Below are positions 1 through 64,000 of a stretch of DNA of 64,000 bases, piece after piece. The translations under genes were made by a program, and so were the position numbers. Under the pieces are notes generated by a model. It was not told where the DNA came from, did no database searches, and saw only the letters and a program-made list of their open reading frames with translations. Origin of the DNA: Agarophyton chilense (lineage: Eukaryota > Rhodophyta > Florideophyceae > Gracilariales > Gracilariaceae). The stretch lies in NCBI GenBank assembly GCA_030374765.1, contig JARGXX010000021.1, positions 372,001 through 436,000 of the forward strand, given 5' to 3'. Numbering within the stretch: position 1 is the first letter of the stretch; each line of letters opens with the position of its first letter.

Positions 1-61
1 ACAAGTTGAGCTTTGGCATAACAGACTTGGTCATACTGCAAACAAGGACCTTCTGCGAAAA

Positions 62-2728
62 ATGCTCCACAGTGGTTTATTACCCACTCAAACAGCTACT
101 TCTTCCCACTGCTTACCGTGTGCAAAGGGGCAGTTTCGCAAGTCTTTTCGTGGATCTCTCTCTTCTGCACTCCAACCCGGACATCTCCATGCCGATATCA
201 CGAGTGCGGGCACGGAGTCTACCGACGGATACTTGTACTACATTGTCATTGTTGACGAGAAAACTCGCTTCCTCTATGCCGCTCCTCTGAAACGCAAGAA
301 TGAAGCTTCTGATGTTATCCTGACGTTTATAAAATGGTTTGAACGCCAATCCGGATTTCAGACACGATCGTTGCACACTGACGGTGGGTCAGAATTTTTC
401 AAGGCCCAAAAGACTCTCAAACGTCTCGGTGTTTCTATCACCACTTCTTCCTCATATACACCGTCTTCCAAGGGACTAGCTGAGCGTAGTATCGCTATAC
501 CTATGGGTCCTATTCGTGCCTGTCTTAATCAAGCACACATTCCCCTCTCTTACTGGCCGTATGCTCTTCAACACGTGGTTGAGGCAAAGAATGCCATTAT
601 ACATCTATCTACTGGTGCAATCCCATATGTGGCTCTTTTCCAAGAGTACCCACGCTATATGCGGCATTTCCGCCCCTTCGGCTGCCGTGCCCTTGTAATG
701 GTTCGGGAAGATAAACTTCGCAAGATGGAACCTCGCCTTATTGAGGGCGTCAATCTCGGCCATACTAATGGTGGATTATACTACATTGCCACATCAACTG
801 AAATTGTTCACACTAAGCACGTGCGCTTCTTCGAATCCGAATTTCTTGGACTGCCATCCATGGCCAACTCGTCACTGCCCACCCCGTCTGCCTTCCCTCC
901 TACAACTGATGGATACATCTCATCCGATGACGAAGAGGAAACCTCCTCCCCTATGGCCATTACTGGGAATGATACGGATTCTATCTCGAATGACAGTGCC
1001 CCGAGCCAATTAACCTCCCTCACGCACTACCCTGCAAAGGACTCCACCTATGATCCTGACCTTGGAGACTATCCTTCTGATATTGAAGATTTACACCAAT
1101 CTGCTTCATGTGCTCTTGCCAGCCGAGTGTTACCTAAATCTATTAGCACTAATGACGAGCCTACTCTTCGTCAAGCCTTGAAGTCTCCTGAATCTGATGT
1201 TTGGCTCGAATCCATCAAAAAGGAGTTTGACACCATTTTCTCCCTTGGTACCCATACTGATGCCGACGACTCTCATTGTCCCGCCATTCCCTCCGGAATT
1301 ATTCTACGTCTCAAACGAGATCATCAAGGGAATTCTCTTCGTTTCAAGGCTCGTCTGGCAGCTCGAGGTAACTTTCAATCACCCTCGGACAGTGAAAAAC
1401 TTTATGCTCCAGTACTGAATTTTAAAGTGTTACGTATCGTTCTGGCTCTCGCCACTGCTAAAAACTGGGATCGACAACACATTGATGTCAAAGGAGCCTT
1501 CCTCCACGCTCGTATACCCGAAGACAACCCTGTTTGGATCAAGCTTCCCACCATTCCCGGAATTCCAGAAGCTGATGGGCGTATTGTTCGACTAATCAAA
1601 TCTCTTTATGGTACGCGTGAGGCCCCGCGTCTGTGGTATGAAGACCTTTCGACGTTTCTCCGCTCTATTGGATTCCAGCAAAGTCAGTCTGCTCCTTGTC
1701 TGTTTAATTACGCAAAGGACTCTGCTATGGTTATCGTTCTTGCCTATGTTGACGACCTCAGTATTTTTGGACCCTCGGAATTGACCACTTGGACCAAACG
1801 CATGTTAAGTAATCAATACGATATCTCCGATCTTGGCAAAACGGATTTATATCTTGGTGTGTCTATCATTGAAATGCATGTCCGTATCGTACTCCACCAG
1901 AAGCCTCTTATCAAGAAAGTAATTCGACTGGCGAACATGAAAATGGCCAATCCACTACAAGCCCCATTACCAGTGTCGCACTGCCTTTACGACCCGAAAG
2001 CCACCTTTTCTGACTCTGATCATGCCTTCATGGCCTCCGTACCATACAAGGAGATTCTTCGCTGTCTATTGTTTCTTTCCACACGAACCCGACCGGAAAT
2101 CACCACTGCAGTTTCCATGCTTGACAAATTCTCATCATCTCCTTCACCATCTCACTGGCAGTGTATGAAGAAGGTTATTAGATACCTGATTGGAACAGAA
2201 GACTATGGCCTCTCATTCCCGCGCCAGAACGAGTCCACTGTACTTGCCTGGGCTGATGCTGATTGGGGACGAGATCTTGAAAAACGTCGCTCCAGGGGGG
2301 GACACTGCATTGCAGTTGGCTCTGTACCAGTTTTATGGAGCTCGAAATTACAAAAATCTACCGCCCTCTAAACGTCTGAAGCAGAATTTTATGCATTGTT
2401 GGAGTGCATCAAACAGCTAGTATGGGTCAGGAACATCTTTGAAGAGCTTTCTACTCCGATACAAGAACCCATTGTGATTTATGAGGACAACCTAGGGACA
2501 ATTGCATGGTCTCAAGATGTGCTTGGTATGCGTCGCGTTAAGCATATTGAGCTCCGATTCCATTATGTTCTTGATTCTGTGAAAAACAAACTGGTCTCTG
2601 TGAAGTACATTGAGTCTACCAAGAATCCCGCGGATATGTTCACCAAATCACTGAACGGAGATTCGTTCATTCAACACCGTAATTTTCTCGGTATTACTCC
2701 TTGCATGAGCGAGGGGGGCTCTCAGTGA
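62..2728 (+). pseudogene. copia-1 pol region: integrase, reverse transcriptase, RNase H
   Basis: The integrase part shows HTDGGSEF followed by a conserved Glu region (SSKGLAERS). The reverse transcriptase begins near 1390, with DVKGAFLHA and the YVDD box (AYVDDLSIF at about 1740-1770). The RNase H end carries EDNLGTIAW and a KHIELRFHYV-like block ending near 2728. A Ser/Asp/Glu-rich linker separates integrase and reverse transcriptase. These domains are known to be made as one polyprotein in copia elements. The region is fossil and not fully open. Confidence 0.85.
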
Positions 2729-3026
2729 GTTTGTGTTTGTAGTATTCAAGAGTTTGATATTCAAACTCTGAATATATATTGTTTTGTATTTGAATATTTT
2801 ACGAGAGCATTATAACAAATGCTCTCGTCATTGTACTAGAACATAACCTTCGCTGTAACTTCCGCTCAGGCGAAACCTTGGACGGCATATACTAAGCACA
2901 AAACACGCTAAGTTAATGGCAGACAAGCTCTATAAGTACAGCTTGAGGATAGAGCGGCGACTGGATCATAACAATCTTATCTTCACTAATATCTAAACAA
3001 AAGTGTTTACATGCTTCTTTGTGACA
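2726..3026 (+). repeat. copia-1 3' LTR (boundaries approximate)
   Basis: It starts with TG directly after the purine tract and CTCAG, and ends with a candidate CA near 3026, giving about 300 bp. It contains an inverted repeat (acgagagcatt...aatgctctcgt, about 2801-2830) that could fold in the transcript. With no partner LTR in the window, the ends are inferred only from TG...CA and the purine tract. Confidence 0.5.
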
Positions 3027-3129
3027 AACCAAATTGACTCAGGCAGAAGATTAATGCAATAATTTTGGAAGAAGGCAACAAACTGGTGCGCTTCAGAGAA
3101 AAAGAAGCCATTATTTTGATCGAACGGAA

Positions 3130-3250
3130 TTTAGTGCATTTTATTCGCCAGTTATTATGTCTCACAGTTCAAAAAATAGCTTCGATTACGATTGGGTCTT
3201 ACGGAGGCCTTGAATGACCTAGAAAGATCACGACCAGAAGGATCGGGTAA
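3130..3250 (+). repeat. Direct repeat, copy 1 (partner 4075-4195)
   Basis: Both copies share the order cattCGYCAGTT, then a similar spacer, then GATTGGGYCTTACRGAGGC, then a purine-rich tail. Similarity is clear by eye over about 110 bp but degenerate. They could be short LTRs or two pieces of one dispersed repeat. Confidence 0.45.
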
Positions 3251-3715
3251 ATCTTCGGCACGCCGTGCGGTAGTTTCGAACAAAGAAGCTTGAAAATATT
3301 CTTGTTCGGATATTGGTCAAGATATGTTTCGCTTGAGTCTGTCGTCGCTTAACCCGCAAGCTGGCGCCTTAGAGCCTGATCGAAAGTAGATTTACGGGTC
3401 GCCTGCTTAGCATGAGCCATCGAAGGATTCGCCTGAGCGGAAGTCGCCCACTCCATCCGAGGAGAGGTGAAATATCGAGTTCCGCGTCAAGGTTTCACCT
3501 TTCTAGATGGAAGAAATGGCGTTGTAAATGTAGCGTTTTCGCGCGTGCATGGTGTTCGGAAGAAAATAAGGGGGGTGGGAGCAAATCTGAGAGGGCACTC
3601 AGGGGAGATTCGCTTGGCAAACAGGCCTGCGAGGAAGATGGGCGAAAATATAACGCGCTTAGGGTCAGAAAGCGAGTTGATGGGCATTTGCCTGCACTCC
3701 AAAAAATCTAATTTT

Positions 3716-3950
3716 ATTGTATCTCACCGAGGCTGGGGGTGTGCAATACACTATTGCCACCTGGGACAATGCCACCGGCGCTGCATACCAAACTTCTCCC
3801 TTGCTCCACTCCAAAATACCGGGGACAGAGGAGACAAAGGGGGACAACTGTTGCCCGTTCCATCTTCCCCGGTTACATCGCGCGCCTTACGAGGGCAAAC
3901 TCTACTCTCCACCAACAGCCGCTCTGCAAACGACTGCTCACAACTATTTT
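3716..3950 (+). repeat. Dispersed repeat R1, copy 1 (partner about 60950-61210, minus strand)
   Basis: This copy and the reverse complement of 60950-61210 share several blocks in the same order: a GGGGGTG/GGGGGCA start, 'GGGACAATGCCACC' against 'ATATGGCACAATGC', 'CTTTCCTT...CCCCA', and a 'CCACCAACAGCC'-like end. One reading frame is also similar in both (for example ARSIFPGYIAR against ARSTLPGSTAR), so it may be an eroded coding fragment. The family is not recognised. Confidence 0.5.
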
Positions 3951-4074
3951 TAAGCTTTTTTGTTCCAAACTACAGCGCGACGTGTGGAAGTTTTAACCGA
4001 TTACCTACGAAGGCAGCAATAAGCTCGTGCCCGAAAGTGATAATGAACCCATTACTAGGGTCGGGCGAAAGATA

Positions 4075-4195
4075 GCGCTTTTCATTCGTCAGTTTCCTTG
4101 TACAAAGTTTGAAGAATTGATGCCACTCCGATTGGGCCTTACAGAGGCTTTAAATGTCGAAGAAGATAACGACAAGAGGGTTGGGGATAGCGATT
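4075..4195 (+). repeat. Direct repeat, copy 2 (partner 3130-3250)
   Basis: This is the second copy of the degenerate repeat described at 3130-3250. It lies in the same orientation, with repeat R1 between the two copies. Confidence 0.45.
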
Positions 4196-4675
4196 GGATA
4201 ATCAAGAAGGCGTGGATTTTTATAGGGGATCGTGGTGATGTTCATAACCATTACTATGCTCTGTACCATTGCTCTAACGTAGTGTGCCGCATAGGTATGC
4301 ATATCTCGGGCATCCAGTACCGTCTGGTAGTCCAAGGTGGTCCGTCGAGAAGTAGAGTGAAGCATGGTACTGGAGGAGCGGCAGAAAATTTTCATTGGGT
4401 AGGAAATGACCGGTATGAATCGATCAAGAGCATCTTCACTACTTACAGCGCCAAGCCAAGTCGAACACTCACTGTGTTTCAACCCGAAGCGCGCACGCCG
4501 TCGTCTCGCGTCCGAAGTTTCCATCTCCGCCATACGTCCTTGGCGATTTGAGACGAGACTTTCCTGTGCCTTAAAGCTTCGTTGAGCAGTGCGGTGGCTT
4601 TCACTATTGGATCCGAGAGGGCTGCTGAATTTTGGGCTTATCTAGTCGATTGCGTGAGAAAGAAGGCGGGAGTAG

Positions 4676-4998
4676 TGTGATAGAATAGCTTTACAGTTCA
4701 AGGGAGATTTAAATGCCCCGCCATTGATATTTACTTGGCTCTAGTGACGCTTCTCCCTTAGAATCAGGTAGGCACCGTTAGGATACTAAATTACCCCCTT
4801 TGGTACATTAGTTCCACCAATTGGTCTTCAAGCCATCGCTTCCGTAGCCCCGACCTGGAGGACGTTGCAGTAAACGCCCGCCCATTGCACCAAGTACTCT
4901 GGGAGTGCCGCTGTCAAGCATACGGACCTTAGAACCCGCTCTACCACTCTATCTCAGGTTGAGACGAGTACGCTGACGTACCAGTCATTACGTTACAT
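4676..4998 (+). repeat. gypsy-1 5' LTR (approximate ends)
   Basis: The segment from TGTGATAGAATAGC to about CGTTACA recurs at 37271-37747 and inverted at 40064-40383. The shared core includes GTGACGCTTCTCCCTTAGA, GGTAGGCACCGTTAGGATAC and a CCAGTCATTRCGTTACA end. The start is the point where similarity to the 3' copy begins, so it could be off by tens of bases. Confidence 0.65.
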
Positions 4999-5122
4999 TT
5001 TCGTCTCCCAACTTAGAAAATCTTAGAAATAATTGAGCTGACCACTGGAAAGAAGAATTATCCGGATTCTAACCTTTGGTTTAATTCTCCAACGGACCAG
5101 AAGTACAGAAGCAACCGCCATC

Positions 5123-7124
5123 ATGAATTCAGGAACCACACCCAACCGACCAGACCATAGGACTTCTACGGCAGGACAAGTTGTGGCTAAAAGGCCGACG
5201 ATGTCTCCTGACCCTCAGGTTGATACCGTTAGCGACCGAAGGAGCACTAGAACCCAGCCGCAAGAAGTATTGACCCCCCTGGACAACCCTGAAAGGATTC
5301 GCCGAGAACCCACGGTGGCAGCGCGTTTACGAGAACGCCTCACCAGGGCCACCTCTAGGCCAGAAACACCCCAAGGAGAACTCCTCCAGACCGAAAGAAT
5401 TAGAGAGAACATGCCCTCAGGACTTTCCGACCTTCTCCGGTCCCGTCTCCGTGAGCTCTGCTCAGCCGATGTGGATTCCATTGTGGACATGCGACTCGCT
5501 ACGGCGATCGCATACCATACGGATTACCTCATTACGCGAATAGTCCCTAAGGTATTGGAGTCTGAATTATGCATAGAAACCCTCCTACAGGCCGTTCAAG
5601 GAGCAGTAACAAGCCGGTGAGGCAATGCGGTCCCCAGGACCACTGCACAACTTAACTATCCGCTTTCCATATGGCAACCCCCTAGTGAACCCCCAGGGGT
5701 GGCGGTATTACCCGCCCCTCGCCGGGAACACCATCAGGAAAATCCAATGGAAAGACAATCTAGGAGCAGCAGAGAAGCTCCGCGTCTAGAAGATATACAG
5801 ATTGCTCGACCCAAAGGACAATATGAGGTACAGCGACCTTAAGGCTCCATCGGATCTGATAGAGAGATCGATACTTCAGGTTTTTATTCCGCTGGAAGGA
5901 AACGAAGTAACCACAGGAGAAAGAAGAACAGAAAGAGTAAAAGAACAGACCGTTCGGACACGAGTGATTCCGATTCGGAATCAACCGAAACCACCGACTC
6001 GGAAGTTATGGGGCTGCCGTTCGAGGCCTCAAACCACTGACAACAACTAACGAACTTTTATTTAACGTTCTAGACTACCGTAATTACCGATTGGCTGACA
6101 GGTCTCCGAAACATTTTGGTTCGGTGGCTCTAAGAGTCGCCAAATGGGCCAAACGAATGCAACTAACCATTACGGAGAGGTTCTCGGGTTCCGATCCCGT
6201 TGCTGTCCTTACGTTTCTTAGTTTGTTCTACACGGCCTGTGATCAGAACGGTGTCCACGAGGGCGCCGCTTTGTTCCTTTTCCAATTATTTCTAACAGGA
6301 CAGGCGCGTGACCGAGTGGTTTCGAATATATCTGGCACAACTGACCTCGTGGATGCTCTTGGGAACTTATGCCACGGATGACGTTATAATGGATGCCCAC
6401 CAGGAAGTGATATCCTTTAGGCAAAGCTCCCACATGACCAAGTCGGCTTTTGCAGACGACCTATGAAAGAAGGGTTACTGATGTGGAAATATGTTCTCCG
6501 AAGAACGGCCAAAGCTTCATTTCATCAAGGGATTACTATCTGCCATTCGGACACATGTCCGTAATTACGACACGAAAAACACACAATACTCCTTCCGATG
6601 GCTCGTCAGCTACGCCGAAGGTTATGGCAAAACCTACCGGACTTCCAGGCGCAATGCTGATATATTCAGAGGACACGATATTCCATTGCGTAAGCCAAAC
6701 CAAGCCCTTTTCGGTTAGCTCCACGGAATCGGACATGGATTCTTCACTCCATTATGCCGACTCGGGAGATATCCTCGCGGGTAAATCCAGTGCCCACCCG
6801 TCTGGGCCCCCATCATATACCTCTCAGCTAACCACAGCGACCACTGGACCACCCACACCCGAGTATTCCCCCTTTGCACCCGGCAAGGACGTTTTTGTTC
6901 GCTCACCAAGGGCTTGCTTCCTCTGCCTTTGCATGATCCAACCCTGTGACTTCATGATGTATCTGCCTGAGAACGCACGCAAAAATCTCCTAGCCTTAAG
7001 GGAAGACAATTACAAGGTGCGAAGATCCGAAGGAATGTTTAACAGGGCACACCAGGGCACAGCAACGAGCCAAAGGAACCCCAGGAAGCTCCCGCTATGC
7101 CACCCCTCCGGATACCCCCAATGA
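5123..7124 (+). pseudogene. gypsy-1 gag region
   Basis: The first part (5123-5620) encodes a polar, Arg-rich N-terminal region with DLLRSRLRELCSADVDSIVD, also present in gypsy-2. The capsid-like part (about 6150-6400) contains LTITERFSGSDPVAVLTFL and LFQLFLTGQARDRVVS, typical of the retrotransposon gag fold. A Pro/Ser/Thr-rich tail follows. The corresponding gypsy-2 region (56099-58075) confirms the assignment. The region is broken. Confidence 0.7.
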
Positions 7125-7272
7125 AATACTCACAGGTCCATGCTATTGAAGACGCCTCGGACGACCTCAAAGAGGAACCCCATCCTCAGGAAGAAACGGA
7201 AACCCCATCGAAAAACGCTTAGAGGGTCGAAGCGAGGCAAATCCTTCCTCTTTAAGTCCATGCCTAAACCAG

Positions 7273-7839
7273 TTGAACGGTCAGGAGCCGAGGAGCCCCT
7301 CATCTCCCAATACAAACCACAACCATTGGACCACTCAGAATGAACCAGAATTGGAAAACAGTAACGACCCTGCCTGTATCCTCAGGAACGAGAATTATGA
7401 AGTTCGGGTAACCATGGGACTACGTTCCAACAGCTTTAAACGGGCCACAGCCGTATTGTACACAGGCGCTGGTCTTAATTTGGTTCATTCTAAGCTACTC
7501 CCATTTGGTGGGCAATATTCCGTTCAGGCAAGAAAGACCCCCAGGATTACCGATGCATCACGTAGACCAATGGACATTAAAGGGATAGTACCACTTTACA
7601 TACACTTAGGACGATTCAAAATTCGCACGTGGTTCCTTGTATGCCCTAACTTGGAGGCTGGCGCAATTCTAGAGACGTCCTTCATCGAACGATACATTAA
7701 GGTCATTTATCCAGGCCTTAGGAAAGTCGCGTTCTATCGCGCACCTTCCATCTCCATAATTGGTTCTGCCCCAGGGCCAGAAGCTAACCTCAAACGAGCA
7801 ATTATCTCCGAAGATAATAAGTCCGATAAGGTTCGCTGA
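7273..7839 (+). pseudogene. gypsy-1 aspartic protease region
   Basis: A retroviral-type aspartic protease domain is visible around 7440-7740, with a TGAGLNLVHSKLLP box and a later hydrophobic AILETSFIERY block. The gypsy-2 copy has the fuller DTGAGLN motif. Upstream is a basic, polar linker. Treated as a fossil. Confidence 0.7.
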
Positions 7840-8351
7840 TCGTTAGTAACGATATTCCAGATGACCCATATCACGATATCGGGCCATTCCCAGTCCTCAG
7901 GTCTCTTGGCGATACAGAACCACTCAAAAAAGGTTCTGAAGCACTTCACCTTAATGGACAATGGAGTAATGGACATCCACCCCAACAGGCCCTTCTTGGT
8001 CACAATCAGCAACCTCAGAGATAAATCCGTACGGTTACCTAAAATTACAGTGATTGGCATCACTCTACCCGCGCCCGTTGTCATCATGGAGGCCCTAATG
8101 GATAACCTTGCAAGGACAACTCCCGACGAGGACGTCGACTCTTGGGAGGGGACTGTCGCTATCGGCACAGATTTAGAATACTATAGGCCCCAGGTACTTG
8201 ATCTCCTCACGGAATACCGGGCCATGTGGTCAGATAGATTGGAAAATTTATAGCCATTACACAACGCATTGACCTTCAGGATGATGCTAGACCACAGTTC
8301 CAGCACCCAAATCGTACCAGCCTGAAGGGTAGGGAAATTATCGCCGACCAG

Positions 8352-9425
8352 ATGGACAAAATGCGCAAAGCTCACGTCATAGAGCCGGCGCCTCCTAATC
8401 AATCCGAATGGGCAAGTCCCCTTGTCCTCGCGGCGGAGAAGGATGGCTCCGTCAGGTTCTGTGTCGACTACAGGAAGCTGAACGCAGTAACCAAGAAAGA
8501 CTCATACCCGATACCGCGCATGGATGACTGTCTGGATTCCTTAGGCGAAGCTGTCGTATTTACCACACTGCACGCTAACTCTGGATATTGGCAAATCCCT
8601 TTCGCCGAAGATGCAAAAGCGCTGACAGCCTTTACCACCCATGAAGGTCAGTTCAGATTTACTCCCATGCCTTTTGGTTTGAAGAATGCACCAGCAACTC
8701 AAAGGGTAATGGACATCATACTGTTCAGAGTCAAATGGAAGTTCGCCCTGGTCTATTTGGATGACGTTATAATCTTCTCACGGACGGTAAAGGAACACCT
8801 TTTCCACGTGAGGAAGGTGCTAACAATCCTACAGGACGCTAGAGTAACACTGAAACTCCGAAAATGCGCCTTCTTCCACGCCTCGGGGAACTGTCTCGGT
8901 CACGTCGTCCTCTCAAGAAAGCTAAAGATGGCCACACGGACCACAAATGCGATTTGCCAGGCTAAGCGTCCAAGGACCCACACGGAACTACGATCTTTCA
9001 TGGGCTTGTGCAACGTTTACAGACGTTTCGTCCAATGGTTTGCCAAGATTTCGGCCCCTGTCAACGCAATGCTGAAGAAGGGAACACCTTCGGAGTTCAA
9101 AGCCCTCACCGACGACCAGTACGAGGCATTTCAGACCCCAAAGGACAAATTGTTGAACCCACCTATATTGGCTTTACCAAACCCCAATAGGCCCTTTGTC
9201 CTGGATACAGACGCCTCTGATGTCCAAGTGGGATGTGCACTGCTACAGGAACAGGAGTCAACGAAGGACTATCGACCTATTGGATACTGGAGCAGAACGC
9301 TCACCAGCGCGGAGCGAAACTACAGTACTACCGGAAAGGAATGTCTAGCCATCGTGTGGTCCGTATTGACACTGCATCCGTACCTCGAGGGAACCATGTT
9401 TACCATTAGTACAGACCATGAATAA
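8352..9425 (+). pseudogene. gypsy-1 reverse transcriptase and start of RNase H
   Basis: The reverse transcriptase shows VRFCVDYRKLNAVT, the FTPMPFGLKNAPATQ block and the YLDD active site (LVYLDDVIIFS at about 8750). The thumb region has ELRSFMGLCNVYRRFV. RNase H begins with FVLDTDASDVQVGCALLQ. All are hallmarks of Ty3/gypsy pol. The RNase H domain is cut by the copia-2 insertion shortly after 9425. Confidence 0.85.
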
Positions 9426-9508
9426 CTCCGCTGGTTACTCAATATGACCGATGCATCAAGTCGCATCGCTCGATGGCCCCTCAGTCTGTCCGAATAAGAC
9501 TACCAGAT

Positions 9509-9775
9509 TGATGGTTTAAAGTACACTTGAACACGGATAATTACATGAAGTGTTGATTTGTGTTCTTTTTCTTCGACTCAGTTTCTGTTCTCCTTTTCTT
9601 TTATAATGCTTTCACGCACTTGTAATTTGTTCTAGACGCATATTATTTTCTTCTAAGATAGTTCTTGCATTTTCTAAATAAAGTTCTGTAGAAGCTTCTA
9701 GATGCTTCCACATTTTTCTATCACATACAGCAGTTTCCAGTCGCCTTCCGAAACGTTCTAGAGGTTTATACAACA
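9509..9775 (-). repeat. copia-2 3' LTR
   Basis: The LTR runs from tgatRgtttaaag to ttatacaaca on the plus strand, about 267 bp, and matches 14201-14470. A purine tract (AGAAGGGG on the minus strand) lies directly next to its inner edge, as expected for a 3' LTR. Confidence 0.85.
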
Positions 9776-9788
9776 CCCCTTCTAAACT

Positions 9789-11350
9789 TTAGAACTGCTT
9801 CAGTGCAAGCAAATGCACAAACGTTTCGGGCTTAATAATCTGGAGAGGCATGGTAAAGATATCGGCCACCATATTTTCTGTAGGGCAGTATTCGATTTCA
9901 ATATAATTTTTCTGCACACACTCTTGAACATAAAAATGCTTAATAGCAATGTGCTTTGATTTTCTATGAATTCCTTCATTTTTATAAATAGATATTGCCG
10001 ACTGATTGTCCACATACACAGTTTCTGGTACGCATATGGCATCTTTCATTTCGTAAATTAATTTCAACAGCCATTGTCCTTCCTTCACTGCTTCACATAA
10101 TGCAATCAATTCGGCTTCCGTAGTTGATAAAGCAACACAATTTTGCTTACGGCTGCTCCGCGATATTAAACAATTTCCATAATAGCTTGCATATCCTGAA
10201 ATGGATTTTCGCTCTTCTGTATTTCCTCAACTGGCATCACTGATTATTTGAATAGAGTTGTTTTTTTTCCAGGTATAGAAAAGATAGAAATCTTTTGTCT
10301 TCTGTATGTATCGTAATATTCGTTTGCAGGCAGACCAATCTCCATTAGAAAAAATATCAGAATACTGGCTTAGAGTAGTGACTGCATAAGCCAAGTCTGG
10401 TCTTGTTCCAAGCATCAAGTACATGATGGATCCAATTAATTCTCGATATGGAGTTGATTCCATTTCTCTCACAATCTCTGTCGGATTTAAAAAAACCCTG
10501 TTAGCTTCGACAGGGGTACTGATGGGTTTGCTGTTTTCCATACCAAATCTTTTTAAAATGGTTTCCGAATATTGTTTCTGAGACAATTTCATTTTTCCTT
10601 CGTCCATATTCTATTCCACTTCGATGCCAAGAACATGGCTGATCTTGCCTAGGTCTTTCTTATGAAAATTTGAGCTTAATTTTGATATGACGAACTTCAT
10701 TGTTCCAATTTCTGCCGTCGAAATGACTAAGTCATCTACGTATAAAGCAATAAATGTTAGATGTCTATTTATAATTCCCACATAAATTCCATCATCTGCG
10801 TTGCATTTTGTTAATTCCATCTCTCCTAGGACTGAGCTAACTACTTTGTACCAAGCTGTTGGTGCCTGTTTTAAACCATAAATAGATTTTTCCAATTTGC
10901 AAACATGCGTCGGATATTTTGTACTTTTAAATCCTTCTGGTTGCTCCATGTATAAATTTTCTTCTATTAGTCCATTCAGAAATGCGTTTTTTACATCCAT
11001 TTGACTTATATGCTTTTAAGTTGCATAGAAAGGGCAAACATCACTCGCAGAGAAGCCATTCTTACAACTGTTGCCTATGTTTCAAAATAGTCAATTCCGT
11101 ATTTTTGTTGAAATCCCCGGCACACTAGTCGGGCTTTAAAAATTCTTTCTTGGTTTTATGTATTTGGTTTAATTTTATAAACCCATTTTGGTGTGAGAAT
11201 TCCCATTCCAGGCTGTTTCGGTACCAGTGTCCATTTATTTTTTTTCATTAGAGAATTCATTTCTTTTTCCATTGCGGTGCTCCAATAATTTCTATCAGAT
11301 GCTGTTATCGCTTCTTTAAAAGATTGAGGTTCCATTTCATTTGCTAACAT
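9789..11350 (-). pseudogene. copia-2 reverse transcriptase and RNase H region
   Basis: Read on the minus strand: TPKWVYKIK at the start of the reverse transcriptase (about 11180), then MDVKNAFLNGLIEENLYMEQ, YGLKQAPTAWY, the YVDD box (ALYVDDLVIS, about 10735), and GSIMYLMLGTRPDLAYAV. RNase H ends with VYVDNQSAISIYKN and KSKHIAIKHFYVQE. The order and motifs are those of copia pol. The region is broken. Confidence 0.85.
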
Positions 11351-11384
11351 TATAACTGCTCCTGTTGCAGTATTTTCATTTTCA

Positions 11385-13587
11385 TCAGCATGCTCTTACG
11401 TCAGGCCATCCTGGTGTCTTTCTGGCTCTTGAGGATCGTCTTGGGTCGATTTGATGTGTTTCCGAATTTTCCTCGTTCTGAATATCTGGTTCTCGATTAT
11501 TATCTGTGATCAAAGTGCTTTCTTCCAGTTGTTCTTCGAAATTATTTTCTTCTGTGTTCACTTCAAATTCATAGTCTTTTAGGAGCTCCCAAAACTGTGC
11601 ATTTGCGACTATTATAAGCCTTTTTGTACTGTTGTCCATGAATCTGTATTTTTTCCGTCATACCCGATAAAAGTGCATAGTCCTGATTTGGCATCCCATT
11701 TTGTCCGCTTTTCTTTCGGAATAAAAGCATAAGCCTTAAATCTAAAGACTTTGAGATTGGAAAAGTTCGGCTCCTTTCCAGACTATTTTTCTTCGGGACT
11801 CATGTTTTTTAGAATTTTGGTTGGAATAATATTTCTGGTTGTGTTTGCCGTTTGTAATGCCTCAGCCCAAAACCGTTTAGAGGTATTATTCTAAGAAAGC
11901 ATACAACGAGCTTTTTCACGAAATGTTCGGTTTAGTCTTTCAGCAATTCCGTTTTGTTTCAGCTGGTGGGCAGCTGTTGGCTCATGAACAACTCCTTTCG
12001 ATTTAAAATATTCTTGAAGTGCGGTAGACATATATTCTCCCCCTCTGTCACTGCGAATTCTTTTGACAAAATGTCCAGTTTGATTCTCAACCGTTTCAAT
12101 AATTCCTTCGTCTTCTGAACCGTATCGTCTTTTGTTTTCATGAAGTAGACAAAAGATTTTCGAGTGTACTCATCTGTAAACGTGATAAAATAAAATTTTC
12201 CTCCCTTTGACAGAGTTTTCATAGGATCACAGAGGTCTGTATGAATTAAATGCAGCTTTGATTTTGCTTGATAGTCTTTAAGGGGTTTAAATGACTTTGA
12301 AACCATTTTCCCCAGAAGACATCCCTTACAGGAACTTTCCGTTTTCTGTTCTAGTTTCGTCGGTATTCCAATAGCATTTCGTTTCGAAAATATTTGTTTT
12401 AAAACTGATTCTCCAGTGTGTCCCAGTCTCGCATGCCATACTTCATAATTTTCTTGTGTGGCCGCATAAGCGGAATAATTAATTTTCAGAGTTTTGTAGG
12501 CTTTGAAGCAGTACGTTGATGATTCCTTTCGAACTTTCAAAATTATTTCCTTGTTATGTGTGGAAATGATTCTGCAGTATTCATTTTGAAAATGAGTAGA
12601 ATTACCGCGTTCATCAATCTGTCCGATAGATAAAACATTAGCAGCAAATTCCGGGTACATGCCGTACTTCACAGATTTTTGGAGCTTCACTTTCCTTATT
12701 TTCAATTTTGTACAGTTCGACATTTCTTTTTATGTTTGACGAGACTTTCGTTCCATCACGAAGTCGAATCGTAACAGGATCATTTTTCCCTACACTGTTG
12801 GCGACAAACCACCTCTCATTGCTTGTCATATAGAAAGATGCTCCTGAATCCAGGTATCATGTTCCTGACAGTTTGGCGTCTTCTTCCTGAGCCATTAAAA
12901 AATTCCATTCTTTGGCCCTGTGTACTATGATGAGTTTGTTGAATTTCCCGTCTGAATTCTATTTTTGCAGATACCATTTTTCTCAATCCTCTTTTTAATG
13001 CGACTGTCTCGAATTCTGTGTCCTTTTTTCTGACAGTTACGACACTTGAAAGGAAAGTCCGACGTCTTCTTTTCATATTTTCCTTGAAAGAAATTTCCGC
13101 TTTGTTCTTTTTCTGATGTAGAACTTTTGCTAGACTCTTTTCGCATAGTTATGGCGTGCAGCTCTTCGACTGATAATTTTTCTGCGATGTTTTCCAATTT
13201 CACTACAAGATTTTCGTAAGATTTTGGTAGACTTCGTAAGAGACGCATAATATATTCTTCTTTTGATTTTTGAACACCCTGTTGATGTAGTCTGGTTTTT
13301 AAACGTTTCAATTCCTCAAAACTTTCTTTTGCAGAATCTTCTTGTTTCAGTTTCTTTGAAATAAATTGTTCTTCTAAGTCCATTTTGTTTGCCATTCCTT
13401 TGTTCTCATAAACTTCTGACAATGCGTTCCATGCTTCTGTTCCAGTCGTAGCCGATTCGACATAAACAATCTGATTGTCGTCTACTGAAAGGCTGATATC
13501 TATTAAAGCATTTTCATTTGCCGTAGCATTTTCTTCGGTTTGTATGACAGTCTTCCAATAATTTTTCTTCTTCAAATAATTCATCAT
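11385..13587 (-). pseudogene. copia-2 gag, protease and integrase region
   Basis: On the minus strand, 13587-12925 encodes a UBN2-type copia gag ending in a CCHC zinc knuckle (CRNCQKKGHRIRDS, with the last position changed). The protease region lies near 12830-12640. The integrase HHCC-like part shows VWHARLGHTGESVLKQI and CKGCLLGKM, followed by HTDLCDPM and FTDEYTRKSFVYFMK (about 12270-12130). An acidic linker at 11639-11385 precedes the reverse transcriptase. The region is broken. Confidence 0.8.
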
Positions 13588-14200
13588 TCTGAATTTCCAT
13601 GAGTACTAGTTGTCTCCATTAAGTTTCTCATTTTAAAGGTATTTTTCTCCTCCATGTCCATTTCGTTCTGCGTAACCCTTCTTCAATATATACTTATCAA
13701 TTTCTGTGTAGCGATGCTTCGACTCTGTTGATGTTTCTCAGTATGTAGCTACGACTTAAAATAATATGAAATTCTGGAGATGGCGATTGACAATTGTTGT
13801 TGGTTTTTGAACAATGGTTTTCAATATCGATTAAAATCAAAAAAATCTTATATCGGACGATTCTGAAAAAACTCTGAACTATTGCTGCAAGATTTGGCTC
13901 GGTTCTGATTTCGATTTCCAATGATTTCGAGCGACCAATTACAGTTTTGCACGATTCTTATTTTGCACACTACAGTGCGAGTTTCAGTTTTTTCACGATT
14001 TCAATTTTGACCAATTCTTATACTGCACTCTTCGATTCTTGACGGTTTGAACGATTCTAAAAGGTTTCTACCGGTTTTGGCCGGTTCTGAATTTCGGCGC
14101 AGTTGCTGTCTCTCTTCGTGATGAGACTTCTCATCACGTTGTGGTATACTTGTAGATGATGAGTAAACTAGTCCTGTACGTACTCTAGGCCCATAACCAA

Positions 14201-14470
14201 TGATAGTTTAAAGTACACTTGGACACGGATATTTATATGAAGGGTTGACTTGAGTTCGTTTTCTTCGACTCTGTCTCTGTTCTCCTTTCCTTTTATACTG
14301 CTTTGAAGCATTTGTAGTTTGTTGTTCTAGACGCATATAATTTTCTTCCAAGATAGTTCTTGCATTTTCTACATAAAGTTCTATTGAAGCTTCTAGATGC
14401 TTCCACATTTTTCTATCACATGCAGCAGTTTCCATTTGCCTTCCAAGACCTTCTAGAGGTTTATACAACA
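14201..14470 (-). repeat. copia-2 5' LTR
   Basis: This is the partner of 9509-9775, about 270 bp. The sequence next to its inner edge on the minus strand (TTGGTTATGGGCC) is where the primer-binding site should lie. It starts TTGG, but I cannot assign the tRNA with confidence. Confidence 0.85.
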
Positions 14471-15920
14471 GAGATAACCTATAGGCCACGCATCAAGCAC
14501 CAGGCAGCCGATGCCCTGTCGCGAATCATCACCGACGGAACTGACGACACTCCATTGAGCGACCTAATTCCTACCCCCTTTACAGTCGATGGACCTCAGG
14601 ACGATACGGAAACGGATGACCTTATGGGTAAGGTGCATTCGGAGAATCCTGAGGTAAAGGAGAACGAAGTATACCTATTAGACTGGGAGACAGTACAGCT
14701 CAATTCGACACCACCTCAGGTTAATGCGATAGCCCCGGAGGAGAAAGAGCTCTTCCCTATAACTATTGGGGAACTCCCAGAAGCGCACGTCGAAGACGAG
14801 TACTGCAAGGAAACAGTCCAATTCGAAGGAACCCCTGGATGCCTATTCGACTATGACCGATTTCGACTACTATGTCGCCGCTCACCGCTGGATAGCGCAC
14901 CCTAACGGGTAATACAAACTTCGCTAAGGGTGCGATTCCAATACCTCGCCCATTTCCCTCGCTTGGCTGGTCACCCTGGAGGCCGAAAAATGAACCAGAC
15001 TCTAAGGAAATTCTTCTACTGGCCACTGAGAGCGCAGGACCTATGGCAAACCGCACGGAATTGTGCATCGTGCCCACAGATCCGAGGGTCTTGCGCCAAC
15101 CATCAGGTCAAACTGAAGCTCTTCCCCGCCGCAGGTCCGATGGAATTTGTCGCAGTGGATATACTTTGGGCTTTGCCTAAGTCATCACATGGGAAACGGT
15201 TTGTTTTGGTTATAACCGATAGGTTTACCAAACTTACCCGAGCCCTACCCCTACGAAAGACAACGGCCACGGATGTCGCCACGGCCTTCTTGTCCCACTG
15301 GGTATATCCGTAGGGCATGCCACTCTACCTCCTTAAGGATAAAGGCAGTCAGTTTGTATCCAAATTCTTCTCGCATGTCTGTGCTACCTTAGGTATCAAA
15401 CATGTGACCACCACGGCGTACCACCCGCAAACGAAGGGCCAAGCCCAACGCTTCAACCGCACCCTTCTGGACCGATTGGCGCACTGCGTTTCGGAGCACC
15501 AATTGGACTTGGACGACTACGTTGAGCCACTGGTCTATGCCTACAAGAGGCAGATGCGCACTTCCACGGGAACAACGCCTTCGACTTAAAGCTAGCGAGA
15601 TCGCCGCCGCCTATAGCTATTGATCTTCAGGAGTCCATTATACCCCAGGACATAACTGAAGCGATGACCCCGACCCAGGCGCAGCGCTACTCGCGTCGAC
15701 GCATCGACCGCACTATCCAATCGGCCAGAGCTGTACTAGCCAAAGTCCAACGGCGCTATAAAGTCAATTTCGACAAGGCCGTTTGGAACACACTGACCTT
15801 TTTGAAAGGAGAACTCGATTACCTGGACCGGCCACCGAAGGACAGTGAGGACCTCGAGGACACTATGCGGAAGCTCTTACCGCGCTCTACGGGACCATAC
15901 AAAGTCCTTAAGGCCAATCG
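14471..15920 (+). pseudogene. gypsy-1 RNase H end and integrase
   Basis: After the nested copia-2, the gypsy frame resumes with ITYRPRIKHQAADALSR, the end of RNase H. The integrase zinc-binding HHCC region follows (HPGGRKMNQTLRKFFYWP and CASCPQIRG at about 14950-15090). The catalytic core has MEFVAVDILWALP, FVLVITDRFTKL, LKDKGSQF and a TKGQAQRFNRTLLDRL block. The rest is the integrase C-terminal GPY/F-like region. The region is broken. Confidence 0.8.
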
Positions 15921-16085
15921 GTGACCCGAGCTCCCAGCTCCCCCGAATCACCAAAGTCCCAGTCCCTTCGCCAAACGGAATCACTACGACCTCAGGTCGA
16001 CGCTCAAGTCTCCACAACCCCTAAGGCAGTTCTGGCGGACTCGACAAGCCCCATGGACCCTATGTTCAATGCCAACGAAGACGAC

Positions 16086-16330
16086 TCATCTCTTCCAACC
16101 GACTCCGATGCATTCGCCCCTCTGCACCACACTCTCCTGCCGGAGAATGAATACTACCCAGAGTATGTGATTGAGCGCATCATCTCCGCCGGTCAGGGAG
16201 AAGATTGAACAATGCTCTCCCGCGTCCGATAGTTCGGCTACACCCCTGAGGAAGACACTTGGCAAGAGCTTCAGACCATTCCGGCTAATTTTATCGCCCG
16301 CTATTGGCGCAGAATTAGCCGCACGGAGCG
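16086..16330 (+). pseudogene. gypsy-1 chromodomain
   Basis: Right after the integrase, YPEYVIERIISAGQGED begins a chromodomain, and EEDTWQEL-like and IARYW-like segments follow in neighbouring frames. The gypsy-2 copy (43251-43580) shows the domain more clearly. Chromodomains at the integrase C-terminus define chromoviruses and are known to steer insertion to particular chromatin. The region is broken. Confidence 0.7.
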
Positions 16331-16493
16331 CGGCCTTCAGAACGGGGCAACCATTGGTCAGAATAATCCCAAAACGCCTCCCAAACCGCCTCCCGACACG
16401 ACGGTTCGCCAAAGCACGACGGTTCGTCGTAGCCCCCGTATCAGGGAGGAAATTCAGTCCTTCGGCGACACCTGAGGAAGACCTTAGACGCTC

Positions 16494-17385
16494 TCAAGGT
16501 TGGACGACGTCCCGAAGCACGCACGTTTGAGATACAGGAGCGATCTTGGGAAAGCACAAGCATAACTTTATTTGACCAGCTAGCAGAGGCCTAACAGCCC
16601 TTGCCATGACTTCAAGGTTCGCGGAAGCGCGCCTAACACCAACAGGACTCACAGGGACTAGGGTCACCCGAGGAGACAACTGGTCCACTAGGACCGGCCC
16701 CAGCGAGCTGAGCACGGTTTTTCGGCGGAGACTCACCTGAGGAACTACGGTCACCATCTGAAGCCTCCCGGTCACTCAAATCTAGACCATATTGGGTATC
16801 CAAGTCGGCAGTAACCCTCTGGGACATCATTTTTGCATTCTGCTGCAGGAAATTGACCAAAGCGGTCTTCAGACCTTGATCCTGTTGGACAACCGCAGCG
16901 TAGCCTGCCAAGCGACACGCTCAGGAGTAAGCTTCCCTTAGGACTGTCCCAATGTCCATCGATATAGTAATACCAACGGTACGGCGAAAAAGCATGACGC
17001 ACTGCCCGCGGGTTTCGTCCGATGGTATGGTCATAACAGTCCCCTGGGCGCTCATAAGCCACTTGTTATCCCGAAGAGCTCCTCGCTTGGTCGCTCGAAG
17101 CCATGGCGCCGCTGCCCACAGGTTGGTACGCCGGGAAATAGATAGAGGAACCGACGAAAACGACAAAGTCCGGAGGGAGAGTGGCATACCCAACGGGCTC
17201 ATAAGGCGATTTCGGCATCGCGCTCGACCAATGGAGGAATGCCGCGACGAGAAATAAGGAGGATGAAACCAAATCGGGCAGGATGACCTACGTGACACCA
17301 AATGGACGAAGCGCCCACCGTGGTTCACGGCGGACGACGCGCGTGAGGTCGTCAAGGGAATAACGAATGATAGGAAAAGTGGCAA
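16494..17385 (-). pseudogene. gypsy-1 antisense extra ORF (partial)
   Basis: Between the chromodomain and the 3' end, the coding signal is on the strand opposite to pol. Segments such as VAYERPGDCYDHTIGRN (about 17060) and RVTADLDTQYGLDLSDREA (about 16800) match the antisense ORF of gypsy-2 at 41104-43110, where it is longer. Only part is kept here. Antisense extra ORFs are known in some plant Ty3 elements, but I do not recognise this protein. Confidence 0.6.
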
Positions 17386-17555
17386 GAAACCCCCCCCCAG
17401 TGCGCTTACAGTACCTAAGGTTAATTAGTGGCCAACCTGGCGCTAAAGGTCAGCTCTTACGCACTGGCACTCCCGAGGATGATAGCGATGCGGCACCCTG
17501 TCGCGCCCACTGGTAACGAGAGCGACTAACCCCCAGATTGGTCATGAGACGCCGA

Positions 17556-17557
17556 CA
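17556..17557. repeat. Left 2-bp target duplication (CA) of CMC-1
   Basis: The CA just outside the left terminal repeat is repeated at 36969-36970. The uninterrupted homologue in gypsy-2 (near 40640, minus strand) shows one CA at this point, which supports a 2-bp duplication. Confidence 0.75.
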
Positions 17558-17582
17558 CGTCTGTGTTTTCGGAAAGCTAGTA
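17558..17582 (+). repeat. CMC-1 left terminal inverted repeat
   Basis: The 25-bp repeat starts CGTCTGTGTTTTCGGAA and ends GCTAGTA. It matches the reverse complement of 36944-36968 at 24 of 25 positions. The same terminal sequence marks CMC-2 (46807 and 55242). It does not start with CACTA. Confidence 0.9.
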
Positions 17583-18270
17583 TTGGGTTCTAGATTTCTA
17601 GTTTGGGTGTGCTAGAATGTCTATGGTTAGCATTCATAGATTCGCAGATTTTTGATGCTAGAATATCTAGCGCAAAAATACTAGCCCAAGTGAAGTTCGG
17701 GAAGAATGTAGAAAACTAGCAATTATCCGTACTAACACCGGCACACTAGGAAGAATGGAAGAGAACTTTGGAGATATCTTTCGATACTCATTAATCCTAG
17801 ACCATGAATTCTACCGACAATGAAAGGAATACTGAACGCTATCTAGCGCATGATCATTCATTTAGCGCAGGTATCGTAGCTATTAAGAGCCGTTCAAATG
17901 TCCTGCACATTCAATTTAATGTCCTCTAATGACCCTAATGGCCAGTGCATAATACGGCGATCCAGCAACTGAGACCCGAAACGGGTCCCCGTTGCACGGG
18001 AAATGAGATCTTCCCAATTCGTATGCGGTGAACCGCTTTGCATCACGTCCCCCGATCGTTACGCTTCACCTCGCCTCGCGCGAAGCGCGACGCGAAGAAC
18101 CCTCCATTCTCCGAGAACCGTCCAAGCAGTACACCAGTTCACCCTTCATCAATCCCAAATTCCTACCTAAGTAGGTAGAAATCACAAAATCACACAAGTT
18201 AGAGCCCAATTTCTCGCTTCATGCAAGCACATTCCATATAAACAAACTTACCTCTGTCAATAATGTTCTC
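17583..18270 (+). other. CMC-1 left subterminal region
   Basis: Several CTAG-containing motifs (TTCTAGATTT, GTGCTAGAAT, ACTAGCCC, AACTAGCAA) occur between 17583 and 17730. They are mirrored at 36760-36945 near the right end and in both ends of CMC-2. By analogy with CACTA elements they may be transposase-binding sites. From about 17760 to 18270 I see no gene. Confidence 0.55.
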
Positions 18271-18276
18271 CTTGTA

Positions 18277-19560
18277 TTGCCTCCACTTTCTTCATTCGCA
18301 TCAATAAATAGAAAAAGGTCAGATCTCCGTCACAAAACAAACCCAAACCACATCAGCACGCCACTCACCTCTATAGCTACCACTTATCCCATCTCTTGTC
18401 CAATCTTGCCCTCTCTTCTCTTGCAGCAGCAAACAACGACAAGTCAGATCTCCTTCCCCAACGGCAAGTCAGATCTCCTTCCCTAACGCATACAAGATAC
18501 GATGGAAGCTCGCACTTATGATGCCACCATTTCCCGATCAACCATTGTCTTAACAAGAAAGAAATATAAGTCAGACTTCCACCAAAAATCGAAACCAAAT
18601 TACTTCAATGACGCACTCCCCTCCTAAGAAACTTGCTCGGCCCAGTCCTTCTAGAATATCTTTCTCCTCACCCAATCGCTCCTTTCTGTCGCTTCGCAGC
18701 AGCAAAAAGTAACATGTCAAAACTCATTCCAAAAACAATACCAGACACACGTAGCACTCGCACTTACCCGCACTTCCATCATTTTCCCTTCATACAACGT
18801 CGCCCGCACTTTCGTAACAATAAAAAAATACAAGTCAGATCTCCGTCAATAACAGAAAGAAATTCCTCAGCGACGCACTCACCTCCTAAGCCGCTTGCTT
18901 GATTCACTTCCTTCAAAGAGGTTCCCCTCCCCACACAATCTTTGCTCTCCGTCGCTTCGCAGCAGCAAACAAGAACATGTCAGATATCCTTCCTAAATCT
19001 CTACGAGACACCAGTACCACTCCCACTCACCTTTAACTCAACGAATCCTGGCCCCCCATTCCAATTTTCTGTCGCTTCGCAGCCACAGTCAAAAATATGT
19101 CAGGTCTCCGTACAGATTGAAGAGCAGAACACGTAGCAAACTCACCTGTTCATCATCATGAGGGCCGCTGAAATAGGTTTCCCATGTTTGCAACCAGAAG
19201 GAGAACAAACACACCAGGTCAATGTAGCGCGCCGCGTACCTCCAAATCGCAACCCAATCACCCGCCTACCCTCCACCCCACGCTGCATCACCCATCGCTC
19301 CCGTCGCTTGTCGCCCGCTTGCACATGACCACAAACAGTTTCAAGGCCACAGATCAACACAGACGACGTACATCTCAATCGCAAGCTGATCAACCCGTCA
19401 CCCCCCACACCGCACCCCATCACTAAACGCCCCGGTCGTGCTCCGCCCGCTCGCGCAAAAATAGAAACAGAGTCAGCACTTGTGAAACGCAAGCGCAATA
19501 CCGCTTCTGACGCACCTAGAAACCGCAGAAGGTCCACAAGGTCCAGAAGTCATCATATCA
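18277..19560 (-). repeat. Antisense array of about nine tandem exon/intron-like modules
   Basis: Units of alternating length (about 148 and 115 bp, giving a dimer of about 263 bp) repeat along this stretch. Read on the minus strand, each has a splice-donor-like box: GTGAGT at 18363-18368, 18877-18882, 19025-19030 and 19140-19145; GTAAGT at 18762-18767; weaker forms at 18514-18519 and 18615-18620. About 50 nt later comes ATCTGACTTGT or ATCTGACATGT, which resembles a branch point. Then comes a T-rich run ending TGCTGCTGCGAAG or similar, which resembles an acceptor. The segments between are purine-rich, about 40-75 nt. This could be a multi-exon element gene or spliced non-coding RNA running to the left end. 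A plain subterminal tandem repeat is the alternative. Confidence 0.6.
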
Positions 19561-19901
19561 CAGAATCTCAAGATCCAACAACCGCTCATCCGGCCAATAC
19601 TCACAATCAATACAAGTACACGCCGCCGCTCAAAAATATACAACTTTGAATATTTTCATTCCAACCCACTTTCCAAGCCACACATGCGCCGTTTCTGTCT
19701 TGCCGCACGACTTGTGGGTGTCTCTGGCGCATCACTTGACCTTTTTGAGTACGCCTGATAAGTTTAAACTCTCCCCACCGCCCTCGTCGTGCATCTTCCT
19801 CACCTCCAGCCTGTATATAGTATTCCCCTCTCTCCTCGTCCTACGTCTTTTTCACCTCCCCGATTTACTTTCCGAGATCGCGCGCAGGCACCCTCCACCA
19901 C
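19561..19901. promoter_or_regulatory. Possible divergent promoter region of CMC-1
   Basis: This gap lies between the start of the plus-strand transposase and the upstream edge of the minus-strand exon-like array, so it would have to drive both if both are genes. Its right half, from about 19800, is C/T-rich on the plus strand. I see no clear TATA box. The role is inferred from position only. Confidence 0.3.
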
Positions 19902-22900
19902 ATGCAGCCTTGTCGCTTCCCAAGGTGCACCTTCGAGACAAAAGGTCATACCTCCCTTGTCCAACACCAGCGCCGGTGTCGCTACCGCACCGCCCGCAAC
20001 GCCTTCGTCGCCACCACCCCAAAAGATGGAACTCAATTCCCACCACGCACGAAGCGCCCACGCGTCCAGACCGCAGACACCCGCTCCGTTGGCATCTCCA
20101 ACCCGCTTTCCAACATCGATCCGCTGGTAGAAGAGGACTACTACCATTCGAGCCAGCTCGCTCTGGCCATACGCTCCGCAGACGCCGCCCACATTCCCAA
20201 CGCTTCTCTTCCCTCCCCTTCTCCCAGCCCTCGCCCACTCGTGAAGCTCCATCCCATTGTCTCCTACATCTCATTCATCGCCACCAAGCTCGGCAAACGC
20301 AAAGCCAACGAACTCATTACCCTCCTCAAGGACCCCAATTACTCCCAAACACTCATTCAACAGGATACCTCCGTCTACCACTGCCTTCAACTTCATTCCA
20401 AACTATTCGAAGACACTGTCGGCTCCATCGGCTTCAAATCCACAACCGTTCGTCACAATCCCTCAAACATCACTGCAACTCTCTACCTCAAAAACCCCGT
20501 CGATGTCCATCTCCAGCAACTTCGCTACGCCACTCGCGCTAACACCTTCTTCCACCCCGTCAGACAGTGTTCTTCAAATGGTTCTCCTGCACTCGCTCAT
20601 CCCATGGCTTCAAAACTCGGCAGTTGTGTTTATCCGGACCTCAAACACCACATCCTCTGTTCTCAAGACCCAGATGTTATTTGGCACAACTTGGACATCA
20701 CTGGCATGGAATCTTTCATCGGCTTCATCCAGCTCTACTCGGACAAGTCTTCCACCTCCCTTAAAAGCTGCTCTATCACCTCCTACCCCCTTCACATCAC
20801 ACTCCTCAACTTTTCAGACTCCTTCCGCCGCCATTGCATCTCCCGCAACTACACCCTCCTTGGCTACTTCCCCACCTCGTTCGACGCCCCTTCCTCCCCA
20901 TCCGACGAGGAATCCATCGAAGGCCACCTTCTTTCTTCAGCCCTCAGCCGCACCACCCGAATGGAACTCATCCAAGAATCTCTACAAACCATCCTCGAAC
21001 CCTTAGCTGCAGTCGCCCTCAAGGGTTTCCCTTTCTGTGATGAAGACCAGGTCATTAGACAGTGCCACCCAGTCATCGCAAGCTATGCTGCAGACATCCC
21101 AGAAGCAAAAGACATCCTCGCCATCCTACACGGCACAAACCCATCCAAGCCGTGCCACAGATGCCTAACACCTCGCTCCGACCTCAACCTCCACCTCACT
21201 TCCGTATCCCCTCGAACTATTTCCCACACCCGTCGCACCAGATCTGCACACGACGCCCTTCTCAAGGATGCCAACGACGCCGAACAACTTCGCCGACCGC
21301 GCGTAGCAAGAACTCTTAGAGACCAAGCAGCATCTGTCCTCCGCACAAACTCCCTCTCCACGTACCACTCCTTCTTCGAAACATACCCTCTTCTTAATAT
21401 ATCCCCACTCCTCACCCCTTACTCTATCTTCTCCTTCGAACCCCTTCACAATTTCCATCTGGGTATCTCCAAGCTCGTCAAACTGGCAACCATCGAACGC
21501 TTGAAGTCCGACAGCCTCTTCACCACTCTCGCGTCCTCCAACGGCTCCTCAAAATCCTTTAAATCCATCCGAAGCTCCCTTCTCACCAACGCAAACAACA
21601 TCCTCGCAGATATTGAAGCCAAATTCTCCGCACCCGGACTGCACATCGACTTTTCCACACCCGAAAAGGGTACATACCTAAACGGGTTCTTCACCTTGGA
21701 CGGCATCAAAGGCATGCTCGAGGCAAAAGACTACCGCGCTGTCGACATGGTCTTCCCCTTCATAGGTGCCTTCTTCGACCGTTGTTGCGGTGAAGTTGAC
21801 ACAGCTCCCATCACCTCCATCTTCACAGCATACGCAGACCTCTTCACCGCCGCACTCCACCACAACACCACCTCAGAATGGAGAGACCAACGACTTTGCG
21901 ACCTCCAAGAACTCATCAAGCACTTCAAGTCTCTTTGCGTCTCCGTCCTCGCCCCTTTCCAAGCTTCTCACTTCGGAACACTGAAGTTCCACCTTCTGGA
22001 CCACATCATTGCTGATATTGATTTATACGGAAGTCTTCAATTCACTGACGCCGGCATCTACGAACATGCACACCTCCTCTTCAAAAACCACTATCGACGC
22101 ACATCCCGAAGATCCTCAACCGCTCACAGAGAAACAGTCGACGCAATCCAGCTCACAGAAGGCTTCCGAAACTCAACCGCTATTCCCCACCACATTTCCT
22201 CCTCCTCAAACTCCTCCTTCCTTCATGCTCGACGGTTTTCCATGGTCCGCGACGGTACCACCGTTCTCTTCCGCGACATCATCACTGCAAAGAAGTACCT
22301 CCGTGCAAACCGAAACTGCTCCAATGCCTCTCTCTCAAACATGTTCACCTCTTCCACCCTTTCTTTCATCACCCAAATCTCACGCGACGCCATTTCACCC
22401 TTTCACGACCTGTGCCTCGAAGCTCTCGGACTCTCTTCCTCTTCCCTGTCTCTCTCCTCTCTTACCTTCTCCCTGGTCAACTCCGCCTTCATCCCAAGCG
22501 GGTTCACCCCCGCCTTGCAAAACGTCGACCAAACATTCAACTGCATCCGCTTCAGAGAACCACCAGTCCCCGTCACACAGCGCATATTTGCCACCTCCAC
22601 CTTCGGTCCTTCCAAAGTTCCAAAGTTCTCTCACATTCTAGTCTCCGGTACTCCACCACCTAACTGCAACTTCCCCACTGTTTGGGTCTGCTAGCTTCTC
22701 GCCCTTCTTCGCTTTCCCAAAAAAGATGAAAATCCTGACGAACGCGAATATGCTTTCGTCCGCTTCTTCGAACTCACAACTCCCCTCGATCACGTGGATG
22801 AAACCCTGAAGTGCATCACCCTCCGTTGGGCAACAGACGATGAAGAGGACCACACCATCCCCCCCGCTGGAAACAGATTCCAACGCTCTGGCTCCTATGT

Positions 22901-23084
22901 CGCACCCTGGTTCGGTCTCGTTCCCTTCTCCGCCATCCTCGGTTCCGTCCATCTTGTCCGCCAGAACTACCCAGCACGCCCTTTCTTCCCGCCCCTCCCC
23001 TGGCATGAACATCGCTTCTATTTCAACCGATTCTACCGCGACCCACGAGCTAGAGCTTGTTTCTCTACCAAAGAATCAACTTGA
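19902..23084 (+). pseudogene. Plavaka-like transposase (CMC superfamily), one internal TAG
   Basis: The predicted protein is about 1060 residues, starting at ATG 19902. The N-terminus has a zinc-finger-like pattern (CRFPRCTFETKGHTSLVQHQ with a following C), common at the start of Plavaka transposases, which supports this start. Family blocks follow: IQLYSDKSSTSLKS then SYPLHITLLNFSDSFRR and LLGYFPTSF (residues about 285-335); GFPFCDEDQVIRQCHPVI, YAADIPEAKDIL and PCHRC (about 370-420); and a long helical core to LDHIIADIDLYGSLQF. An in-frame TAG at 22692-22694 follows VWVC, but the same frame continues with family-like sequence (EYAFVRFFE, SYVAPWFGLVPF, HEHRFYFNRFYRD) to TGA at 23082. The TAG is therefore probably a late nonsense change, possibly from CAG. 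It would cut and paste the element in the nucleus. It ends 34 bp from a convergent minus-strand gene. Confidence 0.8.
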
Positions 23085-23118
23085 AGCAAATGAAATCCAC
23101 CTTCTGATAGTAAAGTTA

Positions 23119-25940
23119 TCACTCATCAAAAATATCTTGTTCACCTCCGCCTTCCACCCCCTCCCCATCTCTCTCCTTCCCTTCCTCTTTCCCCTCACAC
23201 ATTTCTTTCTCCTCCGCTAACAACTCCCTAAACTCGCGTTCTTCAGGCATACAACGTCCGACGTAGCAATTAAGTATATACCCGAGAAAAGTCGTCATCT
23301 CCTCCTGAAACACCTCGTAACGAACACCCAGATAGACCAGTTGGTTCGAAGGCATCCAAAACGCAACGGTCCCTTCACGTTCCTCATTTCCCATCACTTC
23401 AGTCGGGTCCTCACCATTCACACCATGGTTCACCAGCTCCTCTCCGAACTTCTCTTCCACCTTCCTTCTCGCTGTCCGTAAGATATCCTCCACAGCAACC
23501 GGCAGATGCTTCGCATACAGTTTCGAAAACACCATCTGTCGCTTCTCTCCTCTACCCATCTCCTCATCCAACGCCTCTACCACAGATGCAATCCACGCAT
23601 CCAAGCGGGCCAGATGCATCACACTTCAATCCACATACTGTGTCTCTCCTTCCTTCCAAGGTTGCTCTACATCGTACCCCATAAACTCTCTCAAAACCTC
23701 CACACTCAATCCGTTCTTGAAGTACAAGTCATCAGGTTCATCCCCATACTTTGTCGAGTTCACATCGTACCCTGCAAAACGTAGGTTTTCCATCTTGTCT
23801 AACCTCCACGCAGATATGACGGGCTTCCCATTCGCGTCTTTCGGCAACAACTTCTACCGAGCCTCCATCTTCTGCTCTTCATACAACACATTCAGTTCTT
23901 CATCATCCTCGTTAAGAGGTTTTCTAGCAAGTAGAGTATATCCCAGACCCAAAAACAACCTATCCCTCGCATTCCTTTTCCGCACCCCCACAGCATCACT
24001 GAGAGCCTGTTTCATCCGCCTCCTCAAACACGTATCCCTCCTCAACTCCTCTTCACACTGCTTCTTCATTCCCATCCCCACAAATTTTCTCCATATCGGA
24101 TTCTCCAACTCCATCCGCACCACATGCAACAACATCTCATCACTTCCCCCCTGAAAAGACGGAGTGTAGGCCTTCGGTCCCCACGACTTTCTTCCTGTTG
24201 CCAGCTCCATAGGATCTAAAGGCACCATCTTCTTTTCATTTATAATCAGAATAATCTGATTCCTCCCCGCCCTCACTTCTTCTGCCCGGTTTGACCAGTT
24301 TCGCTCCGGTTCCCTCCTTCTGAAGCACAACTCACTCGTCTCCTCCTTTGCATGACGCAATATGTTCTCGTAAACTCTCGAGGCTACTCCAATAAATCGC
24401 ATATCCACTTCAATTCCATACCGTTTCCGACCCCCTTCCCTTCTTCGCCACCCACTTGTCCTGGTCGACCACGAAGAATCTCTTGCAATGACGTCAGCAG
24501 CATTTCCTTTTTCCTATCTTCGACCTCCAGCCTCTTCATCTCCCTGTGTGCCAGTTTCAAGCTTAGTTGCAAACTTGCGTTGTCATCCCTTGCCCTTTTA
24601 AGCTCCCCCTTCATGTCTCCAAGCTTGGCCAACAGCTGATTCCGCCCCATAAACTTTGTTTCTGCATACGTCATCCCCTTGTGTTCGCCTTACTTCCACG
24701 GGCGAATTGCATCCTCATCCTCCTCATCCCCACCCCAGAGTCCATCTCCTTTTTCAACCGCCACTCCCTTCCTACACACCCTCACACTCTGGTTTCTCGG
24801 AGGTCTCCCCGCGCCCACTCTGTCGTTTGACCCCTCAGCGTCCCCTTGTTCGACACTCCTCACTGCATGATCCGGGGTCTGTCGATAAGAAGCCTATTGT
24901 ATTGATCTGCATTCCGGAACTCTGCGAAGCTGCACCCCCTTCCTTCCAACCACGACTCCTTTTCCCGTAGGCTCCGTCCCTACACGTTTTTCCCCGCTCA
25001 CGCTTGGTATGGCCCATGGAAAACGAACTTGGCACTTATGCCGTTCCGCACTCCCACCTGGAACAATTTTGTCCTTTGATTCGTCAAAAACGTGTTTCTT
25101 TGAAACAGCAGTGCCTCCGCCTACCTCATTCATTTCTGAACCATGCCCTTCTGCCTCATTGCCTTCTCCATTTTCATGGAAGTTAACACCATGGGAACCA
25201 CTACACCGTCGCCTCTTCGCTTGTCTCTCGGACCCATTTTCTTCGTCACTAGCTAAGGTTGGAATGTCGTGAACGGCCCGATTACGAGTCACCGGACCTC
25301 CCGAATTTCTTTCGATCCTCCTCACCACCTCGCTCAACGTACCTTCCGTCGCAGACGACGAACCTCTTTCTTGCTCCTTTTCCTTCACCGTCTTAACAGA
25401 GGGCTTCTTGGCTGAAGGTGCAGACCGAGTGGAGGACGGTGTCTGTGGAAGAGTCGCCGCTTCGCCACCATAAAGTTTCATCATGTTCACGTCCCAGCAA
25501 TAGAAAGAGTTGCGCTCCATATCTCCCAGACGGTTCGGTACGGTATCTGTTGTTTTGAACGGATAAGGGTAATCCATTTTTTTCTCATCCTGAATCAACA
25601 CCTTCCATACCACCACGGGTTTCTCCTTCGCTTTCCCGACCAGTTTGTGACCATGCAACTCTCTAACCAAATCTCCCGTAAGCCTCCCTGTCGCATCAAC
25701 CGCACCCCTTACAAATGCCTTCCCCACGAATTTCTTTTCGCCGTTCGGAGTGGTCACCAACAGAGTCACCTGCTCGTCAGGTTTTGGCTTCCATGGAGGG
25801 ATTCCTACCTTATTCGCCCGCGTTGCTCCGCTGCGCGTTGTAGATTTCGCGTCCTTCCTGGTAGAAGCCGTAACAAGCGGCTTGTGTTTCCGAGAACTCG
25901 GAATGATCCTCCTTTTCTCTGCGTTTTTGCGCCGCATCAC
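23119..25940 (-). pseudogene. Unidentified gene converging on the transposase, decayed
   Basis: A run of minus-strand open segments spans about 940 codons, mostly in one frame, with about five lesions. The first part (25940-24894) is basic at its start (RRKNAEKRRI) and has a compact domain-like stretch with VTLLVTTPNGEKKFVGKAF and NSFYCWDVNMMKLYGG. The middle (24674-24384) is a predicted coiled coil (LAKLGDMKGELKRARDDNA). The last part (24408-23119) is rich in charged helices (PIWRKFVGMGMKKQCEEELR) and ends acidic. I do not recognise the family. Its place directly tail-to-tail with the transposase suggests a second element gene, like the accessory DNA-binding protein of CACTA elements, but a captured host gene is equally possible. 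Confidence 0.5.
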
Positions 25941-25981
25941 GGGAACCTATCGATAAGCGCCTCGGAATCTCTCCTAGACCG

Positions 25982-26779
25982 TCACGAAAAGCAGGGCTCG
26001 CTGACAACGTAAATGAACACTCGTTGGCTACGTAGCCATTCGATAGGGATCACGGGCTTGCTTGACCTCTCTCGGACGATGGCGAACAGAAACGCGTGCA
26101 GACGAAGGGAATGAACGCTGCTTGAAGTCCTCTTCACGTCCAAAAGAATCGCTTTTTTTGGGTTCGTGATCTGGATGTGTTTCCGTCGACGACAAAGGTC
26201 TGCAATTACTCTTTGCACACCTGGTACAAGCAGCGTAAGAAACGGAAAAGGCGTGTGCGACTCGAGCCGTGCAACAAGAACATCTGCCTCAAGATGATTG
26301 ACTGCGAAAAAATCTTTTTTTTGCTGCTGCGCTATTTGGCGAGCTGCTCGATACCCAACGCAGAGACAAATCTCCAATGCGGGTATCATAGAAGCTTCGA
26401 CGACGTCTAAATCTGTTTCGCGTAGCCTTGAGTCATAAAGTGCCTGACTACTCACTTTATCAATGATAGCGAAGGTAATAGGAGTTGTTTTCTCCTCTGT
26501 ACCAAGCCACTTCTCAGCGCTCAATGACCTATGAAGATCGGCTTTCTGTCGGAAAAACCTCTCTGTGAAAGTCCATTGCATTCGCAACACGGTTTTTCGG
26601 CTAATGCTTTGCCTCCCGTACTCTTTGACCGCATGTACTGTACTCTCTTCGCTCTCAAGAGCGCACAGGGTGGGATGAGTTTCCGGACTATGGAGGCCGA
26701 AAACCAGTGGAGGCGATGGATTTACCTTCGAGGAATTGGAAAAAGCGAATTCAGAGCCCTGAGGATTTCCGTTTCGCAT
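25982..26779 (-). CDS. Hypothetical protein, 265 aa, inside CMC-1
   Basis: This is an uninterrupted minus-strand frame from ATG at 26779. The protein is mixed in composition, with no clear membrane segment or repeat. Segments such as FAIIDKVSSQALYDSRL and NHLEADVLVARL look foldable, but I recognise no family. It lies between the DCP1-like gene and the unidentified convergent gene, all on the same strand. It could be a separate captured fragment or spurious. Confidence 0.35.
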   Translation of the reverse strand: MRNGNPQGSEFAFSNSSKVNPSPPLVFGLHSPETHPTLCALESEESTVHAVKEYGRQSISRKTVLRMQWTFTERFFRQKADLHRSLSAEKWLGTEEKTTPITFAIIDKVSSQALYDSRLRETDLDVVEASMIPALEICLCVGYRAARQIAQQQKKDFFAVNHLEADVLVARLESHTPFPFLTLLVPGVQRVIADLCRRRKHIQITNPKKAILLDVKRTSSSVHSLRLHAFLFAIVRERSSKPVIPIEWLRSQRVFIYVVSEPCFS

Positions 26780-26904
26780 ACCGCAGTCACTCGAGCGTCG
26801 ACCATTTCGACTTCAGGTTCCGCTTGTGATGTTGTGAATTGGGCTTATTCTCGAGTTTATTTGCAAAGTAAATGCAGTCTTCCATTCTTCATCATTCGAA
26901 TCGT

Positions 26905-27756
26905 TCAGTGGCGGGTTGTTTCTTCGATCCAACGTTGGATAGTTACTGCGACCCTTTGCATCACGGAAGAAGTGTTCACATCTGGCGGCAGAGTGGCATC
27001 GGATACGCCGTGAATATGCTTCGATCCGGAAAAGAAGCGCTCTGGTGAATTATCTGGCACACTGGACCCCTCACTCGGTGTGGGGTTTTGGGTGGGTTGT
27101 AAGAGTGCATCGATGGGCATTTTCTAAGGACGTGGGTTGGGAATTTGAGGACGGGTCTTTGCGTTCTTGATACTGGCGTTACGTGTGGCGCGCTTCTGTG
27201 TACGTTGAGTGCGTGGGGAGGTATCGAGAAGGCGGGCAGATTGGGTGGGTTGTGAGGCAGACGTTTCGGATGATTGGGAGGAGGAGGGCATTTCGACGGG
27301 CAGTGACTGAGTCGCAGAGAGATATCTCCCTTTTACAAGAGCCTGGAGAAGTTGAAACACGGAAGAAGCCTCTGGTTTTTGATAAAACCAGATTCCGATT
27401 GTCTTTTGTTTGGAGTATGTGTAAATGATCATCTGGTCTTGAAGCTTGATCTCCTTGTTTCCAATGACGACGTCATCGGAATAGTTTTCAAGACTCTTAC
27501 GATTTATGACGAAAATGCGGTGACGAGCACGGGCGGAGTTGTTCGGATGGTTCACATGGAGCTCGACGACAAAGAAAGAGCCTTCGATATTCAGTCGACG
27601 CCACACTTTGCTGTCGTCGAGCTTATGGAGACAGAGGTGCGAGGCAAGTTTGATTACCTTTGTGACAGCTGGGTCGGCCTTTTGCAGCACGGACTAGTTC
27701 ATTTTAGCGGCGATAGCATCACGACGTGGAGGGTCGAAATAAATACCAGCCGTCAT
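26905..27756 (-). pseudogene. DCP1: mRNA-decapping enzyme subunit 1 (DCP1) homologue with two internal TAGs
   Basis: DCP1 activates the DCP2 decapping enzyme in cytoplasmic mRNA decay. The EVH1 fold is well marked: VLQKADPAVTKVIKLASHL, WRRLNIEGSFFVVELH, FVINRKSLENYSDDVV and TIGIWFYQKPEASSVFQLL, covering codons about 23-135 in the family's order. After this comes the Ser/Thr/Pro-rich tail usual for DCP1. The likely start is ATG 27756 (MTAGIYFDPPRRDAIAAKMN). An in-frame TAG at 27694-27696 follows directly, just before the conserved SVLQKADP. Plant DCP1 proteins read LNLTVLQ-like at this point. A second TAG at 27124-27126 interrupts the tail, which continues in frame as KMPIDALLQPTQNP to a TGA at 26905. 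No intron is needed. It is a host gene carried inside CMC-1. Confidence 0.8.
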
Positions 27757-28452
27757 ACTCACGGAAAGCACGAGACTGTTCGGGGCGCGAAATGAATCGC
27801 ACGGAGACACGCCTAAGAGCTGGACGGGAGAAAAGGGGGAGACGGAGAGGGGGGGGGGGGTTGGCTGGTACAGATGGTCGCATTGTTTCGCGAGGCGCAG
27901 CTGTGAGCCGGTTCGGCAAGGTGTTCCCAGCTCGAAAGTTGTCTGTTCACAAGGGCTTGCTCGCGACATGGGGAAGGCGGGAGGGAAGCGAAGGGATGAG
28001 GGTGACCATTGGGAGTTGACCAGGGACCGCAAGATGCAACGCCACCTCGCACATGGCGAAGATACGCAGGAGTGGGGGGAGCAAGTGCAGCGACCGCGAC
28101 TGTTAGACGAGCTGGACGGAATCAGTTGGGCACTGCGTTAGGCCATCGGAAAAGAGGATGACGATTCGGCTGCGCGTCTACGCGATATTGTAAAATACTA
28201 CCGATGTATTCTGCCAGAGATGATTGGCTTATATGTGCAGCAGGGTTACGTGAAAGAAGGAAATTCATTGGATGACTTAGGTTACGTGAAAGAAGTAAAT
28301 CCATTGGTTGAATGAGGTTACGTGGAAGCAGTCTCAAGGTGTAGACACCCGACCGGTAGCTTTTCATATTCCACGGCCATAGTCGCGACTTCTTCACCCG
28401 CACATGGTTGAACTCCGTTGAAATTCCCTAGCAGTCCTGAGATCTTTCAGAC
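27757..28452. other. No gene seen; short tandem repeats
   Basis: The stretch has a 10-base G run near 27850. It also has three degenerate copies of GGTTACGTGAAAGAAG-type sequence between about 28243 and 28335. I see no convincing coding region on either strand. Confidence 0.5.
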
Positions 28453-29385
28453 ATGGGGAAGCAGTTTTTTTGCATTGAAAATGAACGAAAGAAATGTCGG
28501 GTAAAGGACGTAGTGATCGGCTCTGATCCTAATCATTATTGTCTCATATGCAAGGAACCGATTCATATCATCTGTGGCACATCACCGGTGACACCGATAA
28601 TGAAAAAATACGGTTCAGATAATTCCTTAGAAGGCTGCGTCGTTTGCAGTGTATGTAAAAATCCAGGCGGGGCAAGTGGCGCGAGAGGTGTGTGCAGTGC
28701 CACTGAGGGGAAGCAAAGACGAGACAAAACTGATGATCAGAACTCAATTAGAGTCGTTGGAGAACTAATTCCATCCAATGTGAGGGCATTGGTATATGTT
28801 GAAACTCAAGACTCTCCGTAGAGGAGAGTGTTCAATGAGCATGTGCACTACTTGTGCGTTGCAGGGAATCCTCGTGCCGAAAGCTCTGAATGTGATCGTG
28901 CTCGCTTAATTCTCCCAAGAACTCCGCACAAGGTATACTGCACCGACACTCAGCTTGTGATTGATAAGCGTCGAAAAAATGCGGAGAAGGTCCGCAAATA
29001 CCGTGCCACACACAGAGGAAGGGATAACCGCAACGCACGACGTCGATACCAGGAGAAGAGAGATCAACGCGATAGTGTGTCTGCTAGCAATGCCACCTCA
29101 AAAAGAAGATCTACGGGAAAAAACCAAAAACCACGGGTATTTCTTACACCGGCTGGAAGCAGACGAGGCACTGCTGACCCTCACCATCTGCAAGGTGTAT
29201 ATCACGTTCACACGGTTACTGACCTCTATGAAGTTCGGCGAAGCTTTCACAAATACACTGCATCGGAGATTCCTGAACACGAAAAGAAGAAAATCGTTGA
29301 GTTGCAGGCCGACGGGGAAGGTGGACGTCAACTAATGTTGGTAACCGAAGAAATCGAAGCGATTGATGCCGGGAAAATGCCGTAG
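28453..29385 (+). pseudogene. Zinc-binding, basic protein ORF with one internal TAG
   Basis: A frame of 311 codons starts at ATG 28453 and ends at TAG 29383. The N-terminal part has a compact Cys/His cluster (HYCLICKEPIHIICG, then CVVCSVC), patterned C-x2-C-x4-H-x3-C plus C-x2-C, which could bind zinc. A strongly basic segment follows at codons about 175-225 (RRKNAEKVRKYRATHRGR), likely nucleic-acid binding. An in-frame TAG at 28819-28821 separates the two parts, but the frame stays open for 187 more codons. It may be an element-encoded DNA-binding protein or a captured host gene. I cannot name the family. Confidence 0.45.
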
Positions 29386-29388
29386 ACT

Positions 29389-29915
29389 TGTAAATGATAC
29401 GGCAAAGCGAAACAATCCATCACATATGTTGAGCAATACTGACGGTCATTCCAAATCGGTGAATTGAGCCAGCCATAGTACAGTTCAGATCATTTGAAGA
29501 TCGAATGTCGGAAGAGGATACCGTGAGTACAATCGAACACATGCCATTTGTTGAAGACATTCATGTCAATTTCGGCTGGTTCACGAGAAAAAACACACCT
29601 GCATCTCATTCTTGTTTGTTTCTTGCATCGCGTTTGCCAGACATACCTCTTCGGCGCGTATGTTGCATTTCAGCCTTTTTGAAGGATAAGAACATGGTGC
29701 CATTCGGGAAACCTCCTGAAAAGAATGAAGGTTCGGCGTTTGAGAATAAAGAGACACGTTTTCCGTGACTCCTGTCAATTGAACGGAATGGTTGCATTCT
29801 TCGTCCGTTTCTTTTCTGCTTTCCTTGTTCCCCACCTTTTCTATCCGGAATTGCTGTGGGTCGAGGTCTCGTTTCCTCTAGAACTGTCCGTGAGAACTTT
29901 CTGATTGGTGATTCT
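29389..29915. other. No gene seen
   Basis: Only short frames occur on both strands, none resembling a known family. The stretch separates the zinc-binding ORF from the 51-bp minisatellite. Confidence 0.4.
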
Positions 29916-29919
29916 TCGA

Positions 29920-30745
29920 CAAGCCGGGTGCGGGGTTAGTTTGGGACAGGGTTGCGGCAGTGGTGTAGGGAGAGTCGGTGCGGGATTGAGTTGCGAACGG
30001 GGTTGCAGCGGTGGTGTAGGCAGAGTCGGTGCGGGGGTGAGTTGCGAACGGGGTTGCCGCGGTGGTGGAGGGAGAGTTAGTTCGGGGGTGAGTTGCGAAC
30101 GGGGTTGCCGCGGTGGTGGAGGGAGAATTAGTGCAGGGGTTAGGTGGGGACAGGGTTGCGGCGGTGGTGGAGGGAGAGTTAGGGCGGGGGTGAGTTGCGG
30201 ACGGGGTTGCGGCGGTGAGTTTCGGACGGGGTGGCGGCGGTGTTGGAGGGAGAATTAGTGCGGGGGTTAGGTGGGGACTGGGTTGCGGCCGTGGTGGAAG
30301 GAGATTTAGTGCGGGGGCTAGGTGGGGACAGGGTTGCGGCGGTGGTGGAGGGAGAGTTAGTGCGGGTGTGAGTTGCGGAAGGGGTTGCGGCGGTGTTGGA
30401 GGGAGAATTAGTGCGGGGGTTAGGTGGAGACTGGGTTGCGGCCGTGGTGGAAGGAGATTTAGTGTGGGGGTTAGGTGGGGACAGGGTTGCGGCCGTGGTG
30501 GAGGGAGAGTTAGTGCGGGGGTGAGTTGCGGACGGGATTGCGGCGGTGCGTTTCGGACGGGGTTGCGGCGGTGTTGGAGGGAGAATTAGTGCAGGGGTTA
30601 GGTGGGGATTGGGTTGCGGCCGTGGTGGAAGGAGATTTAGTTCGAGGGTTAGGTGGGGACAGGGTTGCGGCGGTGGTGGAGGGAGAATTAGTGCGGGGGT
30701 GAGTTGCGGACGGGGTTGCGGACGAGTTAGCGGCGGCAGATGATG
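29920..30745. repeat. G-rich minisatellite, 51-bp unit, about 16 copies
   Basis: The unit resembles GGGGTTGCGGCGGTGGTGGAGG followed by GAGAGTTAGTGCGGGGGTGAGTTGCGGAC, and repeats with small changes. Two unit variants alternate in places, giving a higher-order pattern. Because 51 is divisible by 3, long open frames run through it on both strands. Confidence 0.9.
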
Positions 30746-31024
30746 TTTTGGTTGTGGTTGTACAAACGTTGATTTTGAAGACGGAGTTGGGTGTGGCATT
30801 GTATTTAGCAGAAAGTCGGGGAAGGTATGTCGCACTGAGAAAGGAGGTGGAGAGGAAATGGCAATGTTATGGTTAGTTGCGGACGGGGTTGCAGCGGAAG
30901 GTGATGTTTTGGTGAAGATGGTACAAACGTGGGTTGTGAAAGCTGAGTTGGCGTTTCCAGTGGATTCAAAAAGAGATCGGGGAATGGTTGCCCTGAGGAG
31001 GGCGCTGGAGAGAATGTGGATCAC
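30179..31024 (-). CDS. Ser/Thr/Pro-rich repeat protein ORF over the minisatellite
   Basis: The minus-strand frame of 281 codons starts at 31024. It has a short unique N-terminus, then a Pro-rich stretch, then 17-residue repeats of the type PPNPRTNSPSTTAAT. Such repeats resemble mucin- or cell-wall-type glycoproteins, but the plus strand is open too and could encode a Gly-rich protein. The frame may simply be a by-product of a repeat whose unit is a multiple of three. Confidence 0.3.
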   Translation of the reverse strand: MIHILSSALLRATIPRSLFESTGNANSAFTTHVCTIFTKTSPSAATPSATNHNIAISSPPPFSVRHTFPDFLLNTMPHPTPSSKSTFVQPQPKHHLPPLTRPQPRPQLTPALILPPPPPQPCPHLTLELNLLPPRPQPNPHLTPALILPPTPPQPRPKRTAAIPSATHPRTNSPSTTAATLSPPNPHTKSPSTTAATQSPPNPRTNSPSNTAATPSATHTRTNSPSTTAATLSPPSPRTKSPSTTAATQSPPNPRTNSPSNTAATPSETHRRNPVRNSPPP

Positions 31025-31452
31025 GGTGACGACGGTTGAGGCAAAGTAATATGAAGTTTGGAAGCAGTCGGTGCGCTAGTCCCAACAAGATGGCGAGTTG
31101 GAGGGTTGGCTTTTGGAAGGAAGGTGCGTTACGTGCAGCGTTGGATGCACCCTCGGTGAAAGCGCTGAGGGAGAAGGGAGGAGGGGAATGCGTAAATGGG
31201 GATGGCGGGATGCGGCTGTATGCAGGGGCGCGAGCAGCGCGGTAAATGTTTGGTGCGCGTCGAGCTGGGGCTTAAGGATGACTAGGGTTGAGAGAGAGGG
31301 AGGAGGAGGGTCCAGGGAAGGGGAGGGACTGCGTTCGGGGTAGTTGTGGTGGTGGTTTGAGCATCGCGGTTACCGGGTGTTTTGGACCTCGACAAAGAGC
31401 CGTGCGAGTATGCAGTGATACCTGGACATCGGTTCCCTTTTGAAACAACTGC

Positions 31453-31499
31453 GCGCGCGCCCCATTTTGGACTTACTACGTCCAAAATGGGGCGCGCGC
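31453..31499. repeat. Perfect 20-bp inverted repeat with 7-nt loop
   Basis: The left arm (31453-31472) and right arm (31480-31499) are exact reverse complements (GCGCGCGCCCCATTTTGGAC and partner), with loop TTACTAC. The stem would be very stable. It lies inside CMC-1 and is not next to any gene I can name. Confidence 0.9.
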
Positions 31500-32555
31500 T
31501 GCAATTGTGCCACGTATGGCGCACCCAAATCGCAAACGACATATTCGCCTGGCTTTTCGTCATCAACTTGATGGGCCCTGGTCTTTCGTTCGAGCAAGCC
31601 ACGCGCCAGTGAATTTCGCTGTGCCGACTCTTCAGCCCTTTCGACCAGCAACTTCTCTCAGAACGCGAGTTTTTCCTCCCTCCTTCCAATGCCGAGGCCA
31701 ACCTCTCTCGTCATCGCCGAAACAACACTCGCCGCTTGGCTCGCTGCCTTTTGCGCTACTTCCTTCTCACGGCCCCAGACCCCAGCATCTCGCTTCCGGA
31801 TGAGGGCGCCAGTGAGAAGTGGGACCAAAAAGCTACAGTTGGGGATCGTACTGCTGAGATGGACGCCTTGAAGTTTGCAGACTCCGTTGCCGTTGATTGT
31901 GCCAGTGCGTGCTAAGTTTTATCAGCGTATCGTAATTCACACTGGGGAATATCGTCGACCGTGAGTGAGAACTCTCTTTCACAAAGCTCTTCACACGGAG
32001 CTCTAGAAGAAGATCAGAAGCCTTCCTGTACGAGTCAGAGGGGTCTTAAGAGGTCCGCACAGCATCCGTCGACAAAGACATATGTCCACACAGTCTCATG
32101 TTGTTAAAATGGAAGGCCTTTTTCCAAGAGAGACGGTGAAGTTCACTATCTTATTTCTTTACTTGAATTGCAGCTCTTTTCAATGAATGAACTGTCTCTG
32201 TTCCGGGGAAGTTTGAATGATCCTATGGATTTCGCCCAGAAGGAAAGAATTTCTGTCGATGTTGAAACAAATGAGATTTCTTCGGCTACAATGCGACGGG
32301 TGCTTCTTGGGTTGCCACCAGCGTTGGAAACCATTCATGTGTTTAAGACGTGTCTGGGGTCTCTTGGTTGCGGACCCAAGCTTTCGCAAACTAAATCAGG
32401 GGAATCTCCTGACCCCGAGCTTATCCGGGAACCTAAACACAACGTGCCCGGCTTACTGGGTCCGCTTTCTGTCAACGACGAGGTGGTGCTGTTCATTAGT
32501 AGTCGCGGAGACCTACGAAGAACGCCCGGAAAGAAATTTCTAACCTCAGCGAAAA
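31500..32555. other. No gene assigned upstream of the Rieske oxygenase
   Basis: An open plus-strand frame at 32168-32605 (145 aa) overlaps the start of the Rieske gene in another frame and resembles nothing I know. The sequence may include the promoter and 5' leader captured with the oxygenase gene, but I see no decisive motif. Confidence 0.35.
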
Positions 32556-34185
32556 ATGCACGCGGGATTCTCCTTCTCCACTGTTGCTGTTATGCGTGCT
32601 GCTGACCATCCAAGCATCTTCACTAGTACCCGATGTTCCAGGACGCCGTCAGGATGCCTTGCCTTCCGAACTGCATCCTATTTTTCTTCTTTCATTCCAG
32701 TTTGGCATTTCCAGAACCTTTTAACTTTGACATGCATCAAGAAGAACCATGATGTCATGAATATCCCCGTGAAGAGTTCCAAGGGCTTTCCAACGGCAGA
32801 CGAGAAACGGCAGAGGAACAAGAGGTTCAACTGGTTTAACAAATGGTATCCTGTTTCTCTAGTAGATGATCTAGAAGTTAGACGGCGAAATGCAGTCCAA
32901 ATACTCGACACCGATATCGTCGTGTGGCGTGCGGAGGGAAGCGATGGCTGGACGGTGTTTCATGACCGATGTCCGCATCGATTTGACGCACTCTCAGAAC
33001 GAGTACGTTCGTCTACCTATTTCATACCGTCGTCAAAGTTACATTCATCTAACTCTTGAATCGCGCATAAACCGAACGACCAAGACCTTGGAATGTGGGT
33101 ACCACGGATGGCAATTCAACTCAATGGGAAAGTGTTCGGTTATCCCTCAAAGCAAGAGGACTCCATCTGATATATTATGCGCCGCTTCTTTGCCGAGCAT
33201 TGTGAAAAGTGGTATACTGTTTGCATGGATGGGAAATTCAGAAACCTCTTCGAACTCCCTTCCATCTTTTGTCGATGACGTGAGGGCAACGTACATCACA
33301 AGCTCTTACTCTCGTATCCTCCCTCTTTGCTTCACGACTCTGATTCAGAATGTACTCGACCCGGCACATATAAGTTTGTTGCTTTCCTCGGGCGTAAACA
33401 TTGAACCTATTCGGCAGTGAAACTTATTAACGCCTAATTTCTCTTCGTAGATTCATTTTGCACATCACGAGCAAATCTGGCATCGAGATCTTGCAGCTCC
33501 AATTCCTGTTCGTATACTAAAATCTCATACGATTGAGGGATTCACTGGAGACCACTATGATGGTTCTGTTCGGCTTAGGTATCGGCCGCCCTGTCTGGTT
33601 GAGATTGACACAGCCGACGGGCTGTCGTTTGCGTATTATGCGGTACCTGTTTCGTCTGGTGTAGTGCGTACATTTGCTTTGCGTGGGACCTCACGTCGTT
33701 TTCTACTTCGAATGCCTCATTGGTTTGATCACATTCAGCGAAATCGTTTTGTGGAGGAAGACTTAGACCTAATTATTTCACAACAGCGCGAAATGAGGAA
33801 AGTATCGAGAACAGCGGATTATACTGGGAGCTGGGGTGACTTTAATATGCCAACTAGCTCTGATAGACTAATCGTTGAAATGAAAAGGTGGCTTGAGGAT
33901 CACGCTCCCCTTCACTCATGTGAATGGTTTACATTCTTCCCCGGAGAAGAAAATATTGACAGATTCAAATCCAGAATGTCCAGTCACACAGTAGGGTGCA
34001 CTAGCTGTTCCCGCTTGAGAGGGGTCCTGGTACTAACTGAGAGACTTGGCACAATAGCTGCTGCAGGTGCGGCAATTGGTGGGCTTTTCACTGCCGACGA
34101 AGTGATAGTTGAATTGCGTGCGGTGATTGTGGTGTCCGGGCTTCTCTATGTCGTTTCTCAAGGATTGCGCAAAAGATTTGAATGA
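32556..34185 (+). CDS. PAO-like Rieske non-haem oxygenase, three exons
   Basis: Proposed exons are 32556-33002, 33085-33369 and 33451-34185, about 488 aa. The first about 90 residues could be a transit peptide. The Rieske 2Fe-2S ligands are C139/H141 (CPHR) and C153/H156 (CGYHGW). The mononuclear iron motif N-x2-D-x2-H-x4-H is N238, D241, H244, H249, and is complete only after splicing. A CTSC motif at about 427-430 and two hydrophobic segments near the C-terminus are hallmarks of the pheophorbide a oxygenase/TIC55/PTC52 group, plastid membrane oxygenases often acting on chlorophyll derivatives. Intron 1 (82 nt) is GT-AG. Intron 2 (81 nt) begins ATAAGT where GTAAGT would be expected and ends in TAG. 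The introns show it was captured as DNA, not through an mRNA copy. The substrate is unknown. Confidence 0.8.
33003..33084 (+). other. Intron 1 of the PAO-like gene (82 nt)
   Basis: The intron begins GTACGTTCG and ends CGACCAAG. Its removal joins CPHRFDALSER to TLECGYHGW in frame (phase 0) and brings the two Rieske ligand pairs together. Confidence 0.65.
33370..33450 (+). other. Intron 2 of the PAO-like gene (81 nt), AT-AG ends
   Basis: Removal joins NVLDPAH to IHFAHHE in frame (phase 0), exactly rebuilding the family's iron-binding motif. The 5' end is ATAAGT, one base from the consensus GTAAGT. The 3' end, TTTCTCTTCGTAG, is a good acceptor. A G-to-A change at the donor is the simplest reading. 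The minor-spliceosome AT-AC type does not fit well. Confidence 0.65.
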
Positions 34186-35765
34186 AGGGAATGGGAAATA
34201 TGATGGAAACATCCGCACTGGTCTTTTGCTGCCTCTAGGTGCGCACAGCTTTTATGATACCAGGACCGGTGTGTGCATCCATGGGAGGCTATCCCCATCT
34301 CAAGGCATTCCAAAATGTTTACTGGCGAAGAAAACTCTCTCGCAGGTTACTTCTTGGCGTCGAACAAATGTTTCAAAGCAACTCTAAGAAAGCAACTTCC
34401 TCGACTTCCTTCAGAACTCTTATACAGTTTGACATTGTAAGATACACATCCCCCGCCGCAGAACGAGCAAGTTACGTTTTCCTCTGCATCGACGTTTTTA
34501 ATACTTACAATGTGGTGTGACGTGCTTTTGTGGAATCCTGAGTGTGGTTTTAAACCCAAGTCTTGCTTCCGATGCGTTGAAAGCTTAAGCTCTGAGCGAA
34601 GGAATCGAATGTGCATTTGGGCGAGAGAGTTATCTTTGTTTGATTCGCATTCTAAAGCAAGGAAAAGATACGAGACTTTGTCTGATGAAGGAGTAAACGA
34701 CATGTGGGGCATTGCAGCATGGAGCAGATAATTGCAACTGCTCAGCTTTTTCACCATGGAAGCCGTGAGAAATTTTGATCGCATTTGATGGAGGTATCTA
34801 CACGAAGTGAATAACATCGGACGAAAATATACGAAGAGCTCATCATCGCATGTAATGTTCGTTTTGTCCGTTTGAACAAAAATGAATTCATCGAACTTAT
34901 TACATCCCAACAGATGACTTTTCACCTAGTCTAGGCCCGCAGTTTGTTGTTAACAGTCACATGGGAAGACTTAAATCCGGACTGCAAAACGTTTTTTACG
35001 CTCAACAGCTCGGAGATCAATGCGTGACAAAAGGTTCATAAATTGTCATCTGGGCGATTCACATTGATTAAGTGGAGGAAAAATCCGAATGCTGAGCTCC
35101 CTTTAGTGCTCAGCGTTTATCAGCGACGAAATTCGTTCTCACATGATAAACAGGAGAGGTTTATTGCTACCATAGAGCATAAACATACTCTTACCCATTC
35201 AATGCGGTTAACTGCACTGGGTTAATTAGAGCGAAGCAGGTTAGCGTTTCTCCTCTCTTTGTAGTGAACTCGTGCGCTGGGTCATGATGTATGCTCAGTC
35301 ATCGAGCCTTACCCCTTCCCCCACCCCCCAATGTAACACCCGGTGAGCTTTAGACTGGGTGGAAGTCTAACAAACTACGAGATCTGCACTCTGCGAATTT
35401 CGTCTCCAAGAGTGGAAAAATCTACAGGGCGTATTTTGTGTGATCGATGGAGGTATATCGTCTCTCCAGCACTCTTGCAAAGCTGCCAACATATGATGTT
35501 ACCAAGGGTTTGTACGTACTGTGAAGTAAATCCTTGGTAAAGCATGCTATTTATTGGAAAAGAGTGGATGATATCATGTCATGGTTGGTGTAACGCACGT
35601 ATGTACATGGTAGCTAATGAGCTACTCCAGTAATCAAGAGTGGAAGCCGCGGACTTCGGTTAGATTTCGAAAAGTTAGAGAGGACACCGGTGGCCTACAA
35701 ACTATCTCATTTCGTCCAGGTTTTCGGGAGCCGGCGACTATCCGTGTTGCAAAAAACGAGCTATG
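34186..35765. other. No gene seen
   Basis: A minus-strand frame of 192 codons (34347-34925) and several short ones lack any family resemblance or domain-like pattern. The stretch contains a polypyrimidine run near 35310-35330. It separates the Rieske gene from the DUF218-like gene. Confidence 0.4.
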
Positions 35766-36695
35766 TTAACGCTTTCGGTCTTCATCGGTTCCGATGCGAG
35801 CATCCCACGGTAATGGACCTTTGAACAAAGACCGACTGCAATGACGAAACAACGCAGAAAGCTAGGGACAACCCTGTGGATAGGGGTGATATCGAATGTA
35901 TTGATTTCTGTCCTGGCGTTTTGTGCTTAAAAGTGGTGAGTAGCAGCCGTACGGATCGCCAGAAAACGGCCCCAAGGCTTTGGCTCTTTCGCCAGCAGCT
36001 ACGCCGCGCATGCCACGAACATTTTGAGGGTCGACCCCGAAGTACTGGAATCGATGGGCAGGAAAGCGAAGTGCTCTGCGATGAATGTCAACAAAACGAT
36101 ATCGTTTAAACTCGAAGCCAACAACATTGAAAACGTGGGCATACCTTCCGGTAAGTTGATTAAAGCGACAGATTGAAAACAAAAGGTTCTCCATGGAATC
36201 TCGGGCATACTCTTCAGCAAAGGTGCGATTACGTACGTGCGTAGCTTATTGACCGAACCATGCCAAGGAGTCAGCGGCCATCCAGTATGTCATGCCTTCA
36301 CTTCGCGGACCGGTATTGCGACGCGTCTGTCCGCTGGAAAACAAGAGCAACGCGGTAGAATCATTGGCCGCCAGCTCGACTCCGCGCTGTATGTGACTGA
36401 GAAATGTGGGAACCTGTCCTTTTTGGAAGGGTTCGAGCTGCCAGTTGTTCTCGTCAAACAGCGACGCATGGTCCCATTGATGAGCAGTGTAAACTGCGTG
36501 GCCGGCCACCATGACCAAGGTAGTGAGGACGCGAAGATGGGGCGGGCGTGCATTGTCGGCGGTAGACTCAGTCAGGCCGTCGAGCACGACATCGTTTCGA
36601 AGGTTGCGGTTGGTGGGGGCGGCGAAAAGAAGAGCAAGAGAAGAATGCAGAGAAGAAATGGAGAGCGACTCAAACACGCAGTACGATACGCGCAT
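35766..36695 (-). pseudogene. DUF218-like protein gene with two internal stops
   Basis: A single minus-strand frame starts at ATG 36695, with a hydrophobic N-terminal region (LHSSLALLFAAP). Then come LVMVAGHAVYTAHQWDHAS, NNWQLEPFQKGQVPTFLSHI and TALLLFSSGQTRRNTGPRSE, the pattern of eukaryotic DUF218-family proteins. The second half shows FAEEYARDSMENLLFSICRF, VVGFEFKRYRFVDIHRRALR and FQYFGVDP, then HPYPQGCP and LFKGPLPWD. An in-frame TAA at 36246-36248 follows WFGQ, and a TAG at 35862-35864 follows GCP. The same frame continues through conserved sequence after each, to TAA at 35766. Both fit C-to-T changes of Gln codons. The function of this eukaryotic group is not settled. It lies about 250 bp from the right end of CMC-1. 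Confidence 0.7.
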
Positions 36696-36759
36696 GTCTT
36701 TGGTTTGTGAGCCAGTCTTTTGTCATTCACATCTAGCGTTTGGCATCCAAACATAGGCG

Positions 36760-36943
36760 GTAAACTAGCAGGGGCTTTTGCATTCGTTTCCCATTCATAA
36801 TTTGCAGGATTTTGATATAGAACAGAAAGCCAAAACTAGCTGGCACTCTAAAAAATTAACAGAAATTACCTCTGCATCCGCGATCCGTCATTTTTCGCAG
36901 ATTTTTCGCCGGATATCTTCCGGCATACTAAACTAGCGGCTAG
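36760..36943. other. CMC-1 right subterminal region
   Basis: ACTAGC motifs at about 36764, 36834, 36932 and 36944 mirror those at the left end. This clustering near both ends resembles CACTA-type subterminal repeats. Confidence 0.55.
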
Positions 36944-36968
36944 TACTAGCTTTCCGAGAACACAGACG
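36944..36968 (-). repeat. CMC-1 right terminal inverted repeat
   Basis: The reverse complement starts CGTCTGTGTTCTCGGAA and ends GCTAGTA, with one mismatch to the left repeat over 25 bp. It is followed by CA, the right copy of the 2-bp duplication. Confidence 0.9.
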
Positions 36969-37270
36969 CATGCCGGCCACGGCACCGCTCGTGTTCAGGC
37001 CATTAGAATGCTGAGGATAATGTCGTGCCGACCGCGAAGGCAAGATTGGAGGTTTACACATAGGTCCAACTAGAGCCCGACCCACAGGAAGGTGTGAGGC
37101 AGTTTTGGACTTCGCCGTGACGGTCGAATCTTAAGGACGGAGATATGTGAAGAAGCAGCGATTGAGGCTGAGTCCCGTGAGCCGCTGGGGCCTGAGGTAT
37201 CTTACAGGCGACACTTGGACGGGTCGACCTCAGGTGGAATCGTGTAGATTATTAATTTAGTTTAATTAGT

Positions 37271-37747
37271 GTAATAGATTAGCAATATAGTGCCAGGGAG
37301 ATCCCAGCGCCTTGCCAGTACATTTTAATTGGCTCGAGTGACGCTTCTCCCTTAGAGTAAGGTAGGCACCGTTAGGATACTAAATAACCCCCTTTAGTAT
37401 ATTAGTTCCACCATTTGGTCTTCCAGCCATCGTTTCCGTAGCTCCAACCTGTAGGACTACGCAATAAACGCCAGCCCATTGCACCAAGTACTCCGGGAGT
37501 GCCACCGTCAAGGAATCGAACACTAGGATCCGCTGTACCGCGCTACGACCGGTCGAGACTCGTACACTGACCCACCAGTCATTGCGATACACGTAGCGCC
37601 GACCTGTAGGACTACGCAATAAACGCCCGCCCGTTGCACCTAGTAATCTGAGAGTGCTGCGGTCAAAGATACGGACCTTAAAACCCGCTATACCACGCTA
37701 CCTCAGGTTGAGACCTGTACTATGACCTACCAGTCATTGCGTTACAT
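37271..37747 (+). repeat. gypsy-1 3' LTR with an internal tandem duplication
   Basis: It begins TGTAATAGATTAGC and ends CATTGCGTTACA, matching 4676-4998. A segment of about 155-165 bp, starting CCAACCTGTAGGACTACGC (about 37446) and again CCGACCTGTAGGACTACGC (about 37600), is present twice. This makes the LTR longer than its 5' partner. Confidence 0.65.
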
Positions 37748-38279
37748 TTCTTTGAAAAACATACAAGACCCTTTGGGTTTCGACCCAGATATATCGGACG
37801 AACCAAACTTGTGGTCCCTACGTCCGTTCTCTTCATCATTATTTGTGTCAGTGAAAGGCAAAAGGGCTTTGAACGCACCTTTAGTGGACGTCTGAAATCC
37901 TCAACTTTGCAGAAATGTTGGTGACACTCCGCTTAGGTCCTTACGACATGCAAAAATATTATTTCTTTCGAGCAGAGGATTCAAGAGCAGATCAAGAAGG
38001 TCATTAGAGATCAACCAGCCAGAGAACCTGACCTTCAGTTCGCCCCATGATGGATAATCGACAAGGCCATCAAAGCAGAGAAGAGAAACTACTCTGAAGC
38101 CGAGGCATGTAAGTCGATATCCGTCAAAGAACTCTCCCGAAATGCAAATGTTTTCTCCTCCCATCATTTTTTCATGACGAAGATCGATGGAAAGATTGGT
38201 AAGCTTAAGCTCAAATGCCGTCCGGTATACCATATTAATCGTGGTTCCCAGAAGGATGCCGTTCGATCTGACTCCTCTA
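37748..38279. other. Unassigned flank, possibly eroded retroelement
   Basis: No gene is recognised. It leads into the copia-like remnant that follows and may be its upstream part. Confidence 0.3.
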
Positions 38280-39534
38280 CGGCTCAGTCCCCCTGCATCA
38301 GGCTTCTGATTTCCCTTGAGACTTTACTAAAGCTTCACCCTGAGAGGAATTGACATCCCTAGAGCCTATTTTCAGTTAGGCGAGCTCAAACTGGATATAT
38401 ACCTGCAGCCTCCAGAGGGATGGACACAGCTTGTACACGAAGTATGGAAGCTACTCAAGCCTGCGTGTGATCTCGTATAGTCGGGGCGTCTTTAGTAGCT
38501 GTCCATCGAGAAATGGTTTTGCGACTAGGGATTCCACACGTTCCCTTGTATGCCACAGATCTTCATATTGTTGAACGATCACGGGCGTATATCTCTACCT
38601 CTGGCCAAATTGGTGGACGATCCTCTCCATGACGGATCAAAGAGTGAGATTAACACCTTCTCCAAGGCTCTATCATCTTGCTTCAAGATTGGAAGAGCCT
38701 TATTCAAGAACGAGATAATATAAAGCCTGCCTTTGGTTTCGGCAGTACGAAGAATTACCGATCGAGATCTCCATAGCAGAGTTTATGAAAAAGCTCGATC
38801 TCATTCCGATTTCGAGGGATAAGGGGAAGAAGTGCGAGAATCTATGCAGCCAACAAGTAGTCCGATCTATCCTGTCTCGTGCTGGAAAACTCAAGTACCT
38901 CGACCATGGTGCGTTGCCACACGCCGCGCATGCCGCTAGCTTCATGCATCAGTTAGTCGCCAAGATGCGCGTTAGGCATCTCTTGAAGGCGATTCAGATC
39001 CTCAACCTCGTCCTTAAGCTCCGATCGATCGTGAAGTACATCTCTCCGAAATCCCCAATGGTACCGGACAACACGAACGCTTTTCACATAGTTACATTCT
39101 CTGATGCCAGCACTGGAAAGCCATGCTATGCTCCAATCTGCTACATCAGTGGCATCGCCTTCTCTCGTGGTCAAGACGTTTCGTATGACACCGTGAAATG
39201 GCAAAGCGCGAAGCAAGGACGCATATCCCTTACTTCAATTGGTGCCGAAATTCTTGAGGCAGCAGAATCTGTAGATAGGTCCAAACTGCTCATGGAATGC
39301 ATGGAAGTTCTTGCATCGGTTTTTAGTTCTTTCTTCCTTTACGTCGACTCATTTGGTTCATACTTAATGATCCTTACCCTTCACGAATGCCATGAATATC
39401 GAATGCACCCGAAAGTCTGGCGACTCAGTGACTCTTTTGAAAGCTGGAGACATACGTCCCTGAGTTGGATAGCAGGAAGTCTGAACCTAGCCGACGCGTT
39501 AAAAAAGAGCAATCATCATTCATTCACTCAATAG
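38280..39534 (+). mobile_element. copia-like pol remnant (reverse transcriptase to RNase H)
   Basis: A reverse transcriptase trace (IPRAYFQLGELKLDIYLQPP and VWKLLKP at about 38350-38465) is followed by an open frame to 39534. That frame has RNase H features (FSDASTGKPCYAPICYI, GRISLTSIGAEILEAAES, WIAGSLNLADALKK). The 'NLADALTK'-like ending is typical of one copia lineage. The remnant is broken several times. Its LTRs are not recognised. Confidence 0.6.
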
Positions 39535-39540
39535 AACCAA

Positions 39541-40063
39541 GCTTTGGTTCAAGGTATACTCAGAAAAGGTATCATGTCTACTATGGGCCACCATATTGGG
39601 GCATGTAATCCTAAGTCTTAGGGTCTCACTTGGTAAGTCGTTCAAACTCTGCTTGAAAAACATTATTGGTGACGATGGTCCTTCCTGCGAAAAGCATGCT
39701 TCACATCCTTCCTCTCTGAGAGCAATCGCACTACATGACAGTTTGCCATTTGCCTGACAGGGCGGTCTGATCCAACAAAGGCCTCGAGTACCACCTGCGT
39801 AAAATCCATGTGATACATCTCAACTGGATCAATTACCATTTTGCGCTCCCCATCTATTAAAATAACATGAATTTCTCCTTCAAGTGCCTGAAAACTGGAA
39901 AGGAACACTTTTCAACTATAGACGAAGTTCGCCAAATCGAAGGTTTCTTCTCGGTGTCCAGTCCCATCAGGAAGGTAATCCAAACCAACAACATGTGCTT
40001 TTTCTTCACGAACCGCTGCAAATACTTGAGGTCAGGGAACTTTTCTCGGACCGCCCTTCGCAC
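39541..40063. other. Unassigned stretch ending at the gypsy-2 LTR
   Basis: Two overlapping minus-strand frames (40063-39857 and 39908-39663) read like one eroded coding region but match no family I know. The stretch ends exactly where the gypsy-2 LTR begins. Confidence 0.3.
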
Positions 40064-40383
40064 TGTAACGCAATGACTGGTATGTCAGCCTACTGGTCTC
40101 AACCTGAGATAGCGTGGTAGAGCAGGTCCTAAGGTCCGTATCATTGAGGGCGGTACTCTCAGAGTACATGGTGCAAGAGGCGGGCGTTTTCTGCGTAGTC
40201 ATACAGTTCGGAGCTACGGTAACCATGGCTTGGAGACCAGTTGGTGGAACTTATGTTCCAAAAAGGGTAATTTAGTATCCTAACGGTGCCTACCTGATTC
40301 TGAGAGAGATGCGTCACTCGAGCCAAGTAAATATCAATGGCGAGGATCTGGGATCTTCCTTGCACTGTAATAAATATGTCTAG
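40064..40383 (-). repeat. gypsy-2 3' LTR (inner edge approximate)
   Basis: The reverse complement ends CCAGTCATTGCGTTACA at 40064 and shares GGTAGGCACCGTTAGGATAC and the TTTACTTGGCTCGAGTGACGC block with both gypsy-1 LTRs. The inner edge is set where the similarity of gypsy-1's LTR start falls. Confidence 0.6.
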
Positions 40384-41103
40384 CTGAAGTCGGCCAGGTT
40401 ACGTGGCGTCTGTAAGATACCTCAGGCCCTGGCGGCTTACAAGACTCAACTGTAATCGTTGCTCTTTCACGTACCTCTCTTCTTAGGATTCAACCGTTGC
40501 GGCGAAGTCCAAATTGCCTCAAACCTTCCTGCGAATCTGGCCGTAATTGGGACTCTACGTGAAGCCCAATCTTTCCTTCAGGATCAGAACGTCGTGATCA
40601 TCTGCACCCTAATGGCATTGACACGAGCTGTGCCGTTTCCGACGTGCCGACATCCCACGACCAATTCGGGGGACGTGAGTCCCCAGTTTCTGTCGTCACC
40701 ATTGAGCGCGACGGGGCGTAGCATTGTCACCATCTTCGGAAGTATGAGTGCGTATGAGCTGATCCTTGGGGTTAGGTTGTCAAATAACTCGCCTAAGGTA
40801 CTATATGCGTACCAGGGGGATCAGCACCGCTTTCCCTATTCCCCGTTATTCCTTTGGCGACTCTAAGCGCGTCGTCTGCCGTGAACTACGGTGCGGGCTT
40901 CTTCCATCCGGATTCACATTGGTCAGCTCGCCCGATCGGTTTCATCTTCCCTTCTTCCCGTCGTGGTATTACTCCATTGGTCGCGCGCTATGCCGAACTC
41001 GCCATATAAGTCCGTCGGATAGGCCACTCTCCCTCCGGACTTTGCCGTTTCCGTCGGTTCCTCTATTTATTTCCCGACGGACAAACCTTTCGGCAGCGGC
41101 ACC

Positions 41104-43110
41104 ATGGCTTCGAACAACCAAGTGGGGAGCTTTTCGCGATACCAAGTGGCGTATGAGCGCTTCGGGGACCGTTATGTCCATACCATCGGACGAAACACGC
41201 GGGTATTGCGTCATGCTATTCTGCCGACCTCTGTGGAAGAATACCATAGGTTTTTTCTTCACGTGTATCTCGATGCCGGGAGGTTCGCTAAGATCCCCGA
41301 TTACCAGAGGGGCAATAAAAACGCGCGCAGCGTCTCGTGGTATGACAGTTGGTTGCATTGTGCTGTGAATCCGCGTTTGGCGACGCGCTGTCGTACCCTC
41401 ATCCAGGCGGACATGCCGTTTGTCCGTTGTGAAGGGAAAGCCGAGTACCCATTCAGGGTGAACAAATTCCTTCGAGACCTATAAGAGGACTTCATTTCGC
41501 CGCACGTGATTTTTCCTCAGGTGGATCACAACCTCTTGGCGCTTACATGCTTCAGACCGCCGTATGACCGCCTGTTTTGGATGTCCAAGAAGGTTCATTG
41601 GAACGAGATGCATGAGCCCGATGGGCGTTTACGTCAATCTCTGGAGTTCATCTTCTGCTGGCACCAGGTGGAGTTTCACGACATGAGCACAGAAAAACGT
41701 CCTCCGCTACACCTCTCACTGCCCCGCGTGGATGAGAACCAGTGGGATTTCTACTGGAATATCTCGCCTCTCCTCTTGGTTTTCACGACGCTCGTAGTGG
41801 CGTATCATTCGTCTCCACTCATGGGAAATGACAATAACCGAAGATGTTGGTCGTCCTGGCAGGTACTATTCGTTGAGTTTGGCGTGATGTCCCTTATGGT
41901 CTTCCTAGGTACCGCAAAGTACGGAGTCCATGTTAGTGGCCGTTCGGATGATTGGAGGGCATGGAAAGACGAGCACATACCCGGTCCTAGAGGTAGTCCA
42001 ATCCCGCTTGCGGACATCATGATCCATTTCCTAAGAAACCTGGTAATCTAGCATATCGTTCGTGGGACCCAGTTCACTGTCGAGGAGACCGAGACCCTTT
42101 TGGATCATGTCCTACAGGTGGAGTAGAGCAGGACTCTCGGGTTTCTTTGGTATGATCATGATACTGACTCTTTCACGCCGATTTCGCTATATGCGCCGGG
42201 TCGGGATGACACTAGTGCTTATCCCGCCAAGCCTTTGAGGAATCAACCATCTGACATTCCGAGGCGTCATGTGCCTGATTATTACCCGAAGGCAATTGGT
42301 TTTGATCCCCTGTGCTTGGAGCTGGATTAGGAAGCCACGTCCTTCGTCCCTGCTGGTATGTCCGATGGAGAGTCCTTCGTTGAAGATCCTTTCATCCTAC
42401 CCGTGGAGGGCGTCTATCCTCCGGTCGAGTCTAATGTTTTGTTGCTGACCGCCTCCTATCCTCCAGCTCCTCCAGGTGCTGCTACTAAGCATGAACTCTC
42501 GTATGAGCCGCCCGTCGCCCAAGTGGACATGCCTCCTGGAGAGACTACTGTCGAAGCCGAAAGTCGTGTAGGTGATGCGATGGCTTAGACGTCCACTGTG
42601 GGCGTCGAAATAGCTCCGTCCTCCACATTGCCGCATTTTCCTGCTTCAGTCATGGCTGCAGCTGCGGATCACCGCCATGTCTGCCGTACCGTTGGTATTA
42701 CTGCCTCAATGGACATTGCGACAGTACTGAGGGAACCTTGCTCCTGGGCGCGTCGCTCGGCGCGCTACGCCTCAATTGTCCAACAGGGTCAGTATCTGAA
42801 CACCGCTATGGTCAATCTCCTGCAGCAGAATGCACAAATGATCTCTCAGCGGGTTACTGCCGACTTGGATGCCCGGTATGGTCTAAGTTTGAGCGAGTGG
42901 GAGGCTGCCGAGGGAGACTATAGTTCCTCAGGGGAATATCCGTCGAAAAGGCGTGTTCCGCTCGCTGGTGCCGGTCCTATTGGTGCAGTAGGCTCCTCTG
43001 GTGTTCCTAGCCCCGGTTTCGCTCCTGCAGGTTCTAATGAAGACGACGGGGTTTTTTTGCGCCTCCCTCCGGAGTCTTGTTGGTGTTCGGAGCGCTTTCG
43101 AGAACCTTGA
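41104..43110 (+). pseudogene. gypsy-2 extra ORF, antisense to pol
   Basis: On the strand opposite to pol, a long but broken frame begins MASNNQVGSFSRYQVAYER. It continues with aromatic-rich, globular-looking sequence (YHRFFLHVYLDAGRFAKIP and QVDHNLLALTCFRPPYDRLF), a hydrophobic segment (ISPLLLVFTTLVVAY) and a C-terminal part with NLLQQNAQMISQRVTADLD. Related segments lie in the same place and orientation in gypsy-1. I do not recognise the protein. The presence of the ORF in two diverged copies argues that it was a real gene of this lineage. Confidence 0.6.
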
Positions 43111-43250
43111 GGTCATGTCGAGGGCTGTTAGGCCTATGCCATTTAGTCAAGTAAAGCAATGCTTGTGCTTTCCCACAGCAGCTCCTGTATTCTTCAAACG
43201 TGCGTGCTCCGGGACGGCGTCTGAACCTTGAGAGGTTCTTCAAGTCTTCA

Positions 43251-43580
43251 TCAGGTGTCGCCTGAGGACTGACGTTGTTCCATGATGCGGGAGCTACGGC
43301 CGACCGTCATGTGGGGAGGCGTATCGAGAGGCATTTTGGGAGACGTTTTGGTATTATTCGGGTCAATGGTTGCCCCCTCCTGAAGGCTGCTCTCCGTGCT
43401 GCCGAATTTGCGCCGATAGCGGGCGATAGTATTAGCCGGAATGGTTTGAGGCTTTTGCCATGTATCTTCCTCGGAAGAATAGTCAAACCAACGGACGCGA
43501 TAGCGCAATATTCCATCTTCTCCCCAACCGGCGGAGATGATTTGTTCAATAACGTATTTCTGTTGGTGTTCTTCCTCCAA
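43251..43580 (-). pseudogene. gypsy-2 chromodomain
   Basis: KYVIEQIISAGWGEDG, then YRVRWFDYSSEEDTWQKP and NTIARYRRKF, give a clear chromodomain with its aromatic and acidic residues, directly after the integrase. It is the best evidence that both gypsy copies are chromoviruses. Confidence 0.85.
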
Positions 43581-45290
43581 AAGGAGAGTGTGGTCGAGTG
43601 CAGCGAATCCATCAGAGTCGGTTGGGAGAGATGGGTCATCGTCATCCGCATCGATAATGGGTCCATGGGGACAATCGGGTCCGCGGATACTGCCTTAGGA
43701 GCTGTGGGAAACTGAGCCTCGACCTGAGGTTGTGGTGATAATGTTTGGCCAAGGCGCTGGGACTTTGGTGGTTTGGAGGAACTGGGAGTTCGTGTCACCC
43801 GTTCAATAGACACGGTGTCCTGTAGGCCGTCAATTAGTATCGTAATTGTGTGTTGACTGACCTTGAGGACTTTATATGGTCCCGGTGAGCGGGGTAGGAG
43901 TTTACGCGTAGTATACTCGAGGTCATCACTGTCTTTTGGTGCCCGGTCCAGGTAAAATAATTCTTCTTTCATAAAGGTAGGTGTGTTCCAGACGGCTTTG
44001 TCGAAATTGACCTTGTAGCGGCGTTGGGCTTTTGTCAGTACAGCTCTAGCCGAATGGATAATGCTTTCGACACGTTGGCACGAGTAACGATTAGCCTGAG
44101 TAGGATTCATTCCATGGGCATGTCTTGAGATATAATGGACTCCTGAAGGTCAACAGCTATCGGCGGTGGCGATCTCGTTAGCGTTAAATCAAAATGTGTT
44201 GTCCCCGTAGAAGCCTATACTAGCGTGTTGCAGGCATAAACAAGTGGCCCAACGTAGTCGTCCCAGTCCAAGTGGTGCTCCGATACGTTGTGTGCTAATC
44301 GGTCCAGAAGGGTACGGTTGAAGCGTTCGGCTTGGTCATTGGTTTGCGGGTGGTATGTCGTTGTGGTTACACTTTGGATACATATGGTAGCACAAACTTT
44401 TGAGAAGAATTTGGATACAAACCGGCTGCCACTATCCGTAAGGAAGTAGAGTGGCATGCCATAGGGGTATACCCATTGGGACAATAATGCTGTCGCGATA
44501 TCCGTGGCTGTTGTCTTTCCTAGAGGTAGGGCTCTGGTAAGTTTGGTAAACCTATTGGTTATTACCGAGACAAACCATTTCCCATGGGAAGACTTGAGCA
44601 AAGGTCCAAGTATATCCATTGCCACGAATTCGATCGAGCATGCGGCGGGGAAAATTTTCAATTTGGCCTGGTGGTTGGCGCGACACCCTCGGATTTGTGT
44701 ACACGATTTACAGCTCCGTGCGGTTTGCCGTAGGTCCTGCGTCATTTGTGGCCAGTAGAAGAACTTTGTTAGGGTCTGGTACATTCGTCGGCCCTCAGGG
44801 TGACCAGCAAAGCGAGGGAAATGGGCTAGGGATATAAATCGCGCCCTCAATGACCTTGGTACTACCCGTTGTAGTGCGCCATCTAGTGGTGAGCGGCGAC
44901 ACAGTAGTCCAAATCGGTCGTAGTCGAGTAAGCATCCAGAGGTTTCTACCAATTGTGCTGTTTCCTTGCAGTACTGGTCTTCGACCTGCGCCTGTAAGAG
45001 CTCTTCAATAGTTATAGGGAGGAACTCTTTTTGCTCTGGGGTTATTGCATTAACCTGAGGTGGTGTTGAATTGGGTGGTACTATCTCCCAGTCCAATAGG
45101 TATACTTTGTTCTCCTACCTCAGAATACTCAGATTGCACCCTACCCATAAGGTCATCCGTTTCCGTATAGTCCTCATGTCCATCATCTGTAAGGGGGGTA
45201 GGAATTAGGTCATCCAATGGAGTGTCGTCAGTTCCGTCCGTAATGAATCGTGAGAGGGCATCTGCTGCCTGGTGCTTGATGCCGGGCCTA
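43581..45290 (-). pseudogene. gypsy-2 integrase region
   Basis: Minus-strand motifs are the zinc-binding HPEGRRMYQTLTKFFYWP and CKSCTQIRG, the core SIEFVAMDILGPL, FVSVITNRFTKL and LTDSGSRFVSKF, and QTNDQAERFNRTLLDRLAH. The C-terminal region around 44110-43580 matches gypsy-1. The right edge merges with the end of RNase H (IKHQAADALSR-like at about 45270). The region is broken. Confidence 0.8.
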
Positions 45291-46806
45291 TAGGTTATAT
45301 CATAGTCCTACTCTGATGGCCTAAAGCGCCAACGAGGGAGGCGACTTGATGAATCGGTCATATTGAGGAACCGGCGAGGTAAATCGTGGTCAGTCCTAAT
45401 GGTGAACCTAGTTTCCTCGAGGTATGGTCGGAGTGTTAATGCAGAACATACGATGGCGAGACATTTCTTTTCGGTAGTACTATAGCTTCGCTCCGCGCTG
45501 GTGAGCGTTCTGTTCTAGTATCCAATATGTCGATAATCTTTTGGTGAATCTTGTTTTTGTAGCAGGGCACATCCGACTTGGACATCAGAAGCGTCTGTGT
45601 CCAAGACAAAGGGCCCATTGTGTTTTGGTAAAACCAGTATGGGTGTGTTCAGCAATTTGTCCTTGAGGGTCTGAAATGCCTGATATTGGGCCTCAGTAAG
45701 GCATTAAAACTCCGAAGGTGTTTCCTTCTTCAGCATTGCGTTGAGAGTGGCCGATACTTTAGCAAATCCTTTGACGAAACGTCGGTTAAAATTGCAAAAG
45801 CCCAAGAAGGATCATCGTTCCGTGTGTGTTCTGGGAGATTTAGCCTGGCGGATCGCATTCGTGGTCCGTGTGGCCACTTTTAGCTTTTCTGTGAGAACAA
45901 AGTGACCGAGATAGTCCACGGAGGCCTGGAAGAAGGCGAATTTGCGGAGTTTCAGTGTTACTCCAGCGTCCTGTGGGATTGTTAATTCCGTCTTCAAATG
46001 GAGAAGGTGTTCCTTCACGGTACGTGAGAAGATGGTTAGCTCATCTAAATAGACCAGGGCGAATTTCTACTTGAATCTGGATAGTATGATGTCCATTACC
46101 CGTTGGAACGTTTCTGGTGCATTCTTCAAACAAAAGGGCATACGAGTAAACCTGATCAAACCTCATGGCTGGTGAAGATTCTCAGTGATCTCGCATCTTC
46201 AGCCATAGGGATCTTCCAATATCCAGAGTTAGCGTGCAGTGTGGTAAATACGACAGATTCGCCTAAGGAATCCAGACAGTCATCCATGCGAGATATCGGG
46301 TATGAGTCCCTTTTGGTTACTGCGTTCAGATTCCTGTAGTCGACAAAGAATCTGACGGAGCCATCCTTCTTAGCCACGAGGACAAGAAGAAATGCCCATT
46401 CGGATTGGTTAGGAGGCGTTGGCTCTATGACGTGAGCTTTGAGCATTTTGTCCATCTGGTCGGCGACAATTTCCCTACCCTTTAGGCCTGTACAGTATGG
46501 GTGCTTGAAATGTGGTCTAGCATCATTCTGAAGTTCAATGCGTTATGTAATGGCTATAAATTTTTCCAATCTACCTGACCACATGGCCTGGTATTCCCTG
46601 AGGAGATCGATCACCTGGGGCCTATAGGATTCGAATTCTGCAGCGATAGCGACTGTCCCCTCCCATGAGTTGACGTCCTCGTCTGGAGTTGGAGCGTGGA
46701 AACGGTATCCAATTGGGCGTCCATGATGGCCACGGGCGGAAGTAGAGTGATGCCAATCATTGTGCCTTTAGGTATCCGTATGGATTTATCTCTGAATTTG
46801 CTGATT
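45291..46806 (-). pseudogene. gypsy-2 reverse transcriptase/RNase H, left of CMC-2
   Basis: Minus-strand VRFFVDYRNLNAVTKRDSYP (about 46370) and the segment with EHLLHLKTELTIPQDAGVTL (about 46018) are reverse transcriptase blocks. Traces of the RNase H start lie near 45600. The coding region stops at the CMC-2 left end and its upstream part resumes at 55245. The region is broken. Confidence 0.75.
46805..46806. repeat. Left 2-bp target duplication (TT) of CMC-2
   Basis: TT here and at 55243-55244 flank the element. gypsy-1 at about 8007-8013 (gctgatt on the minus strand) shows the undivided site with one TT. Confidence 0.8.
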
Positions 46807-46829
46807 CGTCAGTGTTCTCGGAATGCTAG
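46807..46829 (+). repeat. CMC-2 left terminal inverted repeat
   Basis: CGTCAGTGTTCTCGGAA followed by TGCTAG matches the reverse complement of 55220-55242 at 21 of 23 positions. Confidence 0.85.
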
Positions 46830-47019
46830 TTCAGTGGTCAAAAAAGGACGAATTGAAATGACCGAAAAACCCGTGAATTTATCCAAATTTGGAGGTGTTA
46901 ATTTCCGAAAGTATTTTCATTCGTTCATTAGTGCTAGTTTGTATGGGAAGGAAAACTAGCACATATCTGCAGTTTTTCTAGTTTTGATGGAGGTAAAACT
47001 AGCGTGAATCTTTCTGTCG

Positions 47020-49197
47020 CCGCAGTTTAGGTCCATTGGTTTCGCCTCCTCCACTATCTTCGATCCCCACAAACGCTTCTCCGAAACCCTCTTCCAGAAA
47101 GACGCAATCCATGTCCTCAAACAACAGCTCGCCCTCGCACACTTCAAGAAAAACTTTTTCCACCCCATCTCCCAAACATCCACCTCCGGCTCCCCCGCCT
47201 TCGCACACCCCATGGCAGCCTCCCTCGGCTCAAAGGTCGTCCCCGCACTCAAGACCGCCATCATGCAGTCCACAAAAGATAACATCATCTGGCATCTCCC
47301 TCACTCCACCGGTATCGACTCCTTCATCAGCCTCGTCGAAATCTACTCCGACAAGTCCTCTACCTCTCTCAAATCTTCTTCCATCACCTCGTACCCCCTC
47401 CACATCACCCTTCTCAACTTCTCCGACTCCTTTCGGCGCAAATGCATCTCCGACAATCTCACACTCCTCGGCTATCTTCCCACCTCCTTCACCCTAATCA
47501 CTCCTTCTCCAGATGCAGATATCATCACTCATTCCTCCTCCATCCCCCGCCAAACAAAAATGGAACTCATACAGCAGACCATCTCCTCCCTCCTTCAACC
47601 TCTCTTCTCTTCCGCCCTCCCCGGTTTCCCCTTCCGCGACGCAGACGGCGTTCTTCGTCAATGCCACCCCATCATCGCCAGCTACTGCGCAGACATTCCC
47701 GAGGCAAAGGATATTCTCGCCATCTCCCACGGCACCCGCCCCCAGCACCCCTGCCACAGATGCTCTGTCCCTCGCTCACAACTCCACCAACACTCTCACG
47801 CCCATCCCCCTCGATCTCTTCCCCTCACCCTTGCAGCCCGCAACAAACACTTCTCCCTCCTCAAGGACTCCGAAGCAGCTCTCCTCGCTCGCAAGCCAAG
47901 AGTCTCGCGCAACTTCAAGGAACAAGCTCTCCAAGCACTCCACTCCCTCTCCCTCGCAAAATACCCCTCCCTCTTCGAGTCTTACCCCTTTTTCAACATC
48001 ATACCCCTCCTCACCCCATACAACATCTTCCCCTTCGAACCCCTCCACAACTTCCACCTCGGCGTTTCCAAACTCATCAAGCTCGCCGCCATCGAACGTC
48101 TCACATCAGAATACCTCTTCACCACCATCAGCTCCACAAACTCCAGCCGTTCCTTCCACTCCGTCCGCACCTCCGTCCGCACCTCCATCCTCAAGCACTC
48201 CAACTTCATCCTCACCGCCATCCAAAATCATTCCCCAGCTACCGGCCTCCACATCGACTTCTCTACTTCCGAAAGCGGGCAGTCCCTCAACGGCTTCTTC
48301 ACAACTGACGGCGTCCGCGGCATGCTAGAAGCAAAAGACTACCGCGCCCTCGACATGGTCTTCCCCTTCATCGGCGCCTTTTTCGACCGCTGCTGTGACG
48401 AAGCCAATTTCGCTCCCATCACAACTGTCTTCTCCAAGTACACAGACCTCCTCCTCACCTCCGTGTGCTACAACTCCGTCCCCGAATGGACCACTTCTCG
48501 TCTTGCCAAACTCGCCTCCCAAATCCATTCCTTCAAGCACAGAGCTGTCGATGTTCTCGGTCCATACCATACCTCCAACCTTGGCACCCTCAAAGTCCAC
48601 CTCCTCGATCACATCGTAGACGACATTCGACGCTTTGGGGGTCTCCACTTCAACGATGCAGGCATCTTCGAACAAGCCCATACCCTCTTCAAAGCACATT
48701 ACTCCCGAACCTCTAAGCGCAGACCCACCGCGCACAACGAAACCATCCGTGCCATCGAACGCTCCGATGCCGTCAACAATTGGATTTCTCTCTCCGCTGA
48801 TTTTTCCGTCACCTCATCCTCCCATGCCCCTCCTCCTCCCTTCCAAGCTCGCAAACCAGGCTTCGTCCGTGATGGAAAGCACAGTTCCTTTTCCGATCTC
48901 ATCACCGCTCACAAATTCCTTCGAGCAAACCCCCAATCAAAAATATCTTCCCTTCAGGACCTCTTCTCCCCAGACACTATCGCCATCATCTCACAGATTG
49001 GAACCCTTGCACTCCTCTCCTTCGTCACACTCACACTCGAAACACTAGCTCTCTACCAGGACTCCACCACCCTCCGCCAAACCCGTCTCACATTCGTCAA
49101 TTCCGCATACGTCGTCGGCGGCTTCACGCCAACCCTAGACGACTACATCGCCGATCGAAACGGCTCCGATCCGTGCTTTGCACGGTGTTGTCTGTGA
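47020..49197 (+). pseudogene. Plavaka-like transposase, 5'-truncated copy
   Basis: Similarity to the CMC-1 transposase begins at about 47020 (RSIGFASSTIFDP against GSIGFKSTTV). The frame is open to TGA at 49197, about 725 codons. It keeps the family blocks VEIYSDKSSTSLKS, SYPLHITLLNFSDSFRRKC, LLGYLPTSF, GFPFRDADGVLRQCHPII, YCADIPEAKDIL and PCHRC, plus EPLHNFHLGVSKLIKLAAI. No suitable ATG opens the truncated 5' end (the first internal ATG is 47212), and about 180 N-terminal residues, including the zinc-finger-like part, are missing. The C-terminal end also differs from CMC-1 after about residue 900 of that protein. It has no stop within the shared core, so it may be younger than the CMC-1 copy. 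Confidence 0.8.
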
Positions 49198-49486
49198 AAA
49201 CATGCATTTGTAGCGTTATATTCGTGTTGCACTGCACACATCTACCTTAACCGCGCGAGTGCACACGTGTCGCTTGCACGAATATTCCTCCGCCTGCGGG
49301 GAGTGCTACGGCATGCCATTGGCCAACTTTCCTACACGTGTCGACATCCTCCAATCACGTGCCGTGGCACTCTTGGTTCCGCCGCCCGCGCGAGTGCCAC
49401 GGCACGCCATTGGCGAGCGCGAGTACACGTGTCTCCGTCCATGAATCCTGCGACGTGGCACTCCTGTTCTGCCGCCCAGCCTAGTG

Positions 49487-49555
49487 CCACGGCACGCTAT
49501 TGGTCATCTGTTACACGTGTGTCGCCGTTGACCAATCCCATGCCGTGGCAATCTT
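49487..49555. repeat. Foldback motif of the unit tail (others near 51459 and 53330)
   Basis: GTGCCACGGCA...ATTGGTCA on the left pairs with TGACCAAT...TGCCGTGGCA on the right, with a self-complementary ACACGTGT between. The same imperfect palindrome, about 68 bp, ends each large repeat unit. Confidence 0.7.
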
Positions 49556-51009
49556 GTTACGCGGCCAAGTGGCCCATTCGTATCACACGCAGCGACACAC
49601 ACACACACAAACATGTGCTTTAGTACTCTGACGAGTGGCTCTGTAGCGTGCTTTGCACGCGTTTGACAGTTTACATATATCGAGATAAAGCTTTGAAAGT
49701 AGTTTGTAAAGTTTGTAAATTAGAACCGGCTTGTACAATGACGCGCCGTTTCATTCATACGCAAGATGTGAGAAACCGTTCTCTTTGTAAAGAACCGTGC
49801 TCTGTGTGAGAACCCGTGATCTTCGGACTTTTTTTGCAACGCCCATGTGCGCAATTGTGTGCCCAGCGGTAAGCACGCAGTAAGGTGCCATTGCACGTGG
49901 ATGGATAGTTCATAAGATTTAGAGAGGCAAAAGAAGACTTTGAAAGAAACAAAATGTCAACCTCTACGATTTAATATCGAAGACTTTTTCAGGGCAGAAT
50001 TTCTGGAAAGCCTACACGAAATAGTTTTCTTTCACCGCTTTACACGCATATTTTGAGTTTAAAATGTACTACGGGAAGGAGTTACATAGATCAAGCCGTG
50101 AGAAAAGCAGTTATATTAAATAACGAACTCAACCCTTCTCCCAAACGATTGCCCTTGTACGATATTGGTAGTCAGGGGAACGCCTTAAGACGAAAACTGG
50201 AAACGTATCGTTTCTAGGCTCGCAGGGATTTCTCGCCAAGCAAAAACGCTGTCCTCTGTACGAACTTGTGGCTAACCGTAATTAGAAAGACTGATTGTCT
50301 TTTGTTCCGCTAATTATACTGCCCCATTCACATATCTCTTTGAAATGTCCACCTTATGCAGAAAATTTAACATGATTCCCTTTATCAGCTTAAAAAATTG
50401 ATCAAGAATGACAGATTTCGCGCTGACTGCATTCAAAACCTCCATTTACGCGCGAGCGCTATTTCTGGGGTTTACATTCTCTACTTTGAGAACAACTCTG
50501 TTTTTCACTCTCGAATCTTGTCTGTCGCTTTGTAGTGGTATTATTTGCACCTTGTTTTCTGGCTCTCTTTCCATTGCGTCACCTGCTCTTTTTATTCTGT
50601 TCTGCCGTTCTATTTTTTGGTCTTACGGCTGCATGGTCACGCTGTTGTCCTCTAAAAACTTCAGCTGATTCGATTGAAGGTATATTCGGCACAATTGCGC
50701 AAGGAATTCGGTTTGTGTCCGTGGATGTGTCATGGTGTACCTCGTGTAAACTGAAAATCACCCTAAAAGCTCACCCTCGCAGCGCGTATGAGCTGGATGA
50801 GAAGTCCAGCGGTAAGCCCGCAATGAGGCGCCGTTTCACTCATAGGCACGATGTGAGAAACCGTGCTCTGTGGGAGGAACCGTGCTCTGTGTGAAAAGCC
50901 ATGCTCTTTGGACTTTGCTCGCGGCGCCCATGTGCGCAATTTTGTGTCCAGCGGTAAGCGCGCAGTAAGGCGCCATTGCACTCAAACGCTGTGTGTCAGG
51001 AACTCTTCT

Positions 51010-51380
51010 CTCTGGGCTTGTCCTAAGGCGGGGTGAAAACCCCCCCTGCTCTTCGAATTGTCCCGAAGCAGGATGCAAAAACCGTGCTGTTGCACTTTTG
51101 CACTCACACGCAGTGTGTTAGAAACTTTTCTCTCTGGGCTTGTCCTGGAGCGGGGTGAAAACCCTCTGCTCTTCTACTTGTCCCGAAGCGGGATGCAACA
51201 ACCGTGCTCTTGCACTTGTCCCAGAGCATGGTGGAAAAACTGTTCTCTGGACTCGTCCTGGGGCGGGGTGCAGAACCCTGCTCTTGGACTCGTTCCGGAG
51301 CGGGGTAGAGAAACCCTGCTCTTGGAGCTGTCCCGGAGCAGGGTAGAAAACCCTGCTCTTGGAGTTGTCCCGGACCAAGG
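51010..51380. repeat. 37-38-bp minisatellite in copy A
   Basis: Units resemble GGACTCGTCCTGGAGCGGGG plus TGAGAAACCCTGCTCTT, repeated about nine times with changes. A shorter run of the same unit is in copy B. Confidence 0.75.
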
Positions 51381-51560
51381 TGTGCAACGGCACGCGATTG
51401 GTCAAGTGTTACACACGTGTCACGCTCAGCACTGTACTTCCGCACAGCCGAGTGCCACGGCACGCTATTGGTCATCTGCTACACGTGCGTCACCGTTGAC
51501 CAATCTGATGCCGTGGCACTCTTGTTCCGCGGCCAAGTGGCCCACTCGTATCACACGCAG

Positions 51561-51561
51561 C

Positions 51562-51593
<32 letters not shown>
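51561..51593. repeat. CA microsatellite
   Basis: About 16 CA units, the longest of three at equivalent places in the unit tails (49595-49608, 53444-53465). The variable lengths fit ordinary slippage. Confidence 0.9.
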
Positions 51594-51597
<4 letters not shown>

Positions 51598-53089
51598 TGT
51601 GCTTTAGTAGTTAGACGAGTGGCTCCGTAGCGTGCTTTGCACGCGTTCGACAGTTTACATATGTTGAGAAAAAGCTTTTACAGAAGTTCGTAGCAATTGT
51701 CGTTCAGGACTGGCTTTTGAAAGCAACATTTTTGAGTATGGCTAATGCAAAAGATTGAAAAAAGTTTAAAAGACATGCAAAAAAAACCAATTTCTTCTCT
51801 AGTTTTAATAATCCAACCACTTTTCACAAAAAAACTTCTCGAAAAACTACATCACATGTGTTTCTATCGCTGTTGCCGACACATACTTTGACCTTGGAAG
51901 GGTTTCTAATACGGGAGAGAGCAACATAGAGAAGGCAGTGAGAAAAGCAGTTCTCGTAGCTTGAACCCAACTCTACTCCCAAAAAATTACCCCTGTACGT
52001 TTTTGTTAGTCAGTGCAAAGCACATCTTTACTGGAAACTGCGTGGGCGTTAAAACGGGAACTGGAATCCTATCGTATTTAGGCTTGCAAAGCATTCTCGG
52101 CAAGCAAAACGCTGTCCTTTGTACGAACTTTTGGCTAACCGTAAGAAGAGAAGCTGCTTGTCATTCGTTCCACTACATATATTGCCCCATTCATATGTCC
52201 CTTCGAAGGGTCCCAGTTTTGCAGAACCATTAACATGAATCCTTTTTTCAGCTTAAGATAATGATGAAGAAAGGCAGCCCTCGCGGTGAGTGCATTCCAA
52301 AATTTCCACTTACGCGCCAGCGCTCTTCCTGTGTTTTACGCTCTCTACTTTGAAAATGACGCTGTTTTTCGTTCTCAAATCTTGTATGTCGCCTTGCAGT
52401 GGTGTTATTTGCCTCTTGTTTCCTGGCTCTTTCTGCATTGCGCCACCTGCGCTTGTCAGTCTGTCCTGCCGTTTCATGTCGTCGTCTCACAGATGCGTGT
52501 CCACCCTGTTGTCTTCTCAGAACTTCCTTTGCATCGATTGAAGGTACGTTCGGCAGAATTGCGCAAGGAATCCGGTTAATGTGTGTGGACGTGTCATGCC
52601 GTACCTCGTTCAAACTCACACACACCGTGCAAACTCAACCTCGTACCGCCCATGAGCGCGGTGATGAGCCCAGCGATAACGGCGCAATAAGGCGCCGTTG
52701 CACTCATAGGCGACGTGTGACAAACCGTGCTCTGTAAGAAACCGTGCACTGTCACAAACCGTGCTCTTTGGACTTGGCTCGCAGCGCCCATGTGCGCAAT
52801 TTTGTGCCTAGTTGCGACGCCTGCGTTCTTCGGCCTGTTCTGAAGTTTCAGCTCTTCGTCGTACAGCAGCAAGCTCGCACAGGTACCATCTGCGAGCTTC
52901 GGCTGCATCGGTTGAAGGTACGGTCGGCATGATAGCGTCAAAAGACCACGTTGGTGCCTGTGGACGTCTCACTGCGTCCCCATCTAAATTTCCCCCAGCA
53001 CCGAAAGTTTGCGCAACTGTGTGCCAGTAGTGGGCGCGCAATGAGGCGTCATTGCAGTCATACGCAGTGCATGAGAAACCCTGCTCTCT

Positions 53090-53262
53090 GCACTTCTCCT
53101 GGTGCGGGGTCGAAAAACTCTGCTCTTGGACTCGTCCTGGAGCGGGGTGCGAAACCCTGCTCTTGGACTCGTTCCGGAGCGGGGTGGAGAAACCCTGCTC
53201 TTGGAGCTGTCCCGGAGCAGGGTAGAAAACCCTGCTCTTGGAGTTGTCCCGGAGCAAGGTGT
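53090..53262. repeat. 37-38-bp minisatellite in copy B
   Basis: About four to five units of the same sequence as 51010-51380, with the last two units nearly identical to those of copy A. Confidence 0.75.
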
Positions 53263-53488
53263 GCAACGGCACGCGATTGGTCAAATGTTACACACGTGTC
53301 ACCCTCAGCACTGTTCTTCCGCCCAGCCTAGTGCCACGGCACGCTATTGGTCATCTGTTACACGTGTGTCGCCGTTCACCAATCCAATGCCGTGGCACTC
53401 TTGTTCCGCGGCCAAGTGGCCCATTCGTATCACACGCAGCGACACACACACACACACACACACAAACATGTGCTTTAGTAGTTGGAGA

Positions 53489-54490
53489 CGGCCGACAGAG
53501 GTGCGCTCCGACTTCATCGGGGGTCCCGATGAAGTTCCCACGCACCTCTGTCGGCCGACAGAATGCACCGTGTACACCTGGGCGTCCTAAAAATTACAAA
53601 ATTAGATGTATTATGTCGGCCAACAGAAGTGCGCGGGGACTTCATCGGGACCCCCAATAAAGTCGAAGCGCACCTCTGTCGGCCGTCAGAGTGCACCGTG
53701 TACACCTGGGCGTTCCAAAATTGTATGTATTATGTCGACCGACAGGGGTGTGCTGCGACTTCATCGGTAGACCGAGAAAGTCGCAGGAAACCCCTGTCGA
53801 CCGACAAATACGGCATAACATCACGCATGATGCGTTTCTGAGATGTTGGTCGACGGTCGGCCGACAGAGGTGCGCTCCGACTTCATCGAGGGTCTCGATG
53901 AAGTTCCCGCGCACCTCTGTCGGCCGACAGAATGCACCGTGTACACCTGGGCGTCCTAAAATTTACAAAATTAGATGTATTATGTCGGCCAACAGAAGTG
54001 CGCGGGGACTTCATCGGGACCCCCGATGAAGTCGGAGCGCACCTCTGTCCGCCGTCAGAGTGCACCGTGTACACCTGGTCGTTCCAAAATTATATATGTT
54101 ATGTCGACCGACAAATACGCCATAACATCACGCATGATGCGTTTCTGAGATATTGGTCGACTGCTGGCCGACAGAGGTGCGCACTGACTTCATCGGGGGT
54201 CCCGATGAAGTCCTCGCGCACACCTCTGTCGGCCGACATAATACATCTAATTTTGTAATTTATAAGACGCCCAGGTGTTCACGGTGCATTCTGTCGGCCG
54301 ACAGAGGTGCGCTCCGACTTCATCGGGGGTCCCGATGAAGTCCCCGCGCACCTCTGTCGGCCGACAGTTGACCAACATCTCAGAAACGCATCATGCGTGA
54401 TGTTATGCCGTATTTGTCGGCCGACAGGGGTTCCCTGCGACTTCATCGGTCCACCAATGAAGTTGCAGCACACCCCTGTCGGCCGACAGT
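53489..54490. repeat. Array of eight long palindromes (hairpin array)
   Basis: Eight imperfect palindromes of about 70-75 bp sit at about 53489-53557, 53615-53685, 53734-53805, 53856-53930, 53984-54055, 54165-54239, 54293-54367 and 54416-54490. Most are framed by CTGTCGGCCGAC and its partner, and nearly all have ACTTCATCGG near the centre, with arms such as CAGAGGTGCGC. A second type has CAGGGGTG arms. Two kinds of spacer alternate: one with CACCGTGTACACCTGGGCG, the other with ACATCACGCATGATGCGTTT. From about 54240 onward the spacers appear as reverse complements, so the whole array is itself a large inverted repeat. It is not a CRISPR array. Confidence 0.85.
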
Positions 54491-54541
54491 TCACCAACAT
54501 GTTTTAGGGATACCATTCGGGCCATTTTTGGGCCGCCAGGA

Positions 54542-54988
54542 GTGTGCTGCGACTCGATGGGGCTGGAGATGGGGAAGCTGTGGAGGGCGAATGAGGAACT
54601 GAAGAGGAGTGTGAAGGTGTTGGAAGTGCACATGGAAGGGGTGGGAGAGATTTGGGGTGCACGGAAGGTGTTGAAGGAGGTGGGAGAGGAGAGGGGGAGA
54701 GCGAAAGGGTCGCCGGTGACACCAGGGAGATGCGGGGAGCCGGCTGGGATGAAGAAGGGGAGAGAGGAATGGAAAGGGGGAGGAGTTGGAGAGAGTCGGC
54801 TGAAGAAGAGGAGGGTTGGTAAGGATGTGGAGAAGAAGGGTGGGAATGTGTGTGTGGTGGGGCAGCCGGGTGTGAGGAACTTGAGCAGTGGGGAGGTGGA
54901 CGAGGTTGAGAATGCGGTGGTGGAGTTCTTCAACGTCAAATACCCTCCAGGTGGAACGCTGGAGCCTAGTAAGCAAAAGGACCAGTAA
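54542..54988 (+). CDS. Small coiled-coil protein ORF of CMC-2
   Basis: The frame gives 148 codons, or 143 from the first ATG at about 54557. A helical, Glu/Lys-rich N-terminal part (LWRANEELKRSVKVLEVHM) is followed by a Gly/Arg-rich linker and a nuclear-localisation-like LKKRRV. It lies 250 bp from the right end. An accessory DNA-binding protein is possible, but the opposite strand is also open and I recognise no family. Confidence 0.35.
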   Translation: MCCDSMGLEMGKLWRANEELKRSVKVLEVHMEGVGEIWGARKVLKEVGEERGRAKGSPVTPGRCGEPAGMKKGREEWKGGGVGESRLKKRRVGKDVEKKGGNVCVVGQPGVRNLSSGEVDEVENAVVEFFNVKYPPGGTLEPSKQKDQ

Positions 54989-55219
54989 GGAGGTAGAAGG
55001 TACTGACGACTGCCTTGGTATGGATCTCCACCTAGAGCGGTCAAAAGTGACCAGTAAACTGCAAATGCAGATTAAACTGCATTAAATGGGCAAAACACTA
55101 AGATGCATGGAGTTCTTATTTCCAAAAAATTTTTTTTCAAGTGCCGAACTAGCGCAATCTGCAAAATTCTTAGATTTTTTGGCTTTTTATTTACAAAACT
55201 AGCTATTTAGCACACTTAT

Positions 55220-55242
55220 CTAGCATTCCAAGAACACAGACG
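55220..55242 (-). repeat. CMC-2 right terminal inverted repeat
   Basis: The reverse complement is CGTCTGTGTTCTTGGAA then TGCTAG. It is followed by TT (55243-55244), the right copy of the target duplication. Confidence 0.85.
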
Positions 55243-55408
55243 TTGTAGGCAAGAAGGGCCTGTTCGGGCGGATGTCCATTACTTCATTGGACATTAAAAT
55301 GAGGTGCTTCAGAACCGTTTTTGGGTGGTTCCGTATCGCCACGAGACCTGAGGACTGGGAATGGACCGATATGGTGATCTGGGTCATCTGGAATATCGTT
55401 ACTAACGA

Positions 55409-55975
55409 TCAGCGAACCTTATCGGACTCGTTATCTTCGGAGATAATTGCTCGATTGAGGTTAGCTTTCGGCCCTGGGGCTGAACTAATTATGGGGATGG
55501 AAGGTGGGCGATAGAACGCGACTTTCCGAAGGCCTGGATAAATGGCCTTAATGTATCGATCGATGAAGGACGTCCCTAGGATTGCGTCAGCGCCCAAGCT
55601 AGGGCATACAAGGAACCACGTGCGAATTTTGAATCGTTCTAAGTGTATGTAAAGTGGTACTATCCCTTTAATGTCCATTGGTCTACGTGATGCATCGGTA
55701 ATCCTGGGGGTCTTTCTTGCCTGAACGAAATCTTGCCAATCAAATGGGAGTAGCTTAGAATGAACCAAATTAAGACCAGCGCCTGTGTCCAATACGGCTG
55801 TGGTCAGTCGGGAGCTGTTGGAACGTAGTCCCATGGTTACCCGTACTTTATAATTCGCGTTTCTGAGGATACAGGCAGGGTCGTTACTGTTTTCCCATTC
55901 TGGTTCATTTTGAGTAGTCCAATGGTTGTGGTTTGTATTGGGAGATGAGGGGCTCCTTGGCTCCTGACCGTTCAC
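55409..55975 (-). pseudogene. gypsy-2 aspartic protease region
   Basis: An open minus-strand frame has VLDTGAGLNLVHSKLLP, the aspartic protease active-site motif, and AILGTSFIDRYIKAI. It is close in sequence to 7273-7839 of gypsy-1. It is one of the better kept parts of the element. Confidence 0.8.
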
Positions 55976-56098
55976 CTGGTTTAGGCATGGACTTAAAGAG
56001 GAAGGATTTGCCTCGCGTCGACCCTCTAAAAGTTTTCCGATGGGGTTTCCGTTTCTTCCTGAGGATGGGGTTCCTCTCCGGGGTCGTCCGAGGCGTCT

Positions 56099-58075
56099 TC
56101 AATAGCATGGAACTGTGAGTCTTTCATTGGGGTATCCGGAGGGGTGGCATAGCGAAAGCTTCCAGGTGTTTCTGTGGCTCGTTGCTGTGCCCTGCTGTGC
56201 CTTGTTAAACATTTCTTCGGATCTTCGCACCTTGTGATTCTCTTCCCTTAAGGCTAGGAGATGTTTGAGTGCGTCCTCAGGCAGATACATCGTGCAGTCA
56301 CAGGGTTGGACCATGCAAAATCAGAGGAAGCAAGCCTTTGGTGAGCGAACAAAAACGTCCTTGCGGGGTGGAAAGGGGGAATACTCGGGTGTGGGTGGTC
56401 CAGTGGTCGCTGTGGTTAGCTGAGAGGTATATGATGGGGGCCAAGACGGGTGGGCACTGAATTTACCCGCGAGTACATCTCCCGAGTCGGCGTAATGGAG
56501 TGATGAATCCATGTCCGATTCCGTGGAGCTAACCAAAAAAGCTTGGTTGGGTTTACGCAATAGAGTTGCGTGTGCTCTAGTTATATAAGCGTTGCTCCTG
56601 GAGGAACGGTAGGGTTCTCCATAACCCTCGATGTAAATAAAGAGCCTTCGGAAGGAGTATTGAGGGTTTTCTGTGTGGTAATTGCGCACATGTGTCCGAA
56701 AGCCAGGGAGCAATCCCGTGATGAAGTGACATTTAAGCAGTCCTTCGGAGAACAGGTTTCCACATCGGTAACCCTTCTTCCATAGGTCATCTGCGAAAGC
56801 CAACTCGGTCATCTTGGAGCTTTGCTTAAAGGATATCACTTCCTGGTGGGCATCCATTATAACGTCATCCGCGGCAAAGGGTCCCGAGAGGTAATGAAAA
56901 ACCTGGGGATATGACCTGAGGAGCTCAAGGTCTTGTGAATCCAAGAGGTCAGTTGTGCCAGATATCTTCGAAACCACTCGGTCACGCGCCTGTCCTGTAA
57001 GAAAGAATTGGAAAAGGTACAGAGCGGCGCCCTCGTGGCCACCGTTCTGATCGCAGGCCGTACAGAACAAAATGAGAAACCTAAGCACAGCAATGGGATC
57101 GGAACCCGAGAACTTGTCCGTAATGGTTAGTTGCATCCATTAGGCTCAATTGGCGACTCTGCCGTCAACCGAACCAGAATATTTTGCGGACCTGTCGGCT
57201 AGCCGGTATTTTCGGTAGCATAGAACCTTGAGAAAAAGTTCGTTGGTTGTTGTCAGTGGTCTGAGGCCTCGAACGGCAGCCTCATCGACATCCCAGTCGG
57301 TCATTTCGGTCAAGGCCGATTAGGAATCACTCGTGTTCGAATGGTCTCTTCTTTTACTCCTTCTGTTTTTCTTTCTCCTGCGGTTGCCTCTTTTCTTTCC
57401 AGCGGAAAAGGGACCTAAACGATCGATCTCTCTATCAGATCCGATGGAGCCCTGAGTTCGCTGTATTTCATATAATCCGTCGGGTGGAGCAAGAGGTCTC
57501 TCGTCTAGACGCGGAGCTTCTCTTCTGCTTCTCGCTTGTTCCACCCTTGGTTTTTTCTGATGAGCAACCTGTCTCTCATCCAGATGCAAAGCTTCTCTTC
57601 TGCTCCTAGATTGTCCCAACACGGGCTTTTTCAGATGGTATTCCCGGCGAGGGGCGAATAATGCAGCCTTTACTGGGGTTTGGGTAGGGGGTTGCCATAT
57701 AGAGACCGGATGGTTTATTTGTGGTGGAGTGTTCCTAAGGACGAAATTGCTTGCCTGGCGGGTGACTGCTCCTTGAATGGCCAGCAGGAGGGAGTCTATG
57801 AATAATCAGACTCCATTACCTTAGGGACGATTCGCGTGATGGGGTAGTCCATATGGTCAGCGATCGCCGTAGCGAGTCGAACGTCAATAATGGATTCCAC
57901 GTCGGCTGAGCAGAGCTCACGGAGACGGGGCCAGAGAGGGTGGGCAAGCCCTGCGGGCATGTTTTCTCTAATGGGATAGGTTCTTCTTGGGCGTTGGTTT
58001 CCGGGAAGGAAGAGTATCCGAGTTCCTGTTTGTCCAGGTCCTGTAGAAGAGATGAACGCGGGACCAGCTTTATGT
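56099..58075 (-). pseudogene. gypsy-2 gag region
   Basis: The capsid-like part (57136-56321) includes LTITDKFSGSDPIAVLRFL, LFQFFLTGQARDRVVSKI and FHYLSGPFAADDVIMDAHQE. The N-terminal part (57622-58075) is Arg-rich, with a short repeated LDERQVAHQKKPRVEQARS-type unit, and matches gypsy-1's LRELCSADV block near 57900. It stops abruptly near 58075. The region is broken. Confidence 0.75.
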
Positions 58076-58079
58076 CCTT

Positions 58080-60010
58080 CTAAGCGATCTGATGCTTTGG
58101 TCCATGGAGAATTTTATTGGTAGAGACCGACAGTTTGTAGTCCGTAGTAGTGACCACCAATGCCTTGTACCAGGCACCATGTTTTCCAACCCTCTTGAAG
58201 ACGTATACCGAAGTATTTGGTGTTAGAAGGTGTTTTGAAAAAAAGATACGATGACTTGGTACGGAACAGGGTGTGTAGGGCACGCTTGGAAACTTGTTTG
58301 TTGTAGGAAGAGAAGATCTTCTCCGGTAGCATCTGCGTGGGTAACCCAGAAACAAAAAGAGTGTAGCCATGAACCACCTCAATGCTGCTGACTGAATTGT
58401 TAGCATATAACGCATTCTTCAAGAATGTGGCTTTTGAGAGGATCTCAAAATCCGTGCGATAAACTTGGCGAGTATCTCTCAAATAAGGTTGGTCGAGGAG
58501 GTGCGTTTGGATAAATGTTTGGATAGTCTCGTTTCTCGGTTAGAAGCTTCCAATTTTATAGTGGCGTTGAGCAGGACATGATTCGAGAGATATCTGATTC
58601 TCGGCACACATTCGCTGAATGGAGTCCTTGTTGAAATCTGAGTCTCCTGGTAACTTTGAGCGAGGCAAAAAGACATCAAACCAATGAATGACAATAATGC
58701 GAGCGGTATCGGTTACAGCTATTGAAGTCATCAAGACAATGACGGAGAGACCGATGGCTGCATCATTCATATGCAGAATGGGGAGGTTTACAAGCTCGCA
58801 AATGAACAGGAAGTCGAGTTGAAGGTGCTCGTTTAACTCACCCAGTATCCTCTTGAGTGATATCTTCCGAGAATGTGAAGGGCGGCCAGACCTTTCACAC
58901 GAAATGCAAGAATTTTAGCCCTGTTCCAGCTCACTAGAAAGAGTTGTATTGAGTATCTCTGCTCGACTGCAGAGCTTTTTCATGTCCTTGGTGGAGAGAT
59001 AGGGTTGACAGTGAAGCTTTGTGGCGAAAACGAGGGGATGGGTTGGGTCCATATCGTCATTATCAAGTAGTGTGGCAATCGGCTGCGGATTCCTAGGGAT
59101 AAGTGCAGAATAAGAGGAGAAGAAGGATTTGAACGACGTTTCTGTTGAAGGAATGACAAATAAGTGTGTTCGGTGGCCCTTGTCATATTCTATGACGAAC
59201 GTTGACAGATCTGCGTCATCCTTGGAGATTTCGACCGAACTTTGCACTATAGGCGTGTCGTCTCAGCCCATGAGGTTCGAACGTGACACGATGTCATACC
59301 CCAGTAGCAGATAACCGTTGCCTTCAGTAATGTAGAATTTGATGTCTGCTTCCACATCGTTCAGTGCTTTGATCTTCAATCTCCAAGTTCCGAATACCAG
59401 TTTCGGATTAGAGCATTCTGACCCAAAAATGTGATAGAAAGGATCACAGTCGAAGTCTTCAACCATAATTTAAACCACCACTGCGATTTCTAGTGCAGCG
59501 GCGGACTGAATGCCTCCCACACTACGAGGAGCACGAATGTCAATGATTGGGTTAAGATCTCTCGTTTCACTAACAAAATGGGAAGGCGCCCCAAACCACT
59601 ACTTAGGCATGAATGCGCTTCGAAAGGGCGGCGCCTGACGCAAAATCTGCGTTAGATCCACGGTTTCGCTTTTTGGAGGCATCATTTCCCGGATGTCTTT
59701 CTCAACGCCGAGGAGCTGCGGACCTACCGTCTGAATCGTTGCGTTGGCGTTCGAGCGTCCTCTTCTTCGTCAGAAATGAGAGACTTGGGCACAAGTCGTT
59801 GGCTGCCGTGTGCTCGGTATCACCACAATCAAAACGAAAAGACGAATTTCCCCCTTTCCCGCCCATAGTATTGGTGCGTTTTCTATTCGAATTGCCCGAT
59901 TTGAAAGACACAGTGGATGCATTGTCCTTCGTCTTATTTCTCAACGGAGATAGTATCCTCGGGTTGGGTTGAAGAATTGCGTATAGAGTTGTTTCGACTG
60001 TCTGACCCAC
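58080..60010 (-). mobile_element. copia-like remnant (gag end, protease, integrase)
   Basis: Read on the minus strand: a zinc-knuckle-like end of gag (CGDTEHTAANDLCP, about 59840), a protease-like GNGYLLLGYDIVSRSNLMG (about 59290), then integrase-like helices (FEILSKATFLKNALYANN) and an end resembling the integrase C-terminal barrel (SVYVFKRVGKHGAWYKALVV). It is broken several times and cut off beside gypsy-2. It may belong to the same lineage as the opposite-strand remnant at 38280-39534. Confidence 0.45.
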
Positions 60011-60949
60011 AATTTTTTCAAGGGCTTTTTATGTATAGTGAGCAGCAGAGCTCGAAGCGGTTGAGGAGAGATTCCGTATGGCTGTTACGGCGTCTTTCAG
60101 GTTGGTACGGCATCTGAGGGAAAGTGGAAGGAACTTTTTGATAGATGAAGTGGAGCAGATCTTCGAGCGAGTGTGTCCAAGTTGCCCCTTCAACTCAAAG
60201 ACAGCTTAATATATCCTTCATTTGGTAACCAGAAGCATTGCCTTTGTGATATTTTGATCATCACGCCTCGTAATCTTAAAGTGAGGCTTCGATAGCATTT
60301 CACGGAGGTTCTCAACAGATTCCAGAAAACTTAATAAGAACGATTTGACGCTTTTTCTAGGCATTATTTCTTTCATTTCTCATGCAAACTTCGGCGAGAG
60401 AGAAAAGTTGTAGTTTGGAATTCGTTAATGTTTTTTCACTCAAAGATTCATTTTTGAGTATCGTTATTGACAAAGCTTCTCCAACCCGAGACAAACATGA
60501 GAGTCCATTATGCATGAAATGATCGGCAGTCAAGGCGCGTAACGTTAAATGAAGCTAGCAAGAGGCTCACCCTTTCATCGACAGAAGTTTGTGACAAGAA
60601 TAAAGGAATAAATCAAACTAGAAACAACATCAATTAGAGGATCCACTGCAAAACGTTCAACAAATTGTGGCACCACATTTACTTTTTCTTTTTGACTGTA
60701 GTCACCAATGTTTTGCTCCTGAGACTGTTGCACTACAAAAAGTCTTTGTGCTAGATGAAGTGCTTTTATACGGCTGTATGAATATAGTTGCAAAGATTGT
60801 TCGGTAACATCAATCGGTGCCGTTTCTGCGGCAGTAGAAATAGTATACATTCATTGACAAACGTTGCCGTGCCATTCTTGTAAATCCTTGGTAGCATCAA
60901 ACTTTGGCGGGTCTGTTGGATTGAAAGACCTAAAAGCTCCTGAAGCCGA
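60011..60949. other. No gene seen
   Basis: Mostly short frames. One of 91 codons (60575-60850, minus) ends with hydrophobic residues but resembles nothing known. The stretch is A/T-richer than its surroundings. Confidence 0.4.
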
Positions 60950-61210
60950 GCTCATAAATTTTGTCTGCAGTCGTATGCAGAGTAGGAGGGCTGTTGGTAG
61001 AGAGTGTAGTATGAGCTCTTAAAGCGCGCGGTGGAACCGGGCAAGGTGGAACGAGCATCAGGTGCCCCGATTTGTATCCTCCGTCCCCAATGTCTCGGGG
61101 TGGGGCAAAGGAAAGGTTTAGTATGCAGCTTCGTCTGCATTGTGCCATATGGAAATCGTGTGTAGCACAGTTTGCCCCCGCTGTATGTAACAGCTCGAGA
61201 TTGCTGTGAG
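60950..61210 (-). repeat. Dispersed repeat R1, copy 2
   Basis: This is the reverse-complement partner of 3716-3950, with similar blocks in the same order and a similar reading frame (PDARSTLPGSTAR). It lies next to an A/T-rich stretch holding the Tc1 relic. Confidence 0.5.
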
Positions 61211-61259
61211 ACTGAAGTCTGTTTCAAAATCATATCCCTCGCGCAATTTTACAAAAATC

Positions 61260-61670
61260 GACGTTTTGGCTACAGTAAAACTAACAAAATCAGTTTGAAA
61301 ACAATTTGAAGTAAAAATACTGTTTCAAAAACAAAACCTGTATTGCATCCTTTTTATTCTAACGCAAGTTCAGTTGTTTATTTTTGCTACTTTAGCTTTT
61401 ATAACACTTATACATCACTTTGGCTTTTATTTTTATAAAAGAATTGATAGCATTACTCTCAATGTTTTTCCAGCCATCTTTGATACAATTTTTTAATTAA
61501 AAAACTGTATCAAACTGCCTTCCTTGCCCAGAAACCATTCAGACTAACATTCTGCAAGTGTTTTCGATAGGGTTGAGGTCAGAAAAGCGCGCAGGCCATT
61601 CCCTAACCGACATATTTAAACTATTAAACCACTGTTTCATATAATTAGACTCATGCAGAGGTGAATTTGT
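61260..61670 (-). mobile_element. Tc1/mariner transposon relic
   Basis: The minus-strand frame carries PLHESNYMKQWFNSLNMSV and WPARFSDLNPIENTCRML. The second segment is the conserved end of the Tc1 DDE domain (WPARSPDLNPIENLW in active copies). Only the last about 40 codons of the transposase remain, followed by A/T-rich sequence to about 61260. The upstream part is lost at about 61670, where unrelated sequence begins. Confidence 0.75.
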
Positions 61671-62345
61671 AAGACAACGCTTGGAGCGGAGACACCACGA
61701 AGATGTTCGGGATCTTCCTCTCTTGAGAGACACGTCTCAGGCGGAGGAGATGCGTCCCAGCGGAGCACAGAAACAGAGATACTCTGGAAAGGCACGACGG
61801 AGTCGGGTGTAAGACCGAGGCCAATCCGGCGGGATATACCTAGAGTGTTTAGGTGAGCACGGCGCAGTCCGGGGTGTGACCAATCCTAGGCGGAGCGGTA
61901 TCACGGCGATTGTCAGAAAAGGAGCGAGGAAACACTCGTATGAGGTGGACGAGCGAGGTGAGTGAGGCGGCCACTCACGAGAGCCAAAAAGGAGAACAAG
62001 AGGAAAACGGGGGCGAAAACCTATACAAGGGCGAGACTACGACAAGTGTCGGCGATTAAATATGAACCTACGGTGGTTGTAGCACTCTAGTTGACAGAGG
62101 GGTGGATGAATTAACGGGCAACGGGGGCTCACCCAGTATGCCGTGAAGACGCGCCAAAGGCGAAAAGTTCAGAGCCAAGACTCCCTCATTGGGATCCCCT
62201 CAGAGGGTGTTTACTGGGGAGCAGTGCTCAACCTCCTAAGTAGTGTGGCGTGCAGCCCCTGACAGTGGGCGCGCGCCCGAAAAATAGACACTACATAGCG
62301 ATAGCGTAGCTAAATAAATACTAAATAATACTAAATAATACTAAC
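61670..62345. repeat. Possible LTR of a third gypsy-like element
   Basis: This gene-free stretch starts with TGTAAGACAACG where the Tc1 relic is cut, and ends near a short A/T repeat (AAATAATACTAAATAATACTA) at 62320-62345. It sits where an LTR would be expected if the following ORF matches the gypsy antisense ORF. No second copy is in the window, so the boundaries are guesses. Confidence 0.3.
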
Positions 62346-62545
62346 CATTAGGTAGAATCCGGGCCACGTGTTGCACGCCTCGCACTCGAGCGTCGGCATC
62401 CGTGCAGGCCACGTGTTCCACCAGTGTGCACTTCCGGTCATAACCGGCCGTCAGCACGCAATAGCGGTATAGTTTGTCATAGCCCAAGCTAGTCCTCAAG
62501 CGAGCGAACTCTCTAAGTCCTGCAAAGAATCCCCCTTGAAGGGCA

Positions 62546-64000
62546 TTGTCCTTCATATCCCCCTCCTTAGGTGACGAACAAGCCGTCGACATGTCGGGGA
62601 GGCAACGGTCCAACTGGCATAAAAGCGAGCCGCGTAACGCGTCTAGCGACCACTCGACTGTCGAAGGCAGAGCTGCACAACCGAACGACAAACGCACCAA
62701 CTCGGTAACCTCTCCTCGAACTTCAAGCGCTCTTTCGCATTGTACGCCAACTTCCTGCGACCACATCCCGATACCCGGGCGAACAGTACTCCCGATTAAC
62801 GGTGGCAACAATCCCCGCCGGGGTTACTTCTCGGGTTTCCATTCGGCTCCCCTTCCGCAGGGGAGTGCCTTGTCAACCGCGCCGAGCCGATCCCGGGGTC
62901 CCGTTGAAGCTTTAAGCCACATTACTCCTGCAGAGGATACCTGGCCCAGTTACGACGAACTCGTCGGGTTAAACCCGCGTCAACATGCGGCGATTCTACG
63001 GAGAGCTCCATGGTTCCATCCGACAGCGTTCTTCGACGAAGAACTCGTGGCGTCGTATTCTGATGGCAATGCGCGTCTCCCGGGCGAGCTGCCGGCTTTG
63101 ATCACCACTTCGTGGGACTGGCGACGCCGTGTGGCGGTTCCCATTCACGCGATTCTGCGGCGAAGGCGCGAGTCGGCGGAAGAGGCGCATTGTATATTCG
63201 TCTGCATCCGTTACTCACGGATCAGCCGGGCGAACTTCCAATACCGCATCCCCGACGAATTCGGCTTCGACCTACGGATGTACCGGACGCAGGGTGAGAT
63301 CGGCTATTGTGACCGCCTTGTAGCGTTGGAAACTTACGCATGGTGCGATCAACCGCGAGCGCGTCAAGAAGCGATCTGCTGGGTTCGTCCGATCATTCGT
63401 ACCGAGTTCCGTCATCTTCGCCGTGAGTTCCGATATCGGTCGTTACAGAACTTCACCCGCGAGGAGCGTTGGGGCAGATCCTGCTTTGGGTTCCATGTCC
63501 CTTATCAGAACATAGAGATAAACCGGATTATTCCCTTCTATCAGTTCGGGCGATACGTTCCCCTGCCTGAGTGGTGGTCCTCCGTCGAGGTGTGCCGGGG
63601 ATGTTATGCGGAGCTGCCTCCAGTCGTCTCCTATCTGGGCTCGTACCTCATCGAGGATCCGCACTCCTGCTTATAGTCCGTGGTCCTAACCGAATGGGCA
63701 GTCCGCGCCGCGGCGCACATCTTGTGGGAAGCCTACGACCAGTATCGACTGTGGTACCTTCCTCCGCGTTTGCGTGGTTACTTCCGGCAGCTGGACCTTC
63801 AATTTCCTCTTAGAGGTGTCAATAACGCTGATGAAGCTCAGGAGCTCATCGACATCATTGGGCGTGTCGACTGGGCTGTTGTGCCTGTCCGGCAGAGCGG
63901 CCGTGGTCAAGAAGCCGGTGCGGCTGATCGGTCTCCGGGGCGTCGCACGTCGTTGGCGGGAGATTTCATCTTCTTTAACCCATGGGAGCAGCATGAGATC
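62546..64000 (+). pseudogene. Possible antisense extra ORF of a third gypsy-like element, running out of the window
   Basis: A 376-codon plus-strand frame to 63676 is followed by further open sequence to the window end. The middle is Arg- and aromatic-rich (FQYRIPDEFGFDLRMYR, RTEFRHLRREFRYRSLQNF, PFYQFGRYVPLPEWW). It distantly resembles the gypsy-2 extra ORF in the spacing of Cys-Pro-Arg, Phe-Arg and aromatic clusters. The pol genes would then lie beyond 64000 on the minus strand. It could instead be a gag-like or unrelated gene. Confidence 0.3.

Follow-up and report, generated by a model that had tools for sequence, protein, structure and literature searches.

A large Plavaka-group DNA transposon in the red alga Agarophyton chilense that very probably captures and multiplies host gene segments

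A stretch of 64,000 nucleotides of the Agarophyton chilense genome (positions 372,001 to 436,000 of contig JARGXX010000021.1; referred to as the window) carries at 17558-36968 a large DNA transposon of the cut-and-paste type, present as a single insertion with a 2-bp target duplication (~19 kb; referred to as E21, with E-numbers for elements and C-numbers for contigs). Copies of this bounded element are present at multiple genomic sites, several of which share cargo; the host loci from which the cargo derives are still in place, and the cargo is layered. Very probably, this Plavaka-group element, which carries its own transposase, repeatedly captures host segments by transduplication in a Pack-like manner and multiplies them, possibly using a template-switch copying step.

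Borders and insertion site of the element

The original prediction described 25-bp terminal inverted repeats (TIRs) matching at 24 of 25 positions, a CA target duplication and subterminal ACTAGC clusters, all of which were recovered at the following positions:

17556-17557: CA, target duplication on the left side (family-wide, 26 of the 33 tested sites show such a 2-bp match)
17558-17596, + strand: left TIR, left type, CGTCTGTGTTTTCGG (first 25 bp match the right end at 24 of 25)
17576-17720: left subterminal ACTAGC motifs, three in the first 400 bp
36684-36968, - strand: right terminal 285 bp, retained beside differing cargo in sister elements
36764-36950: right subterminal ACTAGC motifs, five in the last 400 bp
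36930-36968, - strand: right TIR, right type, CGTCTGTGTTCTCGG, pairing with the left end
36969-36970: CA, target duplication on the right side, directly outside the right end

The termini at 17558 and 36968 form the longest inverted repeat reported in the region 17000-37500 (39 nt, 82%), and ACTAGC, counted on either strand, occurs three times in the first and five times in the last 400 bp versus four times in the remaining 18.6 kb of the element. When the flanks of the element were joined, their alignment to a second gypsy copy downstream ran through the junction and contained CA once, which confirms the predicted continuity of the interrupted gypsy copy across the insertion.

A family of elements with the same ends

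With up to 3 mismatches allowed, the end motif was found at 400 sites in the genome and at 0 sites for the reversed control; a single base distinguishes left from right ends. A set of 135 sites was compiled by hand, consisting of 132 pattern matches and three added left ends (C75:816002, the first bases of which are damaged, and two on C121) that were chosen for facing a DCP1 match or a right end, while the left ends C105:964194, C128 and C129 were left out. The compiled sites yielded 35 left/right convergent pairs spaced 6.3-38.3 kb apart (two of which, on C75 and C121, depend on the added left ends), next to one same-type convergent and six non-convergent neighbours within 45 kb. A search for other insertions with the same ends, as had been proposed, was thus productive, and 16 of the 35 pairs carried at least one of the four host-gene segments sought (14 of 33 after merging pairs that share a site). 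Three elements (E21, E41 and E88) were read nearly whole.

A 2-bp duplication was present at 26 of 33 tested sites (25 of 32 if C126, which appears to be the C40 site again, is dropped), versus a mean of 4.9 and a maximum of 13 in 100,000 shuffles. The seven sites without a matching repeat, C98 with AT versus AA being one, include the 38-kb pair, for which mispairing or rearrangement is possible; pairs with a matching duplication reach ~36 kb. Among 40 left ends, 33 distinct flanks were counted. Because one flank is common to six ends (C36, C41, C60, C69 and two on C70), and flanks are also shared by C40/C46 and by C128/C129, the notion that every left end marks a separate insertion was rejected.

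Transposase and shared core

Besides its transposase, E21 contains several features of a shared core:

19902-23081, + strand: Plavaka-group transposase with PF18759 match (frame 19821-22691, first Met at 19902)
24897-25946, - strand: 350-aa open frame without Pfam match
28441-29382, + strand: two adjoining open frames, the first with a weak, sub-threshold zinc-finger match
29928-30721: 51-bp tandem repeat array

The Plavaka-like transposase expected within the borders was confirmed by its PF18759 match (Pfam E 9.8e-22, 78 bits vs a curated cut-off of 26.3), though its reading frame is interrupted once. Specifically, 957 codons are followed by an in-frame stop (22692-22694) and then by 129 more open codons, which align to the end of a 1013-aa PF18759 relative (34% identity over 97%). 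Given this stop, a different copy may provide the transposase. Reading the alignment with the relative by eye places C(2)C and H(3-4)H motifs (CHRC, then HLLDH, then YEH) between the second D and the last E, where the D/E assignment is our own. E88 shares the 5′ part only of this frame.

Host segments within the element

The cargo of E21 comprises the following features:

25985-26812, - strand: frame with a TsaD fragment (26226-26466, 241 bp, matching the full-length host gene C92:662066-662953 at 91.7% identity)
26905-27869, - strand: captured 5′ piece of DCP1 (upstream DNA and DCP1 domain), 91.6% identical to the host (967 bp there), with in-frame stops
31801-32479, + strand: older-cargo remnant, longer in the sister element C41:6459-26919
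32472-36684: captured host segment of 4.2 kb, 97.3% identical to C75:861412-865627
32544-34182, + strand: PaO-like Rieske oxygenase gene in three open exon blocks with inferred exon limits (0 stops in 421 codons vs the host copy)
35770-36722, - strand, approximate bounds: DUF218-like pseudogene that lacks the host start and roughly the first 25 residues, cut off at the capture boundary, and has two in-frame stops absent in the host copy

The TsaD fragment and the older-cargo remnant had been absent from the earlier inventory of the element.

Sources were located for four segments, namely DCP1 (967 bp, ~92%), TsaD (241 bp, 92%), PDS5 (93%) and the 4.2-kb PaO/DUF218-like block (97%), and these donors sit on other contigs or, in one case, 26 kb from a carrier. 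The donor loci of DCP1, PaO and the DUF218-like gene, for which a search had been suggested, were thereby found (on C88 and C75), without compiled ends facing them within 45 kb.

The DCP1 domain (Pfam E 3.9e-24) derives from a donor at C88:2348548-2349514 with a longer, unbroken frame, versus which each of the nine element copies read carried 1-4 stops. This piece is present at 18 non-host places (~15 once shared flanks are merged), all 18 faced by one or more ends within 45 kb and nine of them located in a compiled pair. Decay is incomplete, since five of the 18 matches are free of stops inside the matched domain stretch. The dN/dS of the DCP1 piece ranged from 0.45 (the stretch compared between E21 and E41) to 1.17 depending on the comparison, and with 0.64 for the transposase this gives no clear separation of cargo from transposase. 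For the TsaD frame, E21 and E41 differ by 50 nonsynonymous to 7 synonymous changes; eight partial TsaD places were without a compiled facing end within 45 kb.

PDS5 is carried by a sister element and not by E21, and its donor (C88:2287104-2289550) is open over 1019 codons. The 373 bp missing from the element copy sit inside this open host frame and thus reflect a deletion, not an intron, so that a reverse-transcribed capture was rejected. A second PDS5-like place (C97:230874, 88%) was without a compiled facing end within 45 kb. C13 was not counted as a carrier, since its match lies beside the PDS5 segment.

The captured 4.2-kb block contains the Rieske and PaO domains (Pfam E 1.4e-7 and 8.5e-10). 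At the donor locus, which adjoins a SWIRM/Myb gene, PaO and the DUF218-like gene are neighbours, and they were captured together. The latter gene, which we take to resemble DUF218, was without Pfam match both in window frame 36249-36722 (the one frame tested) and in the intact host frame. The location of DCP1, PaO and DUF218-like genes inside the borders, on both strands, was therefore borne out at the domain level for the first two only.

All four non-host PaO places lie inside compiled pairs. E61 (C61:40327-59233) is identical to E21 over the left 303 bp and 99.6% identical over 3,225 bp around PaO, and sits in a different flank with its own duplication (AA/AA). E21 and E75 have the left boundary of the block in common, E21 and E97 the right one; E75, the left end of which is damaged, returns to element sequence at the same base as E21 and E97, with the last part of its block replaced. 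The PaO cargo of E75 is 99.7% identical to the donor whereas E21 is ~3% from both, so that a single capture would need gene conversion or some other explanation. Between host and E21, PaO shows 25 nonsynonymous and 2 synonymous changes, with no sign of purifying selection (E97 was left out of this dN/dS analysis, as its locus matches from the middle of the gene onward only).

Proposed capture history

Most of the examined cargo looks like decaying passenger DNA, and PaO alone is a candidate for a gene transported in working form. The transposase would recognise the terminal and probably also the subterminal repeats, leading to excision and to insertion with a 2-bp duplication. Across the family, host-locus segments of 0.2-4 kb would have been copied into the interior of the element, and later transpositions would have multiplied these segments along with it. 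More than one capture probably occurred: the TsaD and DCP1 pieces, located in the shared core of one subfamily, appear to be older, another cargo block may have come after them, and in one lineage the 4.2-kb PaO/DUF218-like block would have replaced part of the older cargo next to the right terminal 285 bp. The copying step itself may be template switching while the excision gap is repaired, which fits the intact donors and the 3-5 bp shared at the only left capture junction that was readable.

Segments might instead be taken up as in the Pack-TYPE model known for plant elements (as outlined in the available text of PMC8903248), in which two copies, or one complete copy plus a solo end, flank a host segment and the intervening DNA moves when the outer ends are used. 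Such a history would fit the retention of the right-terminal 267-285 bp beside differing cargo, the position of carrier E75 at 26 kb from the PaO donor, and the presence on contig C88 of both the DCP1 donor and, ~60 kb away, the PDS5 donor. However, the donors are still in place, which for a cut-and-paste carrier requires donor survival on a sister or homologous chromosome. Moreover, no leftover element end was detected by pattern in the 14.7 kb read around the PaO donor, all four donors lack a facing end within 45 kb among the 135 compiled sites, and the one junction with 3-5 bp of shared sequence is as expected of template switching, so that we regard this model as possible but rather doubtful. 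A reading without a single insertion, in which a normal gene region happens to lie between chance repeats, is next to inconceivable: PaO and the DUF218-like gene do adjoin elsewhere too, but the empty-site alignment, the duplication, the multi-copy family with the same block at other sites, and the DCP1 and PaO donors on different contigs led us to reject this reading.

Maintained, working cargo that serves the element or its host in a Starship-like manner would be in line with PaO exons that are open in all of E21, E61 and E75 (421 codons each, without a stop), with the persistence of the DCP1 piece at its 18 non-host places and the stop-free domain stretch at five of them, and with the dN/dS of 0.45 for DCP1 between E21 and E41. 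Nevertheless, such maintenance is very unlikely given the stops in nine of nine element DCP1 copies read, the two stops of the DUF218-like copy, the 25 to 2 changes in PaO and the 50 to 7 changes in TsaD. Whole-gene cargo was accordingly rejected for DCP1, TsaD and the DUF218-like gene, which are fragments or carry stops. From the original claim of whole genes of three unrelated families, an open PaO of 421 codons stands, while DCP1 is a 5′ fragment with stops and the DUF218-like gene is truncated; in addition, since the latter was a neighbour of PaO at the donor and captured jointly with it, three unrelated families of whole genes are unsupported. Likewise, the proposed gene-shuttling giant transposon does copy host DNA, but delivery of working genes is unsupported.

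Comparison with known systems

Starships of Pezizomycotina are large mobile elements with host-gene cargo that use a tyrosine recombinase captain. The window element likewise is large and carries host-gene cargo, but it has TIRs and a Plavaka transposase, and no tyrosine recombinase domain was found among the 20 open element frames scanned, from which short exons could escape. We consider it unlikely that these elements are a Plavaka-based counterpart of Starships, that is, giant elements that would serially load, swap and redistribute host segments and occasionally deliver an intact working gene such as PaO, possibly between strains. Helitrons encode RepHel and are without TIRs or target duplication; unlike these, E21 has TIRs and a 2-bp duplication, and no helicase was found among the 20 element frames scanned. 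Helitrons of the basidiomycete Pleurotus ostreatus are gene-carrying DNA transposons as well, yet of the rolling-circle type (available text of PMC4289320).

According to the accessible part of its description (Kojima 2025, PMC12730594), the Plavaka group of the CMCT clade is characterised by PF18759, 2-bp duplications and C(2)C and H(3)H motifs, and E21 agrees in its transposase domain, its duplication and the positions of these motifs. In contrast to the ends TGT..ACA of PlavakaA and CATCA..TGATG of PlavakaB given there, E21 ends in CGTCTGTG..CACAGACG with the duplication directly outside, and is of neither type. Some Plavaka families carry a TET/JBP gene (same source), no match to which was found among the 20 element frames scanned; here, by contrast, several host segments are carried of which the donors are still present.

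Transduplication in fungi is described for Pyrenophora hAT and Tc1/mariner elements (PMC3538342) and a Pseudocercospora hAT (PMC6710886), where, in the text available, a DNA transposon likewise has a histone H3 or H3-like gene, of housekeeping type, enclosed by its TIRs and has multiplied it, with copies decayed or not. The Pyrenophora hAT is ~5.6 kb with the H3-like gene and one unknown ORF (PMC3538342), whereas the present elements belong to another superfamily, reach up to 36 kb and show layered captures. Pack-TYPE elements of plants, including Pack-CACTA, similarly hold gene pieces from multiple loci between TIRs with donors kept elsewhere, but are non-autonomous by definition (PMC8903248, as available), while E21 has a nearly full transposase frame. 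New here are the superfamily, the size, the layered cargo and the located donors.

For a cut-and-paste transposon outside plants, gene capture is unusually clear here, as ends, empty site, duplication, carriers and donor loci are all visible in one genome. The captures are of different apparent age (donor identity of ~92% for DCP1 and TsaD vs 97-99.7% for PaO), and their junctions allow the copying mechanism to be tested. Transposon passengers may also inflate the match counts of DCP1, TsaD, PDS5 and PaO in such genomes. Among red algae, enlarged En/Spm (CACTA) families are reported for Chondrus crispus (PMC6431247), and although the available part of that report names four to five ORFs and not located host donors, its CMC-type elements, 16-20 kb long and with additional ORFs, resemble those described here.

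Insertion and ends of the element

The element in the window, E21, is a single insertion, which we regard as established; the original prediction of an element at 17558–36968 was right in its main lines. The genome analysed comprised 79.8 Mb in 135 contigs (numbered here with the prefix C), and the window is C21:372001–436000. Positions refer to the window where neither a contig nor an element is named, and the sister elements E41, E61, E75, E88 and E97 take their numbers from contigs C41, C61, C75, C88 and C97. No inverted repeat reported in the region is longer than the one formed by the E21 ends at 17558 and 36968 (39 nt, 82%); the first 25 bp of these terminal repeats are identical at 24 positions, and a CA lies directly outside both ends. 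The flanks, joined with one CA kept, were compared with the second gypsy copy downstream. One alignment of 1,207 bp (74%, 54 gap positions) crossed the junction, and a local one (71%, 305 columns) passed it with no gap at the CA. The ACTAGC motif occurs three and five times in the two outer 400-bp ends, and four times in the remaining 18.6 kb. The features discussed below are:

10001–14000, T-rich stretch upstream of E21 with the lowest GC (36–37%) of the window's 2-kb bins
24897–25946, 350-aa frame
29928–30721, GC-rich 51-bp tandem array in the common core, overlapped by open frames on either strand
31453–31499, near-perfect (96%) 23-bp palindrome with arms one base apart
31801–32479, remnant of E41-type cargo
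32472–36684, PaO block
C41:6459–26919, sister element E41
C88:804938–824129, sister element E88, flanked by TA on both sides

A family of elements with common ends

The whole genome was searched with a 24-nt end pattern at up to three mismatches, yielding 400 sites against none for the reversed pattern used as control. Base 11, which is T or C, distinguishes left from right ends. From these 400 sites, 132 pattern rows were compiled by hand together with three sites from another search; among the resulting 135, neighbouring convergent left and right sites at most 45 kb apart were taken as pairs. The 35 pairs obtained in this way span 6.3–38.3 kb, with a median of 13.8 kb. Besides them there were a single convergent pair of two left-type ends and six non-convergent neighbours within 45 kb.

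With C41 and C70 merged for their common flank and C75 left unscored for its damaged end, the dinucleotides outside the ends were identical at 26 of 33 tested sites (shuffle mean 4.9, maximum 13 in 100,000), or 25 of 32 since C40 and C126 apparently represent one site. Those lacking a match were C97, C3, C4, C10 (614694), C68 (2151641), C80 (1427209) and C98. Among the pairs whose duplication matched, the largest measured 36.3 kb (C68:3130360–3166656). The 40 left ends represent 33 distinct flanks; six of them (on C36, C41, C60, C69 and C70) have one flank in common at 95.5–99.5% identity, which suggests that the element is multiplied along with its surroundings, either within a repeated unit of larger size or by way of separate haplotypes.

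In motifs and in 2-bp duplications there is agreement with Plavaka in Kojima's description (PMC12730594), but the ends match neither of the two groups distinguished there. The E21 transposase frame contains PF18759, and a 1013-aa relative (34%) can be aligned along its length. One stop precedes the last 129 codons of the frame; two occur in the E41 copy. The 350-aa frame, which has no Pfam match and no stop in the E21–E41 comparison, is a candidate second element protein.

Origin and layering of the PaO cargo

The PaO block of E21 is 97.3% identical to C75:861412–865627, a donor locus around which no family ends occur in the 14.7 kb read. This locus, next to which lies a SWIRM/Myb-domain gene, runs on into a DUF218-like frame that is intact. 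The other four genome matches of PaO all lie inside compiled pairs. Compared with the host, PaO in E21 and in the sister elements E61 and E75 contains no stop in 421 codons; host and E21 differ by 25 nonsynonymous and two synonymous changes. The DUF218-like copy in E21 has lost its first residues and carries two stops absent from the host copy.

E21 and E41 have in common element positions 1–14245 of E21 and the last 267 bp, and the cargo between these two parts differs. Just before the PaO block a remnant of E41-type cargo is left in E21, so the older cargo was replaced only in part. TCAAC and GAC (3–5 bp) are common to old cargo, new element and host at the left junction of the block. This boundary is identical in E21 and E75, and E75 re-enters the common 285-bp end exactly where E21 does, to the base, although ~1.3 kb of other DNA has taken the place of the final 0.6 kb of its block. 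In a further sister, E97, the match to E21 covers the last 3.9 kb together with the right junction.

Between the E75 cargo and the host locus, which lies 26 kb from it, identity is 99.7%, and E21 is ~3% from both. Because the block boundaries agree, we favour one capture followed by gene conversion between E75 and the neighbouring locus; allelic diversity at the donor could also account for this gap.

DCP1, TsaD and PDS5 segments

At least one of the DCP1, TsaD, PaO or PDS5 segments is present in 16 of 35 pairs (14 of 33 with C41/C70 and C40/C126 merged). Gene capture with multiplication has been published for fungal hAT and Tc1/mariner elements (PMC3538342, PMC6710886), and plant Pack-TYPE elements take pieces from several loci (PMC8903248). 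The portions of the Plavaka literature covered by a limited search (PMC12730594, PMC11244446, PMC8290104, PMC9674265) held no comparable host-gene capture beyond TET/JBP, which does not establish absence from print.

DCP1 has 19 genome matches. One of them, C88:2348706, has a longer open frame, and none of the compiled ends within 45 kb faces it. Nine of the remaining 18 lie inside compiled pairs, and each of the other nine is faced by one or more ends at distances of up to 45 kb (farthest 32.9 kb). The captured piece corresponds to 967 bp of the host locus, covering the beginning of the gene and DNA upstream of it. All nine copies read (89.5–92.5% identity) carry one to four in-frame stops relative to the host frame, and the matched domain stretch is stop-free in five of the 18 non-host matches. 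Capture of host DNA stands; the proposal that the element shuttles whole DCP1, PAO-like Rieske oxygenase and DUF218-like genes was overstated as to both whole genes and shuttling.

Of the TsaD matches, on 22 contigs, two are full-length genes (C92, C75) and 25 are partial; the E21 piece (241 bp) is 91.7% identical to the C92 gene. Nine of the 27 places lie inside compiled pairs. Eight of the partial matches are not faced by any compiled end within 45 kb and may therefore be carried by other repeats or by ends outside the compilation, and a second carrier of TsaD pieces may exist.

Apart from the first 3.0 kb and the last 267 bp, E88 and E21 have no sequence in common. E88 carries PDS5 DNA that falls into two main pieces when matched to C88:2287104–2289550 (93%) and lacks 373 bp of that locus. 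An LTR retrotransposon with a 1626-codon frame is nested at element positions 7063–13256 of E88; a 436-bp piece of its LTR is 100% identical between the two ends of the retrotransposon and at many other places in the genome. PDS5-segment matches occur in seven compiled pairs, excluding a C13 match beside the segment. None of the compiled ends within 45 kb faces a second PDS5-like place (C97:230874–231831, 88%). The PDS5 and DCP1 donors lie ~60 kb apart on one contig (C88:2287104–2349514), and an ancestral element may have captured both locally.
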